NCBI GenBank assembly: GCA_905236455.1
Contig: CAJOPT010000073.1
Coordinates: 1-64,000 of the forward strand
Reading direction: 5' to 3'
Length of the DNA: 64,000 nt
Source of the DNA: an uncultured Prevotella sp.
Lineage (GTDB): Bacteria > Bacteroidota > Bacteroidia > Bacteroidales > Bacteroidaceae
The notes under the pieces are model-generated. The model saw only the letters and a program-made list of their open reading frames with translations. It did no database searches and had not been told where the DNA came from. Position 1 is the first letter of the stretch. Every line of letters begins with the position of its first letter. This document shows positions 1-64,000 of this stretch, in pieces. The translations under genes and the position numbers were made by a program.

Positions 1-2
1 AT

Positions 3-182
3 CCCGCACTCGATGCGGTAATCGCCTTAGCGCTTTCACAAAGCGAAGCGACTGAAAGAATCTCCATTAGCATTGATATTGACATCGAAGAGCTATCATA
101 TAGACTTGCTAAAGCATACATCTTCCATTCAAATATCAATGCTATGAGAAAAAAGTTGTTACAACTTTTCAAATTCTTGTAA
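3..182 (+). CDS. C-terminal part of an ORF entering from the left edge (unknown product); reads PALDAVIALALSQSEATERISISIDIDIEELSYRLAKAYIFHSNINAMRKKLLQLFKFL*
   Basis: Open frame 3 from window edge to TAA at 180-182; composition looks coding; contains repeat sequence near its start. No start codon visible. Confidence 0.4.
   Translation, partial: PALDAVIALALSQSEATERISISIDIDIEELSYRLAKAYIFHSNINAMRKKLLQLFKFL
21..60. repeat. Repeat family 3 copy near window start
   Basis: ATCGCCTTAGCGCTTTCACAAAGCGAAGCGACTGAAAGAA; differs from 20914-20954 at about 2-3 positions. Confidence 0.85.
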
Positions 183-603
183 CAACTTTCCTCCAGAAGC
201 TTTATTTTTACAGAATCGCTCCGTCATCTTTAACCTCTAAACCCTCATCCCGCACAACCCATTCCCTCATCCCACACTTGATGCGAGATCTCCTTTAACC
301 TTTACCCCAAAGTGTGACGCGTGACGCAAAAATACGTTTTTTTAAAATTAGTTTTTAGCAAACACTCGGCTGGACTTGCAAATCCCAAGCGCAGATTTTC
401 GGCAGCCTTACGGCTGGTAATCGAGTTTACTCGCTTTGCGAAGCAAACAAAATACAGAATGCGATTCCCACGCATAAGCGTGCCGAATCAGTATTATCAT
501 TCAAAGTGTGAACTATTTTTCGGCAAAAAGCTTGCAGGAATAAAATTAATGTCTTAATATTGCACCCGAAATATGTAATAAGTATGAATTAAAAATCATT
601 ATT

Positions 604-984
604 ATGAATCTTAAAACAGGAATTATACTTGTGATGGCAGGATTGCTTTTTGCATGTAGTACGGATGACGGGATCTTCACTGTCATTGGAGCAGACAACT
701 ATACGGAGATTAAAGGCTATGGGAAAGGAGATTCCTATACGGCAAAAGTCCTTGGACAAGGGGACGGTAGGGTCGCCGCCGTTATCCTCACCGCTCCGCA
801 GGACGCAAGTGAGAAGAATATTCCAACAGCAGGAACGCGTGTGTATTTTTCCGAGTCTGACCTTTCTGGAATGCAATATGAAGAAAATTCCGTTATTTCT
901 TTCAGAATAAAAGCTTTTAAGGACGTTAACTTCATGCATGATGCGTTTATGCTATATTATGACTGTATTGTAGAGCCATATTAA
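604..984 (+). CDS. Small putative lipoprotein (LLFAC lipobox), unknown function
   Basis: 126 aa ORF with signal peptide and Cys after hydrophobic stretch; promoter-like TAATATTG upstream. Confidence 0.7.
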   Translation: MNLKTGIILVMAGLLFACSTDDGIFTVIGADNYTEIKGYGKGDSYTAKVLGQGDGRVAAVILTAPQDASEKNIPTAGTRVYFSESDLSGMQYEENSVISFRIKAFKDVNFMHDAFMLYYDCIVEPY

Positions 985-1002
985 TAATCGAATCACATTA
1001 TG

Positions 1003-1135
1003 AAGTCTGCCGTCAATGTCGGCAGACTCATAGACAATGTTTTATCAGACTTCCGCCACGGACGGAAGTCTGCCGTCAATGTCGGCAGACTCATAGACAA
1101 TGTTTATCATACTCCCGTCCAAGACGGGAGTATGT
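1003..1135. repeat. Palindromic element family 1 (hairpins A-B-A-B'), intergenic copy
   Basis: GTCTGCCG-TCAATGT-CGGCAGAC, linker TCATAGACAATGTTTTATC, GACTTCCG..CGGAAGTC; unit repeated with 63-bp period (1005 to 1068). Confidence 0.95.
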
Positions 1136-1141
1136 GGTTTT
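1109..1141 (+). terminator. Probable terminator formed by last hairpin of the repeat (CATACTCCCGTC-CAA-GACGGGAGTATG followed by GGTTTTTT)
   Basis: 12-bp perfect stem, 3-nt loop, T-rich tract. Confidence 0.6.
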
Positions 1142-1144
1142 TTA

Positions 1145-2044
1145 TTACACCAGATGTGGTATAAGATCTTCGCGATTCCCAGGTAGCATGTCAATAACAG
1201 GAATCTCCACCATTGTGTAGCAACCAGGTTGCAGACGCATTGAGGCTCGTGCCACATTGACAAGGACCTGTGCCGTAAGAGCCGGGTTGTTGATACTCAT
1301 GTTGAATTCCAGACGTTGGTTTTGAGTCTTGCCGCTTACACCTTTGCGTACAAGATTCACGCCATGTCCCATATCTTTTACCTCATCAACAGAAGGAACG
1401 GCAAAGACATGTGTCTCATCATTTGCGAAATATGGGTCAGCCTTAATGTCCTTTGTGACATCTTCCAGTTTGGCTCCGTCCTCTAACTCCACATAAACCA
1501 TGCGGCGGTGGATTCCCTCGCCAAGAGGGATGGTCATTGACAAGGCATCCTTAACACCTTTCTTTGACCGTACACAGACGCTATGTCCCATTGACATACC
1601 TGGTCCGAAATTGGTATAGCTGAGTCCTTTTGGAGCCAGACTTTGCATCAGTGTGCGTACTACGGAATCAGAACCCGGATCCCATCCAGCTGCTATAACG
1701 CTTACCTTTCCTGCTTCCTTGCATATCGGCATCATCTCCTGACGGTAGTCAAGTATGCTGGTATGGATGTCAAAGGAGTCTACGGTGTTGATTCCTTGTG
1801 GGATAATGGCTTTGGCATATTCAGGACATGAGCGTGTTGGTGTGGCGAGTATAGCCACGTCGACGTTCTTGAGTTCTTTTATGTCCTTTACTACAGGATA
1901 GTTTGCTAATTCTGCTGGTTTGTTTTCCGCACCTTTACGGCGTACCACTCCTGCTATCTCGAAATCAGGAGAAGCCTCAAGTGCTTCTATTGTAAACTTT
2001 CCAATGTTTCCGTAGCCAACTACGGCTGCTCTAATTTTTTCCAT
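1145..2044 (-). CDS. ddh: meso-diaminopimelate D-dehydrogenase
   Basis: N-terminal MEKIRAAVVGYGNIGKFTIEAL and whole-length similarity by eye to Ddh. Confidence 0.9.
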   Translation of the reverse strand: MEKIRAAVVGYGNIGKFTIEALEASPDFEIAGVVRRKGAENKPAELANYPVVKDIKELKNVDVAILATPTRSCPEYAKAIIPQGINTVDSFDIHTSILDYRQEMMPICKEAGKVSVIAAGWDPGSDSVVRTLMQSLAPKGLSYTNFGPGMSMGHSVCVRSKKGVKDALSMTIPLGEGIHRRMVYVELEDGAKLEDVTKDIKADPYFANDETHVFAVPSVDEVKDMGHGVNLVRKGVSGKTQNQRLEFNMSINNPALTAQVLVNVARASMRLQPGCYTMVEIPVIDMLPGNREDLIPHLV

Positions 2045-2180
2045 ATCGGTTGTGTTGTTAAGTTGTTAAAATCTTGGTTTCGGTTGCAAAATTACACTTT
2101 TTCTGTTAAATACGACACGTTATGCATGGAATTTTTGCAAAATGTTATACAGATGGACTTTTGGAAGCGATAATTCTATA

Positions 2181-2280
2181 AAGTCTGCCGTCAATGTCGG
2201 CAGACTCATAGACAATGTTTTATCAGACTTCCGCCACGGACGGAAGTCTGCCGTCTGCGGCGGCAGACTCTTAGACAGAT
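2181..2280. repeat. Palindromic element family 1, intergenic copy between ddh and ruvA
   Basis: A-linker-B-A arrangement; GTCTGCCG at 2183 and 2246 (63-bp period). Confidence 0.95.
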
Positions 2281-2411
2281 ACAGAATTAATCAAAATGAG
2301 AATCTTGTAAAAGAAACTAAATAAATGCAATAAAGTGGGCTGAAAGACGTTATTGTTAACGTATATATACAATTTAGGTTAGAGTTTAGAATTAAGAATG
2401 AAGAATTTTCA

Positions 2412-3029
2412 ATGATAGAATATATCAGGGGCGAGTTGGCTGACCTGACACCGGCGCTTGCTGTTATAGAGGCTGCTGGAGTTGGGTATGCGCTTAACAT
2501 TTCGCTCAATACTTATACTGCCATACAAGGCAAGAAGGATGTGAAACTTTATGTTCATGAGTCCTTGGTAACGGGTGGACGCGACGACTCATTCACCCTT
2601 TATGGCTTTTTCAATCAGCAAGAACGGACTCTCTACCGCCAACTTATAACAGTAAGTGGGGTGGGAGCGAACACTGCTCGGATGATTCTCTCGTCGTTGA
2701 CACCTGCAGAGTTATGCAATGTCATTGCCAATGGTGATGAGCGTATGCTCAAAGGCGTCAAAGGTATTGGGATGAAGACAGCCCAGCGCATTATAGTAGA
2801 TCTTAAAGATAAAATATTATCGTTGGGTATCGCTGATGAAATCCATGCCGGGGGGCAGTCTGGTAGCGTGGCTGTAGACCATGCGGTAAGGGATGAGGCT
2901 GTTTCTGCATTGACAATGCTTGGGTTCTCGCCTGCTCCTTCGGCAAAAGTTGTCACTTCTATCTTGAAGGCACATCCGGATATTCCTGTGGAACAGGTTG
3001 TCAAGATGGCGTTGAAAGAAATTAAATAA
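2412..3029 (+). CDS. ruvA: Holliday junction branch migration complex subunit RuvA
   Basis: MIEYIRGELADLTP..., helix-hairpin-helix motifs GVGANTARMILSSL and GIGMKTAQRIIVDLKDK. Confidence 0.95.
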   Translation: MIEYIRGELADLTPALAVIEAAGVGYALNISLNTYTAIQGKKDVKLYVHESLVTGGRDDSFTLYGFFNQQERTLYRQLITVSGVGANTARMILSSLTPAELCNVIANGDERMLKGVKGIGMKTAQRIIVDLKDKILSLGIADEIHAGGQSGSVAVDHAVRDEAVSALTMLGFSPAPSAKVVTSILKAHPDIPVEQVVKMALKEIK

Positions 3030-3071
3030 AAAGCCTCCCCCCAACATTTTCTTGGGTGGGACTTTTGAGTT

Positions 3072-6000
3072 ATGAATACGGCTAAAAAGATATGGCTCAT
3101 TGTGCTGGTGTTGCTGTGTGTCAGCTTACTGGCTGTGGGAGGGCTCCGCTCAAGGGAGTCTGCCTTCTTTAGTGGCAGACTCTTAGACAATGTTTATAGA
3201 GCTCTCGCCACGGACGGCAGACTCTTAGACAATGTTTTATCAGACTTCCGCCACGGATGGGAGTCTGCCGGGGCTGTTCCAGCTGATACCGCCAGAAACA
3301 AGAAGATAAACATGCCGGAGGTGGAAATTGATGAGGAGGAGATTCCTGACTCTCTGCTTCACCCACGGTGGCCGGTACAACGTACCACTCCTATCACATT
3401 CGGCGACCTCGATCAAGGCTCATACGACTTGCAGCGTCCTGAGAATATGAAGCAGACAGTGGAGTATAACGACACTCTCGGGATGTATATCATAGGTAAC
3501 AAGATAGGTGGTACTTATGTGGAAGCTCCGATTATGATGACTCCGGAGGAATACCGGAAGTGGAGTGAGAAACGTAGTTTTTCAGATTATTATCGCTCTA
3601 AGAACCAGGAAATCCTACAGACACAAGGTAAGGAGAAATTTGATTTCACCGACATGCACTTCTCTTTAGGTCCCGCGGAGAAAATATTCGGTCCTGGCGG
3701 AGTGCGAATAAAGACTCAGGGAACGGCTGAGCTAAAGTTTGGTGCTACGCTTAAAAATATTGATAACCCGTCGTTGCCTATCCGTAACAGGAAGACTACT
3801 ACGATGGACTTCGATGAGAAGATAAATCTTAACGTGAATGGTAAGGTCGGTGACAAGGTAAACATGAATCTGAACTATAACACAGATGCGACCTTTGATT
3901 TTGACTCACAGAACCTTAAACTGAAGTATGATGGTAAGGAGGATGAGATTATAAAACTTGTGGAAGGCGGCAACATCTCTTTCCCGTCAAATAACTCCTT
4001 GGTGAGGGGAGCCAGCTCGTTGTTTGGTCTTCGTACAGACCTGCAGTTCGGCAAGCTGAAGCTACAGACAGTGCTGTCGCAGAAGAAGTCCAACTCAAAG
4101 AGCGTGTCTTCTAAGGGAGGTGTGCAACTCACTCCCTTTGAGATAGATGTCGCCGATTATGAGGAGAACCGCCACTTCTTTCTTTCCCAATATTTCCGGA
4201 GTAGGTATGACGACGCAATGAAGACCCTTCCCAATGTACTGACAGGTATCAATATTAATCGTATTGAGGTTTGGGTAACAAACAAGACCGGGACAACAAC
4301 GAATACCCGTGACATTATTGCTTTAGCTGACTTGGGTGAAGGCTCACCTAATGTATTGCCGTCGAACTCAAGTAATAATATATATAATAATGTGAAATCA
4401 CTTCCCAACGTACGTGATATCGATCAGGCAAGCCAGGCACTGCAAGGTATAGGTATGTCAGGAGGTTCTGATTTCGAAAAGCTCTCAAGTGCCCGTCTGC
4501 TTAACAGCTCAGAATATACTATCAATAAGGAGCTTGGATATATTTCCTTGAAGACAGCTTTGCAGACCGATCAGGTGTTGGCTGTCGCGCTGGAGTATAC
4601 AGCCGGTGGTGTTACATATCAGGTTGGTGAGTTTGCGTCGGATATCAATGATGTAAACAGCGCATTGATAGTAAAGTCTCTGAAAAATACGAGTAACAAC
4701 CCTCATCAGAGCAACTGGGGGCTGATGATGAAGAACGTGTATTACCTTGCCTCATCAGTCCAGAAAGAGAAGTTCCGCTTGGATGTGAAGTTCCAAAGTG
4801 ATACTGCGGGTGTATATATATCCTACATACCTGAGCCGCAGGTTAAGGATATGACCATTATCAAACTGTTGGGAGCTGATCGCCTTGACAATAACAACCG
4901 GACGCATCCTAATGGATATTTTGATTTCGTAGAAGGATATACCGTCTCTAACGGACGAGTATTCTTCCCATCGGCAGAGCCTTTTGGCAGCTATATGTAT
5001 AGCTATCTTGTGTCAAAGGGAATCTCTGCAGACAAAGCTGCGCAATATGCTTTTACAGAGTTATATGACTCAACGAAGACGGTAGCCAAGCAGATTGCGG
5101 AGAAAGACAAGTACACTCTTGTCGGTCAGTTTAAGGGGACGTCAGCTAACGTTATCTCTCTTGGGGCATATAATGTGCCACAGGGTTCAGTAGTTGTTAC
5201 GGCAGGTGGTGTAACCCTGAGCGAAGGTTCTGATTATACCGTTGACTATTCCGCAGGAGAGGTTACGATTCTTAATCAAAGTATTATTGATGCCGGTACG
5301 TCTGTAAATGTCTCTTTGGAAAGTAATACCGATTACGCCCAGTCTCGTAAGACAATGTTAGGAGTGAACTGGGAATACGATTTCTCTAAGAACTTCCAGA
5401 TAGGTGGTACGCTGCAACATCTTACAGAGCAGGCCTTGACGACTAAGGTTGCAATGGGAAGTGAACCTCTGAAGAATACTATATGGGGACTGAATGTCAA
5501 TTGGAAGAAAGAAAGCCAATGGCTTACGAATCTTCTTGATAAAATACCATTCCTGCATGTTACGCAGCCATCGAATATATCTTTCTCGGCAGAGTTTGCT
5601 CAATTGATAGCTGGACAGAGTCACGGCACACAGGACAATGCCTCTTATCTTGATGACTTTGAGAATACGAAGAATGCCATTGATGTAAGTGCGCCGACAT
5701 CATGGATAATCTCCAGCGTGCCGTCACTGTTCAAGAACGATGCTTCTTACATTAATGACCTGCAAGGCGGATATCATCGTAGTTTGCTTGCATGGTATAA
5801 TATTGACCCATTGTTTACACGACGCTCTTCATCTCTTACACCGTCGCACATAAAGAGTGACATAGAGCAGTTGAGTAACCATTATGTCCGCGAGGTTTAT
5901 GTCAGTGAGCTTTATCCAAACCGTGATCAAAGCTCTTATAATGGAGCAACCTCGACGTTGCCCATCCTGAACCTTGCCTACTATCCTACAGAACGTGGAC

Positions 6001-9000
6001 CGTATAACTTTAACCCAAATCTTGATAACAGAGGAAGGCTAAGTTCTCCAAAGGACAATTGGGGCGGTATGATGCGTAAGTTGGATACCAATGATTTTGA
6101 GACTGCCAATATAGAATATATTGAGTTCTGGCTTCTCGACCCGTTCATCTATTCAAGTAAGCAGGCAGATGCGTCTTCATACGGAGGTGACCTGTATATC
6201 AACCTTGGTGAGATGAGCGAGGACATCTTACGTGATGGTAAGAAATTCTATGAGAGCGGTATGGCTGTTGATGGTACGCAGAGCTATACAGAGACGAACT
6301 GGGGACGTATTCCTACGCAGGCAACTGTGACATATGCTTTTGCTACGACCTCTGGCAGTCGTTCGTTACAGGATGTTGGTTTCAACGGATTAACTGATGA
6401 GCAGGAACGGCAATTCGGATCATATCAGGCTTTCCTAAACAGTCTTAATGTTGATCAGGATGTGCGTGACTCTATCATGGCAGACCCAGCTAATGATAAT
6501 TACCATTATTTCCGCGGTAGTGACTATGACCAAGTTCAGGCATCAATCCTCCAACGATACAAACGAATCAACAACCCTCAAGGAAACTCACCGGATAGTG
6601 ATACTCGCAGTGAGAGCTATGACACATCATATAAGACAACGCCAGACGTTGAGGATATCAATCAGGACTATACGTTGAATGAATATGAGAAATACTATCA
6701 GTATAAAGTGTCTTTGCGTCCTGAGGATATGGTGGTAGGCGAGAACTTCATCGTTGACAAGCGTGTGGCAACACCGCCGCTTCGCAATGGCAATCCAGAT
6801 AATGAGAAGGTTACCTGGTATCAATTCCGTATACCTCTTAGGGAATATACTAATAAGGAAGGCTCGATAAACGACTTTACGAGCATTCGATTCATGCGTA
6901 TGTTTCTTACTGGTTTTGAAAAACCGATAGTATTGCGATTTGGAAGCTTGGATCTCGTCCGTGGCGAGTGGCGCGTATATGAGCAGAATCTCACTAACTC
7001 GGCATCCACTTCTGGACGTATGGCTGTCAGTGCAGTCAATATTGAAGAAAACAACGACAAGACCCCTGTAAACTATGTCTTACCTCCGGGTATTGAGCGT
7101 GCTCAAGATCCTACACAGCCACAACTTGTGGAGGCTAATGAACAGGCTCTTGCCATGACAGTGACCAATCTTGGCACAGGTGAGTCGAAGGCTGTGTATA
7201 AAAACACTACGGTTGACCTTCGTCAGTATAAACGCTTGCAAATGTTTGTACATGCCAATGCCATGGAGCAGAATGTTACGAATCTTACAGATAACCAATT
7301 GGCAGTGTTTGTACGACTTGGCAGTGATTACAAGAATAACTATTATGAGTATGAGATACCATTGAAGCTCACACCTCCTGGTGTGTATGACAAGTATTCT
7401 CGTGCCGGTTGTGAGGCTGTATGGCCGGAAGTTAATATGCTTGATATATCACTTTCGGTATTAACATCCCTGAAGAAGCAGCGTAATCAGGCAAAGGCGG
7501 CAGGAACAGCAAGTTATAACCGTGAGTTTAGCATATACGATGAGAATCGTCCTGGAAACAAGATAACGATTATGGGTAATCCTACTCTTGGTGAGGTGAA
7601 GACAATGATAATCGGTGTGCGCAACCTTGCGGGAGAGGAGAAGACCGGTGAAGTGTGGGTAAATGAACTTCGTTTGCTTGAATACACCAATCAAGGCGGA
7701 TGGGCTGCTCAAGGAACGTTACAGGTACAGATGTCTGACTTTGGAAGCCTGAATCTTCAAGGACGGTATATCACAGAAGGCTTCGGAGGATTGGAGGAAG
7801 GCGTCAGTCAACGTTCAAAATCTAATGATGGCAGCTATACCGTGACCACTAATCTTGAACTTGGTAAATTCTTCCCAGACAAGGCAAAAGTGTCGGCACC
7901 ATTGTACTTCAGTGTAAGCAATGAGGAGTCCCGGCCTAAGTATAATCCATTGGATACTGATATGGAGCTTAAGGATGCTCTCGATGCAATGGATACCAGA
8001 GAACGTGACTCCTTAGAGGCAATAGCTGTAACTAAGGTGTTTAACCGAAACTTCTCATTGTCGAACGTCAGGGTTGGAATAGCCACAAAAGGACATCCTA
8101 TGCCTTACGACCCTGCGAATTTCTCTTTTACATATAGTCACTCCCATAATCATACCAGTGGAGAGACAACTGTATATGAAAATGAGGATAACTGGCGGGG
8201 TTCCATCAACTATTCATGGACACCTGTGTATAAAGCATGGGAACCATTCAAGAAGATAAAGAGCAAGTCAAAGTGGTTTGACCTATTTAAGCGCTTTGGA
8301 TTTAACTGGCTGCCGCAGAACCTTACGTTCAATACCGAAATGATACGCTACTATAAGGAATTGCAAGAGCGTGACATGGAAAGTACTGAGGGAACGTCAC
8401 TGCCTTTGATCTTTGATAAGCAGTTCCTTTGGAACAGGGAATTCTCCTTGCGATGGGACCTTACGAAGAATTTCCACTTCAACTTCCGTAGTGCTACTCA
8501 TGCTGAGATAGAGGAACCGTATGCACCAGTGAACAAAGACCTCTATCCTGACCGTTATGCGGCATGGAAGGATTCTGTGATGACAAGTATAAGGAATCTT
8601 GGAACACCATTGGATTATAACCAGACAGTGACAGCATCATATCAGCTTCCACTGAATCAGATACCGATACTTGACTGGGTGAATGCCGATGCCAATTATA
8701 ATTCAACATATACATGGTTGCGTGGAACAGACCTTGAGGATGGAACGTCGCTTGGCAATTCTATTACCACAAACCGTACAGTGAATCTCAACGGTACGCT
8801 GAACATGGAGAAACTTTACAATCATTTCCCATTCTTAAAGAAGACCAATGACCGTTTCAACAAGACTAATCGTTCATCTAACAAGCGAAACACCAAGAAG
8901 AATGGCGATAAGAAAGGCAAAGATGATAGCAAAGGAAAGGATGGTAATGGTGGTAAGGAAGGAAAAGACGAGAACTCCGGAAAGGATAACAAAAAGAAGG

Positions 9001-10718
9001 AACTGCCCAAGAATAAGAACAGTTTTGAGAAAGAGTTGACTCTTGGAGCAGATACGGCCATTGAGGTGAGCCATGGCAAAAAGACCAGACGTATTATCGT
9101 TAGTGCCAAGACCACCGAAGGTAAGCCTTATAAGCTTAAGTGGAAGAAGTTGAGCGACAATAAGATTAAGGTCTTTAATAAGACAGACTCAGCAATAAAG
9201 GTAAAGCTCACGGTTACCGCAAAGGAGCCGTTGGATGACAAAGGATGGTATAAGACGGCTCAGTGTCTTGCCCGCGTGATGATGATGGTGCGTAACGTAA
9301 GTTTCTCGTACCGTGATCAGTATGCTATGTCTTTGCCGGGATTCATGCCAACAGTAGGGAATGCGTTCGGTCAGACAAACTCAATGGGACTGATGTCTCC
9401 AGGTCTAGACTTCGCGTTCGGCTTGATAGATGATTGTTACATTGACAAAGCAAAGGAGAACGATTGGCTGATATCTAATGATAACGTTACTAATGCGGCG
9501 ACCAGCAAGACAGAAGACCTGCAGATACGTGCGACACTGGAACCAGTGAAAAACTTGAAGATAGATCTTAATGCCAGCCGTACGGAGACGGTGTCGAAGA
9601 GCGTGCAGTATGTGTATGAGGGCAATCCTACAACGCAGAGTGGAACCTTTACAATGACAACGCTCTCTATTGGTTCTTCCTTTGAGTCGATGGGTGACGC
9701 AAACAATGGTTATTATAGCTCTTCCTTCGAGAAGTTTGTTAATTCTCTCGAAAGCTTCCGTGGAAAGGTTCAGGCACAGTATCCTGAGAGTGGACCTCGC
9801 TCGGCAACAGCTGTCGGTGAGCAATATGGCGAGGTTAATAAGTACAGTGCCGATGTGATGATTCCTGCCTTTCTCAACACCTATACCAGTATGGGTGGCA
9901 ATGGCTTGAAGATCTTCCCGTCATTGGCAAGTGTCTTACCTAACTGGACGATTCGATATAGCGGATTGACACAGCTGCCTTGGTTCCGCGACATCTTTAA
10001 GAGTGTCAACATCAACCATTCTTATAAGAGTATATATGCGGTAGGCTCATATCAGAGCTACAGTACATGGCAAGAGTATATGAACGGACTGGGCTATGTG
10101 CGTGATGCCACAACAGACATGTTGGTTCCAAGCTCCATGTATAACGTCTCTCAAGTGAGCATTAACGAGGCATTCTCGCCACTTCTTGGTGTAGATGTGA
10201 CCTTACAGAATAATCTGACTGCTAAGTTGGAATACCGCCAGACTCGTGTACTGTCTCTCTCAATGACGAGTATACAAGTCAGCGAGGCTTTAAGTAAAGA
10301 CTGGGTTGTCGGTATGGGTTATAAAATCAATAACTTCAATCTCTTTGGTGGTGGAAACCATCGTAAGGTTAAAAGCGGAAAGAAGAATAGTGGTGACGAA
10401 GAGGGTGCAAAAAATAAGAAAAACAACACCTCAAGCAATAAGAGAGGTGGTCTTAACCATGACTTGAACCTCAGGCTCGATATCTCGTATCGCCAGCAGG
10501 CCTCGGTAACAAGAGATATCGCATCTCTTACCAGTGCCGCAAGCAATGGAAACAAGGCCTTTAAGCTTAGCTTTATGGCAGACTATACGCTCAGCCGTCT
10601 GTTGACGATGAGTCTATATTATGACATGCAGACTAACACACCATTGTTGTCTTCGAGCAGTTATCCTACGACAACTCACGACTTTGGTGTAAATATGAAA
10701 CTGTCATTGACGAGGTGA
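3072..10718 (+). CDS. sprA: Cell surface protein SprA/Sov (type IX secretion system outer-membrane translocon), 2548 aa
   Basis: Very large protein directly downstream of ruvA with SprA motifs (SLGPAEKIFGPGGVRIKTQGTAELKFG; DLQFGKLKLQTVLSQKKS). Confidence 0.93.
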   Translation: MNTAKKIWLIVLVLLCVSLLAVGGLRSRESAFFSGRLLDNVYRALATDGRLLDNVLSDFRHGWESAGAVPADTARNKKINMPEVEIDEEEIPDSLLHPRWPVQRTTPITFGDLDQGSYDLQRPENMKQTVEYNDTLGMYIIGNKIGGTYVEAPIMMTPEEYRKWSEKRSFSDYYRSKNQEILQTQGKEKFDFTDMHFSLGPAEKIFGPGGVRIKTQGTAELKFGATLKNIDNPSLPIRNRKTTTMDFDEKINLNVNGKVGDKVNMNLNYNTDATFDFDSQNLKLKYDGKEDEIIKLVEGGNISFPSNNSLVRGASSLFGLRTDLQFGKLKLQTVLSQKKSNSKSVSSKGGVQLTPFEIDVADYEENRHFFLSQYFRSRYDDAMKTLPNVLTGININRIEVWVTNKTGTTTNTRDIIALADLGEGSPNVLPSNSSNNIYNNVKSLPNVRDIDQASQALQGIGMSGGSDFEKLSSARLLNSSEYTINKELGYISLKTALQTDQVLAVALEYTAGGVTYQVGEFASDINDVNSALIVKSLKNTSNNPHQSNWGLMMKNVYYLASSVQKEKFRLDVKFQSDTAGVYISYIPEPQVKDMTIIKLLGADRLDNNNRTHPNGYFDFVEGYTVSNGRVFFPSAEPFGSYMYSYLVSKGISADKAAQYAFTELYDSTKTVAKQIAEKDKYTLVGQFKGTSANVISLGAYNVPQGSVVVTAGGVTLSEGSDYTVDYSAGEVTILNQSIIDAGTSVNVSLESNTDYAQSRKTMLGVNWEYDFSKNFQIGGTLQHLTEQALTTKVAMGSEPLKNTIWGLNVNWKKESQWLTNLLDKIPFLHVTQPSNISFSAEFAQLIAGQSHGTQDNASYLDDFENTKNAIDVSAPTSWIISSVPSLFKNDASYINDLQGGYHRSLLAWYNIDPLFTRRSSSLTPSHIKSDIEQLSNHYVREVYVSELYPNRDQSSYNGATSTLPILNLAYYPTERGPYNFNPNLDNRGRLSSPKDNWGGMMRKLDTNDFETANIEYIEFWLLDPFIYSSKQADASSYGGDLYINLGEMSEDILRDGKKFYESGMAVDGTQSYTETNWGRIPTQATVTYAFATTSGSRSLQDVGFNGLTDEQERQFGSYQAFLNSLNVDQDVRDSIMADPANDNYHYFRGSDYDQVQASILQRYKRINNPQGNSPDSDTRSESYDTSYKTTPDVEDINQDYTLNEYEKYYQYKVSLRPEDMVVGENFIVDKRVATPPLRNGNPDNEKVTWYQFRIPLREYTNKEGSINDFTSIRFMRMFLTGFEKPIVLRFGSLDLVRGEWRVYEQNLTNSASTSGRMAVSAVNIEENNDKTPVNYVLPPGIERAQDPTQPQLVEANEQALAMTVTNLGTGESKAVYKNTTVDLRQYKRLQMFVHANAMEQNVTNLTDNQLAVFVRLGSDYKNNYYEYEIPLKLTPPGVYDKYSRAGCEAVWPEVNMLDISLSVLTSLKKQRNQAKAAGTASYNREFSIYDENRPGNKITIMGNPTLGEVKTMIIGVRNLAGEEKTGEVWVNELRLLEYTNQGGWAAQGTLQVQMSDFGSLNLQGRYITEGFGGLEEGVSQRSKSNDGSYTVTTNLELGKFFPDKAKVSAPLYFSVSNEESRPKYNPLDTDMELKDALDAMDTRERDSLEAIAVTKVFNRNFSLSNVRVGIATKGHPMPYDPANFSFTYSHSHNHTSGETTVYENEDNWRGSINYSWTPVYKAWEPFKKIKSKSKWFDLFKRFGFNWLPQNLTFNTEMIRYYKELQERDMESTEGTSLPLIFDKQFLWNREFSLRWDLTKNFHFNFRSATHAEIEEPYAPVNKDLYPDRYAAWKDSVMTSIRNLGTPLDYNQTVTASYQLPLNQIPILDWVNADANYNSTYTWLRGTDLEDGTSLGNSITTNRTVNLNGTLNMEKLYNHFPFLKKTNDRFNKTNRSSNKRNTKKNGDKKGKDDSKGKDGNGGKEGKDENSGKDNKKKELPKNKNSFEKELTLGADTAIEVSHGKKTRRIIVSAKTTEGKPYKLKWKKLSDNKIKVFNKTDSAIKVKLTVTAKEPLDDKGWYKTAQCLARVMMMVRNVSFSYRDQYAMSLPGFMPTVGNAFGQTNSMGLMSPGLDFAFGLIDDCYIDKAKENDWLISNDNVTNAATSKTEDLQIRATLEPVKNLKIDLNASRTETVSKSVQYVYEGNPTTQSGTFTMTTLSIGSSFESMGDANNGYYSSSFEKFVNSLESFRGKVQAQYPESGPRSATAVGEQYGEVNKYSADVMIPAFLNTYTSMGGNGLKIFPSLASVLPNWTIRYSGLTQLPWFRDIFKSVNINHSYKSIYAVGSYQSYSTWQEYMNGLGYVRDATTDMLVPSSMYNVSQVSINEAFSPLLGVDVTLQNNLTAKLEYRQTRVLSLSMTSIQVSEALSKDWVVGMGYKINNFNLFGGGNHRKVKSGKKNSGDEEGAKNKKNNTSSNKRGGLNHDLNLRLDISYRQQASVTRDIASLTSAASNGNKAFKLSFMADYTLSRLLTMSLYYDMQTNTPLLSSSSYPTTTHDFGVNMKLSLTR
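3156..3270 (+). repeat. Palindromic element family 1, degenerate in-frame copy inside sprA (peptide GRLLDNVYRALATDGRLLDNVLSDFRHGWESAG)
   Basis: GTCTGCC..GGCAGACTCTTAGACAATGTTT and GGCAGACTCTTAGACAATGTTTTATCAGACTTCCGCCACGGATGGGAGTCTGCCG; internal spacing 42 bp. Confidence 0.9.
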
Positions 10719-10740
10719 TGAGGCTTGTCAATGACAGTTT
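10698..10740 (+). terminator. Hairpin overlapping sprA stop codon
   Basis: AACTGTCATTGAC..GTCAATGACAGTT followed by TT. Confidence 0.6.
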
Positions 10741-10741
10741 T

Positions 10742-10773
10742 CGTTATTTCGTTATTTCGTTATTTCGTTATTT
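10742..10773. repeat. Four tandem copies of 8-bp CGTTATTT
   Basis: Direct reading. Confidence 0.95.
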
Positions 10774-10805
10774 CATAATCCCGAAACAATCATGAAATCA
10801 GTAAT

Positions 10806-12380
10806 CTAAACATGAGGATAGTCGGTGGTGAAGTGCAGGCCGCGGCATTCCTTACGCTCTATTGCCCATCGGGTGATGAGGTAGCCTACGTTGATGATGT
10901 TGCGCAGCTCGCAGATGTCCTTGCTGGCCTTGACGCGCTTGAAGAGGGCCTCCGTCTCCTCATATATGAGGTCAAGACGGTCCCAGGCACGTTTCAGACG
11001 GAGGTCGGAACGCACAATGCCGACATAGTTCGCCATAATCTCATTAACCTCCTTGATGCTCTGGGTGATAAGTACTTTTTCTTCATTTGTCATCGTTCCG
11101 TCATCGTTCCACTTTGGCACGTTGGTATTGAAAGAATATTCGTCGACGTGCTCAAGAGAATGTCTTGCAGCTGTCTCAGCATATACCACAGCCTCAATAA
11201 GTGAGTTCGATGCCAGACGGTTGCCGCCATGCAGCCCCGTACATGAGCATTCGCCGATGGCATAGAGGCGGTTGATGCTCGAACAGCCGTTGAGGTCTAC
11301 TTTAATACCTCCACACATATAATGTGCCGCAGGACGCACTGGGATATATTCCTTTGTGATGTCAATGCCAATAGACAGACATTTGTGGTAGATATTAGGG
11401 AAGTGACGCTTTGTCTCATCAGCATCCTTATGAGTCACGTCAAGGCAAACATGGTCGATTCCGTGAATCTTCATCTCTTTGTCTATGGCGCGTGCCACAA
11501 TGTCGCGCGGAGCCAATGACAGTCTCTCATCATATTTCTCCATGAATGACTCCCCCGTAGGCAACCGAAGGATGCCGCCATAGCCGCGCATGGCCTCAGT
11601 GATGAGGAAAGCGGGATGGGTCTCGCCTACATGATGTAGTACTGTAGGGTGGAACTGTACAAACTCCATGTCGGCAACTGTTCCCTTGGCGCGATACACC
11701 ATAGCGATGCCGTCGCCTGTCGCAATGACAGGGTTGGAGGTGGTCATGTATACAGCCCCGACACCACCGGTGCACATCAGTGTCACCTTACTAAGGTATG
11801 TGTCAACTTTTTGTGTCTTTGGGTTAAGCACATAGGCGCCATAGCATTCAATATCCGGCGTGCGGCGTGTCACCTCTATGCCAAGATGGTGCTGGGTAAT
11901 AATCTCCACGGCAAAATGGTTTTCTTTGATATCAATGTTCGGATGGTTGCGTACGGCTTCCATCAGCCCTCGCTGAATCTCTGCGCCAGTGTCGTCGGCA
12001 TGATGCAGGATTCGGAATTCCGAGTGACCGCCTTCGCGGTGCAAATCGAATGAGCCATCTTTCCGCTTGTCGAAGTTCACGCCCCACCTTACTAACTCCT
12101 GAATCTGCTCTGGTGCCATCCTTACGACTTGTTCCACTGCCGCAGGGTCGGAGATATAGTCGCCTGCAATCATGGTGTCTTTGATGTGTTTCTCGAAATT
12201 GTCTACTTCCAAGTTTGTGACTGATGCTACGCCACCTTGTGCGAAAGATGTGTTAGCCTCATCGAGACTTGTCTTGCAGATAAGACAAATCTTGCCTTTA
12301 TGTGCCCGTGCGACTTTCAAAGCATAACTCATACCGGCAACGCCAGCACCGATAATCAGGAAATCGTATTTGTAGGTCAT
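10806..12380 (-). CDS. nadB: L-aspartate oxidase
   Basis: FAD-binding N-terminus DFLIIGAGVAGMSYALKVA, TSFAQGGVASV, HREGGHSEFRILHHADDTGAEIQRGL. Confidence 0.93.
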   Translation of the reverse strand: MTYKYDFLIIGAGVAGMSYALKVARAHKGKICLICKTSLDEANTSFAQGGVASVTNLEVDNFEKHIKDTMIAGDYISDPAAVEQVVRMAPEQIQELVRWGVNFDKRKDGSFDLHREGGHSEFRILHHADDTGAEIQRGLMEAVRNHPNIDIKENHFAVEIITQHHLGIEVTRRTPDIECYGAYVLNPKTQKVDTYLSKVTLMCTGGVGAVYMTTSNPVIATGDGIAMVYRAKGTVADMEFVQFHPTVLHHVGETHPAFLITEAMRGYGGILRLPTGESFMEKYDERLSLAPRDIVARAIDKEMKIHGIDHVCLDVTHKDADETKRHFPNIYHKCLSIGIDITKEYIPVRPAAHYMCGGIKVDLNGCSSINRLYAIGECSCTGLHGGNRLASNSLIEAVVYAETAARHSLEHVDEYSFNTNVPKWNDDGTMTNEEKVLITQSIKEVNEIMANYVGIVRSDLRLKRAWDRLDLIYEETEALFKRVKASKDICELRNIINVGYLITRWAIERKECRGLHFTTDYPHV

Positions 12381-12506
12381 GACTTAATGATTTTACTTTT
12401 TCGCAAAAATAGTGCTTTTTCTTCAATCTTGCAAATAAAACAAATCGTTTTACGCATTTAATCAGAATTTTTATATAAATTTGTACCCGAATAATGGTTA
12501 GAGGAG

Positions 12507-12533
12507 GTCCCGCATCATGTGCGGGATGAGAGG
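12507..12533. repeat. TCCCGCATCATGTGCGGGA hairpin (repeat family 4)
   Basis: Inverted repeat; flank resembles 265-300 on the opposite strand. Confidence 0.5.
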
Positions 12534-12544
12534 TTAAAGGTTAT

Positions 12545-14011
12545 ATGAATAAGAATTTGTTTTTGGCTTTTCTTGTTACGGCCTTAATGGTTCTTTCTGC
12601 TCAGGCACAGAGAGTAAGAACAATACAGCCAGATACAATACCGGCGCAAATGGTATCGCAGGATGATTGTGAGCCTTTGCCAAATGAAGAATTATCTTTC
12701 GGGTTACCTGCCGCAGACGCGACGATGCAAACCGATTCTTCATTTCTTGTGTCTGCCGTCTGCGGCGGCAGACACATAGACAATGTTTTATCAGACTTCC
12801 GCCACGGACGGAAGTCTGCCGTCTGCGGCGGCAGACACATAGACAATGTTTTATCAGACTCCCGACACGGACGGGAGTCTGCCGAATGGGACCGGTTGTT
12901 GCGTTGCCGTCTTGACGCACTGTTGAATGACCCGCTTTTTGAGACCACACAGCTTGGACTGATGGTATGGGACTTGACAGCAGACTCATGTGTGTATAAG
13001 CACAATGAGCGACAGCGTATGCGTCCTGCCTCAATAATGAAGAACCTGACTGCGGTGACAGCCATTGATGTCCTTGGGTTGGATTATCAGTTTAAGACCT
13101 CCCTCTATTACAAAGGAATGATAATTGACAGTCTCCGTACACTTGCCGGTGACATTTACTGTATCGGCGGCATGGATCCGAAGTTCGGGAGTAAGGATAT
13201 GTCTGCCTTTGTGCAGGCAATCAAGTCTTTGGGTATAGACACTATCAGGGGGAGTATCAGTTTTGATGACTCTTTCAAGGATAAAGACCGGTTAGGGTAT
13301 GGCTGGTGTTGGGATGATGACAATCCTGTTCTGACGCCTTTGCTTTGTGACAAGAAGGATGAGTTCTCATTGAGGTTCCTGAGCGAATTGCGCAGGGCGG
13401 GCATCATTATGATTGGTGGGGGAGTACAAAATTCCACAGTACCTATAGGGTCAAGCAAACTCATATGTGAACGGCGGCATTCCATAAAGGAGATTATTAC
13501 GCAGACACTCAAGGAAAGCGACAATCTCTTTGCCGAATCGTTGTTTTATAACATCGCAGCTGCTACTAGTAATAAAGGGATATCCAAAGGAGCCTCTTCG
13601 AAACAAGCCCGCACAGCCGTGAGGCAGGTACTTGCCAAGGCAGGGGTAAACACCAGTGAGGATGATATTGCAGATGGCTCCGGACTCTCCTTGTATAATT
13701 ACGTTACGCCAAACCTGGAAGTACAGTTGTTGAGATATGCATGGAGACACAAGGATATTTATGCGTTCTTGTCTACCGCTTTGCCTGTCGCAGGTGTCGA
13801 TGGGACTCTGAAGAGTCGGATGAAGAACACAGCCGCATGGAAAAAGATATTCGCAAAGACAGGCACTGTTACTGGTGTGAGCTCTCTTGCCGGATATGCG
13901 CAGGCTGCCAATGGGCATGTCTTATGTTTCTGTATCATTAACCAGGGAATAAGTAAAACCAGTGACGGCAGGCGCTTCCAAGACAAAGTGTGTGCCGCCA
14001 TGTGTCAATAA
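12545..14011 (+). CDS. dacB: D-alanyl-D-alanine carboxypeptidase/endopeptidase (PBP4 family)
   Basis: RPASIMKNLTAVTAI (SxxK), ESDNLFAESLF (SxN), AKTGTVTGVSSLAGY (KTG); signal peptide. Confidence 0.88.
   Translation: MNKNLFLAFLVTALMVLSAQAQRVRTIQPDTIPAQMVSQDDCEPLPNEELSFGLPAADATMQTDSSFLVSAVCGGRHIDNVLSDFRHGRKSAVCGGRHIDNVLSDSRHGRESAEWDRLLRCRLDALLNDPLFETTQLGLMVWDLTADSCVYKHNERQRMRPASIMKNLTAVTAIDVLGLDYQFKTSLYYKGMIIDSLRTLAGDIYCIGGMDPKFGSKDMSAFVQAIKSLGIDTIRGSISFDDSFKDKDRLGYGWCWDDDNPVLTPLLCDKKDEFSLRFLSELRRAGIIMIGGGVQNSTVPIGSSKLICERRHSIKEIITQTLKESDNLFAESLFYNIAAATSNKGISKGASSKQARTAVRQVLAKAGVNTSEDDIADGSGLSLYNYVTPNLEVQLLRYAWRHKDIYAFLSTALPVAGVDGTLKSRMKNTAAWKKIFAKTGTVTGVSSLAGYAQAANGHVLCFCIINQGISKTSDGRRFQDKVCAAMCQ
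12683..12744. repeat. Element family 2 (AATGAAGAAT ... ATTCTTCATT, 10-bp terminal inverted repeats), in-frame in dacB
   Basis: About 80% identical by eye to 21917-21979; perfect 10-bp TIR. Confidence 0.8.
12751..12884 (+). repeat. Palindromic element family 1, two units, in-frame inside dacB (SAVCGGRHIDNVLSDFRHGRKSAVCGGRHIDNVLSDSRHGRESAEW)
   Basis: GTCTGCCG at 12751 and 12814 (63-bp period). Confidence 0.95.
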
Positions 14012-14061
14012 AATTAAGAATGAAGAATTAAGAATACTAACCTCTAACCTTTAAACTTTAA

Positions 14062-15870
14062 ATGAACAAACAAAGGATTATTGAATGTGTCCCGAATTTC
14101 AGCGAGGGGCGCGATATGAATGTTATCAAGCAGATTACCGATGTTATTGAGGCTGTAGAAGACGTTAAGCTGCTTGATGTTGATCCGGGAGAAGCAACCA
14201 ATCGTACCGTAGTTACTTTTGTAGGCTCTCCCGAGGCAGTTGTAGAGGCAGCCTTCCAGGCAGTGGCAAAAGCAGGACAACTTATTGACATGCGGAAACA
14301 TCATGGCGCTCACCCGCGTATGGGAGCGACAGATGTCTTACCTCTGATTCCTGTCACTGGCATAACCTTAGAGGAATGTGCAGAGCTGGCACGGCAGCTG
14401 GCGCATCGTATTGCCGATGAACTGAGAATTCCATGCTACTGTTATGAAGCCGCCGCTTATACCCCGGAGCGTAAAAACCTTGCCGTATGTAGAGAGGGTG
14501 AGTATGAAGCTTTGAAGGAAAAGCTTACTACAGAAGGAAAACAGCCAGACTGCATGCCTGATATTAGTGAGCAGTCTGCCGTCATAGATTCGCATTTCAT
14601 GCAGACAGGCTGTACGGCTGTGGGTGCCCGTGACTTCCTGATTGCCGTAAACTTTAATCTTAACACCACTTCTACCCGTCGCGCCAACGCCATTGCGTTT
14701 GATGTGCGGGAGAAAGGTCGTCCCATGCGTGAAGGCAATCCCATTACAGGTAAGATCCTTCGTTATGAGAACGGTGAGCCTATTATGAGACCAGGAACGT
14801 TGAAGTGCACAAAAGCCATTGGCTGGTATATTGATGAATATGGTATTGCACAGGTGTCAATGAATATTACAAATCTGAATGTCACTCCGTTGCATGTGGC
14901 TTTTGACGAGGTCTGCCGTTGTGCCTCAAATCGTGGTGTTCGTGTAACAGGAACAGAGATCGTCGGCCTTATTCCCAAAAAGACCTTGATTGATGCGGGG
15001 AAGTATTTTTTAGAGAAGCAACATCGTTCAACTGGTATCCCTGAAGCGGACATCGTAAAGATTGCGGTCAAGTCAATGGGACTCGATGACTTCTGTCCGC
15101 GGCAGAAGTCATATAAAACATCGTGTCTGTCGCCACAGACGACAGACTGGAAACCTTTCAATCCCAAAGAGAAGGTTATTGAGTATATGCTTGAAGACGA
15201 TAATAAAGAAACGCATAGACTGGTTGATCTGACTGCAAAAGAGTTTGCTGAGGAAACTTCAAGAGAGAGTCCTGCTCCTGGCGGTGGTACGATAGCCGCC
15301 TATATTGGAGCATTGGGTGCCGCGTTGGGTACAATGGTTGCCAACCTGTCGAGCCATAAGGCAGGATGGGATGACCGCTGGCAAGAGTTCAGCCGTTATG
15401 CTGACCAAGGTCAGGAACTGATGTCAGAGCTTTTACGTCTGGTAGATGAAGACACGGAGGCTTTCAATCGTATAATGGCAGCCTTTGGTATGCCTAAGAA
15501 TACAGATGAAGAGCGACAGGTCCGCTCTGCTGCGATACAGGAGGCTACGCTCTATGCCGCACAGGTGCCTTTGCGAACAATGAAAGCGTCATTACGTGTC
15601 TTTGAGCTCTGTCGAGTCATGGCAGAGACAGGGAATCCTAACAGCGTCAGTGATGCTGGCGTGGGAGCCTTGGCAGCCCGTGCAGCTGTATTGGGTGCCG
15701 GCTTGAATGTGAAAATCAATGCGGGGTCTTTAAAGGCTACAAAGTCTAATAGTCTGCCGCCGCAGACGGCAGATATGGCAACTCAACTCATCGACGAGGC
15801 AGACTCCTTAATAAAGATTGCTAATGCGGAGGAGACCGCTGTTATGGAAATCGTAAACTCAAAACTCTGA
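14062..15870 (+). CDS. ftcD: Bifunctional glutamate formimidoyltransferase / formimidoyltetrahydrofolate cyclodeaminase
   Basis: IIECVPNFSEGRD N-terminus, C-terminal cyclodeaminase domain ESPAPGGGTIAAYIGALGAAL. Confidence 0.93.
   Translation: MNKQRIIECVPNFSEGRDMNVIKQITDVIEAVEDVKLLDVDPGEATNRTVVTFVGSPEAVVEAAFQAVAKAGQLIDMRKHHGAHPRMGATDVLPLIPVTGITLEECAELARQLAHRIADELRIPCYCYEAAAYTPERKNLAVCREGEYEALKEKLTTEGKQPDCMPDISEQSAVIDSHFMQTGCTAVGARDFLIAVNFNLNTTSTRRANAIAFDVREKGRPMREGNPITGKILRYENGEPIMRPGTLKCTKAIGWYIDEYGIAQVSMNITNLNVTPLHVAFDEVCRCASNRGVRVTGTEIVGLIPKKTLIDAGKYFLEKQHRSTGIPEADIVKIAVKSMGLDDFCPRQKSYKTSCLSPQTTDWKPFNPKEKVIEYMLEDDNKETHRLVDLTAKEFAEETSRESPAPGGGTIAAYIGALGAALGTMVANLSSHKAGWDDRWQEFSRYADQGQELMSELLRLVDEDTEAFNRIMAAFGMPKNTDEERQVRSAAIQEATLYAAQVPLRTMKASLRVFELCRVMAETGNPNSVSDAGVGALAARAAVLGAGLNVKINAGSLKATKSNSLPPQTADMATQLIDEADSLIKIANAEETAVMEIVNSKL
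15086..15148 (-). repeat. Palindromic element family 1, in-frame at the linker between the two ftcD domains
   Basis: GACTTCTG-TCCGCGG-CAGAAGTC then ATATAAAACATCGT then GTCTGTCG-CCACAGA-CGACAGAC; 63 bp. Confidence 0.85.
15743..15774 (-). repeat. Half-element (hairpin A) of family 1, in-frame in ftcD (SNSLPPQTAD)
   Basis: GTCTAATAGTCTGCCGCCGCAGACGGCAGA identical to part of the GH95 copy. Confidence 0.9.
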
Positions 15871-15921
15871 AGCGTGAAGACTTATATATACGAAACCTGA
15901 GAACCTAAAATAGAACCTTAT

Positions 15922-17949
15922 ATGATACCACAAGATTTTAGAAAAGACATACAGGAAGGAATACCTTCTTATCTGCCAGAGAAACAAGAATATGACAAGC
16001 GAGTTAGCCATGCTCCGAAACGTAAGGATATCCTAACTTTGGAGGAGAAAAAACTTGCTATGCGTAATGCATTGAGATATTTCCCAAAAGAACTGCATTC
16101 TCAATTGGCTCCTGAATTCATGGAGGAGTTGAAAGACTATGGACGTATCTACATGTATCGTTATCGTCCTACGTATAAGATGTATGCTCGTCCTATAGAT
16201 GAGTATCCACATAAGAGCAAGCAGGCTGCTGCCATCATGATGATGATACAAAACAATCTCGACCCTTGTGTGGCACAACATCCCCATGAGCTTATCACTT
16301 ATGGTGGTAATGGGGCTGTATTCCAGAACTGGGCCCAGTACAGACTTGTGATGAAGTATCTTAGCGAAATGACCGACGAGCAGACATTAGTTATGTATTC
16401 CGGTCATCCTCTGGGGCTGTTCCCGTCTCACAAGAATGCGCCGCGTGTAGTCGTAACCAATGGCATGGTGATACCCAACTACTCTAAGCCTGATGACTGG
16501 GAGCGCGATAATGCTTTAGGAGTGAGCCAGTACGGACAAATGACCGCAGGCTCGTATATGTATATCGGACCACAGGGAATTGTTCATGGAACAACTATAA
16601 CTGTATTGAATGCGGCAAGACGATTGAAGTCCCGCCACGGACGGGAGTCTGATGGTTCTGATCGTATTCCTCTATTTGTTACCGCAGGACTTGGTGGTAT
16701 GTCGGGTGCGCAACCTAAGGCTGGCAATATCGCTGGGGTTGTAAGTGTAACTGCTGAAATAAATCCACTTGCAGCTGGAAAGCGTTATGAGCAGGGGTGG
16801 GTTGATGAGTTGCATGACAACCTTGACGAACTTATACCTGCGATTATCAAGGCAGTCGCTGAGAAACGCGTTGTCTCAATGGCATATGTGGGTAATGTTG
16901 TGGATCTTTGGGAACGACTTGCGGAAGAACATATACATGTGGACTTGGGCAGTGACCAGACATCACTTCATAATCCATGGGCAGGAGGATATTACCCTGT
17001 TGGACAAACTTTCGAAGAGTCGCAACGTATGATGGCTGACAATCCGGCATTGTTCAAGGAGAAGGTTCAGGAATCTCTACGTCGCCAAGTGTCTGCAATC
17101 AACCGATTGGCGGAAGATGGAATGTATTTCTTTGATTATGGTAATGCTTTCTTGTTGGAGTCAGGCAGAGCTGGAGCTGATGTGTTTTCTGATAATTCCA
17201 AATCTGTTTTCCGCTATCCGTCATATGTTCAGGATATCATGGGACCGCTGTTCTTCGACTATGGTTTCGGACCTTTCCGTTGGGTATGCTCGTCGGGTGA
17301 TCCAAAAGATTTGGAAGTCACCGATCGTCTGGCAGCCGAAGTCTTGTCAGAGATGCTTGACACGGCACCCTCTGATATTCAAGGACAGCTGGCAGATAAC
17401 CTTCACTGGATACTTGAGGCGGGAAAAAACCACTTGGTTGTTGGCTCGCAGGCACGCATTCTATACGCAGATGCTGAAGGTAGGACAAAGATAGCTTTGG
17501 CATTCAATGACGCTATTCGCCGCGGTGAGATCAGCCGTCCTGTCGTATTGGGACGTGACCATCATGATGTGTCAGGTACAGACTCACCATTCCGTGAAAC
17601 TTCCAATATCTATGATGGCTCTCAGTTCTGTGCCGACATGGCAGTGCAGAATGTTATAGGTGATGCCTTCCGTGGAGCCACGTGGGTTAGTATACATAAT
17701 GGCGGTGGCGTAGGCTGGGGTGAAGTTATCAACGGTGGCTTTGGTATGGTCATCGATGGAAGTGAGGATGCTGACCGTCATATCCGTAATATGTTGTTCT
17801 GGGACGTTAATAATGGCATAGCCCGTCGCTCATGGGCGAGAAATAAAGGTTCAATTGATGCCATACGTCGCGAGATGGCTCGCACACCTAATCTAAAGGT
17901 TACACTTCCTAACTTGGTAGATGATAGTATAATAGAAGGGTGCTTCTAA
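15922..17949 (+). CDS. hutU: Urocanate hydratase
   Basis: TYGGNGAVFQNWAQYRLVMKYLSEM, FVTAGLGGMSGAQPKAG, DQTSLHNPWAGGYYPVG. Confidence 0.95.
   Translation: MIPQDFRKDIQEGIPSYLPEKQEYDKRVSHAPKRKDILTLEEKKLAMRNALRYFPKELHSQLAPEFMEELKDYGRIYMYRYRPTYKMYARPIDEYPHKSKQAAAIMMMIQNNLDPCVAQHPHELITYGGNGAVFQNWAQYRLVMKYLSEMTDEQTLVMYSGHPLGLFPSHKNAPRVVVTNGMVIPNYSKPDDWERDNALGVSQYGQMTAGSYMYIGPQGIVHGTTITVLNAARRLKSRHGRESDGSDRIPLFVTAGLGGMSGAQPKAGNIAGVVSVTAEINPLAAGKRYEQGWVDELHDNLDELIPAIIKAVAEKRVVSMAYVGNVVDLWERLAEEHIHVDLGSDQTSLHNPWAGGYYPVGQTFEESQRMMADNPALFKEKVQESLRRQVSAINRLAEDGMYFFDYGNAFLLESGRAGADVFSDNSKSVFRYPSYVQDIMGPLFFDYGFGPFRWVCSSGDPKDLEVTDRLAAEVLSEMLDTAPSDIQGQLADNLHWILEAGKNHLVVGSQARILYADAEGRTKIALAFNDAIRRGEISRPVVLGRDHHDVSGTDSPFRETSNIYDGSQFCADMAVQNVIGDAFRGATWVSIHNGGGVGWGEVINGGFGMVIDGSEDADRHIRNMLFWDVNNGIARRSWARNKGSIDAIRREMARTPNLKVTLPNLVDDSIIEGCF
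16627..16652 (+). repeat. Half-element (hairpin B) of family 1, in-frame in hutU (LKSRHGRESDG)
   Basis: AAGTCCCGCCACGGACGGGAGTCTGA. Confidence 0.85.
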
Positions 17950-17998
17950 TGCTAATATAATCAATATAATCTTTCTAAACAATTAATATTTAAAAACC

Positions 17999-19510
17999 AT
18001 GATACACCAGATTACAGCCGATCATCTAACCATAGAGCATATCGGTGAGATAATAGAAAGCAATAGTAAGTTAGAACTTAGCGAAGATGCTAAACAGCGT
18101 ATAAAGAGATGTCGTTCTTATCTGGATAAGAAGATCAGTAGCAATGGTGAACCTATTTATGGCGTAACTACAGGGTTTGGATCTCTTTGCAATGTCAGTA
18201 TAGGAAAAGACCAGTTGTCAAAGCTTCAAATCAACCTTATAAAGTCACATGCATGTGGTACTGGCGAGCGAGTACCTAACGTAATCGTGAAGATTATGTT
18301 GTTACTGAAGATACAGTCACTGAGCTATGGCTATTCAGGATGCAAACTGGATACGGTGCAGCGGCTTATTTCTTTTTTCAATAACGATATTTATCCAGTC
18401 GTCTACAAGCAAGGTTCGTTAGGAGCATCTGGCGATCTCGTGCCTTTGGCTCATCTGTGCCTGCCATTGGTGGGTTTGGGTGAAGTGGAATATCAGGGAC
18501 GAATTATAAATGGCGCTGAGATTCTACGCAAAAAGCGTTGGAAGCCGATAGAGTTAGCTTCCAAGGAAGGGCTGGCATTACTTAATGGTACACAGAATAT
18601 GAGTGCCTTTGCGGTGTGGTCTTTGTTACAGGCACAGCGGTTGAGCGATTGGGCAGATAAAATTGCCGCAATGTCACTCGATGCTTATGATGGACGTATT
18701 GAGCCATTTATACATGCCGTACATGCTGTTCGTCCTCATCAAGGTCAGATAGAGACCGCCAAGCGCATGCGTGAGCTGTTGGAAGGTAGCCAAATTCTCA
18801 ATAACGTCAAGGCTCATGTGCAGGATCCGTATTCTTTCCGTTGTGTGCCTCAGGTGCATGGTAGTGTGAAAGACACAATCCGCTATGTGAAGTCAGTAAT
18901 AGACATAGAGATAAATTCAGCGACAGATAATCCTACGGTATGTCCTGATGAAGATTTGGTAATTTCTGCCGGTAACTTCCATGGTGAACCGATAGCATTA
19001 CCTATTGACTTTTTATCAATAGCCATGAGCGAGCTCGCAAATATCTCAGAACGACGAATCTACCGATTAGTATCAGGAACGCGTGGGTTGCCGAACTTCC
19101 TTGTGGCAAATCCTGGTGTGAACAGTGGATTTATGATTACACAATATACGGCAGCGTCGGTAGTAAGCCTAAACAAGTCACTGGCGATGCCATCATCGGT
19201 AGATAGCATACCGTCATGTCAAGATCAGGAAGATCATGTGTCAATGGGTGCGAATGCGGCAATCAAATTGTATAAGGTGATAAAAAACACTGAGCGTGTG
19301 CTCGCAATAGAATTGTTCAATGCCGCACAAGCTCTGGATTTCCGTTTGCCACTGCGCTCGTCAGCGCAGATATGCAATATTCATGCGGAATATAGGAAAG
19401 TTGTTCCGTTTATATTGAACGATGAACTGATGTATCCATATATAGAGAAATCTATTGAATTTCTGAGGACTCCCGTCTGCGGCGGGAGTTCTATAAAACA
19501 TTGTCTATGA
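17999..19510 (+). CDS. hutH: Histidine ammonia-lyase; C-terminus encoded by repeat
   Basis: GSLGASGDLVPLAHLCLPLVG (MIO ASG motif); SAGNFHGEP; stop codon lies in repeat. Confidence 0.93.
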   Translation: MIHQITADHLTIEHIGEIIESNSKLELSEDAKQRIKRCRSYLDKKISSNGEPIYGVTTGFGSLCNVSIGKDQLSKLQINLIKSHACGTGERVPNVIVKIMLLLKIQSLSYGYSGCKLDTVQRLISFFNNDIYPVVYKQGSLGASGDLVPLAHLCLPLVGLGEVEYQGRIINGAEILRKKRWKPIELASKEGLALLNGTQNMSAFAVWSLLQAQRLSDWADKIAAMSLDAYDGRIEPFIHAVHAVRPHQGQIETAKRMRELLEGSQILNNVKAHVQDPYSFRCVPQVHGSVKDTIRYVKSVIDIEINSATDNPTVCPDEDLVISAGNFHGEPIALPIDFLSIAMSELANISERRIYRLVSGTRGLPNFLVANPGVNSGFMITQYTAASVVSLNKSLAMPSSVDSIPSCQDQEDHVSMGANAAIKLYKVIKNTERVLAIELFNAAQALDFRLPLRSSAQICNIHAEYRKVVPFILNDELMYPYIEKSIEFLRTPVCGGSSIKHCL

Positions 19511-19596
19511 GTCTGCCGCCGCAGACGGCAGACTCCCATCTGCGGCGGGAGTCTGATAAAACATTGTCTATTAGTCTGCCGCCGCAGACGGCAGAC
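19468..19596 (-). repeat. Palindromic element family 1, two units, overlapping the 3' end of hutH
   Basis: GACTCCC at 19468 and 19531 (63-bp period); hairpins A and B. Confidence 0.95.
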
Positions 19597-19643
19597 TTTC
19601 CAAAGGGAACCTTGAGCTATTTCATAGTTGACAAACTTGTTTT

Positions 19644-20948
19644 ATGAGGCTATTAATAAAGAACATCCGGACGATAGCTGGCATCGACTCAGAGAAACGT
19701 CATTTCCGGCAAGGTGCAGAAATGGCAGTTACGGAATATCTGAATGATGCCTGGCTTTATGTTGAGAATGGTATAATAAAAGATTATGGCACTGGCGAAT
19801 TCAATGATATTGAAAGTGAATCAATAATCGAGTACGATGCCGGTGGTGGCATGGTTCTGCCTTCATTCTGCGACTCTCATACCCATCTTGTATATGCTGG
19901 TAGTAGGGAGGGAGAGTTTGTTGATAAGATACGAGGATTGAGCTATGCAGAGATTGCTCGTCGTGGTGGCGGCATACTCAATTCGGCTGATCGCCTGCAT
20001 GAGCTTACAGAGGACGAGTTGTATGAGCAGGCAAAGTTACGGGTTTCTGAAATTATCCATAAAGGTACGGGTGCTGTTGAAATAAAGAGTGGCTATGGTT
20101 TGAATACTGAGGATGAGCTGAAGATGCTTAGAGTAATCAGGCGAATCAAAGACACTACACCTTTGAAGGTTGTAAGTACATTCCTTGGAGCTCATGCGGT
20201 GGGACGTGCTTATTCCGGCAGACAGTCTGACTATGTGGATTTAGTTGTAAATGAGATGATCCCAGAGGTAGGACGGCAGCATCTTGCTGATTTTATTGAT
20301 GTGTTCTGCGATAAAGGATTTTTCACTCCTGAAGAAACCTCTCGTATTTTGGAAGCTGGTGCCAAGTTCGGTTTACGTCCTAAGATACATGGTCAGGAAC
20401 TGGCTGACTCTGGCGGTGTGGAGGTGGCGTTGCGCTATCATGCGTTGTCGGTGGATCATTTAGAGAGTATGACCGATAGTGATATTAAACTGCTTCAGAG
20501 GCACTATGACAGTATTTCCACCTCGTCAGAGGTGTCGTGTAATAGCGTAACTATGCCTACAGCATTGCCAGGTACGTCATTCTTCCTTAACATGCCTTAT
20601 GCCCCTGCTCGTAAGATTATTGACAAAGGGTTGCCGTTAGCTATCGCAAGTGATTATAATCCAGGGTCAACTCCATCGGGTGACATGAAGTTCGTGATGT
20701 CATTGGCATGTATAAAAATGCGTATGATGCCGGTAGAAGCTTTTAATGCCGCTACATTAAACAGTGCCTGTGCGATGGGACTGAGCAGTGAATATGGCAC
20801 GATAACAAAGGGGAAAGTCGCTAATTTCCTTATAACAGAGCCTGTGCCTTCTCTTGACTTTATTCCATACGCTTATACCACACCGTTGATTAAAGAAGTG
20901 TTCCTGAGAGGAAATCGCCTTAGCGCTTTTACAAAGCGAAGCGACTAA
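19644..20948 (+). CDS. hutI: Imidazolonepropionase
   Basis: FCDSHTHLVYAGSREGEF, EIKSGYGL, ASDYNPGSTPSGDMKFVMSLACIKMRM. Confidence 0.94.
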   Translation: MRLLIKNIRTIAGIDSEKRHFRQGAEMAVTEYLNDAWLYVENGIIKDYGTGEFNDIESESIIEYDAGGGMVLPSFCDSHTHLVYAGSREGEFVDKIRGLSYAEIARRGGGILNSADRLHELTEDELYEQAKLRVSEIIHKGTGAVEIKSGYGLNTEDELKMLRVIRRIKDTTPLKVVSTFLGAHAVGRAYSGRQSDYVDLVVNEMIPEVGRQHLADFIDVFCDKGFFTPEETSRILEAGAKFGLRPKIHGQELADSGGVEVALRYHALSVDHLESMTDSDIKLLQRHYDSISTSSEVSCNSVTMPTALPGTSFFLNMPYAPARKIIDKGLPLAIASDYNPGSTPSGDMKFVMSLACIKMRMMPVEAFNAATLNSACAMGLSSEYGTITKGKVANFLITEPVPSLDFIPYAYTTPLIKEVFLRGNRLSAFTKRSD

Positions 20949-20954
20949 AAGAAA
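20914..20954. repeat. Repeat family 3 (ATCGCCTTAGCGCTTTTACAAAGCGAAGCGACTAAAAGAA), encodes HutI C-terminus NRLSAFTKRSD*
   Basis: Near-identical to 21-60. Confidence 0.85.
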
Positions 20955-20960
20955 CGTTTT

Positions 20961-21032
20961 CGGCAGACTTCCGTCTGTGGCGGAAGTCTGATAAACATTG
21001 TCTATGAGTCTGCCGCCGCAGACGGAAGACTC
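20961..21032 (-). repeat. Palindromic element family 1, intergenic copy downstream of hutI
   Basis: GGCAGACTTCCGTCTGTGGCGGAAGTCTGATAAACATTGTCTATGAGTCTGCCGCCGCAGACGGAAGACTC. Confidence 0.95.
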
Positions 21033-21081
21033 TGACGACTGGAACCAACGGTCGCTGGCCGAAGGGAAAAGCAGAATAAGA

Positions 21082-21110
21082 AAAACGCACCCGATACCGG
21101 GTGCGTTTTA
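21082..21110. terminator. Bidirectional intrinsic terminator
   Basis: AAAACGCACCC-GATACC-GGGTGCGTTTTA. Confidence 0.75.
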
Positions 21111-21138
21111 ATATGGATTTCTATCTGATAATAATTTG

Positions 21139-21813
21139 TTAGAAGTTAACACCGAAGTTTGCGATGAAGGCATTGCCGTGAGCGGTCACGTCATCACCGT
21201 CAGCGATGTTTGCGACACCGAACTGGTAGCCTACCTCTACATACAGGTTGTTGTATTCCAAACCGCAACCTAACTTGAAGCCCATGTCTGGACGATTGAA
21301 GTAACCACTATCGAACGAACTGGGTTTCTCGCTTGGCAATTCGCCTATGGCGTCTAATTTCGTATCACCGGCAATAGCCATTGCAAAATAAGGACCTACG
21401 TATGGAAGGATGGCAATATTGTCACCTGCCTGAATGCCATACTTGATGAGGATAGGAATCTCGAGATAGTTAATGTTTGCGGTGGCACCTCTCTTTGTTG
21501 GGGTTTCATATCCCTGCCATTTCTTTGTGATGTCACCCTTACCACCACGCTGTGTATAATACAGACCACTCTCAAGGAAGATAGGGGTTGTCTTAGAGCA
21601 ACGAAGACCGATGACACCACCAAGGGTCATACCTACTTTTGAGTTCAGATCCTTAAAGTCTGCATCACTGCTACTGATGCTTGCCGCCGTGATACCGAGG
21701 CGTATGCCATAATAAACATTTTCTTTGTCGAGGTCAAAGCCACCACTACTGAATTGTGCAAATGCTGGTGCGGTCAATGCCATTGCCGCAATAGCTAAGA
21801 AAAACTTTTTCAT
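21139..21813 (-). CDS. Outer membrane beta-barrel (porin/PorT-like) protein
   Basis: Signal peptide MKKFFLAIAAMALTAPAFAQ; alternating beta strands; ends in aromatic VNF. Confidence 0.75.
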   Translation of the reverse strand: MKKFFLAIAAMALTAPAFAQFSSGGFDLDKENVYYGIRLGITAASISSSDADFKDLNSKVGMTLGGVIGLRCSKTTPIFLESGLYYTQRGGKGDITKKWQGYETPTKRGATANINYLEIPILIKYGIQAGDNIAILPYVGPYFAMAIAGDTKLDAIGELPSEKPSSFDSGYFNRPDMGFKLGCGLEYNNLYVEVGYQFGVANIADGDDVTAHGNAFIANFGVNF

Positions 21814-21916
21814 AATGATACTTAATTGATTATAAATATTGTAATTATGTTTTATGGCTGCAAAGTAAATGTTTTTTTTTCAATTTTCCAAGAAATTGTC
21901 TTATTATTTGTTTTTT

Positions 21917-21979
21917 AATGAAGAATTCCCTTCGGTAGTTACCAGCCACTGATGCGACGGCGCAAGCCGATTCTTCATA
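21917..21979. repeat. Element family 2 intergenic copy (AATGAAGAATT ... ATTCTTCATA)
   Basis: Aligns along its length to 12683-12744. Confidence 0.8.
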
Positions 21980-21996
21980 AAAAAAAGAATATTTCT

Positions 21997-22028
21997 TTTT
22001 GTATTGTCTTCGGTTTTCCTTATCTTTG
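21997..22028 (+). promoter_or_regulatory. Bacteroidota promoter TTTG-N19-TATCTTTG; core nearly identical to dnaG promoter
   Basis: TTTTGTATTGTCTTCGGTTTTCCTTATCTTTG. Confidence 0.75.
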
Positions 22029-22051
22029 TAGGGTGATAATATAATACTGCC

Positions 22052-22162
22052 ATGAGGATATTTTTAAGAACAGCGGTAATAATGGTTGTTATACTGCAAA
22101 GTATTGTTGCTATTGCTCAGACTCCCGTCCGTGGCGGGAGTCTGATAAAACATTGTCTATGA
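22052..22162 (+). pseudogene. Orphan signal-peptide ORF MRIFLRTAVIMVVILQSIVAIAQTPVRGGSLIKHCL*, terminated by repeat
   Basis: Secretion signal followed directly by family 1 element; promoter upstream; not in the supplied ORF track. Confidence 0.55.
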
Positions 22163-22251
22163 GTCTGCCGCCGCAGACGGCAGACTCCCGTCCGTGGCGG
22201 GAGTCTGATAAAACAATGTCTAATGAGTCTGCCGCCGCAGACGGCAGACTC
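22119..22251 (-). repeat. Palindromic element family 1, two units, upstream of etfB
   Basis: AGACTCCCG at 22119 and 22182 (63-bp period). Confidence 0.95.
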
Positions 22252-22321
22252 TCTTCGCTTTAGCATTATCTTTGCACAAATCATTCAATGTGTGCGCATT
22301 TTGTTTGATTTTGTGCATTTT

Positions 22322-22354
22322 TTTTGTGTGTCAAGTAAAAAAGGCTTACCTTTG
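22322..22354 (+). promoter_or_regulatory. Probable promoter for etfB (TTTG ... TACCTTTG)
   Basis: Bacteroidota -33/-7 motifs. Confidence 0.6.
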
Positions 22355-22397
22355 CACCGCTTTTATAAAAGATTACACATTGTTTAATTAATAATTT

Positions 22398-23270
22398 ATG
22401 GCTTTAAAGATTGTTGTTCTGGCCAAGCAAGTGCCAGACACCCGTAATGTGGGTAAGGACGCAATGACCGCTGAAGGAACGGTGAACCGTGCCGCCTTAC
22501 CTGCAATTTTTAATCCGGAAGATTTGAATGCTTTGGAGCAGGCTCTTCGTCTGAAAGAGCAGCATCCGGGTTCTACAGTTGGAATCCTCACGATGGGACC
22601 TCCACGTGCAGGTGAGATTATCCGTCAAGGATTATATCGTGGTGCCGATACCGGTTGGCTTTTGACCGACCGTTTGTTTGCTGGTGCCGACACACTTGCA
22701 ACCTCTTATGCGCTGGCAACGGCCATCAAGAAGATAGGTGATGTTGACATCGTGATTGGTGGTCGTCAGGCTATTGATGGCGATACAGCACAGGTGGGAC
22801 CGCAGGTTGCCCAGAAGCTGGGTCTCAACCAGGTCACCTACGCAGAGGAAGTAATCAGCGTGAAGGATGGCAAGGCTACTATTAAGCGCGTCATCGATGG
22901 TGGTGTGGAGACGGTGGAGGCTCCTCTGCCTGTAGTAATTACCGTAAATGGTAGTGCTGCCCCCTGTCGCCCCCAAAATGCCAAGTTGGTGATGAAGTAC
23001 AAACGTGCTACCTGTCCTATGGAAAGGCCTGCAGATGGTACAGCTTACGACTATCTGTACGACGAGCGTCCTTACCTGACGCTAAACCAGTGGAGTGTTG
23101 CCGATGTAGACGGCGATGCGTCACAATGTGGTCTCAGCGGTTCACCAACCAAGGTGAAGGCAGTAAAGAACATAGTGTTCCAGGCTAAGGAGTCGAAAAC
23201 TTTGACGGCTTCAGATGCTGACGTAGAGGGAATGGTCAAAGAATTGTTGGACGAGAAGATTATTGGATAA
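22398..23270 (+). CDS. etfB: Electron transfer flavoprotein subunit beta
   Basis: KIVVLAKQVPDTRNV; ALEQALRLKE; GRQAIDGDTAQVGPQVA. Confidence 0.93.
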   Translation: MALKIVVLAKQVPDTRNVGKDAMTAEGTVNRAALPAIFNPEDLNALEQALRLKEQHPGSTVGILTMGPPRAGEIIRQGLYRGADTGWLLTDRLFAGADTLATSYALATAIKKIGDVDIVIGGRQAIDGDTAQVGPQVAQKLGLNQVTYAEEVISVKDGKATIKRVIDGGVETVEAPLPVVITVNGSAAPCRPQNAKLVMKYKRATCPMERPADGTAYDYLYDERPYLTLNQWSVADVDGDASQCGLSGSPTKVKAVKNIVFQAKESKTLTASDADVEGMVKELLDEKIIG

Positions 23271-23276
23271 AGAGAT

Positions 23277-24299
23277 ATGGAGAATGTATTTGTTTATGTT
23301 GAGATAGAAGGTACACAGGTACAGGAGGTATCTCAGGAGTTGCTGACCAAGGGTCGTAAGCTCGCCAATGAACTGAAGGTAGAACTACACGCAGTTGTTG
23401 CCGGTACTGGTATCAAGGGCAAGGTAGAGGATCAGATTCTGCCGTATGGCGTCGACAAACTGTTTGTCTTCGATGGTGAAGGATTGTTCCCATATACTTC
23501 CGCGCCCCACACGGACATCTTGGTGAACCTTTTCAAGGAGGAACAGCCTCAGATCTGTCTGATGGGTGCTACTGTCATAGGTCGTGACCTCGGTCCACGT
23601 GTGTCATCATCATTGACTTCTGGTCTGACAGCCGATTGTACAGAGCTGGAGATTGGTTCTTATGAGAATAAGAAAGAAGGTAAGGTCTATGAGAACCTGC
23701 TCTATCAGATTCGTCCCGCCTTCGGTGGTAACATCGTGGCTACCATCGTGAACCCAGACCACCGTCCCCAGATGGCCACCGTTCGTAGTGGCGTGATGCA
23801 GAAGGCTGTCTACGAGGGCAAGGCTAAGAACGAAGTGGTTTATCCTGAGGTTGCTAAGTATGTAAGCCCTGAGGCATACGTCGTGAAGGTGCTCACCCAC
23901 GAGGTGCAGGCTGCCAAGCACAACCTGAAAGGTGCGCCTATCGTTGTTGCCGGTGGTTATGGAGTGGGCTCTAAGGAAGGTTTCGACCAGTTGTTCCAAC
24001 TCGCCAAGGTGCTGCATGGTGAGGTTGGTGGCAGCCGTGCTGCTGTTGATGCAGGCTGGATTGACCACGATCGTCAGATTGGCCAGACTGGTGTTACCGT
24101 TCATCCGAAGGTTTACATTGCCTGCGGTATCTCTGGACAGATTCAGCACATCGCTGGTATGCAGGACTCTGGTATTATCATCAGCGTCAACTCTGACCCC
24201 GATGCTCCTATCAACCGCATTGCCGACTATGTGATTGTTGGTACAGTGGAGGAAGTCGTTCCCAAACTCATTAAATACTACAAACAGAATAGTAAATGA
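23277..24299 (+). CDS. etfA: Electron transfer flavoprotein subunit alpha
   Basis: C-terminal FAD motif GGSRAAVDAGWIDHDRQIGQTGVTVHPKVYIACGISGQIQHIAGM. Confidence 0.95.
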   Translation: MENVFVYVEIEGTQVQEVSQELLTKGRKLANELKVELHAVVAGTGIKGKVEDQILPYGVDKLFVFDGEGLFPYTSAPHTDILVNLFKEEQPQICLMGATVIGRDLGPRVSSSLTSGLTADCTELEIGSYENKKEGKVYENLLYQIRPAFGGNIVATIVNPDHRPQMATVRSGVMQKAVYEGKAKNEVVYPEVAKYVSPEAYVVKVLTHEVQAAKHNLKGAPIVVAGGYGVGSKEGFDQLFQLAKVLHGEVGGSRAAVDAGWIDHDRQIGQTGVTVHPKVYIACGISGQIQHIAGMQDSGIIISVNSDPDAPINRIADYVIVGTVEEVVPKLIKYYKQNSK

Positions 24300-24463
24300 A
24301 ATTCAAGATTTTCAGGTTACTCTTTTTAGTAGTCTTTACCATTATTAATATATACTTGGTATTTCTTTACCATTATTCAACATTACAACGAATATTGAGT
24401 ATATGCTTTGCTATTTGGTTCACAGGAGAATTCTATCAAGAGTGCAGAAAATTAAAGAAATAA
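24296..24463 (+). CDS. Small (55 aa) putative membrane protein MKFKIFRLLFLVVFTIINIYLVFLYHYSTLQRILSICFAIWFTGEFYQECRKLKK*
   Basis: ATGA overlap with etfA stop codon; hydrophobic; not in supplied ORF track. Confidence 0.55.
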   Translation: MKFKIFRLLFLVVFTIINIYLVFLYHYSTLQRILSICFAIWFTGEFYQECRKLKK

Positions 24464-24469
24464 AAGATT

Positions 24470-26176
24470 ATGGCAAACTATTATAGTGATCATCCTGAGA
24501 TCGGGTTCTACTTGAACCACCCTCTGATGGCTCGTATTGTTGAGCTGAAGGAGAAAGGCTTTGCTGATGCAAAGGAATATGACTATGCCCCTGTTGACCT
24601 GGGCGATGCCATCGAGAACTACAAACAGATTCTCGATATCACAGGCGATGTGGCTGCCAATATCATTGCGCCTAATGCTGAGGATGTCGACCTCGAAGGT
24701 CCACACTTGGAGAACGGTCGCATGATCTACGCAAGCAAGACTTACGAGAACCTTGATGCCACCCGCAAGGCTGGACTGTGGGGTGTCTCGATGCCTCGTC
24801 GCTATGGCGGTCTGAACCTGCCAAATGCTGTGTTCTCTATGTTGAGTGAGATGATTTCGGCTGCCGATGCCGGCTTCCAGAACATCTGGAGCCTGCAGAG
24901 CTGTATCGACACGCTCTATGAGTTCGGTTCTGAGGAGCAGCGTCAGAAGTATATCCCACGTGTTTGTGCTGGTGAGGGTATGTCAATGGACCTTACCGAG
25001 CCTGATGCAGGTTCTGACTTGCAGCGCGTGATGTTGAAGGCTACCTTTGACGAAAAAGAGAACTGCTGGCGCCTGAATGGTGTGAAGCGTTTCATCACCA
25101 ACGGTGACTCTGACATACACCTCGTGTTGGCACGCTCTGAGGAAGGCACGAAGGACGGTCGTGGTCTGTCAATGTTCATTTACGACAAGCGCAACGGTGG
25201 TGTTGACGTTCGTCACATCGAGCACAAACTGGGTATCCATGGCTCACCCACTTGTGAGTTGACATACAAGAACGCTAAGGCAGAGCTTTGTGGAAGCACT
25301 CGTCTTGGACTGATTAAGTACGTCATGGCACTGATGAATGGTGCCCGTCTGGGTATTGCAGCACAGTCTGTAGGTGTTGAGCAGGAGGCTTACAATGAGG
25401 GCTTGGCGTACGCCAAGGAACGCGCTCAGTTTGGTGAGAAGATCATCAACTTCCCTGCAGTATATGACATGCTCAGCCGCATGAAGGCTAAGCTTGACGC
25501 AGGTCGCTCGCTGCTCTATGAAACAGCCTGCTACGTCGATGTCTACAAATGCTTAGAAGATATTGAGCGTGACCGCAAACTTACACCTGAGGAGAAACAG
25601 GAGATGAAGAAGTACCAGCGTCTTGCTGATGCATTCACACCATTAGCCAAAGGTATGAACTCTGAATATGCCAACCAGAACGCCTATGACGCCATCTCGA
25701 TTCATGGTGGCTCAGGCTTTATTATGGAGTATAAGAGCCAGCGTCTGTTCCGTGACGCACGAATCTTCTCTATTTATGAAGGTACTACCCAGTTGCAGGT
25801 GGTCGCAGCTATCCGCTATATCTCTAACGGCACGATGCTGAATAATATCAAGGATATGCTTGCAGCACTTCCAGAGAACGCCGATGCGGCACTGAAGGCT
25901 CGCATAGAAAATCTGCTTCCTGTTTATGAGGAAGCTCTCAACTATGCCAAAGCTCTTGATAATCAGGATGCCTTTGACTTCCTTGCCCGGCGTTTGTATG
26001 ATATGACAGCAGAGTTAGTGATGTCACTGTTAATCATCCGTGATGCAGCCAAGGCTCCAGAGCTGTTTGCAAAGTCAGCCAATGTATATGTTCGCATGGC
26101 CGAGGAGGATGTCCTGGGTAAGTCTTCTTACATTAAATCTTTCAAGGCTGAAGATTTAGAAAGCTTCAAGGCTTAG
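24470..26176 (+). CDS. Acyl-CoA dehydrogenase family protein
   Basis: LTEPDAGSDLQRVMLKA, RFITNGDSDIHLVLAR, IYEGTTQLQVVAAIRYI. Confidence 0.92.
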   Translation: MANYYSDHPEIGFYLNHPLMARIVELKEKGFADAKEYDYAPVDLGDAIENYKQILDITGDVAANIIAPNAEDVDLEGPHLENGRMIYASKTYENLDATRKAGLWGVSMPRRYGGLNLPNAVFSMLSEMISAADAGFQNIWSLQSCIDTLYEFGSEEQRQKYIPRVCAGEGMSMDLTEPDAGSDLQRVMLKATFDEKENCWRLNGVKRFITNGDSDIHLVLARSEEGTKDGRGLSMFIYDKRNGGVDVRHIEHKLGIHGSPTCELTYKNAKAELCGSTRLGLIKYVMALMNGARLGIAAQSVGVEQEAYNEGLAYAKERAQFGEKIINFPAVYDMLSRMKAKLDAGRSLLYETACYVDVYKCLEDIERDRKLTPEEKQEMKKYQRLADAFTPLAKGMNSEYANQNAYDAISIHGGSGFIMEYKSQRLFRDARIFSIYEGTTQLQVVAAIRYISNGTMLNNIKDMLAALPENADAALKARIENLLPVYEEALNYAKALDNQDAFDFLARRLYDMTAELVMSLLIIRDAAKAPELFAKSANVYVRMAEEDVLGKSSYIKSFKAEDLESFKA

Positions 26177-26190
26177 GAAAAGGAATCGTA

Positions 26191-26220
26191 AATAAGAGGG
26201 TGTGATCACACCCTCTTATT
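26191..26220. terminator. Perfect 30-bp palindrome AATAAGAGGGTGTGATCACACCCTCTTATT, likely terminator
   Basis: Self-complementary along full length, between convergent/tandem genes. Confidence 0.6.
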
Positions 26221-26249
26221 AATTTGTTCATTTTTATTTTGTTTTTACC

Positions 26250-28799
26250 ATGAGAAACTTATGTTTGTCTATTGTTTTTGGAATGATGAGTATAGTCTGT
26301 ATGGCACAGGCTAATAGTGTGTTGTGGTACGATAAACCAGCTGATAATTGGTGGGAAGCCCTTCCTGTAGGTAACGGAAGGTTGGCTGCAATGGTATATG
26401 GTGGTACGGCAGTAGAAGAGATTCAGTTCAATGAAGAAACCTTCTGGGCAGGTGGTCCATATGTAAATAATAGCCGTGAGGGTTTACCACATCTGCAGGA
26501 GGTGAGAAATCTTATTTTTCAGGGGCAGAACAAAGAAGCAGAGAAAATTCTCGACAGGTATTTCCTGACAGGTCAGAATGGCATGCGCTATCTTCCTTTG
26601 GCAAGTTTGGTGCTTGAGATGCCTGATGGGAAGTCTGATAAAATATTGTCTAATAGTCTGCCGCCGCAGACGGCAGACTTCCGTCCGTGTCGGAAGTCTG
26701 ATAAAATATTGTCTAATAGTCTGCCGCCGCAGACGGCAGACTATCGCAGAGAATTGAGTCTTGACGATGCTATAGCTACGACGCGTTTTAAGCATGTGGC
26801 TTCCTCTGTTACTTATGAGCGGAAGGTCTTTGCGTCATTGTCACAACCAGTTATTATTGTAACGATGAAAAGCAGCAAGCCAAAAGCTTTGGATTTGTTG
26901 GTGTCAATGCGCCCTGCCATGCCATCCGCGCGGAGTAGTGCCAATCATAATCAACTTCGTCTTATCTGTGACGGAGTCTCACAGGAAGGTGTTCCAGCGG
27001 CATTGCGGGCGGTAGCCTTGCTTGAGGCAGAGAGTGATGGTGTTCAGACTGTGGAAAATGAGAAGCTCAAGATAAGCAAAGCTACTCAGTTAACTCTATA
27101 TCTTACTGCAGCAACCAACTACGTTAACTTCCAAGATGTTTCCGGTAATCCGGAAAGGCAAACGGAGAACACTCTAAATGTTGTAAGAGGAAAAAGTGTC
27201 GATGCGCTGATGGCAGAGCATATCAGCCTCTATCATAAGCAATTTAATAGAGTATCTTTGCAGTTACCTTCTACGAGTCAAAGTCAGTTGCCTACAGATC
27301 AGCGCATAAAGAAATATTCGCAAGGTGGTGATGAGGCTCTGGCTGCTATGCTTTTCCAATATGGAAGATATCTGCTAATATCATCATCTCAGCCAGGTTG
27401 CCAGCCAGCCAATCTTCAAGGCAAATGGAATCATAACCCCAAGGCTGCCTGGGACAGCAAGTATACCACAAACATTAATCTGGAGATGAATTACTGGATG
27501 GCAGACGTGGCAGCCTTGCCGGAATGTCAGGAACCATTGTTCTCGCTTATCAAGGATGTCTCTGTAACAGGAGCGGAAACAGCGCGTATCCTGTGGGGAG
27601 CACGAGGGTGGGTGCTTCATCATAATACAGACTTGTGGCGTGCGACAGGACCTGTCGATGCCGCAAAGTATGGTATATGGCCAAATGGAGGTGGTTGGCT
27701 TGTACAGCATCTATGGCAGCATTATCTCTTCACTGGTGATAAGTCCTTTCTGAGAAAATGGTATCCAGTGATGAAAGGAGCTGCAGACTTCTACATATCT
27801 CATCTTGTCCGTCATCCGCAACATCCATGGCTGGTCACAGTGCCTTCCATGTCGCCTGAGCATGGTCCAGAAGGTACAAATACAAGTATTACCGCAGGGT
27901 GTACAATGGATAATCAGATAGCTTATGATGTATTGGAGAATACCCGTCAGGCTGCTGAGATACTGGGGGCAGATGTCAACTATTGTGATACGTTACAGCA
28001 TATCGCTGCTCAGCTTCCTCCCATGCAGATAGGACAATACGGACAGTTGCAAGAATGGATTCAGGATGCCGATGATCCAAATGATACCCACAGACATGTG
28101 TCACATCTCTACGGACTCTATCCAAGTAATCAGATTGGCCGTTATTCTACTCCAGAACTCTTTGAAGCAGCTAAGACAACACTGGTGCAGAGAGGGGATA
28201 TGGCGACAGGATGGAGCCTTAGCTGGAAGCTTTGTTTCTGGAGTCGGTTACAAGATGGGAACCATGTATATAAGATAATACGTAATCTTATAAATATACT
28301 GCCTAATGACAGTGTGCAAAAGCAGTATCCTAACGGAAGGACATATCCAAACATGTTAACGGCTCATCCGCCTTTCCAGATAGACTGTAACCTAGGTTAT
28401 ACTGCCGGGGTGGCTGAGATGTTATTACAAAGTCATGACGGTGCTGTACATCTTTTACCAGCATTGCCTGATGCATGGGCTGACGGAAAAGTGAAAGGGT
28501 TGCATGCCCGTGGAGGCTTTGTCGTTGATATGCAATGGAATTGTGGGAAAATTCAGAAAGCTGTAGTACATTCTACTATTGGTGGAGTCTTGCGTCTGCG
28601 CTCCGCCGTGCCGCTTTATGGAGAAGGACTTGTCAAGGCGAAAGGAGAATGTCCAAACTTATTGTTTCGCTCCTCAAGGATTCGGCAACCGCTTGTTAAT
28701 ACGAGTCCTTTGATACATAAGCCATTGCCGCTTGAGACTTATGAGTATGATCTCGAAACCATACCAGGTAGATCTTACAATATAAGATCGGGAGAGTGA
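26250..28799 (+). CDS. Glycoside hydrolase family 95 (alpha-L-fucosidase-like), secreted
   Basis: LWYDKPADNWWEALPVGNGRLAAMVYGG, NLQGKWNHNPKAAWDSKYTTNINLEMNYWMADVAALPEC. Confidence 0.92.
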   Translation: MRNLCLSIVFGMMSIVCMAQANSVLWYDKPADNWWEALPVGNGRLAAMVYGGTAVEEIQFNEETFWAGGPYVNNSREGLPHLQEVRNLIFQGQNKEAEKILDRYFLTGQNGMRYLPLASLVLEMPDGKSDKILSNSLPPQTADFRPCRKSDKILSNSLPPQTADYRRELSLDDAIATTRFKHVASSVTYERKVFASLSQPVIIVTMKSSKPKALDLLVSMRPAMPSARSSANHNQLRLICDGVSQEGVPAALRAVALLEAESDGVQTVENEKLKISKATQLTLYLTAATNYVNFQDVSGNPERQTENTLNVVRGKSVDALMAEHISLYHKQFNRVSLQLPSTSQSQLPTDQRIKKYSQGGDEALAAMLFQYGRYLLISSSQPGCQPANLQGKWNHNPKAAWDSKYTTNINLEMNYWMADVAALPECQEPLFSLIKDVSVTGAETARILWGARGWVLHHNTDLWRATGPVDAAKYGIWPNGGGWLVQHLWQHYLFTGDKSFLRKWYPVMKGAADFYISHLVRHPQHPWLVTVPSMSPEHGPEGTNTSITAGCTMDNQIAYDVLENTRQAAEILGADVNYCDTLQHIAAQLPPMQIGQYGQLQEWIQDADDPNDTHRHVSHLYGLYPSNQIGRYSTPELFEAAKTTLVQRGDMATGWSLSWKLCFWSRLQDGNHVYKIIRNLINILPNDSVQKQYPNGRTYPNMLTAHPPFQIDCNLGYTAGVAEMLLQSHDGAVHLLPALPDAWADGKVKGLHARGGFVVDMQWNCGKIQKAVVHSTIGGVLRLRSAVPLYGEGLVKAKGECPNLLFRSSRIRQPLVNTSPLIHKPLPLETYEYDLETIPGRSYNIRSGE
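26629..26742 (-). repeat. Palindromic element family 1, two units, in-frame inside GH95 gene (GKSDKILSNSLPPQTADFRPCRKSDKILSNSLPPQTADYRR)
   Basis: GTCTGATAAAATATTGTCTAATAGTCTGCCGCCGCAGACGGCAGACT twice; period 63 bp (26633, 26696). Confidence 0.95.
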
Positions 28800-28893
28800 A
28801 TCGATTTGTCTTTTTGTTCGCTTAATCAAAATTTTGCATTATTTTTATATAAGATAAGCTGCACCTCAACAATAAAAATAAAATAAGTTTTAT

Positions 28894-28924
28894 TTTGTAT
28901 TGTCTTCGGTTTGCATTATCTTTG
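28894..28924 (+). promoter_or_regulatory. Promoter TTTG-N19-TATCTTTG five nucleotides upstream of the dnaG ATG
   Basis: TTTGTATTGTCTTCGGTTTGCATTATCTTTG. Confidence 0.7.
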
Positions 28925-28929
28925 CATTT

Positions 28930-30867
28930 ATGATAGACAGACCTACTATAGACCGTATTATGGATGCTGCCAACATCGTTGATGTGGTATCAGAGTTCGT
29001 GACATTAAAGAAGCGCGGTACAAGCTATAAAGGATTATGTCCTTTTCATGATGACACAACACCTTCTTTTTCTGTATCTCCAGTGAAAGGTGTCTATAAG
29101 TGCTTTGCATGTGGAGAGGCTGGTAACGTTGTGAACTTTGTGATGAAGCACGAGCAGATGACTTATCCAGAGGCACTTCGCTGGCTTGCCAACAAATACC
29201 ATATAGAGATACGTGAACGTGAGTTGACCAATGAGGAACGACAAGCAGAGAGCGAGCGTGAGTCGATGTTTATCGTCAATGAATGGGCTGCAAAGTATTT
29301 TGAGAAAACCCTTCATGAGGATGTTGATGGTTTGGCTGTGGGAATGCAATATTTCCGTAGTCGTGGTTTTCGTGATGACATCATACGTAAATTCCAATTA
29401 GGCTTTTGTCTTAGTAAACGTGATGCTTTTGGCAAGGCGGCTATGAAGGCAGGCTTCCAAAAGGAGTTTCTTGTTAAAACAGGTTTGTGTCTGGAGCGTG
29501 AAAGTGGTGAGCTTGTTGATCGTTTCAGCGGGCGTGTAATATTTCCATGGTTAAGTGTTAGTGGAAAGGTTACTGCTTTTGGAGGTCGTCTATTGGATTC
29601 CCGTACGAAAGGTGTTCAGCAAAAGTATGTCAACTCGCCAGATTCGGATATTTACCACAAGGAGCGTGAGTTGTATGGTATATACCAAGCGAAGAAGGTA
29701 ATAGCTAAAGAGGACTGCGTTTATATGGTCGAAGGCTATACAGATGTTATTGCAATGCATCAGTGTGGAATTGAGAACGTAGTCGCAAACTCTGGTACGG
29801 CACTCAGTTTTTATCAAATACGCACATTACATCGTTTCACTTCGAATATAGTACTGCTCTACGATGGTGATGAGGCAGGTGTTCATGCGGCTATGCGAGG
29901 TACCGATATGCTATTGTCGGAAGGAATGAACGTGAAAGTGTTGCTGTTGCCCGACGGTGATGACCCAGACAGCTTTTCCCGCAAGCATACCGCAACCGAC
30001 TTCCGCCAATATATCAAAGAGCATCAAACCGATTTTATTGTCTTTAAAATAGATGTATTGTTGAAAGGTGTTACAGATCCTTTGAAGCGGTCTGAGGCTA
30101 TTAATTCCATTGTGAAGAGTATATCAGTAATAAAAGATCAGATTCTGCGTGCTACATATATTCGTGAATGTTCAATAAGAACAGGTATGGGCGAGCAAAC
30201 GTTGATTGCCACTATGAATAAGATGATACACACTGAGAAAAATTCTACAGGCAACAATGGAAATATTAGTGCTGATGATAATGTTAGTACTAATAATAAT
30301 GTGGATATTCCAAATAGCTATGCTCAACAGGACTCAAAGATTGAGAGGATGCTTATTCAAATGGTTATACGCCATGGTGATGAGATAATTCTGCGGGATG
30401 TTGAGGATGAGGACACTGGTGAGAAAATGAATCTTAATGTTGCTCAATACATACAATATGACTTAAGTCTTGACAAGCTTACATTTGGGAATCCTTTTTA
30501 TAACCGTATATTAGAAGAGGCGGTGGCTCATAGTAATGATGAGGGGTTCAAGGCTGAGACATATTTTACACGTCATCCGGATATAGAGATAAGTTCATTG
30601 GCAGTAAGCCTGAGTGTTGAGGAGTTCAAACTGTCAGAAAGATTAAGAGTGCGCACTGGTGAGCAAATATTACGTGACAGAGTGGTACATCTGATACTTG
30701 ACTTTCGCATGAGTTGGGTTGAACAGCAACTAAAATTATTGCGTGTGCAATTATCAAAAATTTCTGGAGATGTGGAAAGGATGACACAAACAGTAGGGGA
30801 AATAAAGCGGATGCAGGAGATTCGTAATCTTCTTGCCAAGAAGCTGGGAAATGATATTGTTGTATAG
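28930..30867 (+). CDS. dnaG: DNA primase (start at MIDRPTIDRIMDAA, not the 28900 ATG in the ORF track)
   Basis: CHC2 zinc finger CPFHDDTTPSFSVSPVKGVYKCFACGEAGN; Toprim EGYTDVIAMHQCG. Confidence 0.95.
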   Translation: MIDRPTIDRIMDAANIVDVVSEFVTLKKRGTSYKGLCPFHDDTTPSFSVSPVKGVYKCFACGEAGNVVNFVMKHEQMTYPEALRWLANKYHIEIRERELTNEERQAESERESMFIVNEWAAKYFEKTLHEDVDGLAVGMQYFRSRGFRDDIIRKFQLGFCLSKRDAFGKAAMKAGFQKEFLVKTGLCLERESGELVDRFSGRVIFPWLSVSGKVTAFGGRLLDSRTKGVQQKYVNSPDSDIYHKERELYGIYQAKKVIAKEDCVYMVEGYTDVIAMHQCGIENVVANSGTALSFYQIRTLHRFTSNIVLLYDGDEAGVHAAMRGTDMLLSEGMNVKVLLLPDGDDPDSFSRKHTATDFRQYIKEHQTDFIVFKIDVLLKGVTDPLKRSEAINSIVKSISVIKDQILRATYIRECSIRTGMGEQTLIATMNKMIHTEKNSTGNNGNISADDNVSTNNNVDIPNSYAQQDSKIERMLIQMVIRHGDEIILRDVEDEDTGEKMNLNVAQYIQYDLSLDKLTFGNPFYNRILEEAVAHSNDEGFKAETYFTRHPDIEISSLAVSLSVEEFKLSERLRVRTGEQILRDRVVHLILDFRMSWVEQQLKLLRVQLSKISGDVERMTQTVGEIKRMQEIRNLLAKKLGNDIVV

Positions 30868-30869
30868 GT

Positions 30870-32345
30870 ATGATATATATTCATTGGTTAGGAGTGTTTA
30901 TATATGCCCTGGTAGTCATTGCTGTGATAGTCAGGGTATTGATGGACAGGCTTCAGCCTGCTAAGACAATGGCATGGCTGTTGGTCTTGACATTCCTGCC
31001 TGTAGTGGGTATCGTATTATACTTTTTCTTTGGACAGAACACACGAAAAGAACGTATAATAACACAAAAAAGCCTTGATCAGCTAACGAAACGTTCTATG
31101 CTGGAGTTCGTTGAACAAAGAAACCTGATACTTCCAGAGGAGCATAAGGTTGTTATCAATCTATTTATTAATCAAAGTGCCGCACTCCCCTTTAAAGACA
31201 ATTCCATAGATATTTATACAAACGGTTATGAGTTCTTTCCGGCATTGTTAGCGGCAATATCACAAGCGAAGTCACATATACATCTTGTCTCATACATCTT
31301 TGAGGATGATCCGTTGGGCAATGTTGTCGCAGATGCCTTGATTAGCAAGGTTCGCGAAGGCGTGGAGGTGCGAGTAATCTATGATGATGTTGGTTGCTGG
31401 AAGGTAAAGAACCAATTTTTCGAGAGAATGAGAGAGGAAGGAATAGAGGTTCATCCGTTCCTTCCTGTCCGCTTCCCTTCATTTACAAGTAAGGTTAATT
31501 ACCGAAACCATAGGAAAATCTGTGTCATTGACGGGCAGATTGGCTTTATTGGTGGTATGAATATAGCCATGCGGTATGTAAAAGGTCGAAAAGGCAATTC
31601 TTATTGGCGTGACACTCATCTTAAAGTGCAAGGTTCGGCTGTCTATGGCTTGCAGCGTGCCTTCCTCATAGACTGGTACTTTGCCGATCGTACCCTTATT
31701 AGTAATAGGATGTATTATCCTGGGGTTAGCGGGGAATTTGGAAACTCTGAAAAGAATGGAGATGCCACACTTACAGGGACAACAAACCTATGTGCTGGCC
31801 TTATGCAGATTGTAACGAGTAATCCAACAAGTCCTTGGCCCGATATAGAGCAAGGGTACGTCAGAATACTTTTGGAGGCTAAGAGGTATGTCTATCTTGA
31901 GACTCCATATTTTCTGCCGACGGAGCCGATACTTTTTGCAATGCGTACGGCAGCTATCGCAGGAGTTGATATTCGGCTGATGCTTCCATTGCATGGTGAT
32001 GCTAAGATTGTGGAATGGGCATCACGCTCATATGTCATGCAGACAATAGAGGCAGGGGTTAAGGTTTATTTCTATAAGCCAGGATTCAATCACTCTAAGC
32101 TTCTTGTGAGCGATGATTCTATAGCTTCATGCGGCTCCGCAAATATTGATTTTCGTAGTTTTGAAAACAATTTTGAGGCGAATGTTTTTATATATGATAA
32201 GTCAATATGCCTTCAGATAAAAGAAGTCTTCCTCGTTGATCAGCAGCAATGTATTCTGTTGGATGACATGACTGATCTTGAGCATCGACCATTTGTCAAT
32301 CGTTTATGGGAAGCATTCGTCCGTCTTTTGTCTCCGTTGCTATAA
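30870..32345 (+). CDS. cls: Cardiolipin synthase (phospholipase D family)
   Basis: Two HKD-type motifs (NHRKICVIDGQIGFIGGMNI; NHSKLLVSDDSIASCGSANIDFRS). Confidence 0.93.
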   Translation: MIYIHWLGVFIYALVVIAVIVRVLMDRLQPAKTMAWLLVLTFLPVVGIVLYFFFGQNTRKERIITQKSLDQLTKRSMLEFVEQRNLILPEEHKVVINLFINQSAALPFKDNSIDIYTNGYEFFPALLAAISQAKSHIHLVSYIFEDDPLGNVVADALISKVREGVEVRVIYDDVGCWKVKNQFFERMREEGIEVHPFLPVRFPSFTSKVNYRNHRKICVIDGQIGFIGGMNIAMRYVKGRKGNSYWRDTHLKVQGSAVYGLQRAFLIDWYFADRTLISNRMYYPGVSGEFGNSEKNGDATLTGTTNLCAGLMQIVTSNPTSPWPDIEQGYVRILLEAKRYVYLETPYFLPTEPILFAMRTAAIAGVDIRLMLPLHGDAKIVEWASRSYVMQTIEAGVKVYFYKPGFNHSKLLVSDDSIASCGSANIDFRSFENNFEANVFIYDKSICLQIKEVFLVDQQQCILLDDMTDLEHRPFVNRLWEAFVRLLSPLL

Positions 32346-32364
32346 TGTCTAAAATTTCCTTTTT

Positions 32365-32895
32365 TTATTTGAATATACTAAAGTTGACACTGCCATATGA
32401 ACGGTGTTCAACAAAGTTGGGGTGTCGTGTGAAGTCGTGATCTTTTCCGTGCTCAAATACGAATATTCCATTATCTTTCAATAGCTGATACTTAAAGATA
32501 AGGTCTGGAATTGTAGGCAACAGATCTAAAGAATATGGAGGATCTGCAAATATAAAGTCGAAAGTATGGTTGCATGTCTTTAAAAACCTGAACACGTCAC
32601 CACGAAGAAGTATGAGTTTCTCAGTGCCAATCTTTTTTATACACTGGCTAATAAAGTTAGCATGGTTGCGGTCTTTTTCCACGCTTATCACTTTCTCACA
32701 TCCTCTCGATACAAGTTCGAGGGAGATACTTCCTGTTCCTGCAAAAAGATCTAAGGCTGTAGACGCCTCAAAGTCAATATAGCCGTTTAGCACATTGAAG
32801 ATGTTCTCTTTTGCAAAATCGGTAGTGGGGCGGGCTTTAAAGGTCTTTGGAATCTCAAAATGCCGTCCCTTGTATTGTCCTGTGATAATTCTCAT
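32365..32895 (-). CDS. rsmD: 16S rRNA (guanine(966)-N(2))-methyltransferase RsmD
   Basis: MRIITGQYKGRHFEIPKTFKARPTTDFAKENIFN, FADPPY motif; start trimmed to 32895, ATGA overlap with upstream gene. Confidence 0.9.
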   Translation of the reverse strand: MRIITGQYKGRHFEIPKTFKARPTTDFAKENIFNVLNGYIDFEASTALDLFAGTGSISLELVSRGCEKVISVEKDRNHANFISQCIKKIGTEKLILLRGDVFRFLKTCNHTFDFIFADPPYSLDLLPTIPDLIFKYQLLKDNGIFVFEHGKDHDFTRHPNFVEHRSYGSVNFSIFK

Positions 32896-33698
32896 TTGTG
32901 GAGGAGTGTCAATAAGTCGTATGGTATATCTTGGAGTTTGTTCTCTTGTAATTGCGTGGGGTCTATACTCTGGCGAATGGTAAAGACACGTGTAAGGAAT
33001 CGGCGTAGTTGGTTCGTAAGCCATTCCTGATTTGGTATGTCACCTGCAATATGTAGTTCGTCTTCTTCTGCATTAAGTCCCAGTTGGTTCCATATATGAA
33101 GAAGATAATATAGTACATCATTGGCATGTGTTGTCTCAAATGTGTTGAAATACTTGAAACGGTTCTTTGCGAAGCAGAATACTTCCATTTTGTTATCGTG
33201 GAAATAAGCGAATAATTTTCCTCGTTCACCGATGAAACTGCGGTGGTACAGATGTTCCCACACAGGATGTGATACGGGAACGTATCGGACGTCACTGAAG
33301 TGATCGTCAATCACAACTTTTAGATCTTTGTTGATGGCAAAGACTGCGACGGCATTCTGTTCTGGTAGTATACAGTTAATGAACGGTGGCGTTGAGTTTG
33401 GGAAAGTATATGTGTAAAATGTTTCTTCGTGTTCTTCTTGATATTCATCTATTGGTGTGAGCATGACAGGAGCATCAAGCATTATTAATGCACAGTTACA
33501 ACCGCTTGACAGGAGTTCTGATGTGCCAAAGGCTTCCCTAAGGTTGGCTGCCATGGAAATACTGTTGTTTACAGGATATTGTTCGTAGGCTGAAATGCCA
33601 TTTGAGCTATCTGTTTTTGGTATTGCAAATGACAATGACTCATCGCTTATACGAATAATAATCCGCTTTTTCGACTCTTGTAAATTTATTTTCTCCAT
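32892..33698 (-). CDS. DUF3822-type protein
   Basis: Position upstream of rsmD and overall sequence character. Confidence 0.7.
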   Translation of the reverse strand: MEKINLQESKKRIIIRISDESLSFAIPKTDSSNGISAYEQYPVNNSISMAANLREAFGTSELLSSGCNCALIMLDAPVMLTPIDEYQEEHEETFYTYTFPNSTPPFINCILPEQNAVAVFAINKDLKVVIDDHFSDVRYVPVSHPVWEHLYHRSFIGERGKLFAYFHDNKMEVFCFAKNRFKYFNTFETTHANDVLYYLLHIWNQLGLNAEEDELHIAGDIPNQEWLTNQLRRFLTRVFTIRQSIDPTQLQENKLQDIPYDLLTLLHK

Positions 33699-33710
33699 AG
33701 TTGTTTATTT

Positions 33711-34193
33711 TTATTCCCAGTTGCCAGCATTGTTGTTGGCTGATGTAAGATCTCCTATCCTTAGACCTGGATAGTGTCCTGACTCGTTGGCATTTTCTAT
33801 AAGGTTGGCAATAGAGTTTTCATCGAGTCCGTTGAGATATTGCTGATATTGTGCTCCACATTCCATTAAGGGAGTCTGTTTTCCGGATTTCTCAGTTTGC
33901 ATGGTAGCGGCAAGCTCAAATCTTTCTTCGTCAGAGTAGGGTATTAATGTAATAGAGTCTGCTAAGAATCCTCCTTTGATAAGCGTGGCAAAGTCTCCGG
34001 AATAAACCCCGGTCACTTTTTTGTAGCTCTCTTCAGCCTGTCGTATTGTAACGAGTCGCTCCTTTACAGTCTGCTCACGCTTCTCTCGTTCTTCTTGGAA
34101 CCTCATAGGACTGTAGACGCTAAGGAAGCAAATTAATATTAGTGCGAAGACACAACATGTTAGTATAAAATGGTTGTTTATTTTTTGTCTCAT
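33711..34193 (-). CDS. Hypothetical single-pass membrane protein
   Basis: N-terminal TM helix plus coiled region; operon with DUF3822/rsmD. Confidence 0.65.
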   Translation of the reverse strand: MRQKINNHFILTCCVFALILICFLSVYSPMRFQEEREKREQTVKERLVTIRQAEESYKKVTGVYSGDFATLIKGGFLADSITLIPYSDEERFELAATMQTEKSGKQTPLMECGAQYQQYLNGLDENSIANLIENANESGHYPGLRIGDLTSANNNAGNWE

Positions 34194-34304
34194 TTCTGGT
34201 TATTTAATCAAAAAATGCATTATCTTTGTGGTGCAAAAGTACAAAAAATAGTGTTGAGTGATAAGGGATGAGTGTTAAAAACTCAAAACTTAAAACTGAA
34301 AAGA

Positions 34305-35783
34305 ATGCTTGTTGATGAATTAATATATCAAATACGTAAAGAGTTCGGCTTTGACCCGACTATTGGACAACAACATGTACTGAACGTCTTTGCCGATTTC
34401 ATGACAGACAGAGACCCACGTGTCGTAATGGTTCTACGTGGAGCCGCAGGGACAGGTAAAACTTCTCTTGCCAGTGCGATAGTACGCACGATGGTCTGTC
34501 TGAGGCAGAAAGTTATGTTGCTGGCTCCCACAGGTCGTGCGGCTAAAGTTTTCTCCTTGCATGCTGGTTTTTCAGCATTTACTATTCACAGGAAGATATA
34601 TCTTCGGCGTACATTTGATGGCTTTGGCGGGATGTTCACTCTTAATTATAACAAGCTGAAAGACACCTTATTTTTTGTTGATGAGTCTTCAATGATTTCC
34701 AACGAAGGTTATCAGGATGCGGCATTCGGCTCAGGAAGACTTCTCGATGACCTCATCCGCTTTGTTTATAGTGGACAAAACTGTCGTATGATGCTTATTG
34801 GTGATAAGGCTCAGCTGCCGCCAGTAGGCGAATTGGAGTCACCAGCATTGTCAGGTACTGTGTTGTCAATGTCTGGATTAAAAGTCTATGAATGTGATCT
34901 TGATGAAGTATTGCGGCAAAGTCAGACGAGTGGTATTCTGTATAATGCTACTGTAATAAGACGTATGATAACTCATGATGCTGTTACGCAGATGCCATGC
35001 GTACGTTTCACAGGTTTTCCGGATATTAAACTTGTTCCTGGTGATGAATTGATAGAGAGTCTTGCCTCAAGTTATTCCAAAGTTGGTGTTGACGAGACAA
35101 TGGTAGTTACTCGTTCAAACAAACGTGCAAATGTTTACAACCTTGGTATTAGAAACACCATCTTGGGTAGGGAAGAAGAACTTACTTCTGGGGATCGTTT
35201 GATGGTGGTGCGTAATAATTACTTTTGGACTGAAATGTGGGATCGAGTTAATGATAACGCAAATAATGGCACTCAATCCTTAAGTGATAAGGGGAAATTT
35301 GACTTTATTGCTAATGGTGACATTGCAGTGGTGCAACGAGTGCGTAATGTAAGGGAACTTTATGGGTTTCGTTTTGCTGATGTTTGGTTGCAATTTCCAG
35401 ATTATGACGATGAGGAGATTTCCCTTACAATACTGTTAGACACATTGCAGGCAGAGGCTCCAGCGCTGACACATGAGCAACAAGAGAGACTCTTTAACTC
35501 TGTGCTCGAGGATTATGCGGACATTCCAAGGAAGTCGGAGCGTATGAAAAAATTAAAAGAAGACAGATATTATAATTCCTTACAGGTAAAGTATGGTTAT
35601 GCGGTAACTTGTCATAAAGCTCAAGGTGGGCAATGGGAGCATGTATATTTGGATCAGGGCTATATGACAGATGATATGTTGTCACCTGACTATATACACT
35701 GGCTTTATACAGCCTTTACTCGCGCTGTCGAGTGTTTGTATTTAGTCAATTGGCCTAAGGCGATGACTGAGATAGAGAGATAA
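34305..35783 (+). CDS. RecD-like ATP-dependent helicase (AAA family)
   Basis: Walker A RGAAGTGKTSLA, VDESSMIS, CHKAQGGQWEHV; start likely 34305. Confidence 0.85.
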   Translation: MLVDELIYQIRKEFGFDPTIGQQHVLNVFADFMTDRDPRVVMVLRGAAGTGKTSLASAIVRTMVCLRQKVMLLAPTGRAAKVFSLHAGFSAFTIHRKIYLRRTFDGFGGMFTLNYNKLKDTLFFVDESSMISNEGYQDAAFGSGRLLDDLIRFVYSGQNCRMMLIGDKAQLPPVGELESPALSGTVLSMSGLKVYECDLDEVLRQSQTSGILYNATVIRRMITHDAVTQMPCVRFTGFPDIKLVPGDELIESLASSYSKVGVDETMVVTRSNKRANVYNLGIRNTILGREEELTSGDRLMVVRNNYFWTEMWDRVNDNANNGTQSLSDKGKFDFIANGDIAVVQRVRNVRELYGFRFADVWLQFPDYDDEEISLTILLDTLQAEAPALTHEQQERLFNSVLEDYADIPRKSERMKKLKEDRYYNSLQVKYGYAVTCHKAQGGQWEHVYLDQGYMTDDMLSPDYIHWLYTAFTRAVECLYLVNWPKAMTEIER

Positions 35784-35808
35784 AAGATTATAAAAGAAGA
35801 TTGGGAAT

Positions 35809-36411
35809 ATGATATATATTAATGAACATATTAACGACATTAACCTTTCTGTTGCGTTACAAGAGATTTCTGATCAGAGGCGAGAACAGGCTTTGAAGTT
35901 CAAGAATGAGTTAGGACAGCGTCTTTGTGTTGCCGCTTATTTGTTGCTAAAGCAAGGTTTGCGTGAAGAATATGGAATTATCGATAATCCTATTTTTGGC
36001 TATGGTGATTATGGTAAGCCATTTATAGTAGATCATCCAGATATATTCTTCAATATGAGTCATTGCCGGGAGGCTGCCATTTGTGTGTTGAGCGACTCAC
36101 CTGTAGGAGTAGACATAGAGACAATACGGTCATTTAAAGAATCCTTGGTTAATTATACTATGAATGAGAGTGAATGTAATCAGATAGAAAACGCAGACCA
36201 TCCAGAGGTCGAATTTATTAGGTTGTGGACAATGAAAGAGAGTCTGATGAAACTCACAGGAAAGGGAATCAGTAATAATATGAAAGACATTCTCACGGAT
36301 GAGGTTGATTTCACGACCGTGGAATGTCTTGATAGAGGGTATATCTATACGATAGCCAGAAAGCGAGAAACTTTAGCAACAGAGAAAAAGCTATTTACTC
36401 TGGCTGTATAA
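35809..36411 (+). CDS. 4'-phosphopantetheinyl transferase superfamily protein
   Basis: FFNMSHCREAAICVLSDSPVGVDIE and LWTMKESLMKLTGKG. Confidence 0.88.
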   Translation: MIYINEHINDINLSVALQEISDQRREQALKFKNELGQRLCVAAYLLLKQGLREEYGIIDNPIFGYGDYGKPFIVDHPDIFFNMSHCREAAICVLSDSPVGVDIETIRSFKESLVNYTMNESECNQIENADHPEVEFIRLWTMKESLMKLTGKGISNNMKDILTDEVDFTTVECLDRGYIYTIARKRETLATEKKLFTLAV

Positions 36412-37519
36412 AGGCGAATTTTTTCCATTGCTTATCCTGATTGAACGCAATGAAGGCACTGCTACGAACCTTTAGGGTTCCTTCCATTAAGGTAGACTTG
36501 GCAAAGGTGCTACCGCTAATCTTGGGTGGAATTGCTCCCATTACTTTAACTGTCACCAGTCCTGCACATTTGTCAAAGGCATCTCCGCCAATACTTTTTA
36601 CCGCCACTGGAATTACAATAGAGGTGATGCTGGCACAGCCATAGAAGGCATCACTGCCAATGTCCTTTACGGAATTTGGAATTGATATACTTTCAAGACT
36701 GGCGCAGTTCTTGAAAAAGCCACTGGGAACTCTCTTTATTCCTGATGGGAAGTTGGCAACACGAAGGTTGCTACAATCCTCGAAGACACTTGTCCCGAGA
36801 TATGCCACGGAGTTGGGCACATCTATGCTGTCTAAACTACTGCAACCGTTGAATGCGTCTCTGTCTATGGACTTCACCCCACGGGGGATGTCAATATTCT
36901 CAAGACTTCTACATTCGGCAAATGCATTGTTGCCAATTCCTGTCAGTCCATTTGGCAGTGTGATGGAACGCAGGTTCGTACAGCCCTTGAACATGGCATT
37001 GGGCACTTCCTTGATAGTTGCGGGAATGGTATATTCCTCTAATGAGCTACAGCCACGAAAAACTCCGCTACCCATTTTCTTGATATTCGCAGTGAAGATT
37101 ACTTCGGTAAGGCTGCTACAATCCTCAAACATACCGCTCGCTATCTCTGTTATCTTAGCAGGAATGGTAACGGAAGTAAGGCTTGAACAGCCTTTGAAAG
37201 CCTCAGCGCCAATCTTTGTGATGATTGAAGGCAATGCTATGGATGTCATACCAGAGCTTCCGGAAAATGCACCGGCACCAATCTCCTCTACGTAACAGGT
37301 GATGCTGTCAAGTGTTATCTTCTCAGGAATGACAATGTCACCTATGTATGGCTCATTGCCTTTCACTACAGTTGCAGTTTCCTTTTTTATGTTTATCTGG
37401 TATGCGATACCATCGATTATTGCTTTGTTCTTTCCAAACTTGAAATCAATGGCGCAAACGGGAACTACCATGCCAAGTAAGAGCACGATTAGTAGGACGG
37501 ACTGTAGCTTCTTTTTCAT
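36395..37519 (-). CDS. Secreted leucine-rich repeat (BspA/LRR_5) protein
   Basis: Repeated AFxGCSSLxSIxIPxxVxxIGxxAF units; signal peptide MKKKLQSVLLIVLLLGMVVPVCA. Confidence 0.88.
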   Translation of the reverse strand: MKKKLQSVLLIVLLLGMVVPVCAIDFKFGKNKAIIDGIAYQINIKKETATVVKGNEPYIGDIVIPEKITLDSITCYVEEIGAGAFSGSSGMTSIALPSIITKIGAEAFKGCSSLTSVTIPAKITEIASGMFEDCSSLTEVIFTANIKKMGSGVFRGCSSLEEYTIPATIKEVPNAMFKGCTNLRSITLPNGLTGIGNNAFAECRSLENIDIPRGVKSIDRDAFNGCSSLDSIDVPNSVAYLGTSVFEDCSNLRVANFPSGIKRVPSGFFKNCASLESISIPNSVKDIGSDAFYGCASITSIVIPVAVKSIGGDAFDKCAGLVTVKVMGAIPPKISGSTFAKSTLMEGTLKVRSSAFIAFNQDKQWKKFAFIQPE

Positions 37520-37529
37520 GAAATGAGAA

Positions 37530-40208
37530 TTATAGGTTTGCCAATTCAATCACCTTGTCTACCGCGGCACTAATGCCATCGAGGTTCTTGCCACCAGCAC
37601 TTGCGAAATGTGGTTGACCGCCTCCACCGCCTTGAATTAGCTTGGCTGCCTCACGTACCATCTGTCCGGCATTCAAACTGTGTTGCTTTACCATGTCTTC
37701 ACTGAGCATGACACTCAGCAATGGCTTGTTGCCTGCAGTTGACCCGATGACGCATAATAGACTTTCGGGGATAGCCTCACGTATCTTGAAAACGAGGTCT
37801 TTGGCAGCGGCAGCCTCGATAGGGAGCACAGCCTTTACAACCTTAGCGCCATTAATTTGCGTTGCGCGTTCAATCAATGAGGTCTTCATCCTTTCCACTG
37901 CCTGTGCTTGGAACTTCTCGATATCTTTCTTCATGCTGTCATGCTCTTCCATGTATTTGGCTATGACTCCTTTGAGATCCTTGGCATTATTGAACATAGC
38001 CTTTAATGCGCGTACGGTGTCTTCCATAAGATAAATAGCCTCTTCGCAATTCTTGCCGGTGATAGCCTCAATGCGTCGTATGCCGGCAGCGACACTTGCC
38101 TCGCTGAGAATCTTAAACATTCCGATGCGACCAGTGCTTTGAGCATGAATACCACCACAGAACTCACAGGAAGGACCAAAGCGTACGACACGTACCTTGT
38201 CACCGTATTTCTCTCCAAATAGTGCAATAGCGCCAAGCTTCTTGGCTTCTTCCAAAGGAGTGTCACGATGTTCGTCAAGTGGAAGGTCTTGTCTTATAAG
38301 CTCATTAACCAACCGCTCAACCTCGCGTAGCTGTTCGTCTGTAACCTTTTCGAAATGTGAGAAGTCAAAGCGTAGAGTATCTGGACTGACGTATGAGCCT
38401 TTCTGTTCTACATGGTCACCGACAACTTGTTTCAATGCATAATCGAGAAGGTGGGTTGCTGTGTGGTTGGCGGCACTGGCTGTACGCTTGTCAATATCTA
38501 CACATGCCATGAAGTCTGCCGTAATGTCTTTCGGCAGTTCTTTCACGATATGTATACTTTGGTTGTTTTCCCGCTTGGTGTCAATAATGTTGACAGTCTC
38601 GTTTTCACTAACCAGTACACCCTGATCACCTACCTGTCCACCCATCTCTCCATAGAAGGGTGTGTTGTCAAGTACGAGCTCGTAATACGTATTCTTCTTC
38701 TGTTTCACTTGTCGGTAGCGCAGAATATGACATTCATATTCCGTGTAGTCATAGCCAACAAATTGTTGCTCGGCATTCTCAGATCCAGATACGATTATCC
38801 AGTCTCCATTCTCTACTTGTGCGGCATTACGGGCTCGTTCCTTTTGCTTCAGCATCTCAGCGTTGAACTGATCCTCATCAACAGTATATCCGTTCTCACG
38901 GCAGATTAGTTCTGTCAAGTCAAGTGGGAAACCGTATGTGTCGAACAGTCGGAAAGCATCTGTGCCGTCAAGGACTGTTTTTCCGTGTGCTTTCAGCTCG
39001 TCCATGGCACCGTTAAGCAGGTTTATGCCTCTCTCCAGCGTACGGAGGAAGGAGTCTTCCTCCTCCTTGATAACTCTGCCGATTAGTTCCTGCTGGGCAG
39101 GCAGTTCGGGATAGGCTTGACCCATCTCCTGAATAAATACAGGTAAGAGCTTGAACATAAAGGCTTTTTTTTGCCCTAAGAATGTATATGCATAGCGAAC
39201 GGCACGTCTGAGGATACGTCTGATGACGTAGCCAGCCTTGGCATTGCTCGGTAGCTGACCGTCGGCAATGGAGAATGCAACTGCGCGCAAGTGGTCAGCG
39301 ATAACTCGCATAGCAATGTTTATCTGCTCGGAGCTGTAGGATTCTTCAGATTTTCCGGAATCTCCGGAGTTTCCAGATTCTTCGGTAGTATACTTAAGAC
39401 CAGTGAGCCTCTCCTCTTCCTTGATTATCGGCTGGAAGATATCTGTGTCGTAATTGGAATGTTTGCCTTGCAAAGCGCGGACAAGACGCTCGAATCCCAT
39501 TCCTGTGTCGATGACGTTCATAGACAGTTTCTCAAGGTTGCCGTCTGCCTTGCGGTTGAACTGCATAAACACTAAATTCCAGATCTCTATGACTTGTGGG
39601 TTGTCTTTGTTGACTAATTCACGGCCGGGAACAGCAGCCTTTTCCTCTTCGGTGCGAGAGTCGAGGTGAATCTCTGAGCAAGGTCCGCAAGGACCCGTGT
39701 CGCCCATCTCCCAGAAGTTATCATGCTTGTTTCCGTTAATGATGTGGTCAGCTGGTACATGCTTTGCCCAGTATCCGGCAGCTTCGTCATCACGCTCCAG
39801 ACCTTCTTTCTGGTCTCCTTCAAAGACGGTAACGTACAGATCTTTCGGGTCAAGCTTCAAAACGTCTACTAAGTATTCCCACGCCATGTCAATGGCACCT
39901 TCTTTAAAATAGTCACCGAAAGACCAGTTACCAAGCATCTCAAACATGGTATGGTGATAGGTGTCGTGTCCTACCTCCTCCAAGTCATTGTGCTTGCCGC
40001 TTACACGCAAACATTTCTGGGAGTCGGCTCTACGACGTGGCTCTGGTTGTTTTGTCCCGAGGATGACGTCCTTCCATTGGTTCATTCCTGCGTTGGTGAA
40101 CATCAATGTGGGGTCATCCTTGACAACCATCGGGGCTGATGGTACTATTACATGTCCTTTCGACTCAAAATACTTTTTATAAGAGTCGCGAATCTCATTA
40201 GCTGTCAT
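37530..40208 (-). CDS. alaS: Alanyl-tRNA synthetase
   Basis: [58 protein letters not shown]. Confidence 0.97.
39340..39384 (-). repeat. Degenerate 9-bp (three-codon) tandem repeat in alaS encoding [15 protein letters not shown]
   Basis: Five 9-bp units by direct reading. Confidence 0.7.
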
Positions 40209-40406
40209 CATATTATTTTGGTTTTACTGATTTGCGATTAGTGATATTTTTCTTGTGAGATGATTTCTTTTTTATCAAAAAACACGGCAAAGTTACAAAA
40301 TTATTCATAAATATTTTATACCTTTGCAAAAAATATAAGTAATTAATAGCAAATCAGTTGTTTTACTGAACACAATTAAGTTGTGATTAGCAAAAAAATC
40401 GTATCA

Positions 40407-40754
40407 ATGACACTGAATAAGGAAAAAAATCTAAAGCTGTATTACTCCATTAAAGAAGTAGCTCAGATGCTGGATGTCAATGAGAGTCTTCTAAGGTATT
40501 GGGAAACTGAGTTTCCGCATTTAAAACCAAAGACTACAGGAAACCGTGTACGACAATATACGGAAAAGGATATTGAGCAAATCAAGGTCATTTACAATCT
40601 TGTGAAGGTAAGGGGGTTCAAGATTGCCGCTGCGCGTAAGATGCTCAATCAGAACAGAAGTGGGGTAGAGAAGCAGGCTGAGATTCTTGAGACACTGACA
40701 GCTGTTCGCGAGGAACTGAAGGCTATCAAAGTGCAATTGGGCGGATTGGAGTAA
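40407..40754 (+). CDS. MerR family transcriptional regulator
   Basis: YSIKEVAQMLDVNESLLRYWETEFPHLKPKTTGNRVRQYTEKDIEQI. Confidence 0.88.
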   Translation: MTLNKEKNLKLYYSIKEVAQMLDVNESLLRYWETEFPHLKPKTTGNRVRQYTEKDIEQIKVIYNLVKVRGFKIAAARKMLNQNRSGVEKQAEILETLTAVREELKAIKVQLGGLE

Positions 40755-40799
40755 AGTCTTTATAGCATCTCTTAATTTCTATAATCCGACAATATATAT

Positions 40800-40834
40800 A
40801 CAAAAAGAGGATACCGAGGTATCCTCTTTTTGTA
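40800..40834. terminator. Bidirectional terminator
   Basis: ACAAAAAGAGGATACC-GA-GGTATCCTCTTTTTGT. Confidence 0.85.
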
Positions 40835-40855
40835 ATTCCTTAAAGGAATGTCTTT

Positions 40856-40915
40856 TTACTTGTTGATGAACTTTTTACCATTCTGCAGAACGATGCCCTT
40901 GTAAGAAGCATTTAC
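40856..40915 (-). pseudogene. Relic of the C-terminal end of a secreted protein (VNASYKGIVLQNGKKFINK*)
   Basis: 60 nt on minus strand match 48000-48059 with 3 differences; no start codon upstream in frame. Confidence 0.8.
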
Positions 40916-40961
40916 ACAACGCAGGATTCTATCTGAGAATAATAGAAAGGTGAGATAACTA

Positions 40962-40987
40962 ATATAATGTACGCGCGTACATTATAT
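40962..40987. other. Perfect 26-bp palindrome ATATAATGTACGCGCGTACATTATAT
   Basis: Direct reading. Confidence 0.9.
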
Positions 40988-41164
40988 AATTTACTACTCT
41001 TATCACTCGCATTGGCATTGCAGATTACACACCTTAAGGCTATAAGGAGCAGGAATAGCCAGACCTCTACTGTGTAAATTAACCAAAATCATGTTAATAT
41101 AGCTAAAAAATAAGTTACGCAAACCTTTACGTAAACTGTGGTATTTGTTTTTTTTTTGAAAAAA

Positions 41165-41196
41165 TTTGGTTGAATAAATATATTTAATTAATTTTG
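41165..41196 (+). promoter_or_regulatory. Probable promoter of susC-like operon (TTTG-N20-TAATTTTG)
   Basis: Bacteroidota consensus. Confidence 0.55.
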
Positions 41197-41307
41197 CCTC
41201 ACGTTTAATTAAAATCCTCTCATTTTATGGGTGATACAGACCATAATGGGAAAGTTAGCAAACAGATTGAATAACAGTACAATTAATTATAACTAAAACA
41301 AACATTT

Positions 41308-44300
41308 ATGTATCTACAAATCAAAAGAGCCGCAATGGCTTTATTCCTGAGCTTGTTCTGTTTTGTTGCATATGCGCAGCAGACAGTTACGGGTACGGTG
41401 AAAGACGCTACGGGCGAGCCGATGATTGGTGTTACAGTCTTGCTTGACGGTCAGCCGGCCGCCATCACAGACCTTGACGGTAACTTCAGCATCACCAACG
41501 CCAAGCCGTCTTCAGTGATCAAGGTGACCTACATTGGCTATGTCGACCAGCAGGTAACAGTTGGTAACAAGACCAATTTGGACATCACGCTTAACGAGGA
41601 CAACCAGCAGTTGAACGAGGTTGTCGTAGTAGGTTACGGTACGATGAAGAAGAGCGACCTGACGGGTTCAATCTCCTCTGTCAACACGGAGCAGCTGAAC
41701 GCCAAGGGTGCCGCCTCTGTCATGGGTAACCTCCAGGGTAGCAACCCTGGTGTAAACATCACACAGGGCTCCGGTCGTGCCGGTGGTGACTTCAACATCG
41801 AGATTCGTGGTAAGTCATCTATCAACTCTGAAACAACTCCTTTGTTCATTGTCGACGGTGTTATGTGTAACGACATCAACTTCCTTAACCCGCAGGACAT
41901 CGAGCGTATCGACGTGTTGAAGGACGCTTCCTCAACCGCCATCTACGGTTCACGTGCTACTGCCGGTGTCATCATGGTAACTACACGTGGTGGTCTCTCC
42001 ATCAACAAGGAGCAGAAGCCGACCATCAGCTATGACGGTTACTACGGATGGTCAAAGGTTGCGCGCATGCCGGAGTTCATGGATGGTCAGGAGTTCTATG
42101 ACTATCGTTTCAAGAAGTTCCTTGTTTACGGCGGTAACCTGTCTACATCACCTGTAGCCAACCCAGTTTACCAGCTCAGTGATGCTATCCTCGAGCAGTG
42201 CCTCCTCCGCGAGCACACTGGTTCCGGTGCCTACAAGATGAAAGAAATGCTTGCCAACGGCAGCACATATGACTGGCCAGACCTCGTTACACGTAACGGC
42301 AGCCAGCAGAACCACTTCCTCTCTGTCAATGGCGGTAGCAACACTGTCAACTACCACTTCGGAGTAGGTTACAACCAGGAGGACGGTATCTATGCTAACG
42401 ATAGCCAGCGCCGCATTAACTTCAAGGGTAGTGTTGACGCAAAGATCAACGATGTCATCAGTGCGGGATTCAGCATGAACATGGCTAACATCCATAACAA
42501 TTATGCTAACGACGATGCAATCAAGTATGCTTATCGTATGAACCCGTTCATGATTCCTTACGATGCAAACGGCAACGTTAACCATAAGCCGGGTAACATC
42601 TCTGCTCTGGGCACAGACTCCTATCAGTTCTCTGACCAGCTGAGTACACTCGACGTGATGAACAGTACCAAGAAGAAGCGTGAGACATGGCGCTTGCTCG
42701 GTAACTTCTACTTGAAGTTCAACATCCTCAAAGGTCTTGACTTCAAGACCACATTCTCTCCAAGTTATACATACTATCGTCAGGGCTTCTTCGGAGGTTA
42801 CATCGATCCTAAGACCAATGCTCCATACGATGACGGTACATATAACACCACCGACAACAAGAATGAGGCTAACATTCAGACAAGCCGCGGCATCTCATGG
42901 ACATGGGACAACGTGCTGAACTATAACACCACCATAGCAGAAGATCACAACATCAGCTTGATGGGACTGTTCTCAATGGAGAAAGGTACCACAGAAAAGA
43001 TAGGTTGGTATGCTACCAATGTCATGAACTTGACAGACTGGTGGAACCTCGCAACCGGTGACTTCAATACCGATGACTCAAGCAACAGCTATACCGAGAG
43101 CAGCATGACATCATACGCTCTGCGTGCAAACTACAACTGGAAGAACCGCTACCTGTTGACTGCTACAGCACGTTGGGACGGCTCATCTAAGTTTGCCAAG
43201 GACAACCGCTGGGGTTTCTTCCCATCAGCAGCTCTTGCATGGCGTATCACTGAGGAACCGTTCATGCAGAATATCAACTGGATCAGCAACATGAAGTTCC
43301 GTCTGAGCTACGGTGTTACTGGTAACAACACAGGTGCAGGTAACTATGCTACACAGCAGACAGTAAATGGTCCTATCTACTATCCATACGGAACAGTTTA
43401 CTCTCAGGGTTTCTATCCATCAAGCATCGTAAACAAGGAGCTGAAGTGGGAGACATCTAACGAGATCAACGTAGGTCTTGACTATGGTTTCTTCCGTGAC
43501 CGTGTTCGCGGTACCATCGACTGGTATACCAAGAAGTCTAAGGACCTGCTCTTCGCCGTTCAGCTTCCTCTCGAGTCAGGTGGCGGTTCGATGATGACCA
43601 ACATCGGTTCAGTACGTAACAAAGGTATTGAAATCTCTCTTACCACAGTAAACGTACAGAACAAGGACTGGAACTGGGAGACTACCTTCACCTTCGCACA
43701 CAACAAGAACGAGGTTCTTGAGATCAACGGTACCGGTGACCGCGTGCTCAGCAACAGCAACGGTGGCCTTAACGGTAGCTTGTTCATCGGTCACTCCACC
43801 AATAGTATCTACACATACGAGTGGGGCGGCATCGTAACAGACCATGACATGGTTGTTCCTAACACTCAGGCTGCCATCAACAAGGGACTCACCCCTGGCA
43901 CTACGATGAAGGAGTATGACTACTTCTACAATGTATACGGTCTGACAGAGGGTCAGCCATACGTAATCGACCAGAACGGTGACGGTGTCATCAACACTGA
44001 TGACCGCACAATCCGCAACGCCGACCCTGTTTGGACTGGTAGCTTTACCTCCAACCTCTCTTGGAAGAACTGGGACTTCAACGTCTCTCTCTATGCTAAA
44101 GTGAACTGCGAGGCTTACTCAAACTTCATGAGTGAGTATCTGAACCTTGGCGACCGTGGTCGTATGCGTCTCCAGGAAGACTGGTACATCCCTGCCGGTA
44201 CACTAATTGACGTTGACGGCATCAATGAGGATGGTACATATATCAATCCTAAGTATCAGACATCTACTCACTATGGTGATTATCCATTCCCGAACAATGG

Positions 44301-44586
44301 TGGTTCAAATGGTGGTGTAGGTCTACACAGCGACTACTGGAACCAGGCTAAGTGCGTTACCAACACATCATTCGTGAAGGTAAAGAACATAACATTGGGC
44401 TATACCTTCCCGAAGACATGGCTCAGCAAGTTCGGCTGCAAGCATCTGCGCCTCTATTGCACTGTTACCAACCCGTTCGTATTCACAAAGTATGACGGTT
44501 TCGACCCAGAGTGGGCTGACGCTGCTCTGAAGAACGACGGACCAAGTACTGTTACTTATCAGATAGGTGCAAGCATTAAGTTCTAA
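41308..44586 (+). CDS. SusC/RagA family TonB-linked outer membrane protein
   Basis: Carboxypeptidase-like N-terminus VTGTVKDATGEPMIGVTVLL, plug LNEVVVVGYGTMKKSDLTGS, VDGVMCNDINFLNPQDIERIDVLKDASSTAIYGSRA. Confidence 0.97.
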   Translation: MYLQIKRAAMALFLSLFCFVAYAQQTVTGTVKDATGEPMIGVTVLLDGQPAAITDLDGNFSITNAKPSSVIKVTYIGYVDQQVTVGNKTNLDITLNEDNQQLNEVVVVGYGTMKKSDLTGSISSVNTEQLNAKGAASVMGNLQGSNPGVNITQGSGRAGGDFNIEIRGKSSINSETTPLFIVDGVMCNDINFLNPQDIERIDVLKDASSTAIYGSRATAGVIMVTTRGGLSINKEQKPTISYDGYYGWSKVARMPEFMDGQEFYDYRFKKFLVYGGNLSTSPVANPVYQLSDAILEQCLLREHTGSGAYKMKEMLANGSTYDWPDLVTRNGSQQNHFLSVNGGSNTVNYHFGVGYNQEDGIYANDSQRRINFKGSVDAKINDVISAGFSMNMANIHNNYANDDAIKYAYRMNPFMIPYDANGNVNHKPGNISALGTDSYQFSDQLSTLDVMNSTKKKRETWRLLGNFYLKFNILKGLDFKTTFSPSYTYYRQGFFGGYIDPKTNAPYDDGTYNTTDNKNEANIQTSRGISWTWDNVLNYNTTIAEDHNISLMGLFSMEKGTTEKIGWYATNVMNLTDWWNLATGDFNTDDSSNSYTESSMTSYALRANYNWKNRYLLTATARWDGSSKFAKDNRWGFFPSAALAWRITEEPFMQNINWISNMKFRLSYGVTGNNTGAGNYATQQTVNGPIYYPYGTVYSQGFYPSSIVNKELKWETSNEINVGLDYGFFRDRVRGTIDWYTKKSKDLLFAVQLPLESGGGSMMTNIGSVRNKGIEISLTTVNVQNKDWNWETTFTFAHNKNEVLEINGTGDRVLSNSNGGLNGSLFIGHSTNSIYTYEWGGIVTDHDMVVPNTQAAINKGLTPGTTMKEYDYFYNVYGLTEGQPYVIDQNGDGVINTDDRTIRNADPVWTGSFTSNLSWKNWDFNVSLYAKVNCEAYSNFMSEYLNLGDRGRMRLQEDWYIPAGTLIDVDGINEDGTYINPKYQTSTHYGDYPFPNNGGSNGGVGLHSDYWNQAKCVTNTSFVKVKNITLGYTFPKTWLSKFGCKHLRLYCTVTNPFVFTKYDGFDPEWADAALKNDGPSTVTYQIGASIKF

Positions 44587-44606
44587 ACAGTTAAATAACC
44601 AGAAAG

Positions 44607-46487
44607 ATGAAAAAGAAAATATATTTATCAACAATTGCAGTTCTGCTCGCGGGAATGACTCTCACAAGCTGTGACGACTTCCTTGAGGCAGAGAACAGGA
44701 CCGCCGGAGGTCAGACTGCAGATGACTATTTCGGACAGGATGCGTCAACCTACCTTGTTGCCACATATAACAGTCTGAAGAGCATCGTATACAACCCAGC
44801 ACTCTATTGCCAAGGTACAGACTTGTATATCATGACCCGCGGCAAGGCTGCCGGTGAGTTCAATGAGTATACTATGACCGACGAGAACAGCACCGTTACG
44901 AACTATTACTCCAACGTGTACAAAACCATCAACTACGCAAACGGTGTTATCTCATACGGAGCTGAGGGTACAACAGTGACTGACGAGGCTCGTTTCCTTC
45001 GTGCATACGGTTACTATCTGCTGACACAACAGTTTGGTGCTGTGCCATACATCACAAGGTATATCAATGACCCGGAGACCAACTATCCGCGCACTCCGCT
45101 GACAGAGATCTATCCAGCATTGATAGCCGAGCTGACAGACCTCTACAACAACTCATCACTTGCCGCTCAGGATCATACCGGTAGGGCAAGCAAGCAGGCT
45201 GTTGCCGCATTGCTCGCAAAGGTTTATCTTGCAGCAGGATGGGATCTTGACACCCCAGCTAATGACATCGCAAAGGGTACATACTCTGTAAACAGCACCG
45301 CCAACTTCACAGAGGCTGCGGCATGGGCAGAGAAAGCCATCAATGGTATTCAGCTTACTATGTCATTCGCAGACAAATGGAGCCCTTCAAACGAGGGCAA
45401 CGCAGAGGAAATCTTCTCTGTACAGTACGACCGTGCCGGTTATCCTGGTGACGCTTCTGACGCTGGTCACAGCATGCAGAACAACTTCGGTGGATACTAC
45501 GGAGCCTGCACAACCACTGGTGAGAAGAACGTAAGCAGTGAGGATGCTCAGTCACAAAAGAGTATGTATCTCTTCGAGAAAGGTGACAAACGTTACGATG
45601 CAACCTACATGACTACCATGTGGAATGGCACAATGGAGAGTGCCACCAAAGCTAAGTGGGGTTCTGAGGGTTACTATGCATACTACAACGTTGATGACCC
45701 AGGTAAGAACCTGATTATCGCCCATCGTTACTTCCCATTCTATGTAACTGAGGCTGAGGCTGAGGCTGAGTTCGCAGCAAACAAGAAGCTGTATGCTAAT
45801 CCTACTGTTGACGGCAGCCTGAAGTACATCACACAGGTGACCGCCGACATCCTGACCTTGCCAAACGTAATCCATTACACCTTCAAGGCTGACGGATCGG
45901 TTGACAAGAAGACTACACAGGCTATCGCCACTTACAACGTACAGACCAGCAATGGCGTGTGCGTCAAGAAGTTCGATGACCCTGAGTCTGCACAGCTCAC
46001 AGGTAGCAACTGCTTCCGTGACATCGTTCTGTTCCATGTCAGCGACATGTACCTGATTGCTGCTGAGGCTTACCTCATGGCAGGTCAGACAGCACAGGCT
46101 CTGGCAAAGGTTAACGCTGTTCGCCAGCGTGCAGGACTCGCAGCTCTTAGCTCTTTCGATGACTATATTCAGAATCATGTCAATTACGGCACAACAAGCT
46201 CATTCACGTTCAACAATCTGGATGTAATCCTTGACGAGCGTGCCCGCGAGCTGTATGCAGAGGGACACCGCTGGATGGACCTCCGCCGCACAAAGCAGCT
46301 TGTCCGCTACAATGTTGAGTTCAATGAATATGTAACAACACCTGCTAAGATGATGGACGTCGCTGGTACAGCATATAAACTCTACCGTCCTATTCCTGCA
46401 AACGAGATCAGTGCTAACACTGGTATCTCTAATGCAGACCAGAACCCTGGCTATGGTGCTCCTGTCTCAACAACTGACGCTGAATAA
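44607..46487 (+). CDS. SusD/RagB family nutrient-binding lipoprotein
   Basis: Lipobox TLTSCDDFLE; C-terminal ILDERARELYAEGHRWMDLRRTKQLV. Confidence 0.96.
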   Translation: MKKKIYLSTIAVLLAGMTLTSCDDFLEAENRTAGGQTADDYFGQDASTYLVATYNSLKSIVYNPALYCQGTDLYIMTRGKAAGEFNEYTMTDENSTVTNYYSNVYKTINYANGVISYGAEGTTVTDEARFLRAYGYYLLTQQFGAVPYITRYINDPETNYPRTPLTEIYPALIAELTDLYNNSSLAAQDHTGRASKQAVAALLAKVYLAAGWDLDTPANDIAKGTYSVNSTANFTEAAAWAEKAINGIQLTMSFADKWSPSNEGNAEEIFSVQYDRAGYPGDASDAGHSMQNNFGGYYGACTTTGEKNVSSEDAQSQKSMYLFEKGDKRYDATYMTTMWNGTMESATKAKWGSEGYYAYYNVDDPGKNLIIAHRYFPFYVTEAEAEAEFAANKKLYANPTVDGSLKYITQVTADILTLPNVIHYTFKADGSVDKKTTQAIATYNVQTSNGVCVKKFDDPESAQLTGSNCFRDIVLFHVSDMYLIAAEAYLMAGQTAQALAKVNAVRQRAGLAALSSFDDYIQNHVNYGTTSSFTFNNLDVILDERARELYAEGHRWMDLRRTKQLVRYNVEFNEYVTTPAKMMDVAGTAYKLYRPIPANEISANTGISNADQNPGYGAPVSTTDAE

Positions 46488-46526
46488 AAAGCCAATTAAC
46501 TATAAAACAATAAATAAGGCACAATT

Positions 46527-46997
46527 ATGAAAAAGTTTATATATTCACTTGCAGCCGTATTAGCTCTCAGCTGTACATTCATCTCGTGCGGTAGCGATGA
46601 CGATGATGAGAATATCTCATACTCTACCACACCAGAGAAAGCTACTGTTGGAACTTACAATGGTACGTTCACTAAGCAACTGACTGATTCGGAAGACGCA
46701 CCTGAGACAGGATCAGGAACCATTACATTATCAGACTCTGGTATTACTGGTGTGTCAAACGTGGAATTCAGCTGCCCGACATTGGGGATTGACGCTACAT
46801 CCGTAGCAAATATCGCCAACGCAAACAGAGGGTTCTACTTCCTGAACCAGATTGTAAGCGCAAGCAATACTTTAGAGACAGCATTCTCCGGACGTATTGA
46901 CGAAGGCGGTAACATGGTTGTACGCTTCTCAAAGTCAATGAAGGTTGGTAGAAAGAACTATACTTACACCTTCGTATTCGAGGGAGCAAAGCAATAA
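46527..46997 (+). CDS. Small lipoprotein, possible calycin-like/Sus-operon accessory
   Basis: Lipobox FISCGSDDDDEN; downstream of susD. Confidence 0.65.
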   Translation: MKKFIYSLAAVLALSCTFISCGSDDDDENISYSTTPEKATVGTYNGTFTKQLTDSEDAPETGSGTITLSDSGITGVSNVEFSCPTLGIDATSVANIANANRGFYFLNQIVSASNTLETAFSGRIDEGGNMVVRFSKSMKVGRKNYTYTFVFEGAKQ

Positions 46998-47006
46998 TCC
47001 TTAAAA

Positions 47007-47041
47007 TGCCTGTGGTGGAACATGACTTTCACCACAGGCAT
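47007..47041. terminator. Terminator hairpin TGCCTGTGGTG...CACCACAGGCA
   Basis: 11-bp stem. Confidence 0.75.
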
Positions 47042-47108
47042 ACATAAAAAAGAAACAGTATAACTGTTATATGATCATTTAATTATTAATTTTTTAAACT
47101 TTAAAGTT

Positions 47109-48059
47109 ATGAAAAAGTATTTACTAAGTGCAGTTGCATTTGTTGCAGCTATGAGCGCAAGCGCACAGGTTGAGGTAATCCAGGTTGATGCTGACGCTCT
47201 CGGAGTTGGCTCTGATGCCGTAACCCTTACTAAAGGAACATCTTTCGGTGAGATTGCCGGTAAGATTTCTGCCTATGCAGCTTATGACGACTCTTACAAG
47301 TCTGTTGACTGCAAGAACAACGACTACAACAAGGTTTCTGTTGACGGTCAGGAGATTTTGACAAAGGGTGGTATCCAGGGACAGACCAACCCAAAGAACG
47401 ATGATGGCTCTCCAGCTAACACTTTGAAGCCAGCTACCGGTGGTGCAGTTATCGGTTTGACCGCTGACGCTGACGGTTGGGTTTATGTAGTAAGCAAGCT
47501 GTCTTCTAACAAGCAGTACACAGTATTCGAGGAAGGCGAGCCTATTGGTTACTCTCTGACTATGGAAATCATTGATGACCACTTCGCAGATGGCGTTCTT
47601 TCTTACAAACTCGTTGGTGAGGGTGAGTACAACATCCTTCCTGCATCAATGGCTCCACTGCCATGGGCAGAGAGAATCGCTTTGAATATTCCATCACATG
47701 AGGAAACAGATGCTGAAGGTAATGTAACGGTTAAATATGACTATGAGATTAAGAAGAATGGTCTTGGTGTAATCTTCTTCCCAGTAGCAGCAGATTGCAA
47801 GTATGAGGTTTGCGCTTCAGGTTCTAAGATCTCTTTCAGTGGCTTTGCATACAGCCCAACAGAGGCTACTGAGGTTCTCGTAAAGAACGACGATGGTGCC
47901 GTTAAGGATATCCTTACTCCACTGACAGCTGTTAAGACTATCAACGTTGCTCCTACAGCTAACGTAAATGCTCCAATGTACAACGTTGCTGGTCAGCAGG
48001 TAAATGCTTCTTACAAGGGCATCGTTCTGCAGAATGGCAAGAAGTACATCAACAAGTAA
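47109..48059 (+). CDS. Secreted protein with short C-terminal motif resembling a sorting/anchoring domain (PMYNVAGQQVNASYKGIVLQNGKKYINK)
   Basis: Signal peptide; C-terminal motif common to Prevotella secreted proteins. Confidence 0.7.
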   Translation: MKKYLLSAVAFVAAMSASAQVEVIQVDADALGVGSDAVTLTKGTSFGEIAGKISAYAAYDDSYKSVDCKNNDYNKVSVDGQEILTKGGIQGQTNPKNDDGSPANTLKPATGGAVIGLTADADGWVYVVSKLSSNKQYTVFEEGEPIGYSLTMEIIDDHFADGVLSYKLVGEGEYNILPASMAPLPWAERIALNIPSHEETDAEGNVTVKYDYEIKKNGLGVIFFPVAADCKYEVCASGSKISFSGFAYSPTEATEVLVKNDDGAVKDILTPLTAVKTINVAPTANVNAPMYNVAGQQVNASYKGIVLQNGKKYINK

Positions 48060-48085
48060 TCAATAAACTATTGTTGATATTTAAT

Positions 48086-48124
48086 AAAATGGGATGTCTC
48101 ACACAGGAGGCATCCCATTTTTGT
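48086..48124. terminator. Terminator hairpin AAAATGGGATG...CATCCCATTTT
   Basis: 11-bp stem plus T-tract. Confidence 0.8.
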
Positions 48125-48200
48125 TTGCTAATAGCTGATAAAGTATCTTTCGGTTATCCGTCTTATTGCAAGAAACGTCCGTTCTTTTATTTGATTTAAG

Positions 48201-49220
48201 CTATATAATCCAGCTGGTGTCGCCGAATACTTCTTTGATGGTAATCTTGGCAGCCTCTTTCTTGGTGAGCTGCTGGCTCCATGTCACGCGGGCTTTCGGC
48301 TGGAAACCGGCACCGCTGTTGTTGTATTCTTGGTAGCGTACTATTCCTTCTGCCGCCGGATCATGGTAGTCTGTCCAGTTCTGCCAGCCCTCAGCTGTTA
48401 TATGTGCTCCCATCTCGGAGTTCATGAACAGGGTGTGTGCGTATGCGCGCCATGGTCGTCCAAGGTAGACCTTGTCAACTCCCTCTGCGGCAGTCAGTCT
48501 GCAATGGTTGAATATATATCCGTATTTAACATCCTGGGGCGTTGAGGCTGCAGTGATGTATGAGTTTACCTTGCTCTTTATCTCACAGTTCTCAAACCAT
48601 GCCGTGGAAGGACCGAAGATAAAGTCTGTCGTTCCTTCAATGTAGCAGTCCTTAAAGAACAAGCGTGTATTGGCTACACCGGTATATACCGTGTCCTGGT
48701 TGCCAAGAAGCTTGCAGTTTACGAAGACAAGCTTATCACCTTCGGTATGGAGTGCTACTGCCTGTCCCAGCTTCTCAGCGTTGTTTTCTATGGTGATGTC
48801 GCGGAAAGTGATATTAGAGCCTTCCACCTTCACGGTATATGTGCGGAATGTGCCCATAGACTGCGTGCCAGGCATTGGCATGGAGGAATCTGCATTAGGC
48901 TCTGCGCCAATCTTTGGAATCTTGACATTGGCATGGTCATCATAGGAGATGATAGTATTGTCACGGTCCTCACCAATGATCTCAATGTTTGTCAGCCATG
49001 ATGGGATGATAACTTTCTCTTTGTATGTGCCTTTCTTTACAAAGATTACTTTTTTGTATTCCATGAAGGCGCGACAAACTTCCACTGCCTCATTGATTGT
49101 TCGGAACTGACCCGTACCGTCACGCGCGACAATAAGCGTGTCGGTATTGTCATATTTACCACGGGCGTTAGCAGTTAGTGCCATGAGCAGGCACAGTGTG
49201 AAAATGAAATTCTGTTTCAT
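48201..49220 (-). CDS. Pectinesterase (carbohydrate esterase family 8)
   Basis: ARDGTGQFRTINEAV, GNQDTVYTG, GTTDFIFGPSTAWFENC, YLGRPWRAYA. Confidence 0.94.
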   Translation of the reverse strand: MKQNFIFTLCLLMALTANARGKYDNTDTLIVARDGTGQFRTINEAVEVCRAFMEYKKVIFVKKGTYKEKVIIPSWLTNIEIIGEDRDNTIISYDDHANVKIPKIGAEPNADSSMPMPGTQSMGTFRTYTVKVEGSNITFRDITIENNAEKLGQAVALHTEGDKLVFVNCKLLGNQDTVYTGVANTRLFFKDCYIEGTTDFIFGPSTAWFENCEIKSKVNSYITAASTPQDVKYGYIFNHCRLTAAEGVDKVYLGRPWRAYAHTLFMNSEMGAHITAEGWQNWTDYHDPAAEGIVRYQEYNNSGAGFQPKARVTWSQQLTKKEAAKITIKEVFGDTSWII

Positions 49221-49248
49221 TTTTATGAATTATGAAGGTTAGTAAGAT

Positions 49249-51519
49249 TTATATTATTTGTGACACCTCTTGGAGGTCATGGATTTTCTTGAGGCTGTCA
49301 ATGATGACCTGGACGTCCTCACGGTCATGCACGCGCAGCTCGATACTCCCGTCGAAGATACCACTGTCGCTTGATATGGTAATCTTGCGGATATTCACAC
49401 CTAACTCCTCTGAGAGGATCTCGGAGAGGTCTAACAAAAGACCTTTCCTGTCGATGCCTCTCAGGCGTATGGTAGCATCGAAGAACAAATGCTTGTGCAT
49501 CTCCCATTTGGCATCGAGAATCCTATTGCCGAAGCTCGCTTTCAGTTTCGAGGCTACCGGACAAGCTCTCTTGTGTATCTCTATATGCTTCTTGTTGTCA
49601 ATATATCCCAGAATGTCATCTCCTGGTATAGGGTGGCAGCATTGTGGGAATATAAACTGGTTGATGTTTTCTTCGGAGATGAAGATGGGCTTCTTCTTGT
49701 TGAAGTCCTTTTCTACAATATAATACTCTGGCTTTTTTGCTTCCTCCTTTTTCTTCTCACCACTGTGATTTATAAACGGCACAAACTTTCGCCAGGTTGG
49801 TATGTTCTGTTGCTTCTTTCCGCTCAACTCATCAAGGTCGTTGTCGCCAAGAATGATGTTTTTCTCACCAATAGCTTGAAGCAGACTCTCATGTTTACGT
49901 TGCTCATGCAGGTCACAGAGCTTGTCAAGGACAGATGAGTTCAATTCCATGCCATTCTTCTGTAGCCATTGCTGCAGAATCTCTTCACCTTTCTTCTGCA
50001 CCTCCCTTGCCTCACGACGTATGATGGTCTGAATCTTACCTTTCGCCTTTGCTGTGCTGACGAAGTTAATCCAGTTGGCTTGCACGTGCTGTGACTTTGA
50101 TGTGAGTATCTCAACCTGGTCGCCACTTTGTAGCTTATGGCTCAAAGGCACCAGCTTGTGGTTGACCTTTGCACCGATGCAGTGGCTTCCAAGGAAGGTG
50201 TGTATCTGGAATGCGAAGTCGAGTGCCGTACATCCTGCCGGCATAGTCTTAATCTCACCCTTAGGAGTGAACACGAAAATCTCGGATGCAAAAAGGTTTA
50301 GCTTGATGGCATCAAGAAAGTCCATGGCATCAGGCTGTGGGTCGTCAAGAATCTCTTTTATTGTGCGGAGCCAGTCATTGAGCTCGCCCTCATCCTCAGT
50401 CACTTCCTTGCCGTCTTTATATTGCCAATGTGCTGCAAAGCCTTGTTCGGCAATCTCATCCATCCTGTCTGATCGTATTTGAACTTCAATCCATCGTCCT
50501 TGTTTAGACATAAGGGTTACATGCAGGGCTTGGTATCCGTTGGCTTTTGGATGGTTTACCCAATCACGCAACCTGTCAGGATGGCTTTTATAGATCTTGT
50601 TTATCGCCACATAGATATTGAAGCAGTCGTTGACTTCTTCATCGCGCCTACGTGGGGTGAAGATAATCCTGACGGCGAGGATGTCGTAAATCTCGTCAAA
50701 GGTGACATGCTTTGTCTGCATCTTGTTCCAGATGGAGTAGGGGCTTTTAATACGAGCCTTGATAGTGTATTCCAACCCCATCTTGTCAAGCTCCTCACGT
50801 ATGGGATCGGTAAAGCTCTTGAAAAGTGTGTCGCGTGATGCCTGTGTCGTTGCGAGCTTACGATTTATGGCATTATATGCATCCGGGTGCTCATATTTGA
50901 AACTTAGGTCCTCAAGCTCAGTCTTCACCTTATTCAACCCTAACCTGTTGGCAAGGGGAGAGTAAATATAAAGTGTCTCACCTGCAATCTTATATTGCTT
51001 GTTGGCTGGTTGAGACTCTAATGTCCGCATATTGTGGAGGCGGTCGCATATCTTTATCAGGATGACACGGATGTCATCGCTCATCGTCAGCAACAGCTTC
51101 TTGAAGTTTTCAGCTTGTGCTGAGGCTTGTTCTCCGAAGATGCCGCCACTGATTTTCGTAAGTCCATCGACAATCTGTGCTATTTTTGAACCGAAAATAT
51201 TCTCGATGTCTTCAGTTGTATAGTCGGTGTCCTCCACCACGTCATGAAGAAGGGCGGAGCAAATGCTCGTTGAACCCAGTCCGATTTCCTCACATGCGAT
51301 TTGTGCCACGGCTATCGGGTGCATGATATACGGCTCACCAGAAAGCCGTCTCACTCCTTTATGTGCTTGTTTGGCAAAGTTGAAAGCCTGTGTTATGATA
51401 TCGACTTTCTTTCGATGTGGGGATGCGAGGTATGTATCTATAAGGTGCTGGAATGCTTGGTTGACGATCTTCTCGTCATCCATCTCGTTTATATCGGGTT
51501 TCTTTGTGGCGTCGTTCAT
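49249..51519 (-). CDS. RelA/SpoT family (p)ppGpp synthetase/hydrolase
   Basis: HD domain SALLHDVVEDTDYT, RIKSPYSIWNKMQTK, TGS and ACT domains. Confidence 0.95.
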   Translation of the reverse strand: MNDATKKPDINEMDDEKIVNQAFQHLIDTYLASPHRKKVDIITQAFNFAKQAHKGVRRLSGEPYIMHPIAVAQIACEEIGLGSTSICSALLHDVVEDTDYTTEDIENIFGSKIAQIVDGLTKISGGIFGEQASAQAENFKKLLLTMSDDIRVILIKICDRLHNMRTLESQPANKQYKIAGETLYIYSPLANRLGLNKVKTELEDLSFKYEHPDAYNAINRKLATTQASRDTLFKSFTDPIREELDKMGLEYTIKARIKSPYSIWNKMQTKHVTFDEIYDILAVRIIFTPRRRDEEVNDCFNIYVAINKIYKSHPDRLRDWVNHPKANGYQALHVTLMSKQGRWIEVQIRSDRMDEIAEQGFAAHWQYKDGKEVTEDEGELNDWLRTIKEILDDPQPDAMDFLDAIKLNLFASEIFVFTPKGEIKTMPAGCTALDFAFQIHTFLGSHCIGAKVNHKLVPLSHKLQSGDQVEILTSKSQHVQANWINFVSTAKAKGKIQTIIRREAREVQKKGEEILQQWLQKNGMELNSSVLDKLCDLHEQRKHESLLQAIGEKNIILGDNDLDELSGKKQQNIPTWRKFVPFINHSGEKKKEEAKKPEYYIVEKDFNKKKPIFISEENINQFIFPQCCHPIPGDDILGYIDNKKHIEIHKRACPVASKLKASFGNRILDAKWEMHKHLFFDATIRLRGIDRKGLLLDLSEILSEELGVNIRKITISSDSGIFDGSIELRVHDREDVQVIIDSLKKIHDLQEVSQII

Positions 51520-51564
51520 GTGTATATGTTTTTAGGGATTGAATTATAGAGGTGTCGTAATGTC

Positions 51565-52302
51565 TTAAAACGTAAGGCTGCATCCTAATCCTATAGCTGA
51601 AGAGCTGAATGGGTTCTTTGCGTTCTGGTTAGTGATGACAGTGGGTGCGACCCTGATACTCAAGTCGTCGGATATGTCAAATTCAGAGAGTGAGGCGTCA
51701 ACGTATGCGTCGATGATGGATAAAGCGTATACTCCGATAGCAACAAAGACGCTCAAGTCACGATACCTTCTGTATCTGTCTTTCCTTTTCCTGAACACCT
51801 CCTGGTATTGAGCCATGTTGCTTTCTGTAATCTCCGCCCCTAAATGCAGAAAGGAGTTGTAGCTTTGGGTGTTAGGGTCAGAGTCCATGATATCCATATA
51901 CGCCTGTGAGTAGTCATGATACATCTGGTTGTTCCAAGTCATGGCGTAGATACAGCCTACAAATCCTCCGTATATGATTGGTAGCTTCCAGTATTTACGG
52001 TTATAGATCTGTCCTGCTCCAGGCAAAACAATAGCCAGCCACATTGCTCTCTTGGGATCGGGCCTCCATTTGCTCCAGTCGCGTTTTTGCTTTAAAGGAA
52101 TGGTGTCGGAAAAAGCGATCTCCAGTTCCTTGTCTTGCTTAAGCACGATAGGGGTCTCGGTAAGAAGCGAGTCGTCGGGGTATATGATAGTAATGGCACT
52201 GTCGCCCTCCACATCCTGTGCGAGGGCGTCACTATAGCCAATCATTAGCAATAATGCTACCGTAGCTATGCTTCTTACTATGTAGCCGAGATGTTCCGTC
52301 AC
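51565..52302 (-). CDS. DUF5683-type membrane protein
   Basis: WLAIVLPGAGQIYNRKYWKLPIIYGGFVGC; position after parB. Confidence 0.8.
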   Translation of the reverse strand: MTEHLGYIVRSIATVALLLMIGYSDALAQDVEGDSAITIIYPDDSLLTETPIVLKQDKELEIAFSDTIPLKQKRDWSKWRPDPKRAMWLAIVLPGAGQIYNRKYWKLPIIYGGFVGCIYAMTWNNQMYHDYSQAYMDIMDSDPNTQSYNSFLHLGAEITESNMAQYQEVFRKRKDRYRRYRDLSVFVAIGVYALSIIDAYVDASLSEFDISDDLSIRVAPTVITNQNAKNPFSSSAIGLGCSLTF

Positions 52303-52309
52303 TTGAAAA

Positions 52310-53218
52310 CTATTGTTTCAGTTTGTCGAAGACATGCATGATATGTTCCAGCTCTTCCTCTGACGCAAAAGGGATGCTGATTTTCCCCTTGCCTTTGGCA
52401 TTATAGCTCATTTGTATCTTTGTGTCAAAGAACTTTGACAAGCGGTTCTTCAGGATGTTAAACTCCTCAGGGAGTCTTGACTTGGCAATGATGGTTTTCT
52501 TGGCTGTCTGGATATCCTCACCGTTGTTGAGCTGATGGCAGAGCTCTTCCACTTTGCGTACGGAGTAGCCGTTCTTGTGGATTTCCTTAAACAGTTTAAG
52601 CTGCAATGAAGGACTGCTGAGTGAGAGTAAGGCACGGGCATGTCCCATGTCAATCTCTTTCTTCTGCAATGCCATCTGCACCTGTGCAGGCAGTTTCAAC
52701 AGGCGTAGGTAGTTGGCAATAGCTGCGCGGCTCTTGCCGACACGTTCGCTGACCTTCTCCTGTGTCATTCCGCTCTTCTCCAACAAATGCTCGTATGCCA
52801 ATGCAATCTCAATGGCGTTTAGATCCTCACGTTGTATATTCTCCACCAAAGCCATTTCCATGACATTCTCATCCTTTATGGTGCGGATATAGGCGGGAAT
52901 AGCTGTAAGACCGGCTATCTGAGATGCTCTCCAACGACGCTCTCCGGCAATAATCTGGAATTTACCGTCTTCCATCTGCCTTAAGGTGATGGGCTGGACG
53001 ATACCTAATTGTTTTATACTGTTAGCCAGTTCCTCCAACGCAGCCTGATCGAACTCTCTTCGTGGCTGGTTAGGGTTGGCTTCAATCTGATCAATTGCCA
53101 CTTCATTTATAGTGGAACTGCCTTGTGTGCTGACGTCATCTGTTGAAATCAATGCGTCAAGTCCTCTTCCCAAGGCTGCAGTCTTAGTAATCCTGTTGTA
53201 TTTCTTACGTACTGCCAT
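52310..53218 (-). CDS. parB: ParB/RepB/Spo0J family chromosome partitioning protein
   Basis: LGRGLDALI, NPNQPRREFD, IIAGERRWRAS. Confidence 0.95.
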   Translation of the reverse strand: MAVRKKYNRITKTAALGRGLDALISTDDVSTQGSSTINEVAIDQIEANPNQPRREFDQAALEELANSIKQLGIVQPITLRQMEDGKFQIIAGERRWRASQIAGLTAIPAYIRTIKDENVMEMALVENIQREDLNAIEIALAYEHLLEKSGMTQEKVSERVGKSRAAIANYLRLLKLPAQVQMALQKKEIDMGHARALLSLSSPSLQLKLFKEIHKNGYSVRKVEELCHQLNNGEDIQTAKKTIIAKSRLPEEFNILKNRLSKFFDTKIQMSYNAKGKGKISIPFASEEELEHIMHVFDKLKQ

Positions 53219-53260
53219 AATGAATTTGTTATGTGTAGAGTTTATTTTTGAATGTAGTGG

Positions 53261-54037
53261 TTACTTTTTTGCTTTCTTCTCCCTGCTGATAATCTCCTTG
53301 GCAAGTGCCAGATGGTTCTTCGCACCGGTAGAGTCGGCATCGTACAAGATGGCTGGCAGACCGTGGCTGGGGCTTTCCGACAGTTTTACGTTTCGTTGAA
53401 TAACGGTCTTGAACACCAGTTCCTGGAAATGACGCTTTACTTCGTCATAAATCTGGTTTGCAAGGCGCAGACGTGAGTCATACATAGTGAGAAGGAATCC
53501 CTCAATCTCTAACTTGGGGTTGAGCTTCGTCTTAATAATCTTGATGGTGCTAAGCAGCTTACTGATTCCCTCCAGTGCGAAATACTCGCATTGAACAGGT
53601 ATTATAACTGAGTCTGCCGCAGTCAGTGCATTGACGGTGATAAGTCCTAATGACGGACTGCAGTCTATCAGAATGTAGTCATAGTCGTCACGGATGGGGG
53701 CCAGCAAGTCGCTGACTACCTTCTCACGGCTTTCCAAGTTAAGCATTTCTATTTCTGCACCCACCAAGTCAATATGGCTCGGAATGATGTCAAGTCCTTC
53801 TATGTCTGTCGTGTATATGGCGTCGCGTACATCAGCATGGTCGATGATGCACTCATAAAGAGAACATTCTACTGTGTTTATGTCAACGCCTAATCCACTT
53901 GATGCGTTAGCCTGAGGATCTGCGTCAACTACAAGTACTGTTTTCTCCAGTGTGGCGAGTGACGCTGCCAGATTGATAGACGTTGTGGTCTTGCCTACAC
54001 CGCCTTTCTGATTAGCTAAGGCTATGATTTTTCCCAT
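53261..54037 (-). CDS. parA: ParA family ATPase
   Basis: IIALANQKGGVGKTTTSINLAASLA. Confidence 0.96.
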   Translation of the reverse strand: MGKIIALANQKGGVGKTTTSINLAASLATLEKTVLVVDADPQANASSGLGVDINTVECSLYECIIDHADVRDAIYTTDIEGLDIIPSHIDLVGAEIEMLNLESREKVVSDLLAPIRDDYDYILIDCSPSLGLITVNALTAADSVIIPVQCEYFALEGISKLLSTIKIIKTKLNPKLEIEGFLLTMYDSRLRLANQIYDEVKRHFQELVFKTVIQRNVKLSESPSHGLPAILYDADSTGAKNHLALAKEIISREKKAKK

Positions 54038-54145
54038 ACTTAATCCTTTTCCTTAAAACAAATTAATTTTGCAAAGTTACAAATATTATTCGAGAATGAT
54101 GTTATTTTAAAGGTTTTTTCGTATTTTTGCAATCAAAAAGCGAAG

Positions 54146-54910
54146 ATGAAAAAGCCTTTTATACTGATTTCAAATGATGACGGCTATCAGAGTAGAGGTA
54201 TCAGATGTCTTGTAGAGTGTTTGAGAGACATGGCGGACATTCTTGTCTGCGCACCTGATGGCGGACGCTCAGGATATTCCTGTGCCTTTTCCGCAGTGCC
54301 ACCTCTTTATATACAGCGGCGGGACAATATTCCCGGTGCGGAGGTATGGTCGTGCAGCGGCACTCCTGTGGATTGTGTGAAGATTGCTCTTGACCAGTTG
54401 ATGGACGGCAGATGGCCTGACTTGGTAATTGGCGGTATTAATCATGGTGACAACTCTACAGTGAACACTCACTACAGTGGAACGATGGGTGTCGCAATGG
54501 AAGGGTGTATGAAATACATTCCCTCTATCGCCTTCTCGTCATGTAATTATAATCCTGATGCAGACCTGTCGCATCTGGGACATTATATTCGTAAGATAGT
54601 GAATAGAGTCCTGTCCGACGGCTTACCGAAGGGCGTATGTCTGAATGTCAATTTTCCTGATGTGAGACAGTTCAGCGGACTTCGTGTCTGCAGAATGGGC
54701 TATGGCAGTTGGATAAACGAGGTGGTGAAGGATGTTCATCCCCGAGGCTACAACTATTATTGGATGACAGGCCATTACCGTGACGATGAGGCTGGTGCGG
54801 TCGATAACGATCGCTGGGCATTATCTCATGGCTATGTATGTGTGACTCCTACTACGATGGATGTCACTGATTATAGAATGTTGAACGAAATGAAAGACTG
54901 GGAAGAATGA
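54146..54910 (+). CDS. surE: 5'/3'-nucleotidase SurE
   Basis: ILISNDDGYQSRGI, SGTPVDCVKIAL, GINHGDN. Confidence 0.95.
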   Translation: MKKPFILISNDDGYQSRGIRCLVECLRDMADILVCAPDGGRSGYSCAFSAVPPLYIQRRDNIPGAEVWSCSGTPVDCVKIALDQLMDGRWPDLVIGGINHGDNSTVNTHYSGTMGVAMEGCMKYIPSIAFSSCNYNPDADLSHLGHYIRKIVNRVLSDGLPKGVCLNVNFPDVRQFSGLRVCRMGYGSWINEVVKDVHPRGYNYYWMTGHYRDDEAGAVDNDRWALSHGYVCVTPTTMDVTDYRMLNEMKDWEE

Positions 54911-56136
54911 AATATTATTTGATTGTGGGAGAGGCGAGTGGTGACCTTCATGCCTCACGATTGATGCAGTCGCTTCAGGAGGAAGACCCTGAGGCTCAGT
55001 TCCGTTTCTTCGGCGGCGATCTCATGAGTGCTGTTGGCGGAACACGTGTCCGGCATTATAAAGATATGGCATATATGGGATTTGTTCCTGTGCTGCTCCA
55101 TCTTAATGTGATATTCAAGAATCTCAAGGTTTGTCAGGAGGATATGATAAAATGGAAACCGGATGTGGTGATTTTAGTTGACTACCCCGGCTTCAACTTG
55201 CGGATAGCGAAATTCATTACTAAGCAGAAACTTGCCGCTAATCGTCCGCAACAGCCTGCAAAGGGCGCACAGCTTACTGGTAATGGTTCCCAGCTTCCTG
55301 CAAAGCCTTTATGGGGTGGCTGCCCTGTGTATTATTATATCTCTCCTAAGATATGGGCATGGAAAGAATGGCGCATCCGTAGCATAAAACGTGACGTCAC
55401 AGAGATGTTCTCCATCTTACCTTTCGAGAAAGATTTCTATGAGAAAAAACACCGTTATCCAGTGTACTATGTCGGAAACCCGACAGTGGAGGAGGTGTCA
55501 CACTTCAAAGAGGAATATCATGAGACCTTTGAGCAGTTTTGCGCTACTCATGGGCTGTCGGAGAAACCTATTATTGCATTGCTTGCTGGCAGCAGGAAGC
55601 AGGAGATAAAGGATAACCTGCCGGGAATGATTGAGTCGGCGAGACGTTTTAAAGACTATCAGCTGGTGTTGGCTGGCGCCCCGTCAATAGAGGAAGAGTA
55701 TTATGAGACTTTTATCAAAGGAAAGAATGTAAGGTTGGTTAGAAATCAGACGTATCCTTTGCTTGCACATTCCACGGCAGCGTTAGTGACCAGTGGAACG
55801 GCGACGTTGGAGACTGCTCTCTTCCGTGTTCCCCAGGTGGTATGTTACGAGACCCCGTTACCAAAGCTCTATCGCTTTGGGTTTAATCACATCCTTAACG
55901 TTAAGTATATATCATTGGTGAACCTTATTGGCGGTAAAGAGATTGTTCCGGAATTATTTGCAGACCGTTTCAGGGTCTATAATATTATGAATGAGCTTTA
56001 TAGAATCCTTCCTGGTCAGCCTGGGCGTGAGAAGATGCTGCAAGGATATCAGGAGGTAGCCGAGAAATTAGGTGGTGACATAGCGCCAGTGCAGGCTGCC
56101 CGTACAATGGTCTATCTGTTGAGGAAAAGTAAATGA
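54907..56136 (+). CDS. lpxB: Lipid-A-disaccharide synthase with an in-frame insertion
   Basis: GEASGDLHASRLMQSL, YYISPKIWAWKEWRI, ATLETALFRVPQVVCY. Confidence 0.93.
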   Translation: MKYYLIVGEASGDLHASRLMQSLQEEDPEAQFRFFGGDLMSAVGGTRVRHYKDMAYMGFVPVLLHLNVIFKNLKVCQEDMIKWKPDVVILVDYPGFNLRIAKFITKQKLAANRPQQPAKGAQLTGNGSQLPAKPLWGGCPVYYYISPKIWAWKEWRIRSIKRDVTEMFSILPFEKDFYEKKHRYPVYYVGNPTVEEVSHFKEEYHETFEQFCATHGLSEKPIIALLAGSRKQEIKDNLPGMIESARRFKDYQLVLAGAPSIEEEYYETFIKGKNVRLVRNQTYPLLAHSTAALVTSGTATLETALFRVPQVVCYETPLPKLYRFGFNHILNVKYISLVNLIGGKEIVPELFADRFRVYNIMNELYRILPGQPGREKMLQGYQEVAEKLGGDIAPVQAARTMVYLLRKSK

Positions 56137-56161
56137 GGCGAGGTTAATCCCCGCCTCATTT
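56131..56161. terminator. Bidirectional terminator overlapping lpxB stop
   Basis: AAATGAGGCG...CGCCTCATTT. Confidence 0.75.
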
Positions 56162-56170
56162 GTTGTATTC

Positions 56171-57127
56171 TTATTTTATGTTTTTCTTCATGGTCTCTTG
56201 TACTAACTTACCCCATGGCTTCACGAGGTCTGGGGTCCAGTCACCACATGCCTTGGCTCTTGGTAATAGCATGGAGCATGTCTCGTTCTTGTCGGAGAGA
56301 GACCAACAGGCATAGCTTACCTTTAACTCTTCCATCAGGTTGACCCATTTCCACCATTCCTCGGTATTTAGCGGACCATCACCTGAGGCTTCCATTCCGG
56401 CACATTCACTGACAAAGACTGGAAGCCCACCTTCCACAGCAGCTTTCATCTTATCGCGAAGATAGTCTTTATGGGTGGCTGCATAGAAGTGTACGGTATA
56501 CATCACGTTGCTGACTCCCTCAATAGGTGATGCGGCAACAAGGTCTATGTCCTGGTCCCAATGCGGACATCCCATAAGGATTACGTTGTCAGGGTCATAC
56601 TTACGTATCTCTGTGATAATCTCCTTAGCGTATTCCTTCAGACTCTCCCATGAGTCATTTATCGGCTCATTGTATAATTCATATATGATATTGGGGTATT
56701 TGCCGTATTTCTGTGCCATCTTTGAGAAAAATGCCTTTGCCTCAGCTGTATGCATCTCGTGGGAATGCCAGTCGATTATGACATACACCTTGTTCTTTAT
56801 GGCAGCGTCAATGACTGGAGTCATACATTCAATGCCGAATGACGGGTTCTCTAAATAATGGTCATCAACAGATGACGCTCCCATGGCGGCACGGATAACA
56901 TTGGCATGCCATTCATTCTCCAACCATTTCACCGCTCCTTTGTTGTAAAAGCGTGGCCATAGATTGTGCCATCCAAGGCTTACTCCGCGCAATACTACTG
57001 GTTGACCGTTCTGATCGCATAGCTGTGCGCCTTTAACTTGTAACTGCCCCCATTGTCTCACTGGGTCAATAGCCTTTGCCGTCGTTAGGGCACAGAGCAT
57101 ACAGACGATGCAAAGAATTTTTTTCAT
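56171..57127 (-). CDS. Glycoside hydrolase family 5 (cellulase-like), secreted
   Basis: VVLRGVSLGWHNLWPRFYN, YVIIDWHSHE, IIYELYNEPI. Confidence 0.9.
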   Translation of the reverse strand: MKKILCIVCMLCALTTAKAIDPVRQWGQLQVKGAQLCDQNGQPVVLRGVSLGWHNLWPRFYNKGAVKWLENEWHANVIRAAMGASSVDDHYLENPSFGIECMTPVIDAAIKNKVYVIIDWHSHEMHTAEAKAFFSKMAQKYGKYPNIIYELYNEPINDSWESLKEYAKEIITEIRKYDPDNVILMGCPHWDQDIDLVAASPIEGVSNVMYTVHFYAATHKDYLRDKMKAAVEGGLPVFVSECAGMEASGDGPLNTEEWWKWVNLMEELKVSYACWSLSDKNETCSMLLPRAKACGDWTPDLVKPWGKLVQETMKKNIK

Positions 57128-57181
57128 GTGTGTCATTTTTACTATTAAGTTTTGTTTAATTATTAAGGAGTTTATGATGAC

Positions 57182-58048
57182 TTATACCATCATTGCCAGT
57201 GTGTAAAGATAAACCACTGCGGCAGGTATTGCCAAAAGAGAGGAGTCGAAGCGGTCAAGCATGCCGCCATGCCCAGGCAGGATGTTTCCGCTATCCTTGA
57301 TACCTAATGTGCGCTTAAAAAGAGATTCGATAAGGTCGCCCCATGTACCGAAGATCACGACGGTAAGCCCTAAGCCTATCCATGCCGGTACCGACAAGTA
57401 TAGCTGACTTGACAGCATGGCAGTGGAATTTACATACCATCCTGTCAGTCCGGCGATAATCAGCACAAGGATGCCACCGCCAATGCTGCCTTCCCAGCTC
57501 TTGCCTGGGCTGATGCGTGGAAACAGCTTGTGCTTTCCCAACATAGACCCTACACAATATGCACCGGTGTCGTTAGCCCAGAGGAAAATGAAAATGCTCA
57601 AGGGGTATAGCCAGTTATAGCTTACCTGTCCGTCAGCTGATTGCTGGAACGCCAGCATATTGATGAGTGAGAACGGAAGTGCGATATACATCTGTCCGAA
57701 CATTGTGTAAGCCCAATTGTTAATGGGATTATTATGCTTTAGGTATAACTCGCTTACCAACAGGTATATGATAGTGATGGTATATGGCACAAATACGATA
57801 AAGCCCTCTACGATTTCCAACTTTATGGCAGCTACGGCAAAGAAGAAATAGACTCCCGCAACACATGAGATGAAACGGTTTACATGTACGCTGCCTTTCC
57901 CGTTGACCAGTCCTGTGTATTCCCAGATAGTCATACCGGTAATTATGGCAAAAAGCAGAAGCATGGTGTCGGGACGCCATACGATTCCTCCTACCATTAT
58001 AACAACGAAAAGGATACCAAAGACAGTACGGTTTATGAAATTCTTCAT
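57182..58048 (-). CDS. cdsA: Phosphatidate cytidylyltransferase
   Basis: ANDTGAYCVGSMLGKHKLFPRISPGKSWEGSIGG; FGTWGDLIESLFKRTLGIKDSGNILPGHGGMLDRFDS. Confidence 0.95.
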   Translation of the reverse strand: MKNFINRTVFGILFVVIMVGGIVWRPDTMLLLFAIITGMTIWEYTGLVNGKGSVHVNRFISCVAGVYFFFAVAAIKLEIVEGFIVFVPYTITIIYLLVSELYLKHNNPINNWAYTMFGQMYIALPFSLINMLAFQQSADGQVSYNWLYPLSIFIFLWANDTGAYCVGSMLGKHKLFPRISPGKSWEGSIGGGILVLIIAGLTGWYVNSTAMLSSQLYLSVPAWIGLGLTVVIFGTWGDLIESLFKRTLGIKDSGNILPGHGGMLDRFDSSLLAIPAAVVYLYTLAMMV

Positions 58049-58059
58049 CTTTCTATAAT

Positions 58060-60105
58060 TTAGTCAGCATTACTGGAATTCCCAATGTTATTATCTTCTT
58101 CAGTGTTAGCACTTGACTTCTCATACTCTGCCTGTGCTTTCTTTACCTCTTCAGGCATATCTTCCAGACTTGGCTCGGTCTCGGCATTGGCATCGATAAT
58201 CTCCTGTGAGCGGCTTACCCATGGACGCTTGCCGAAGATCTTCTCTACATCCTCAGCAAAGATTACCTCACGCTGTATAAGGATTTCAGCCAACTGGTTA
58301 TGTCCTTCCTTATGTTCTGTGAGAATCTTCTTGGCACGGTCATATTGCTCATTGATCATCTTCAGAACCTCCTCGTCGATAACTTTTGCTGTTGTCTCAG
58401 AATAAGGACGCTGGAACTGGTATTCCTGGTTATTGTAATAGCAGATGTTTGGAAGCTTATCGCTCATTCCAGCGTATGCAATCATTCCGTATGCGCTCTT
58501 TGTGGCACGCTCAAGGTCGTTCATGGCACCAGTGGAGATATGACCTGTGAAGAGCTCCTCGGCGGCACGTCCTCCAAGAAGCGCACACATCTCGTCAAGC
58601 ATCTGCTCTTTCGTCGTGATTTGTCGCTCCTCTGGCAGATACCATGCGGCACCAAGAGCCTGACCACGAGGAACAATAGTGACTTTTATCAGCGGATTGG
58701 CATATTGGCAGAACCAAGAGATGGTGGCATGACCTGCCTCGTGGAGCGCAATAGAACGTTTCTCACTGGCTGTCATCACCTTGGTCTTTTTCTCCAAACC
58801 GCCAATTATGCGGTCTACGGCGTCAAGGAAGTCTTGCTTGCCGATAGCCTTGCTGTCATGTCGTGCTGCGATAAGAGCTGCCTCATTACATACATTTGCG
58901 ATGTCGGCACCTGAGAACCCAGGAGCCTGTCGTGACAATAGGTCAACGTCAACAGTGTCGTCAATCTTCTTGCCTTGCAGATGTACATTGAAAATAGCCT
59001 TACGCTCGCTAAGGTCTGGAAGGTCTACATGTATCTGGCGATCGAAACGCCCGGCACGTAACAGGGCGGAGTCAAGCATGTCGACACGGTTGGTTGCCGC
59101 CAATACAATGACACCACTGTTCGTGCCAAATCCGTCCATCTCTGTTAGTAATGCGTTCAGAGTGTTTTCGCGCTCGTCATTGCCACCCATGGCTGGGTTC
59201 TTTGAACGGGCACGTCCTACGGCGTCAATCTCATCTATGAAGATGATACATGGTGACTTGGCTTTTGCCTGATGGAAAACGTCACGCACACGACTTGCGC
59301 CTACACCAACAAACATCTCCACGAAATCACTACCGCTCATAGAGAAGAATGGTACGCCCGCCTCACCGGCAACAGCTTTTGCCAAAAGGGTCTTACCTGT
59401 TCCTGGAGGACCAACGAGCAAGGCTCCCTTTGGAATCTTTCCGCCTAACTCAGTATATTTCTTCGGATTCTTCAGGAACTCGACAATCTCCTGAACTTCC
59501 TGCTTGGCACCAGCCTGACCTGCTACATCCTTAAATGTAATGCCAAGATCGTTGGCTTTCTCATATAGCTTTGCCTTTGACTTTCCAACACTGAAGACGC
59601 CTCCGCCGCCGGCACCGCCACTCATGCGGCGCATCAGCCATACCCAGAACAAGATGATAGCAATCCACGGGATGAGGCTTAACAGCATGTCGGTAAGACC
59701 GTCTTCGTTCTTGTTGTCATAGCTGTAGCTGCCAATTTTCTTCTTTTTGACGGCATCATTGAGGAAATTCTCAAGGTTGTCAACGGAGCCTATCTCTACC
59801 TTTACGTATGGGTCGGTGCCAACTTGCTGGGTTCCTGCTTTGAACACGTCGCGTATATGCTCAGGACGCACATACATGCGTAGGTTGCTCGCATTCTTAT
59901 TTACCACCACACGTAAGGCATAGCCCTGATTCACATAGTTGATGAAGGCTGTGTAGTCCTTGGTAATGCTCACGGAGGTGTTAGTAAGACTGTTGTTGCC
60001 TGCGAAAAACGTGGCAGCAAGGGTTATCAGCACAAGCACATAAATCCAATTCATATTGAATTTAGGCATCTTCGGCATATTCTCGTTGGGATTCTTCTGT
60101 TCCAT
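58060..60105 (-). CDS. ftsH: ATP-dependent zinc metalloprotease FtsH
   Basis: [29 protein letters not shown]. Confidence 0.97.
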
Positions 60106-60116
60106 ATACTGATTTC

Positions 60117-60476
60117 TTAGTCAATGTCGGGTATCTCTGTAAGTTGTGCGTCCTGCCAAAGGGTCTCTAAGTCATAGAAAGCACGTACCTCTGGCAAAAA
60201 GATGTGTACCATTATGTCTGTGAAGTCTATTGCTACCCACTGGGCGTTCTCCAAACCAACGACATGGGCTGGCTTCTCTCCGGCTTTCTCACGGCAATAG
60301 TCGCCAACTGACTCGGCAATGGCTTCTACCTGCATAGGGGAGTTTCCTTGGCAAATAACAAAATACTGACAAATAGTGCCGTCAATATTACGGAGGTCGG
60401 CAACTACAATGCTTGAACCCTTTTTCTCTTGGATTCCTTCAATGATGGTATTTAAAAGTTTCTTAGTTTCTTCCAT
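60117..60476 (-). CDS. rsfS: Ribosomal silencing factor RsfS
   Basis: YFVICQGNSPMQVEAIAESV, WVAIDFTDIMVHIFLPEVRAFYDLETLW. Confidence 0.92.
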   Translation of the reverse strand: MEETKKLLNTIIEGIQEKKGSSIVVADLRNIDGTICQYFVICQGNSPMQVEAIAESVGDYCREKAGEKPAHVVGLENAQWVAIDFTDIMVHIFLPEVRAFYDLETLWQDAQLTEIPDID

Positions 60477-60637
60477 ATTCTTTAAAATGCTATGCAAAGG
60501 TAGTGTAAAAATTTGATTAAGAGAAGAGAATGCAAACTTATTTGTATTCTTGGGTATGAAAATTTTATCTAAATATGTGACAAAACATGTAAAATGAGGG
60601 TTTATTTCGTTTTTTTTTAAAAAAAGTCGGATATTTT

Positions 60638-60668
60638 TTTGTTAGTTAGACAAAAAATGCTACCTTTG
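60638..60668 (+). promoter_or_regulatory. Promoter of tRNA-Gln (TTTG-N19-TACCTTTG)
   Basis: Exact Bacteroidota consensus spacing. Confidence 0.7.
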
Positions 60669-60708
60669 CATCCGCTTAACGACAAAGTTGTTGTTCTGCA
60701 ATAGGAAT

Positions 60709-60779
60709 TGGGGTATGGTGTAATGGTAACACTACAGATTCTGGTCCTGTCATTCTTGGTTCGAGTCCGAGTACCCCAA
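60709..60779 (+). tRNA. tRNA-Gln (anticodon CTG)
   Basis: Acceptor TGGGGTA/TACCCCA; T-loop GGTTCGAGTCC; anticodon loop TTCTGGT. Confidence 0.88.
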
Positions 60780-60782
60780 CAC

Positions 60783-60827
60783 AAAAAAAGTCCGAAACTC
60801 CTTAATTGGTGCTTCGGACTTTTTTTA
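60783..60827 (+). terminator. Terminator after tRNA
   Basis: AAAAAGTCCGAA...TTCGGACTTTTTTT. Confidence 0.85.
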
Positions 60828-60842
60828 TACTCATTCTAAATA

Positions 60843-62855
60843 TTATGCTTCAGCGTTCTCAGTGTCGATAGCCTTGATCTTCTGCTTTGTAAGCTCAAGG
60901 TCGTCTTTGAGCTTTTGTACCTTACGGTTCATTTCGTCAATAAGGCTATTGCCTTTCTTGGATGAGGCATTGAGGAAACCGATATTATTCTCATAGGTGT
61001 TGATTTCCTGCTTCAGCTGCTCATAGCGTCGCATGAGACGGGAACGCTCGTTGTCTATGGCATTGGCACCCTTGTCTGCCATCTGCTTGAGATTACTCTT
61101 GAAGTTATCGAGGCGGCGGCGAGCTACACTGATGTTGAGCTCCTTGTACAATTTGTCAAGAATCTCATGATACTCTTTATACAAGTTGTCTTTCTCTTTG
61201 AAAGGCACATGACCGATGGCCTGATATTGCTCTACGAACTGTTGCACTTTCTCCTGGATGTTATCACCCGTCTCGTCTAACAGTGCCTTCAGCTGTTCGA
61301 TAATGCCTCGTTTCTGCTGGAGGTTATCGCGCTCAGCGTTGCGTGTGCCGGCAGTGGCGGCGTTGCGTGCCTCGAAGAACTTGTTGCATGCCGCAAGGAA
61401 TTCATTCCACAGCTGGTCTCCCAGTTTCTTAGGAACCATGCCAATGGTTTTCCATTCTTTCTGTAGGTTAATGAGCTTGTCGGATGTAGACCTCCACTCT
61501 GTCGACTCTGAGAGGGCTTGGGCTTGCTCAATGAGTTTCTTCTTCTTCTCAGCGTTCTCGGCGAATTTCTCTTTCAGATCCTTGAAGTATTCGCCTTTAC
61601 GTTTGAAGAAGTCATCACAGGCAGCACGGAACCGCTCGAAAATCTTGACATTCATCTTTTGTGGGGCAAAACCAATGGTCTTCCACTCTTGTTGTATCTC
61701 AATAATCTCCTTTGTATGCTTGTCCCAGTCTGCACTGCTCTTGTTCTCTTCCTTTGCGATGGCTTCTACTTTCTCACAAAGCTCTGTCTTCTTGGTGAGA
61801 TTTTCCTCTTCTTTAGACCGTAATGACTCAAAATGCTGTTGATGGCGTTTGTTCACTACCGTAGAAGCGGCTTTGAAGCGTCCCCAGATCTCCTCGCGCA
61901 GTTCCTTTGCCACCGGACCGGTCTCACGATACTGCTGGTGTAGCTCCTGAAGCTGGTGGAACGCACTTATAACATCTGTCTCATCGGCAAGCTTCTCGGC
62001 TGCTTCACAGAGCTTTGTCTTTGCCTCAAGGTTTTTCTTGAAATCGTATTCGCGTGCCTCGCTGTTTAATTTCAGCAAGTCATAGAACTGCTCTACATAC
62101 AATTGATAGTTGCGCCACAGCTCATTGGCCTTCTCCGCAGGCACAGCCTTTATCTCTTTCCATTGCTGCTGGAGGCTCTTAAATTCCTGGAATCTCTTAT
62201 TTGCCTCTTCTGGAGAGGTAATCATTCCTTTTATTGTCTCAATGATGTTGAGTTTCTTTTTCAGGTTGTCCTGTTTCTCGCTTTCTTGCTCTTGGAAGGC
62301 TTTTTGACGCTTTTCCTTGATGATGCTCATCTCAGCCTTGAATACTTCCTCGTCAGCATCGGGAGTAATCTGGTATTTCTCAGGGTCTCCGCCAGCGTTG
62401 ATATATGCCTTTAACTGTTCATCACGCTCAGCGAAATGAAGTTTGTAGAACGTGGTCTTCAGGTAGTCTACTTCTGCCTTAGACGGGGTCTCGTCACCAT
62501 GGGCGAGTTCCTTCAGCCTTTCAAGAAGATCCTTCTTGTTGTCGTAAGTCTTACGAACGGATTCCTCTGTGGTCTCAGCTTCCTGCTCCTCTGCTTCTGT
62601 AACATCAGCTACAGGTATGTCAGAAGGCTCCTCAACCTCTACGGAAGGCTCCTCGACCTTGACAGCAGGTTCTTCCACGTCTGCAATAGGCTCGGCTGTC
62701 GGCTTCTCTGCCTCCACCGGCTCAGCCGCAGGTTCCTCAGGCTTTACATCTTCAACGTTCTCAACTACAGTTTCGACTGCCTCTACAGTCTCTTCTGTCT
62801 TTTTTACTTCCTCTAATTTTCCCTGTTCCAGGGCTTTCTCTTGAGAGTCCATCAT
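60843..62855 (-). CDS. DUF349 domain-containing coiled-coil protein with acidic Glu/Pro/Val-rich N-terminus
   Basis: Repeated QxxWKxIGxxP units. Confidence 0.88.
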   Translation of the reverse strand: MMDSQEKALEQGKLEEVKKTEETVEAVETVVENVEDVKPEEPAAEPVEAEKPTAEPIADVEEPAVKVEEPSVEVEEPSDIPVADVTEAEEQEAETTEESVRKTYDNKKDLLERLKELAHGDETPSKAEVDYLKTTFYKLHFAERDEQLKAYINAGGDPEKYQITPDADEEVFKAEMSIIKEKRQKAFQEQESEKQDNLKKKLNIIETIKGMITSPEEANKRFQEFKSLQQQWKEIKAVPAEKANELWRNYQLYVEQFYDLLKLNSEAREYDFKKNLEAKTKLCEAAEKLADETDVISAFHQLQELHQQYRETGPVAKELREEIWGRFKAASTVVNKRHQQHFESLRSKEEENLTKKTELCEKVEAIAKEENKSSADWDKHTKEIIEIQQEWKTIGFAPQKMNVKIFERFRAACDDFFKRKGEYFKDLKEKFAENAEKKKKLIEQAQALSESTEWRSTSDKLINLQKEWKTIGMVPKKLGDQLWNEFLAACNKFFEARNAATAGTRNAERDNLQQKRGIIEQLKALLDETGDNIQEKVQQFVEQYQAIGHVPFKEKDNLYKEYHEILDKLYKELNISVARRRLDNFKSNLKQMADKGANAIDNERSRLMRRYEQLKQEINTYENNIGFLNASSKKGNSLIDEMNRKVQKLKDDLELTKQKIKAIDTENAEA

Positions 62856-63031
62856 TTAACTTTTTAGTTATAGATTCGAATATAGGTGCATAGGCACCAC
62901 TTTACATAATTTAGTTTAGGATTTGCAAACTTAGGTAAAAAAAATGTAATTACATAATTTTCGGCTGTTTTTTTTCCTTTTTTCTTCGTTTTTGGGGTCT
63001 GTTAAGCTGTTCCCAGCCATAAAACCAGACT

Positions 63032-63958
63032 TTATATTAGCCGTTTATGCCGTAGAATCCACCATGATGCAATGGACACGAAGATTGACAACGCCAGTGC
63101 GAGAATGAACCCAAAGCTGCTACTCTCCATTCCGTTGATTAAGTTCATGCCAAACAGGGACGCTATCAGTGTGGGAAACATCAGGATGATACTGACAGAT
63201 GTGAGCGTACGCATGATTGTGTTCATGTTGTTATTAATCACACTGGTGTATGTTTCCATCGTAGAATCCAAGATGTTGGAATAGATATTGGTAGTTTCCC
63301 TTGCCTGTGACATCTCAATGTTGACATCTTCGATGAGATCCGCATCAAGCTCGTCAACCTGCAACTTGAATTTCAGTTTCTGCAACAGGGTCTCGTTACC
63401 TCGGATAGAGGTTATGAAATAGGTGAGTGAGTCTTGAAGCCTCGACAGTCCTATCAGACTCTCATTGTTCACATCTTTGTCAAGATTTCTCTTGGCGCGT
63501 TCTATCAGTGTGTTGATTTGCTTCAGGCGTTTCAGATACCATACGGCAGACGACAGGAACAGGCGGAAGGTCATGTCAACATAGTCTACAAAGCCTTCTC
63601 CGCGTTTCTGCTGGTAGCTGACAAAGTCGAGCATCATGTTGGTCTCATAATAACATACGGTAATGGTCACGTCACGTTTGTGGATAATACCCAAGGGCAC
63701 TGTAGTGTAAGGTGTCCGTGACCTGATTTCTTTAACGTATGGTATACGGAGAATCACCAGCATCCATCCGTCGTCGTACTCATAACGTGCACGCTCGTCG
63801 GTATCGCTGATGTCACTCATAAAATAGTCTGGGATGTTGAATCTCTCTTCCAGCTCTTGCCGGTCATCATCGGTTGGACACGTTACCTGTATCCAACAAT
63901 TAGGCTGCCACTCACTGAGTTGCGTCAAATTGCCTGTGGTGTTCCAGTATGTCTTCAT
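63032..63958 (-). CDS. corA: CorA family magnesium transporter
   Basis: C-terminal FGMNLINGMESS, two TM helices. Confidence 0.93.
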   Translation of the reverse strand: MKTYWNTTGNLTQLSEWQPNCWIQVTCPTDDDRQELEERFNIPDYFMSDISDTDERARYEYDDGWMLVILRIPYVKEIRSRTPYTTVPLGIIHKRDVTITVCYYETNMMLDFVSYQQKRGEGFVDYVDMTFRLFLSSAVWYLKRLKQINTLIERAKRNLDKDVNNESLIGLSRLQDSLTYFITSIRGNETLLQKLKFKLQVDELDADLIEDVNIEMSQARETTNIYSNILDSTMETYTSVINNNMNTIMRTLTSVSIILMFPTLIASLFGMNLINGMESSSFGFILALALSIFVSIASWWILRHKRLI

Positions 63959-64000
63959 TTACTAACCCTCCACGTTTACTAAAATGTGGTGAAAATCGTT

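Follow-up and report, generated by a model that had tools for sequence, protein, structure and literature searches.

The window analyzed here, a stretch of 64,000 nucleotides from the genome of an uncultured, gut-type Prevotella sp., carries copies of what is probably a non-autonomous, interspersed palindromic element that is REPIN-like in layout, resides at GAC/GTC, behaves like the Rickettsia palindromic elements (RPE), and is private to its species among the genomes searched. Protein-coding palindromes are known mostly from Rickettsia and Wolbachia. The presence in a Prevotella-type genome of about 100 arrays, most of them intragenic, suggests that the same lifestyle can arise beyond obligate intracellular bacteria. 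Because its unit and target triplet are defined and relatives have clean empty sites, the family provides a system for studying target choice, frame neutrality, and the mobiliser.

The unit is 63 bp and contains two separate hairpins of 23 nt each, hairpin A (8-bp stem, 7-nt loop) and hairpin B, joined by a conserved linker of ~20 nt. The foot of the stems reads G(T/A)C, and adjoining A and B stems have a GTC in common. This double hairpin, the shared GTC, and an A-to-A or B-to-B period of 63 bp had been described in the initial annotation and are confirmed, with a period of 62 or 64 bp in a few arrays. Hairpin B represents an inverted version of A that has diverged. The consensus of A is identical to the reverse complement of B at 18 of 23 positions, and our covariance model, R2, gives matches of ~55 bits on the reverse strand. 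The layout is thus that of REP-spacer-inverted REP, and the unit ends in imperfect terminal inverted repeats (GACTCCCG and GTCTGCCG). However, A and B from the same unit match no better than A and B from different units (not above shuffled), and thus the idea that the two are maintained as one long hairpin or inverted repeat was rejected.

Single-strand folding of the element yields z-scores of -5.5 to -8.5, and none of 200 shuffles is equally stable. A genome-wide pattern search gives 51 matches versus 0 for a reversed control pattern, and the best R2 E-values extend down to 2.5e-24. Across 39 units, pairing holds for 98.4% of stem cells, and two-sided changes are present at 9 of the 16 stem pairs; in each case, 0 of 500 shuffles are as high. 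Both stems are maintained through paired changes.

Direct reading, a repeat search, and a linker scan all place the module at the loci given in the initial annotation, whose "ten loci" are in fact a list of eleven entries. One of these, the half copy at 16627-16652, is a weak match to R2 (14 bits, E 0.036) and lies where the length of HutU orthologues varies. The half copy in FtcD scores 32.5 bits with R2 across 15726-15774. Core coordinates, taken from the hairpin scan and R2, are collected in Table 1. From 27 kb to 79 kb of the source contig, the R2 scan gave no convincing match.

Table 1. Core coordinates of the palindromic arrays and partial copies within the window
Feature	Position	Strand	Context
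Array A-linker-B-A-linker-B, 2 units	1005..1132	+	Intergenic; second B has outer triplets TAC/GTA
Array A-linker-B-A plus truncated linker	2183..2268	+	Intergenic; initial 66 bp identical to 1005-1070
Degenerate two-unit array	3158..3265	+	In SprA ORF (3072-10718), near N terminus
Two-unit array	12751..12879	+	In D-Ala-D-Ala carboxypeptidase ORF (12545-14011), in frame (VSAVCGGRHIDNVLSDFRHGRKSAVCGGRHIDNVLSDSRHGRE)
One unit, linker cut to 14 nt	15088..15147	-	Inside FtcD (14062-15870)
Half copy, A hairpin	15752..15774	-	Near FtcD C terminus; orthologues lack it
Weak B-like hairpin	16630..16652	+	In HutU
Two-unit array	19468..19596	-	In place of HutH C terminus; element-encoded tail FLR-TPVCGGSSIKHCL-stop
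One unit	20966..21030	-	Directly downstream of HutI
Two-unit array	22120..22249	-	Intergenic
Array, first B truncated	26630..26741	-	In GH95 ORF (26250-28799), in frame (SDKILSNSLPPQTADFRPCRKSDKILSNSLPPQTADY)

The family extends well beyond the window. In the 2.57-Mb genome, the covariance model identifies 126 unit places, which form 99 arrays spread over 36 contigs; in 59 relatives, it identifies 0 copies. Likewise, the linker pattern has 0 matches in a further 397 genomes of the genus, ~85,000 GTDB species, and IMG/VR. No match to the element is present in phage and plasmid records, and carriage by a phage or plasmid was rejected on this basis. Neither Rfam nor the literature searched contains a family or description matching the double hairpin, which the initial annotation had not recognised as a named family. 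Within an array, units are 96% identical compared with 74% between arrays, indicating that arrays grow by local duplication and arguing against an origin in repeated independent insertions, which was rejected. The distribution of copies is strongly clumped, with contigs totalling 1.39 Mb that lack the element. In an assembly of 140 contigs with 2% contamination, such clumping might reflect an artefact or copies from another organism in the bin. This is highly improbable, however, since copies are present in housekeeping genes, their flanks align with same-genus orthologues, and a single 90-kb contig has both copy-dense and copy-free stretches. Local runs of orientation (34 same and 18 opposite, p 0.04) are too weak to interpret.

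The initial annotation had placed copies both inside and between genes, and a count bears this out: of 90 arrays, 65 are inside ORFs, 13 are at ORF edges, and 12 are intergenic, as defined by ORFs rather than by annotated or expressed genes. The genome background of ORF cover is ~90%. Pfam domains are present in 25 of the 27 host proteins scanned; hosts include UvrD (twice), the A subunit of gyrase/topo IV, DnaX, glutamate synthase, FtcD, and agmatine deiminase. Since 63 bp is exactly 21 codons, host genes remain readable through the insert. Four of the six consensus frames are open, and the frame beginning with GAC, encoding Asp, is used by 22 of the 37 intragenic arrays with full units. These 22 arrays encode a recurring hydrophilic peptide of the DSRPWRESDKTLSKSLPPQTA type. 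In a single step, housekeeping proteins can thereby acquire 21 or 42 residues with the frame intact.

The positions of the copies also bear on the idea that the hairpins are maintained as functional RNA, such as terminators or elements of mRNA stability, and owe their spread to recombination or gene conversion. Paired changes that preserve the stems and the occurrence of several copies at gene ends are consistent with this idea. Nevertheless, it is very unlikely: the majority of copies are within reading frames, where they occur in both orientations, and G-U pairs, the expected RNA intermediates, are rarer than two-sided changes (68 Watson-Crick two-sided changes, 26 G-T, and 52 mismatches in a second tally). 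The lack of an Rfam match also led to rejection of a known RNA family.

For about 10 host genes, among them FtcD, HutH, UvrD, U32 peptidase, DPP IV, VanW, a C2 protein, and agmatine deiminase, there are orthologues that lack the insert, and those from the same genus are clean empty sites. For example, FtcD reads GLDD-FCPRQKSYKTSCLSPQTTDW-KPF versus GLDDLKPF in the orthologues, a net gain of 57 nt for an array of 60 nt. A BadF-type host protein with three insertions had no orthologue in 12 relatives. Among the genomes searched, the family is therefore not old sequence retained at orthologous sites. This is one of three outcomes that would have spoken against the initial proposal (the others being confinement to the window and a family already catalogued), none of which occurred, and interspersed insertions opposite empty sites in other species suggest that the element is, or has been, mobile.

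The net insert usually equals the array length minus 3, indicating that one GAC triplet pre-existed at the site; the 63-bp period reflects the same sharing of a triplet between units. The net gain is 60-63 for an array of 66 in UvrD, 63 for 66 in VanW, 126 for 129 in the C2 protein (C2:43492), and 63 for 66 in agmatine deiminase when aligned manually at FLT/LV. When agmatine deiminase is aligned automatically, its variable flank leads to other lengths (51-81), and at the U32 site the net insert is 66 rather than 63. A GAC exactly at the orthologue junction is consistent only for FtcD and UvrD, and is seen in 1 of 8 agmatine deiminases. Of the 59 multi-hairpin arrays, about half have the same triplet at both ends, and in all but one of these it is GAC/GTC. 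The 3-nt shortfall in net gain thus reflects a GAC/GTC triplet that is either shared or duplicated where array and host meet.

Three bp common to the junctions, together with the imperfect terminal inverted repeats, would also be expected of a MITE of a DDE insertion sequence that makes a 3-bp target duplication and whose full-length parent has been lost or was not assembled. The assembly ends at several copies (contigs C44, C74, C5, and C10), where a larger element could hide. We consider this explanation unlikely. The shared triplet is almost always GAC/GTC rather than dependent on the target, and where the outer triplets are unusual, those at opposite ends of an array mostly differ, which argues against an ordinary free target duplication; a variable target duplication was rejected on these grounds. 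In addition, each end has its own hairpin, the two ends evolve independently, and no full-length element with such ends was seen in a genome searched for the Y1 family and the RAYT-like protein.

REP, REPIN, and BIME elements, which are associated with RAYT transposases (PMC2817692, PMC3116915, PMC3733652), resemble the Prevotella element in architecture: both consist of short hairpins set in inverted orientation around a short spacer, exceed 100 copies, vary in their stems through paired changes, and form dimers and arrays. Certain REP dimers lie within genes, UvrA and UvrD/REP helicases among them, where they encode 20-30 aa (PMC3733652). However, REP/REPIN elements are mainly extragenic, whereas the Prevotella copies are mostly intragenic, and the hairpins within one Prevotella unit evolve independently. 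Furthermore, the Prevotella loop is 7 nt, compared with 4-5 nt in CGTC elements, and the foot carries neither a GTAG nor a CGTC tag; membership in the CGTC or GTAG REP families, as defined in PMC3733652, was therefore rejected.

A true REPIN/BIME family, moved as single-stranded hairpins during replication by a RAYT (Y1 HUH transposase) of its own genome, is possible but rather doubtful. The REP-spacer-inverted REP layout, the triplets at the foot of the hairpins, and the interspersed copies all fit. A Y1 transposase search of the whole genome had no match on the source contig, but two RAYT-like genes are present elsewhere: one at C69:140-1159, encoding a 340-aa protein with an HUH motif (NCBIfam REP_Tyr_transpos, E 1.7e-11, below the cut-off score), and a second at C1:1001-1534. 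Contig C69 holds six arrays where 1.3 are expected. Cognate RAYT genes are usually flanked by their elements, whereas in this fragmented assembly the Prevotella element flanks neither gene, leaving the RAYT link suggested in the initial annotation unsupported. The flank of the C1 gene has a different small repeat, and that of the C69 gene has another. Moreover, the protein family is present in 70 of 120 genus genomes and the element in none, and de novo searches of two RAYT-bearing relatives (~400 kb sampled each) gave no comparable repeat family. A RAYT-like HUH protein is, tentatively, the best candidate for the mobiliser.

Under the reading we favor, that of a REPIN-like element with RPE-like behavior, a transposase supplied in trans would move the unit and insert it at GAC on one strand. 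The outer GAC constitutes the first three bp of each hairpin and is paired with an internal GTC, and so the internal arm may serve as a guide to the target. Guide sequences are used for target choice by IS200/IS605 elements. Once in place, the unit would grow by tandem duplication in 63-bp steps. Insertions within genes may survive selection since both the insertion and any added units are frame-neutral and encode the hydrophilic peptide. A bolder version, which we regard as improbable, is a self-guided element in which the three internal foot bases pair with GAC on single-stranded host DNA and thereby pick the site, with the 63-bp length held so that insertion and tandem growth keep the frame. 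Such an element would represent mobile DNA specialized for life inside genes.

In behavior, the likeness to RPE proposed in the initial annotation fits well. As described in two reviews of RPE and the Wolbachia protein-coding palindromes (PMC2229807, PMC10969869), which cite the original work of Ogata et al. (2000, 2002, 2005), these are also short, lineage-private palindromes with no known mobiliser, whose in-frame insertions in numerous unrelated, conserved genes encode a recurring peptide in an open frame. According to the same reviews, RPE are ~105-150 bp and form one long terminal-repeat stem-loop, and their host is an obligate intracellular alphaproteobacterium; the Prevotella element instead has two 23-nt hairpins in a Prevotella-type bacterium, with tandem 63-bp arrays and a shared GAC triplet. 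By this description, and with the linker absent from ~85,000 species genomes, it is set apart from the RPE family proper. Two repeats of the Bacteroidota are also comparable. PINSR, of the Prevotella intermedia/nigrescens group, is likewise a high-copy, lineage-specific Prevotella repeat with no known mobiliser, but it is 188 bp, intergenic, and without terminal inverted repeats, unlike the double hairpin (PMC4755523). The BrickBuilt MITE of Porphyromonas gingivalis is a short, non-autonomous repeat with tandem units (PMC4596501), but it has another architecture and is strictly intergenic according to PMC10969869.

The palindromic module is present at the loci where the initial annotation had placed it, as indicated by direct reading, repeat search, and linker search. 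R2, a covariance model of the unit, gives E-values in the window as low as 2.5e-24, but the half copy at 16627 is weak, scoring only 14 bits. The claimed architecture is also seen at these loci: hairpin A (GTCTGCCG-N7-CGGCAGAC) and hairpin B (GACTYCCG-N7-CGGRAGTC), with a linker of about 20 nt (TCWTAGACAATGTTTTATCA) between them, all read directly from the window. The unit is 66 nt long, yet recurs every 63 bp within arrays, because adjoining units have three bases, GTC, in common, the same sharing as that proposed for the target.

As single-stranded DNA, the element folds far more stably than shuffled sequences (z -5.5 to -8.5). Among 39 units, 98.4% of stem cells are paired and two-sided changes occur at 9 of the 16 stem pairs, values that no shuffle attains. 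Across 47 mutually different units, Watson-Crick changes on both sides of a stem pair number 68, alongside 26 G-T pairs and 52 mismatches. Because G-U intermediates are scarce, we infer that upkeep of the stem at the DNA level is a better fit than selection on RNA. The reverse complement of the B consensus agrees with the A consensus at 18 of 23 positions; thus, the unit is an inverted pair. However, A and B from one unit are no more alike than A and B from different units; each hairpin thus evolves separately.

A genome-wide scan with R2, a check that the initial annotation had suggested, extends the family beyond the window: on both strands, 143 matches resolve to 126 unit places, which form 99 arrays and are spread over 36 contigs. 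They cluster strongly (chi-square 355 versus at most 109 in 5,000 simulations), and contigs without any copy total 1.39 Mb. R2 does not find the family in 59 relatives, 35 of the same genus (best 87 candidates per genome scored). With one mismatch allowed, the linker pattern has no match in 397 other genus genomes, and the exact pattern has none in 84,980 GTDB species or IMG/VR, collections that may not include the window's own genome. Plasmid and phage records contain no match to a two-unit query, and Rfam none to the element.

Counting as intragenic those arrays inside an ORF of at least 120 codons, in a fragmented assembly, 65 of 90 arrays with context lie inside ORFs, the others being at the edge of an ORF (13) or between ORFs (12). 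Given an ORF cover of about 90%, the element avoids genes little. Pfam domains are found in 25 of the 27 host ORFs scanned; hosts include UvrD (two insertions), the DNA gyrase/topoisomerase IV A subunit, DnaX, glutamate synthase, FtcD, histidine ammonia-lyase, SprA, and GH95, and the C terminus of HutH is swapped for an element-encoded tail. Same-genus orthologues of the compared host proteins (FtcD, UvrD, U32 peptidase, DPP IV, a VanW-like protein, a C2-contig protein, and agmatine deiminase) lack the inserts. Most of the FtcD orthologues belong to MAGs of Prevotella, from the ruminant gut and elsewhere, and of its allies, which makes the host a Prevotella-type bacterium. Together, the interspersed copies and the empty sites in other species suggest that the element has moved.

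Because the net gain is mostly the array length minus 3 (see table), one GAC would already have been present at the target in most cases. For agmatine deiminase, the relative's CTGACGCTTGTG points to an ancestral CTGACTCTGGTT. About half of 59 multi-hairpin arrays have the same triplet at both ends, GAC or GTC in all but one; those without matching ends mostly have an odd hairpin number or an altered end. The frame starting with GAC, an aspartate codon, is used by 22 of 37 full-unit intragenic arrays, the outcome expected of insertion at in-frame GAC codons, though a tolerated peptide could also account for this bias. Units are 96% identical within one array versus 74% between arrays, and so arrays have been enlarged by local duplication.

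Insertion sites, repeats, and RAYT-like genes (C, contig of the window's genome, C73 being the window contig; L, label of a stretch; G141, a relative's genome)
Feature	Location	Description	Net gain/array length
FtcD insertion		GLDD-FCPRQKSYKTSCLSPQTTDW-KPF vs orthologue GLDDLKPF	57/60
UvrD insertion		LLTDL-DSSQRRESSKTMSNSLPPQTAD-YEDV vs orthologue LLTDLDS..	60-63/66
VanW			63/66
C2 insertion	C2:43492		126/129
Agmatine deiminase		conserved FLT and LV aligned by hand	63/66
U32 site			66/66
Window-contig loci	C73, first 27 kb	ten loci; none over remainder of 90-kb contig	
Longest array	C84 (L059) 1081-1359	nine hairpins, bordered by inverted pair AAAAGCAAG / CTTGCTTTT	
RAYT-like gene	C69:140-1159		
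RAYT-like gene	C1:1001-1534		
Tandem repeat	C69 (L001) 1326-1474	with palindrome (TTACTCAGATTTTTAGATAAAATCT), immediately downstream of RAYT-like gene	
Second small repeat	window 17-60, 20910-20953; C85 (L018) 4-47; C1 (L115) 791-820; C92 (L086) 571-728	core CGCTTTYACAAAGCGAAGCGACTRAAAGAA	
Third repeat, ~41 bp	window 12703-12743, 21938-21978; C2 (L002) 10965-10996	GTTACCNGCC..GCGACG..CCGATTCTTCAT	
~50 bp stretch	window 21979-22028, 28875-28924; also L007, L003	ends in TATCTTTG	
Different palindromic repeat	G141 (L195) 5834-5946	ATTCTAGGGGCTAGA, in relative with many RAYT-like genes	

The genome encodes two RAYT-like proteins, of a family occurring in 70 of 120 genus genomes. The C69 protein contains an HUH motif and matches NCBIfam REP_Tyr_transpos (E 1.7e-11) and Pfam Y1_Tnp (E 0.001), both under cut-off. 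The element is not at the flanks of either gene; other small repeats border both. In two RAYT-bearing relatives, samples of about 400 kb contain no comparable repeat family. A RAYT link to the element is possible. The CGCTTTYACAAAGCGAAGCGACTRAAAGAA-core repeat, which also lengthens the HutI C terminus, lies a short way upstream of the C1 gene and is a candidate for its cognate repeat.

In behaviour, the element comes nearest to two known systems: the protein-coding palindromes described in Rickettsia and in Wolbachia (PMC2229807, PMC10969869), and intragenic REP dimers, which likewise code for 20-30 aa and are found in genes of the UvrA and UvrD type (PMC3733652). In tag, loop, and location it does not conform to the REP families; it is much shorter than Rickettsia palindromic elements (RPEs), and it differs from PINSR of Prevotella, which is 188 bp and intergenic (PMC4755523). 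It may best be described as behaving like an RPE and constructed like a REPIN, with membership established in neither.

The nine-hairpin array looks as if it occupied the loop of a larger palindrome. One copy of the ~41 bp repeat lies in the carboxypeptidase ORF, immediately ahead of the array at 12751, and the other window copy a little ahead of the array at 22120. The ~50 bp stretch is probably a common Bacteroidota promoter region.
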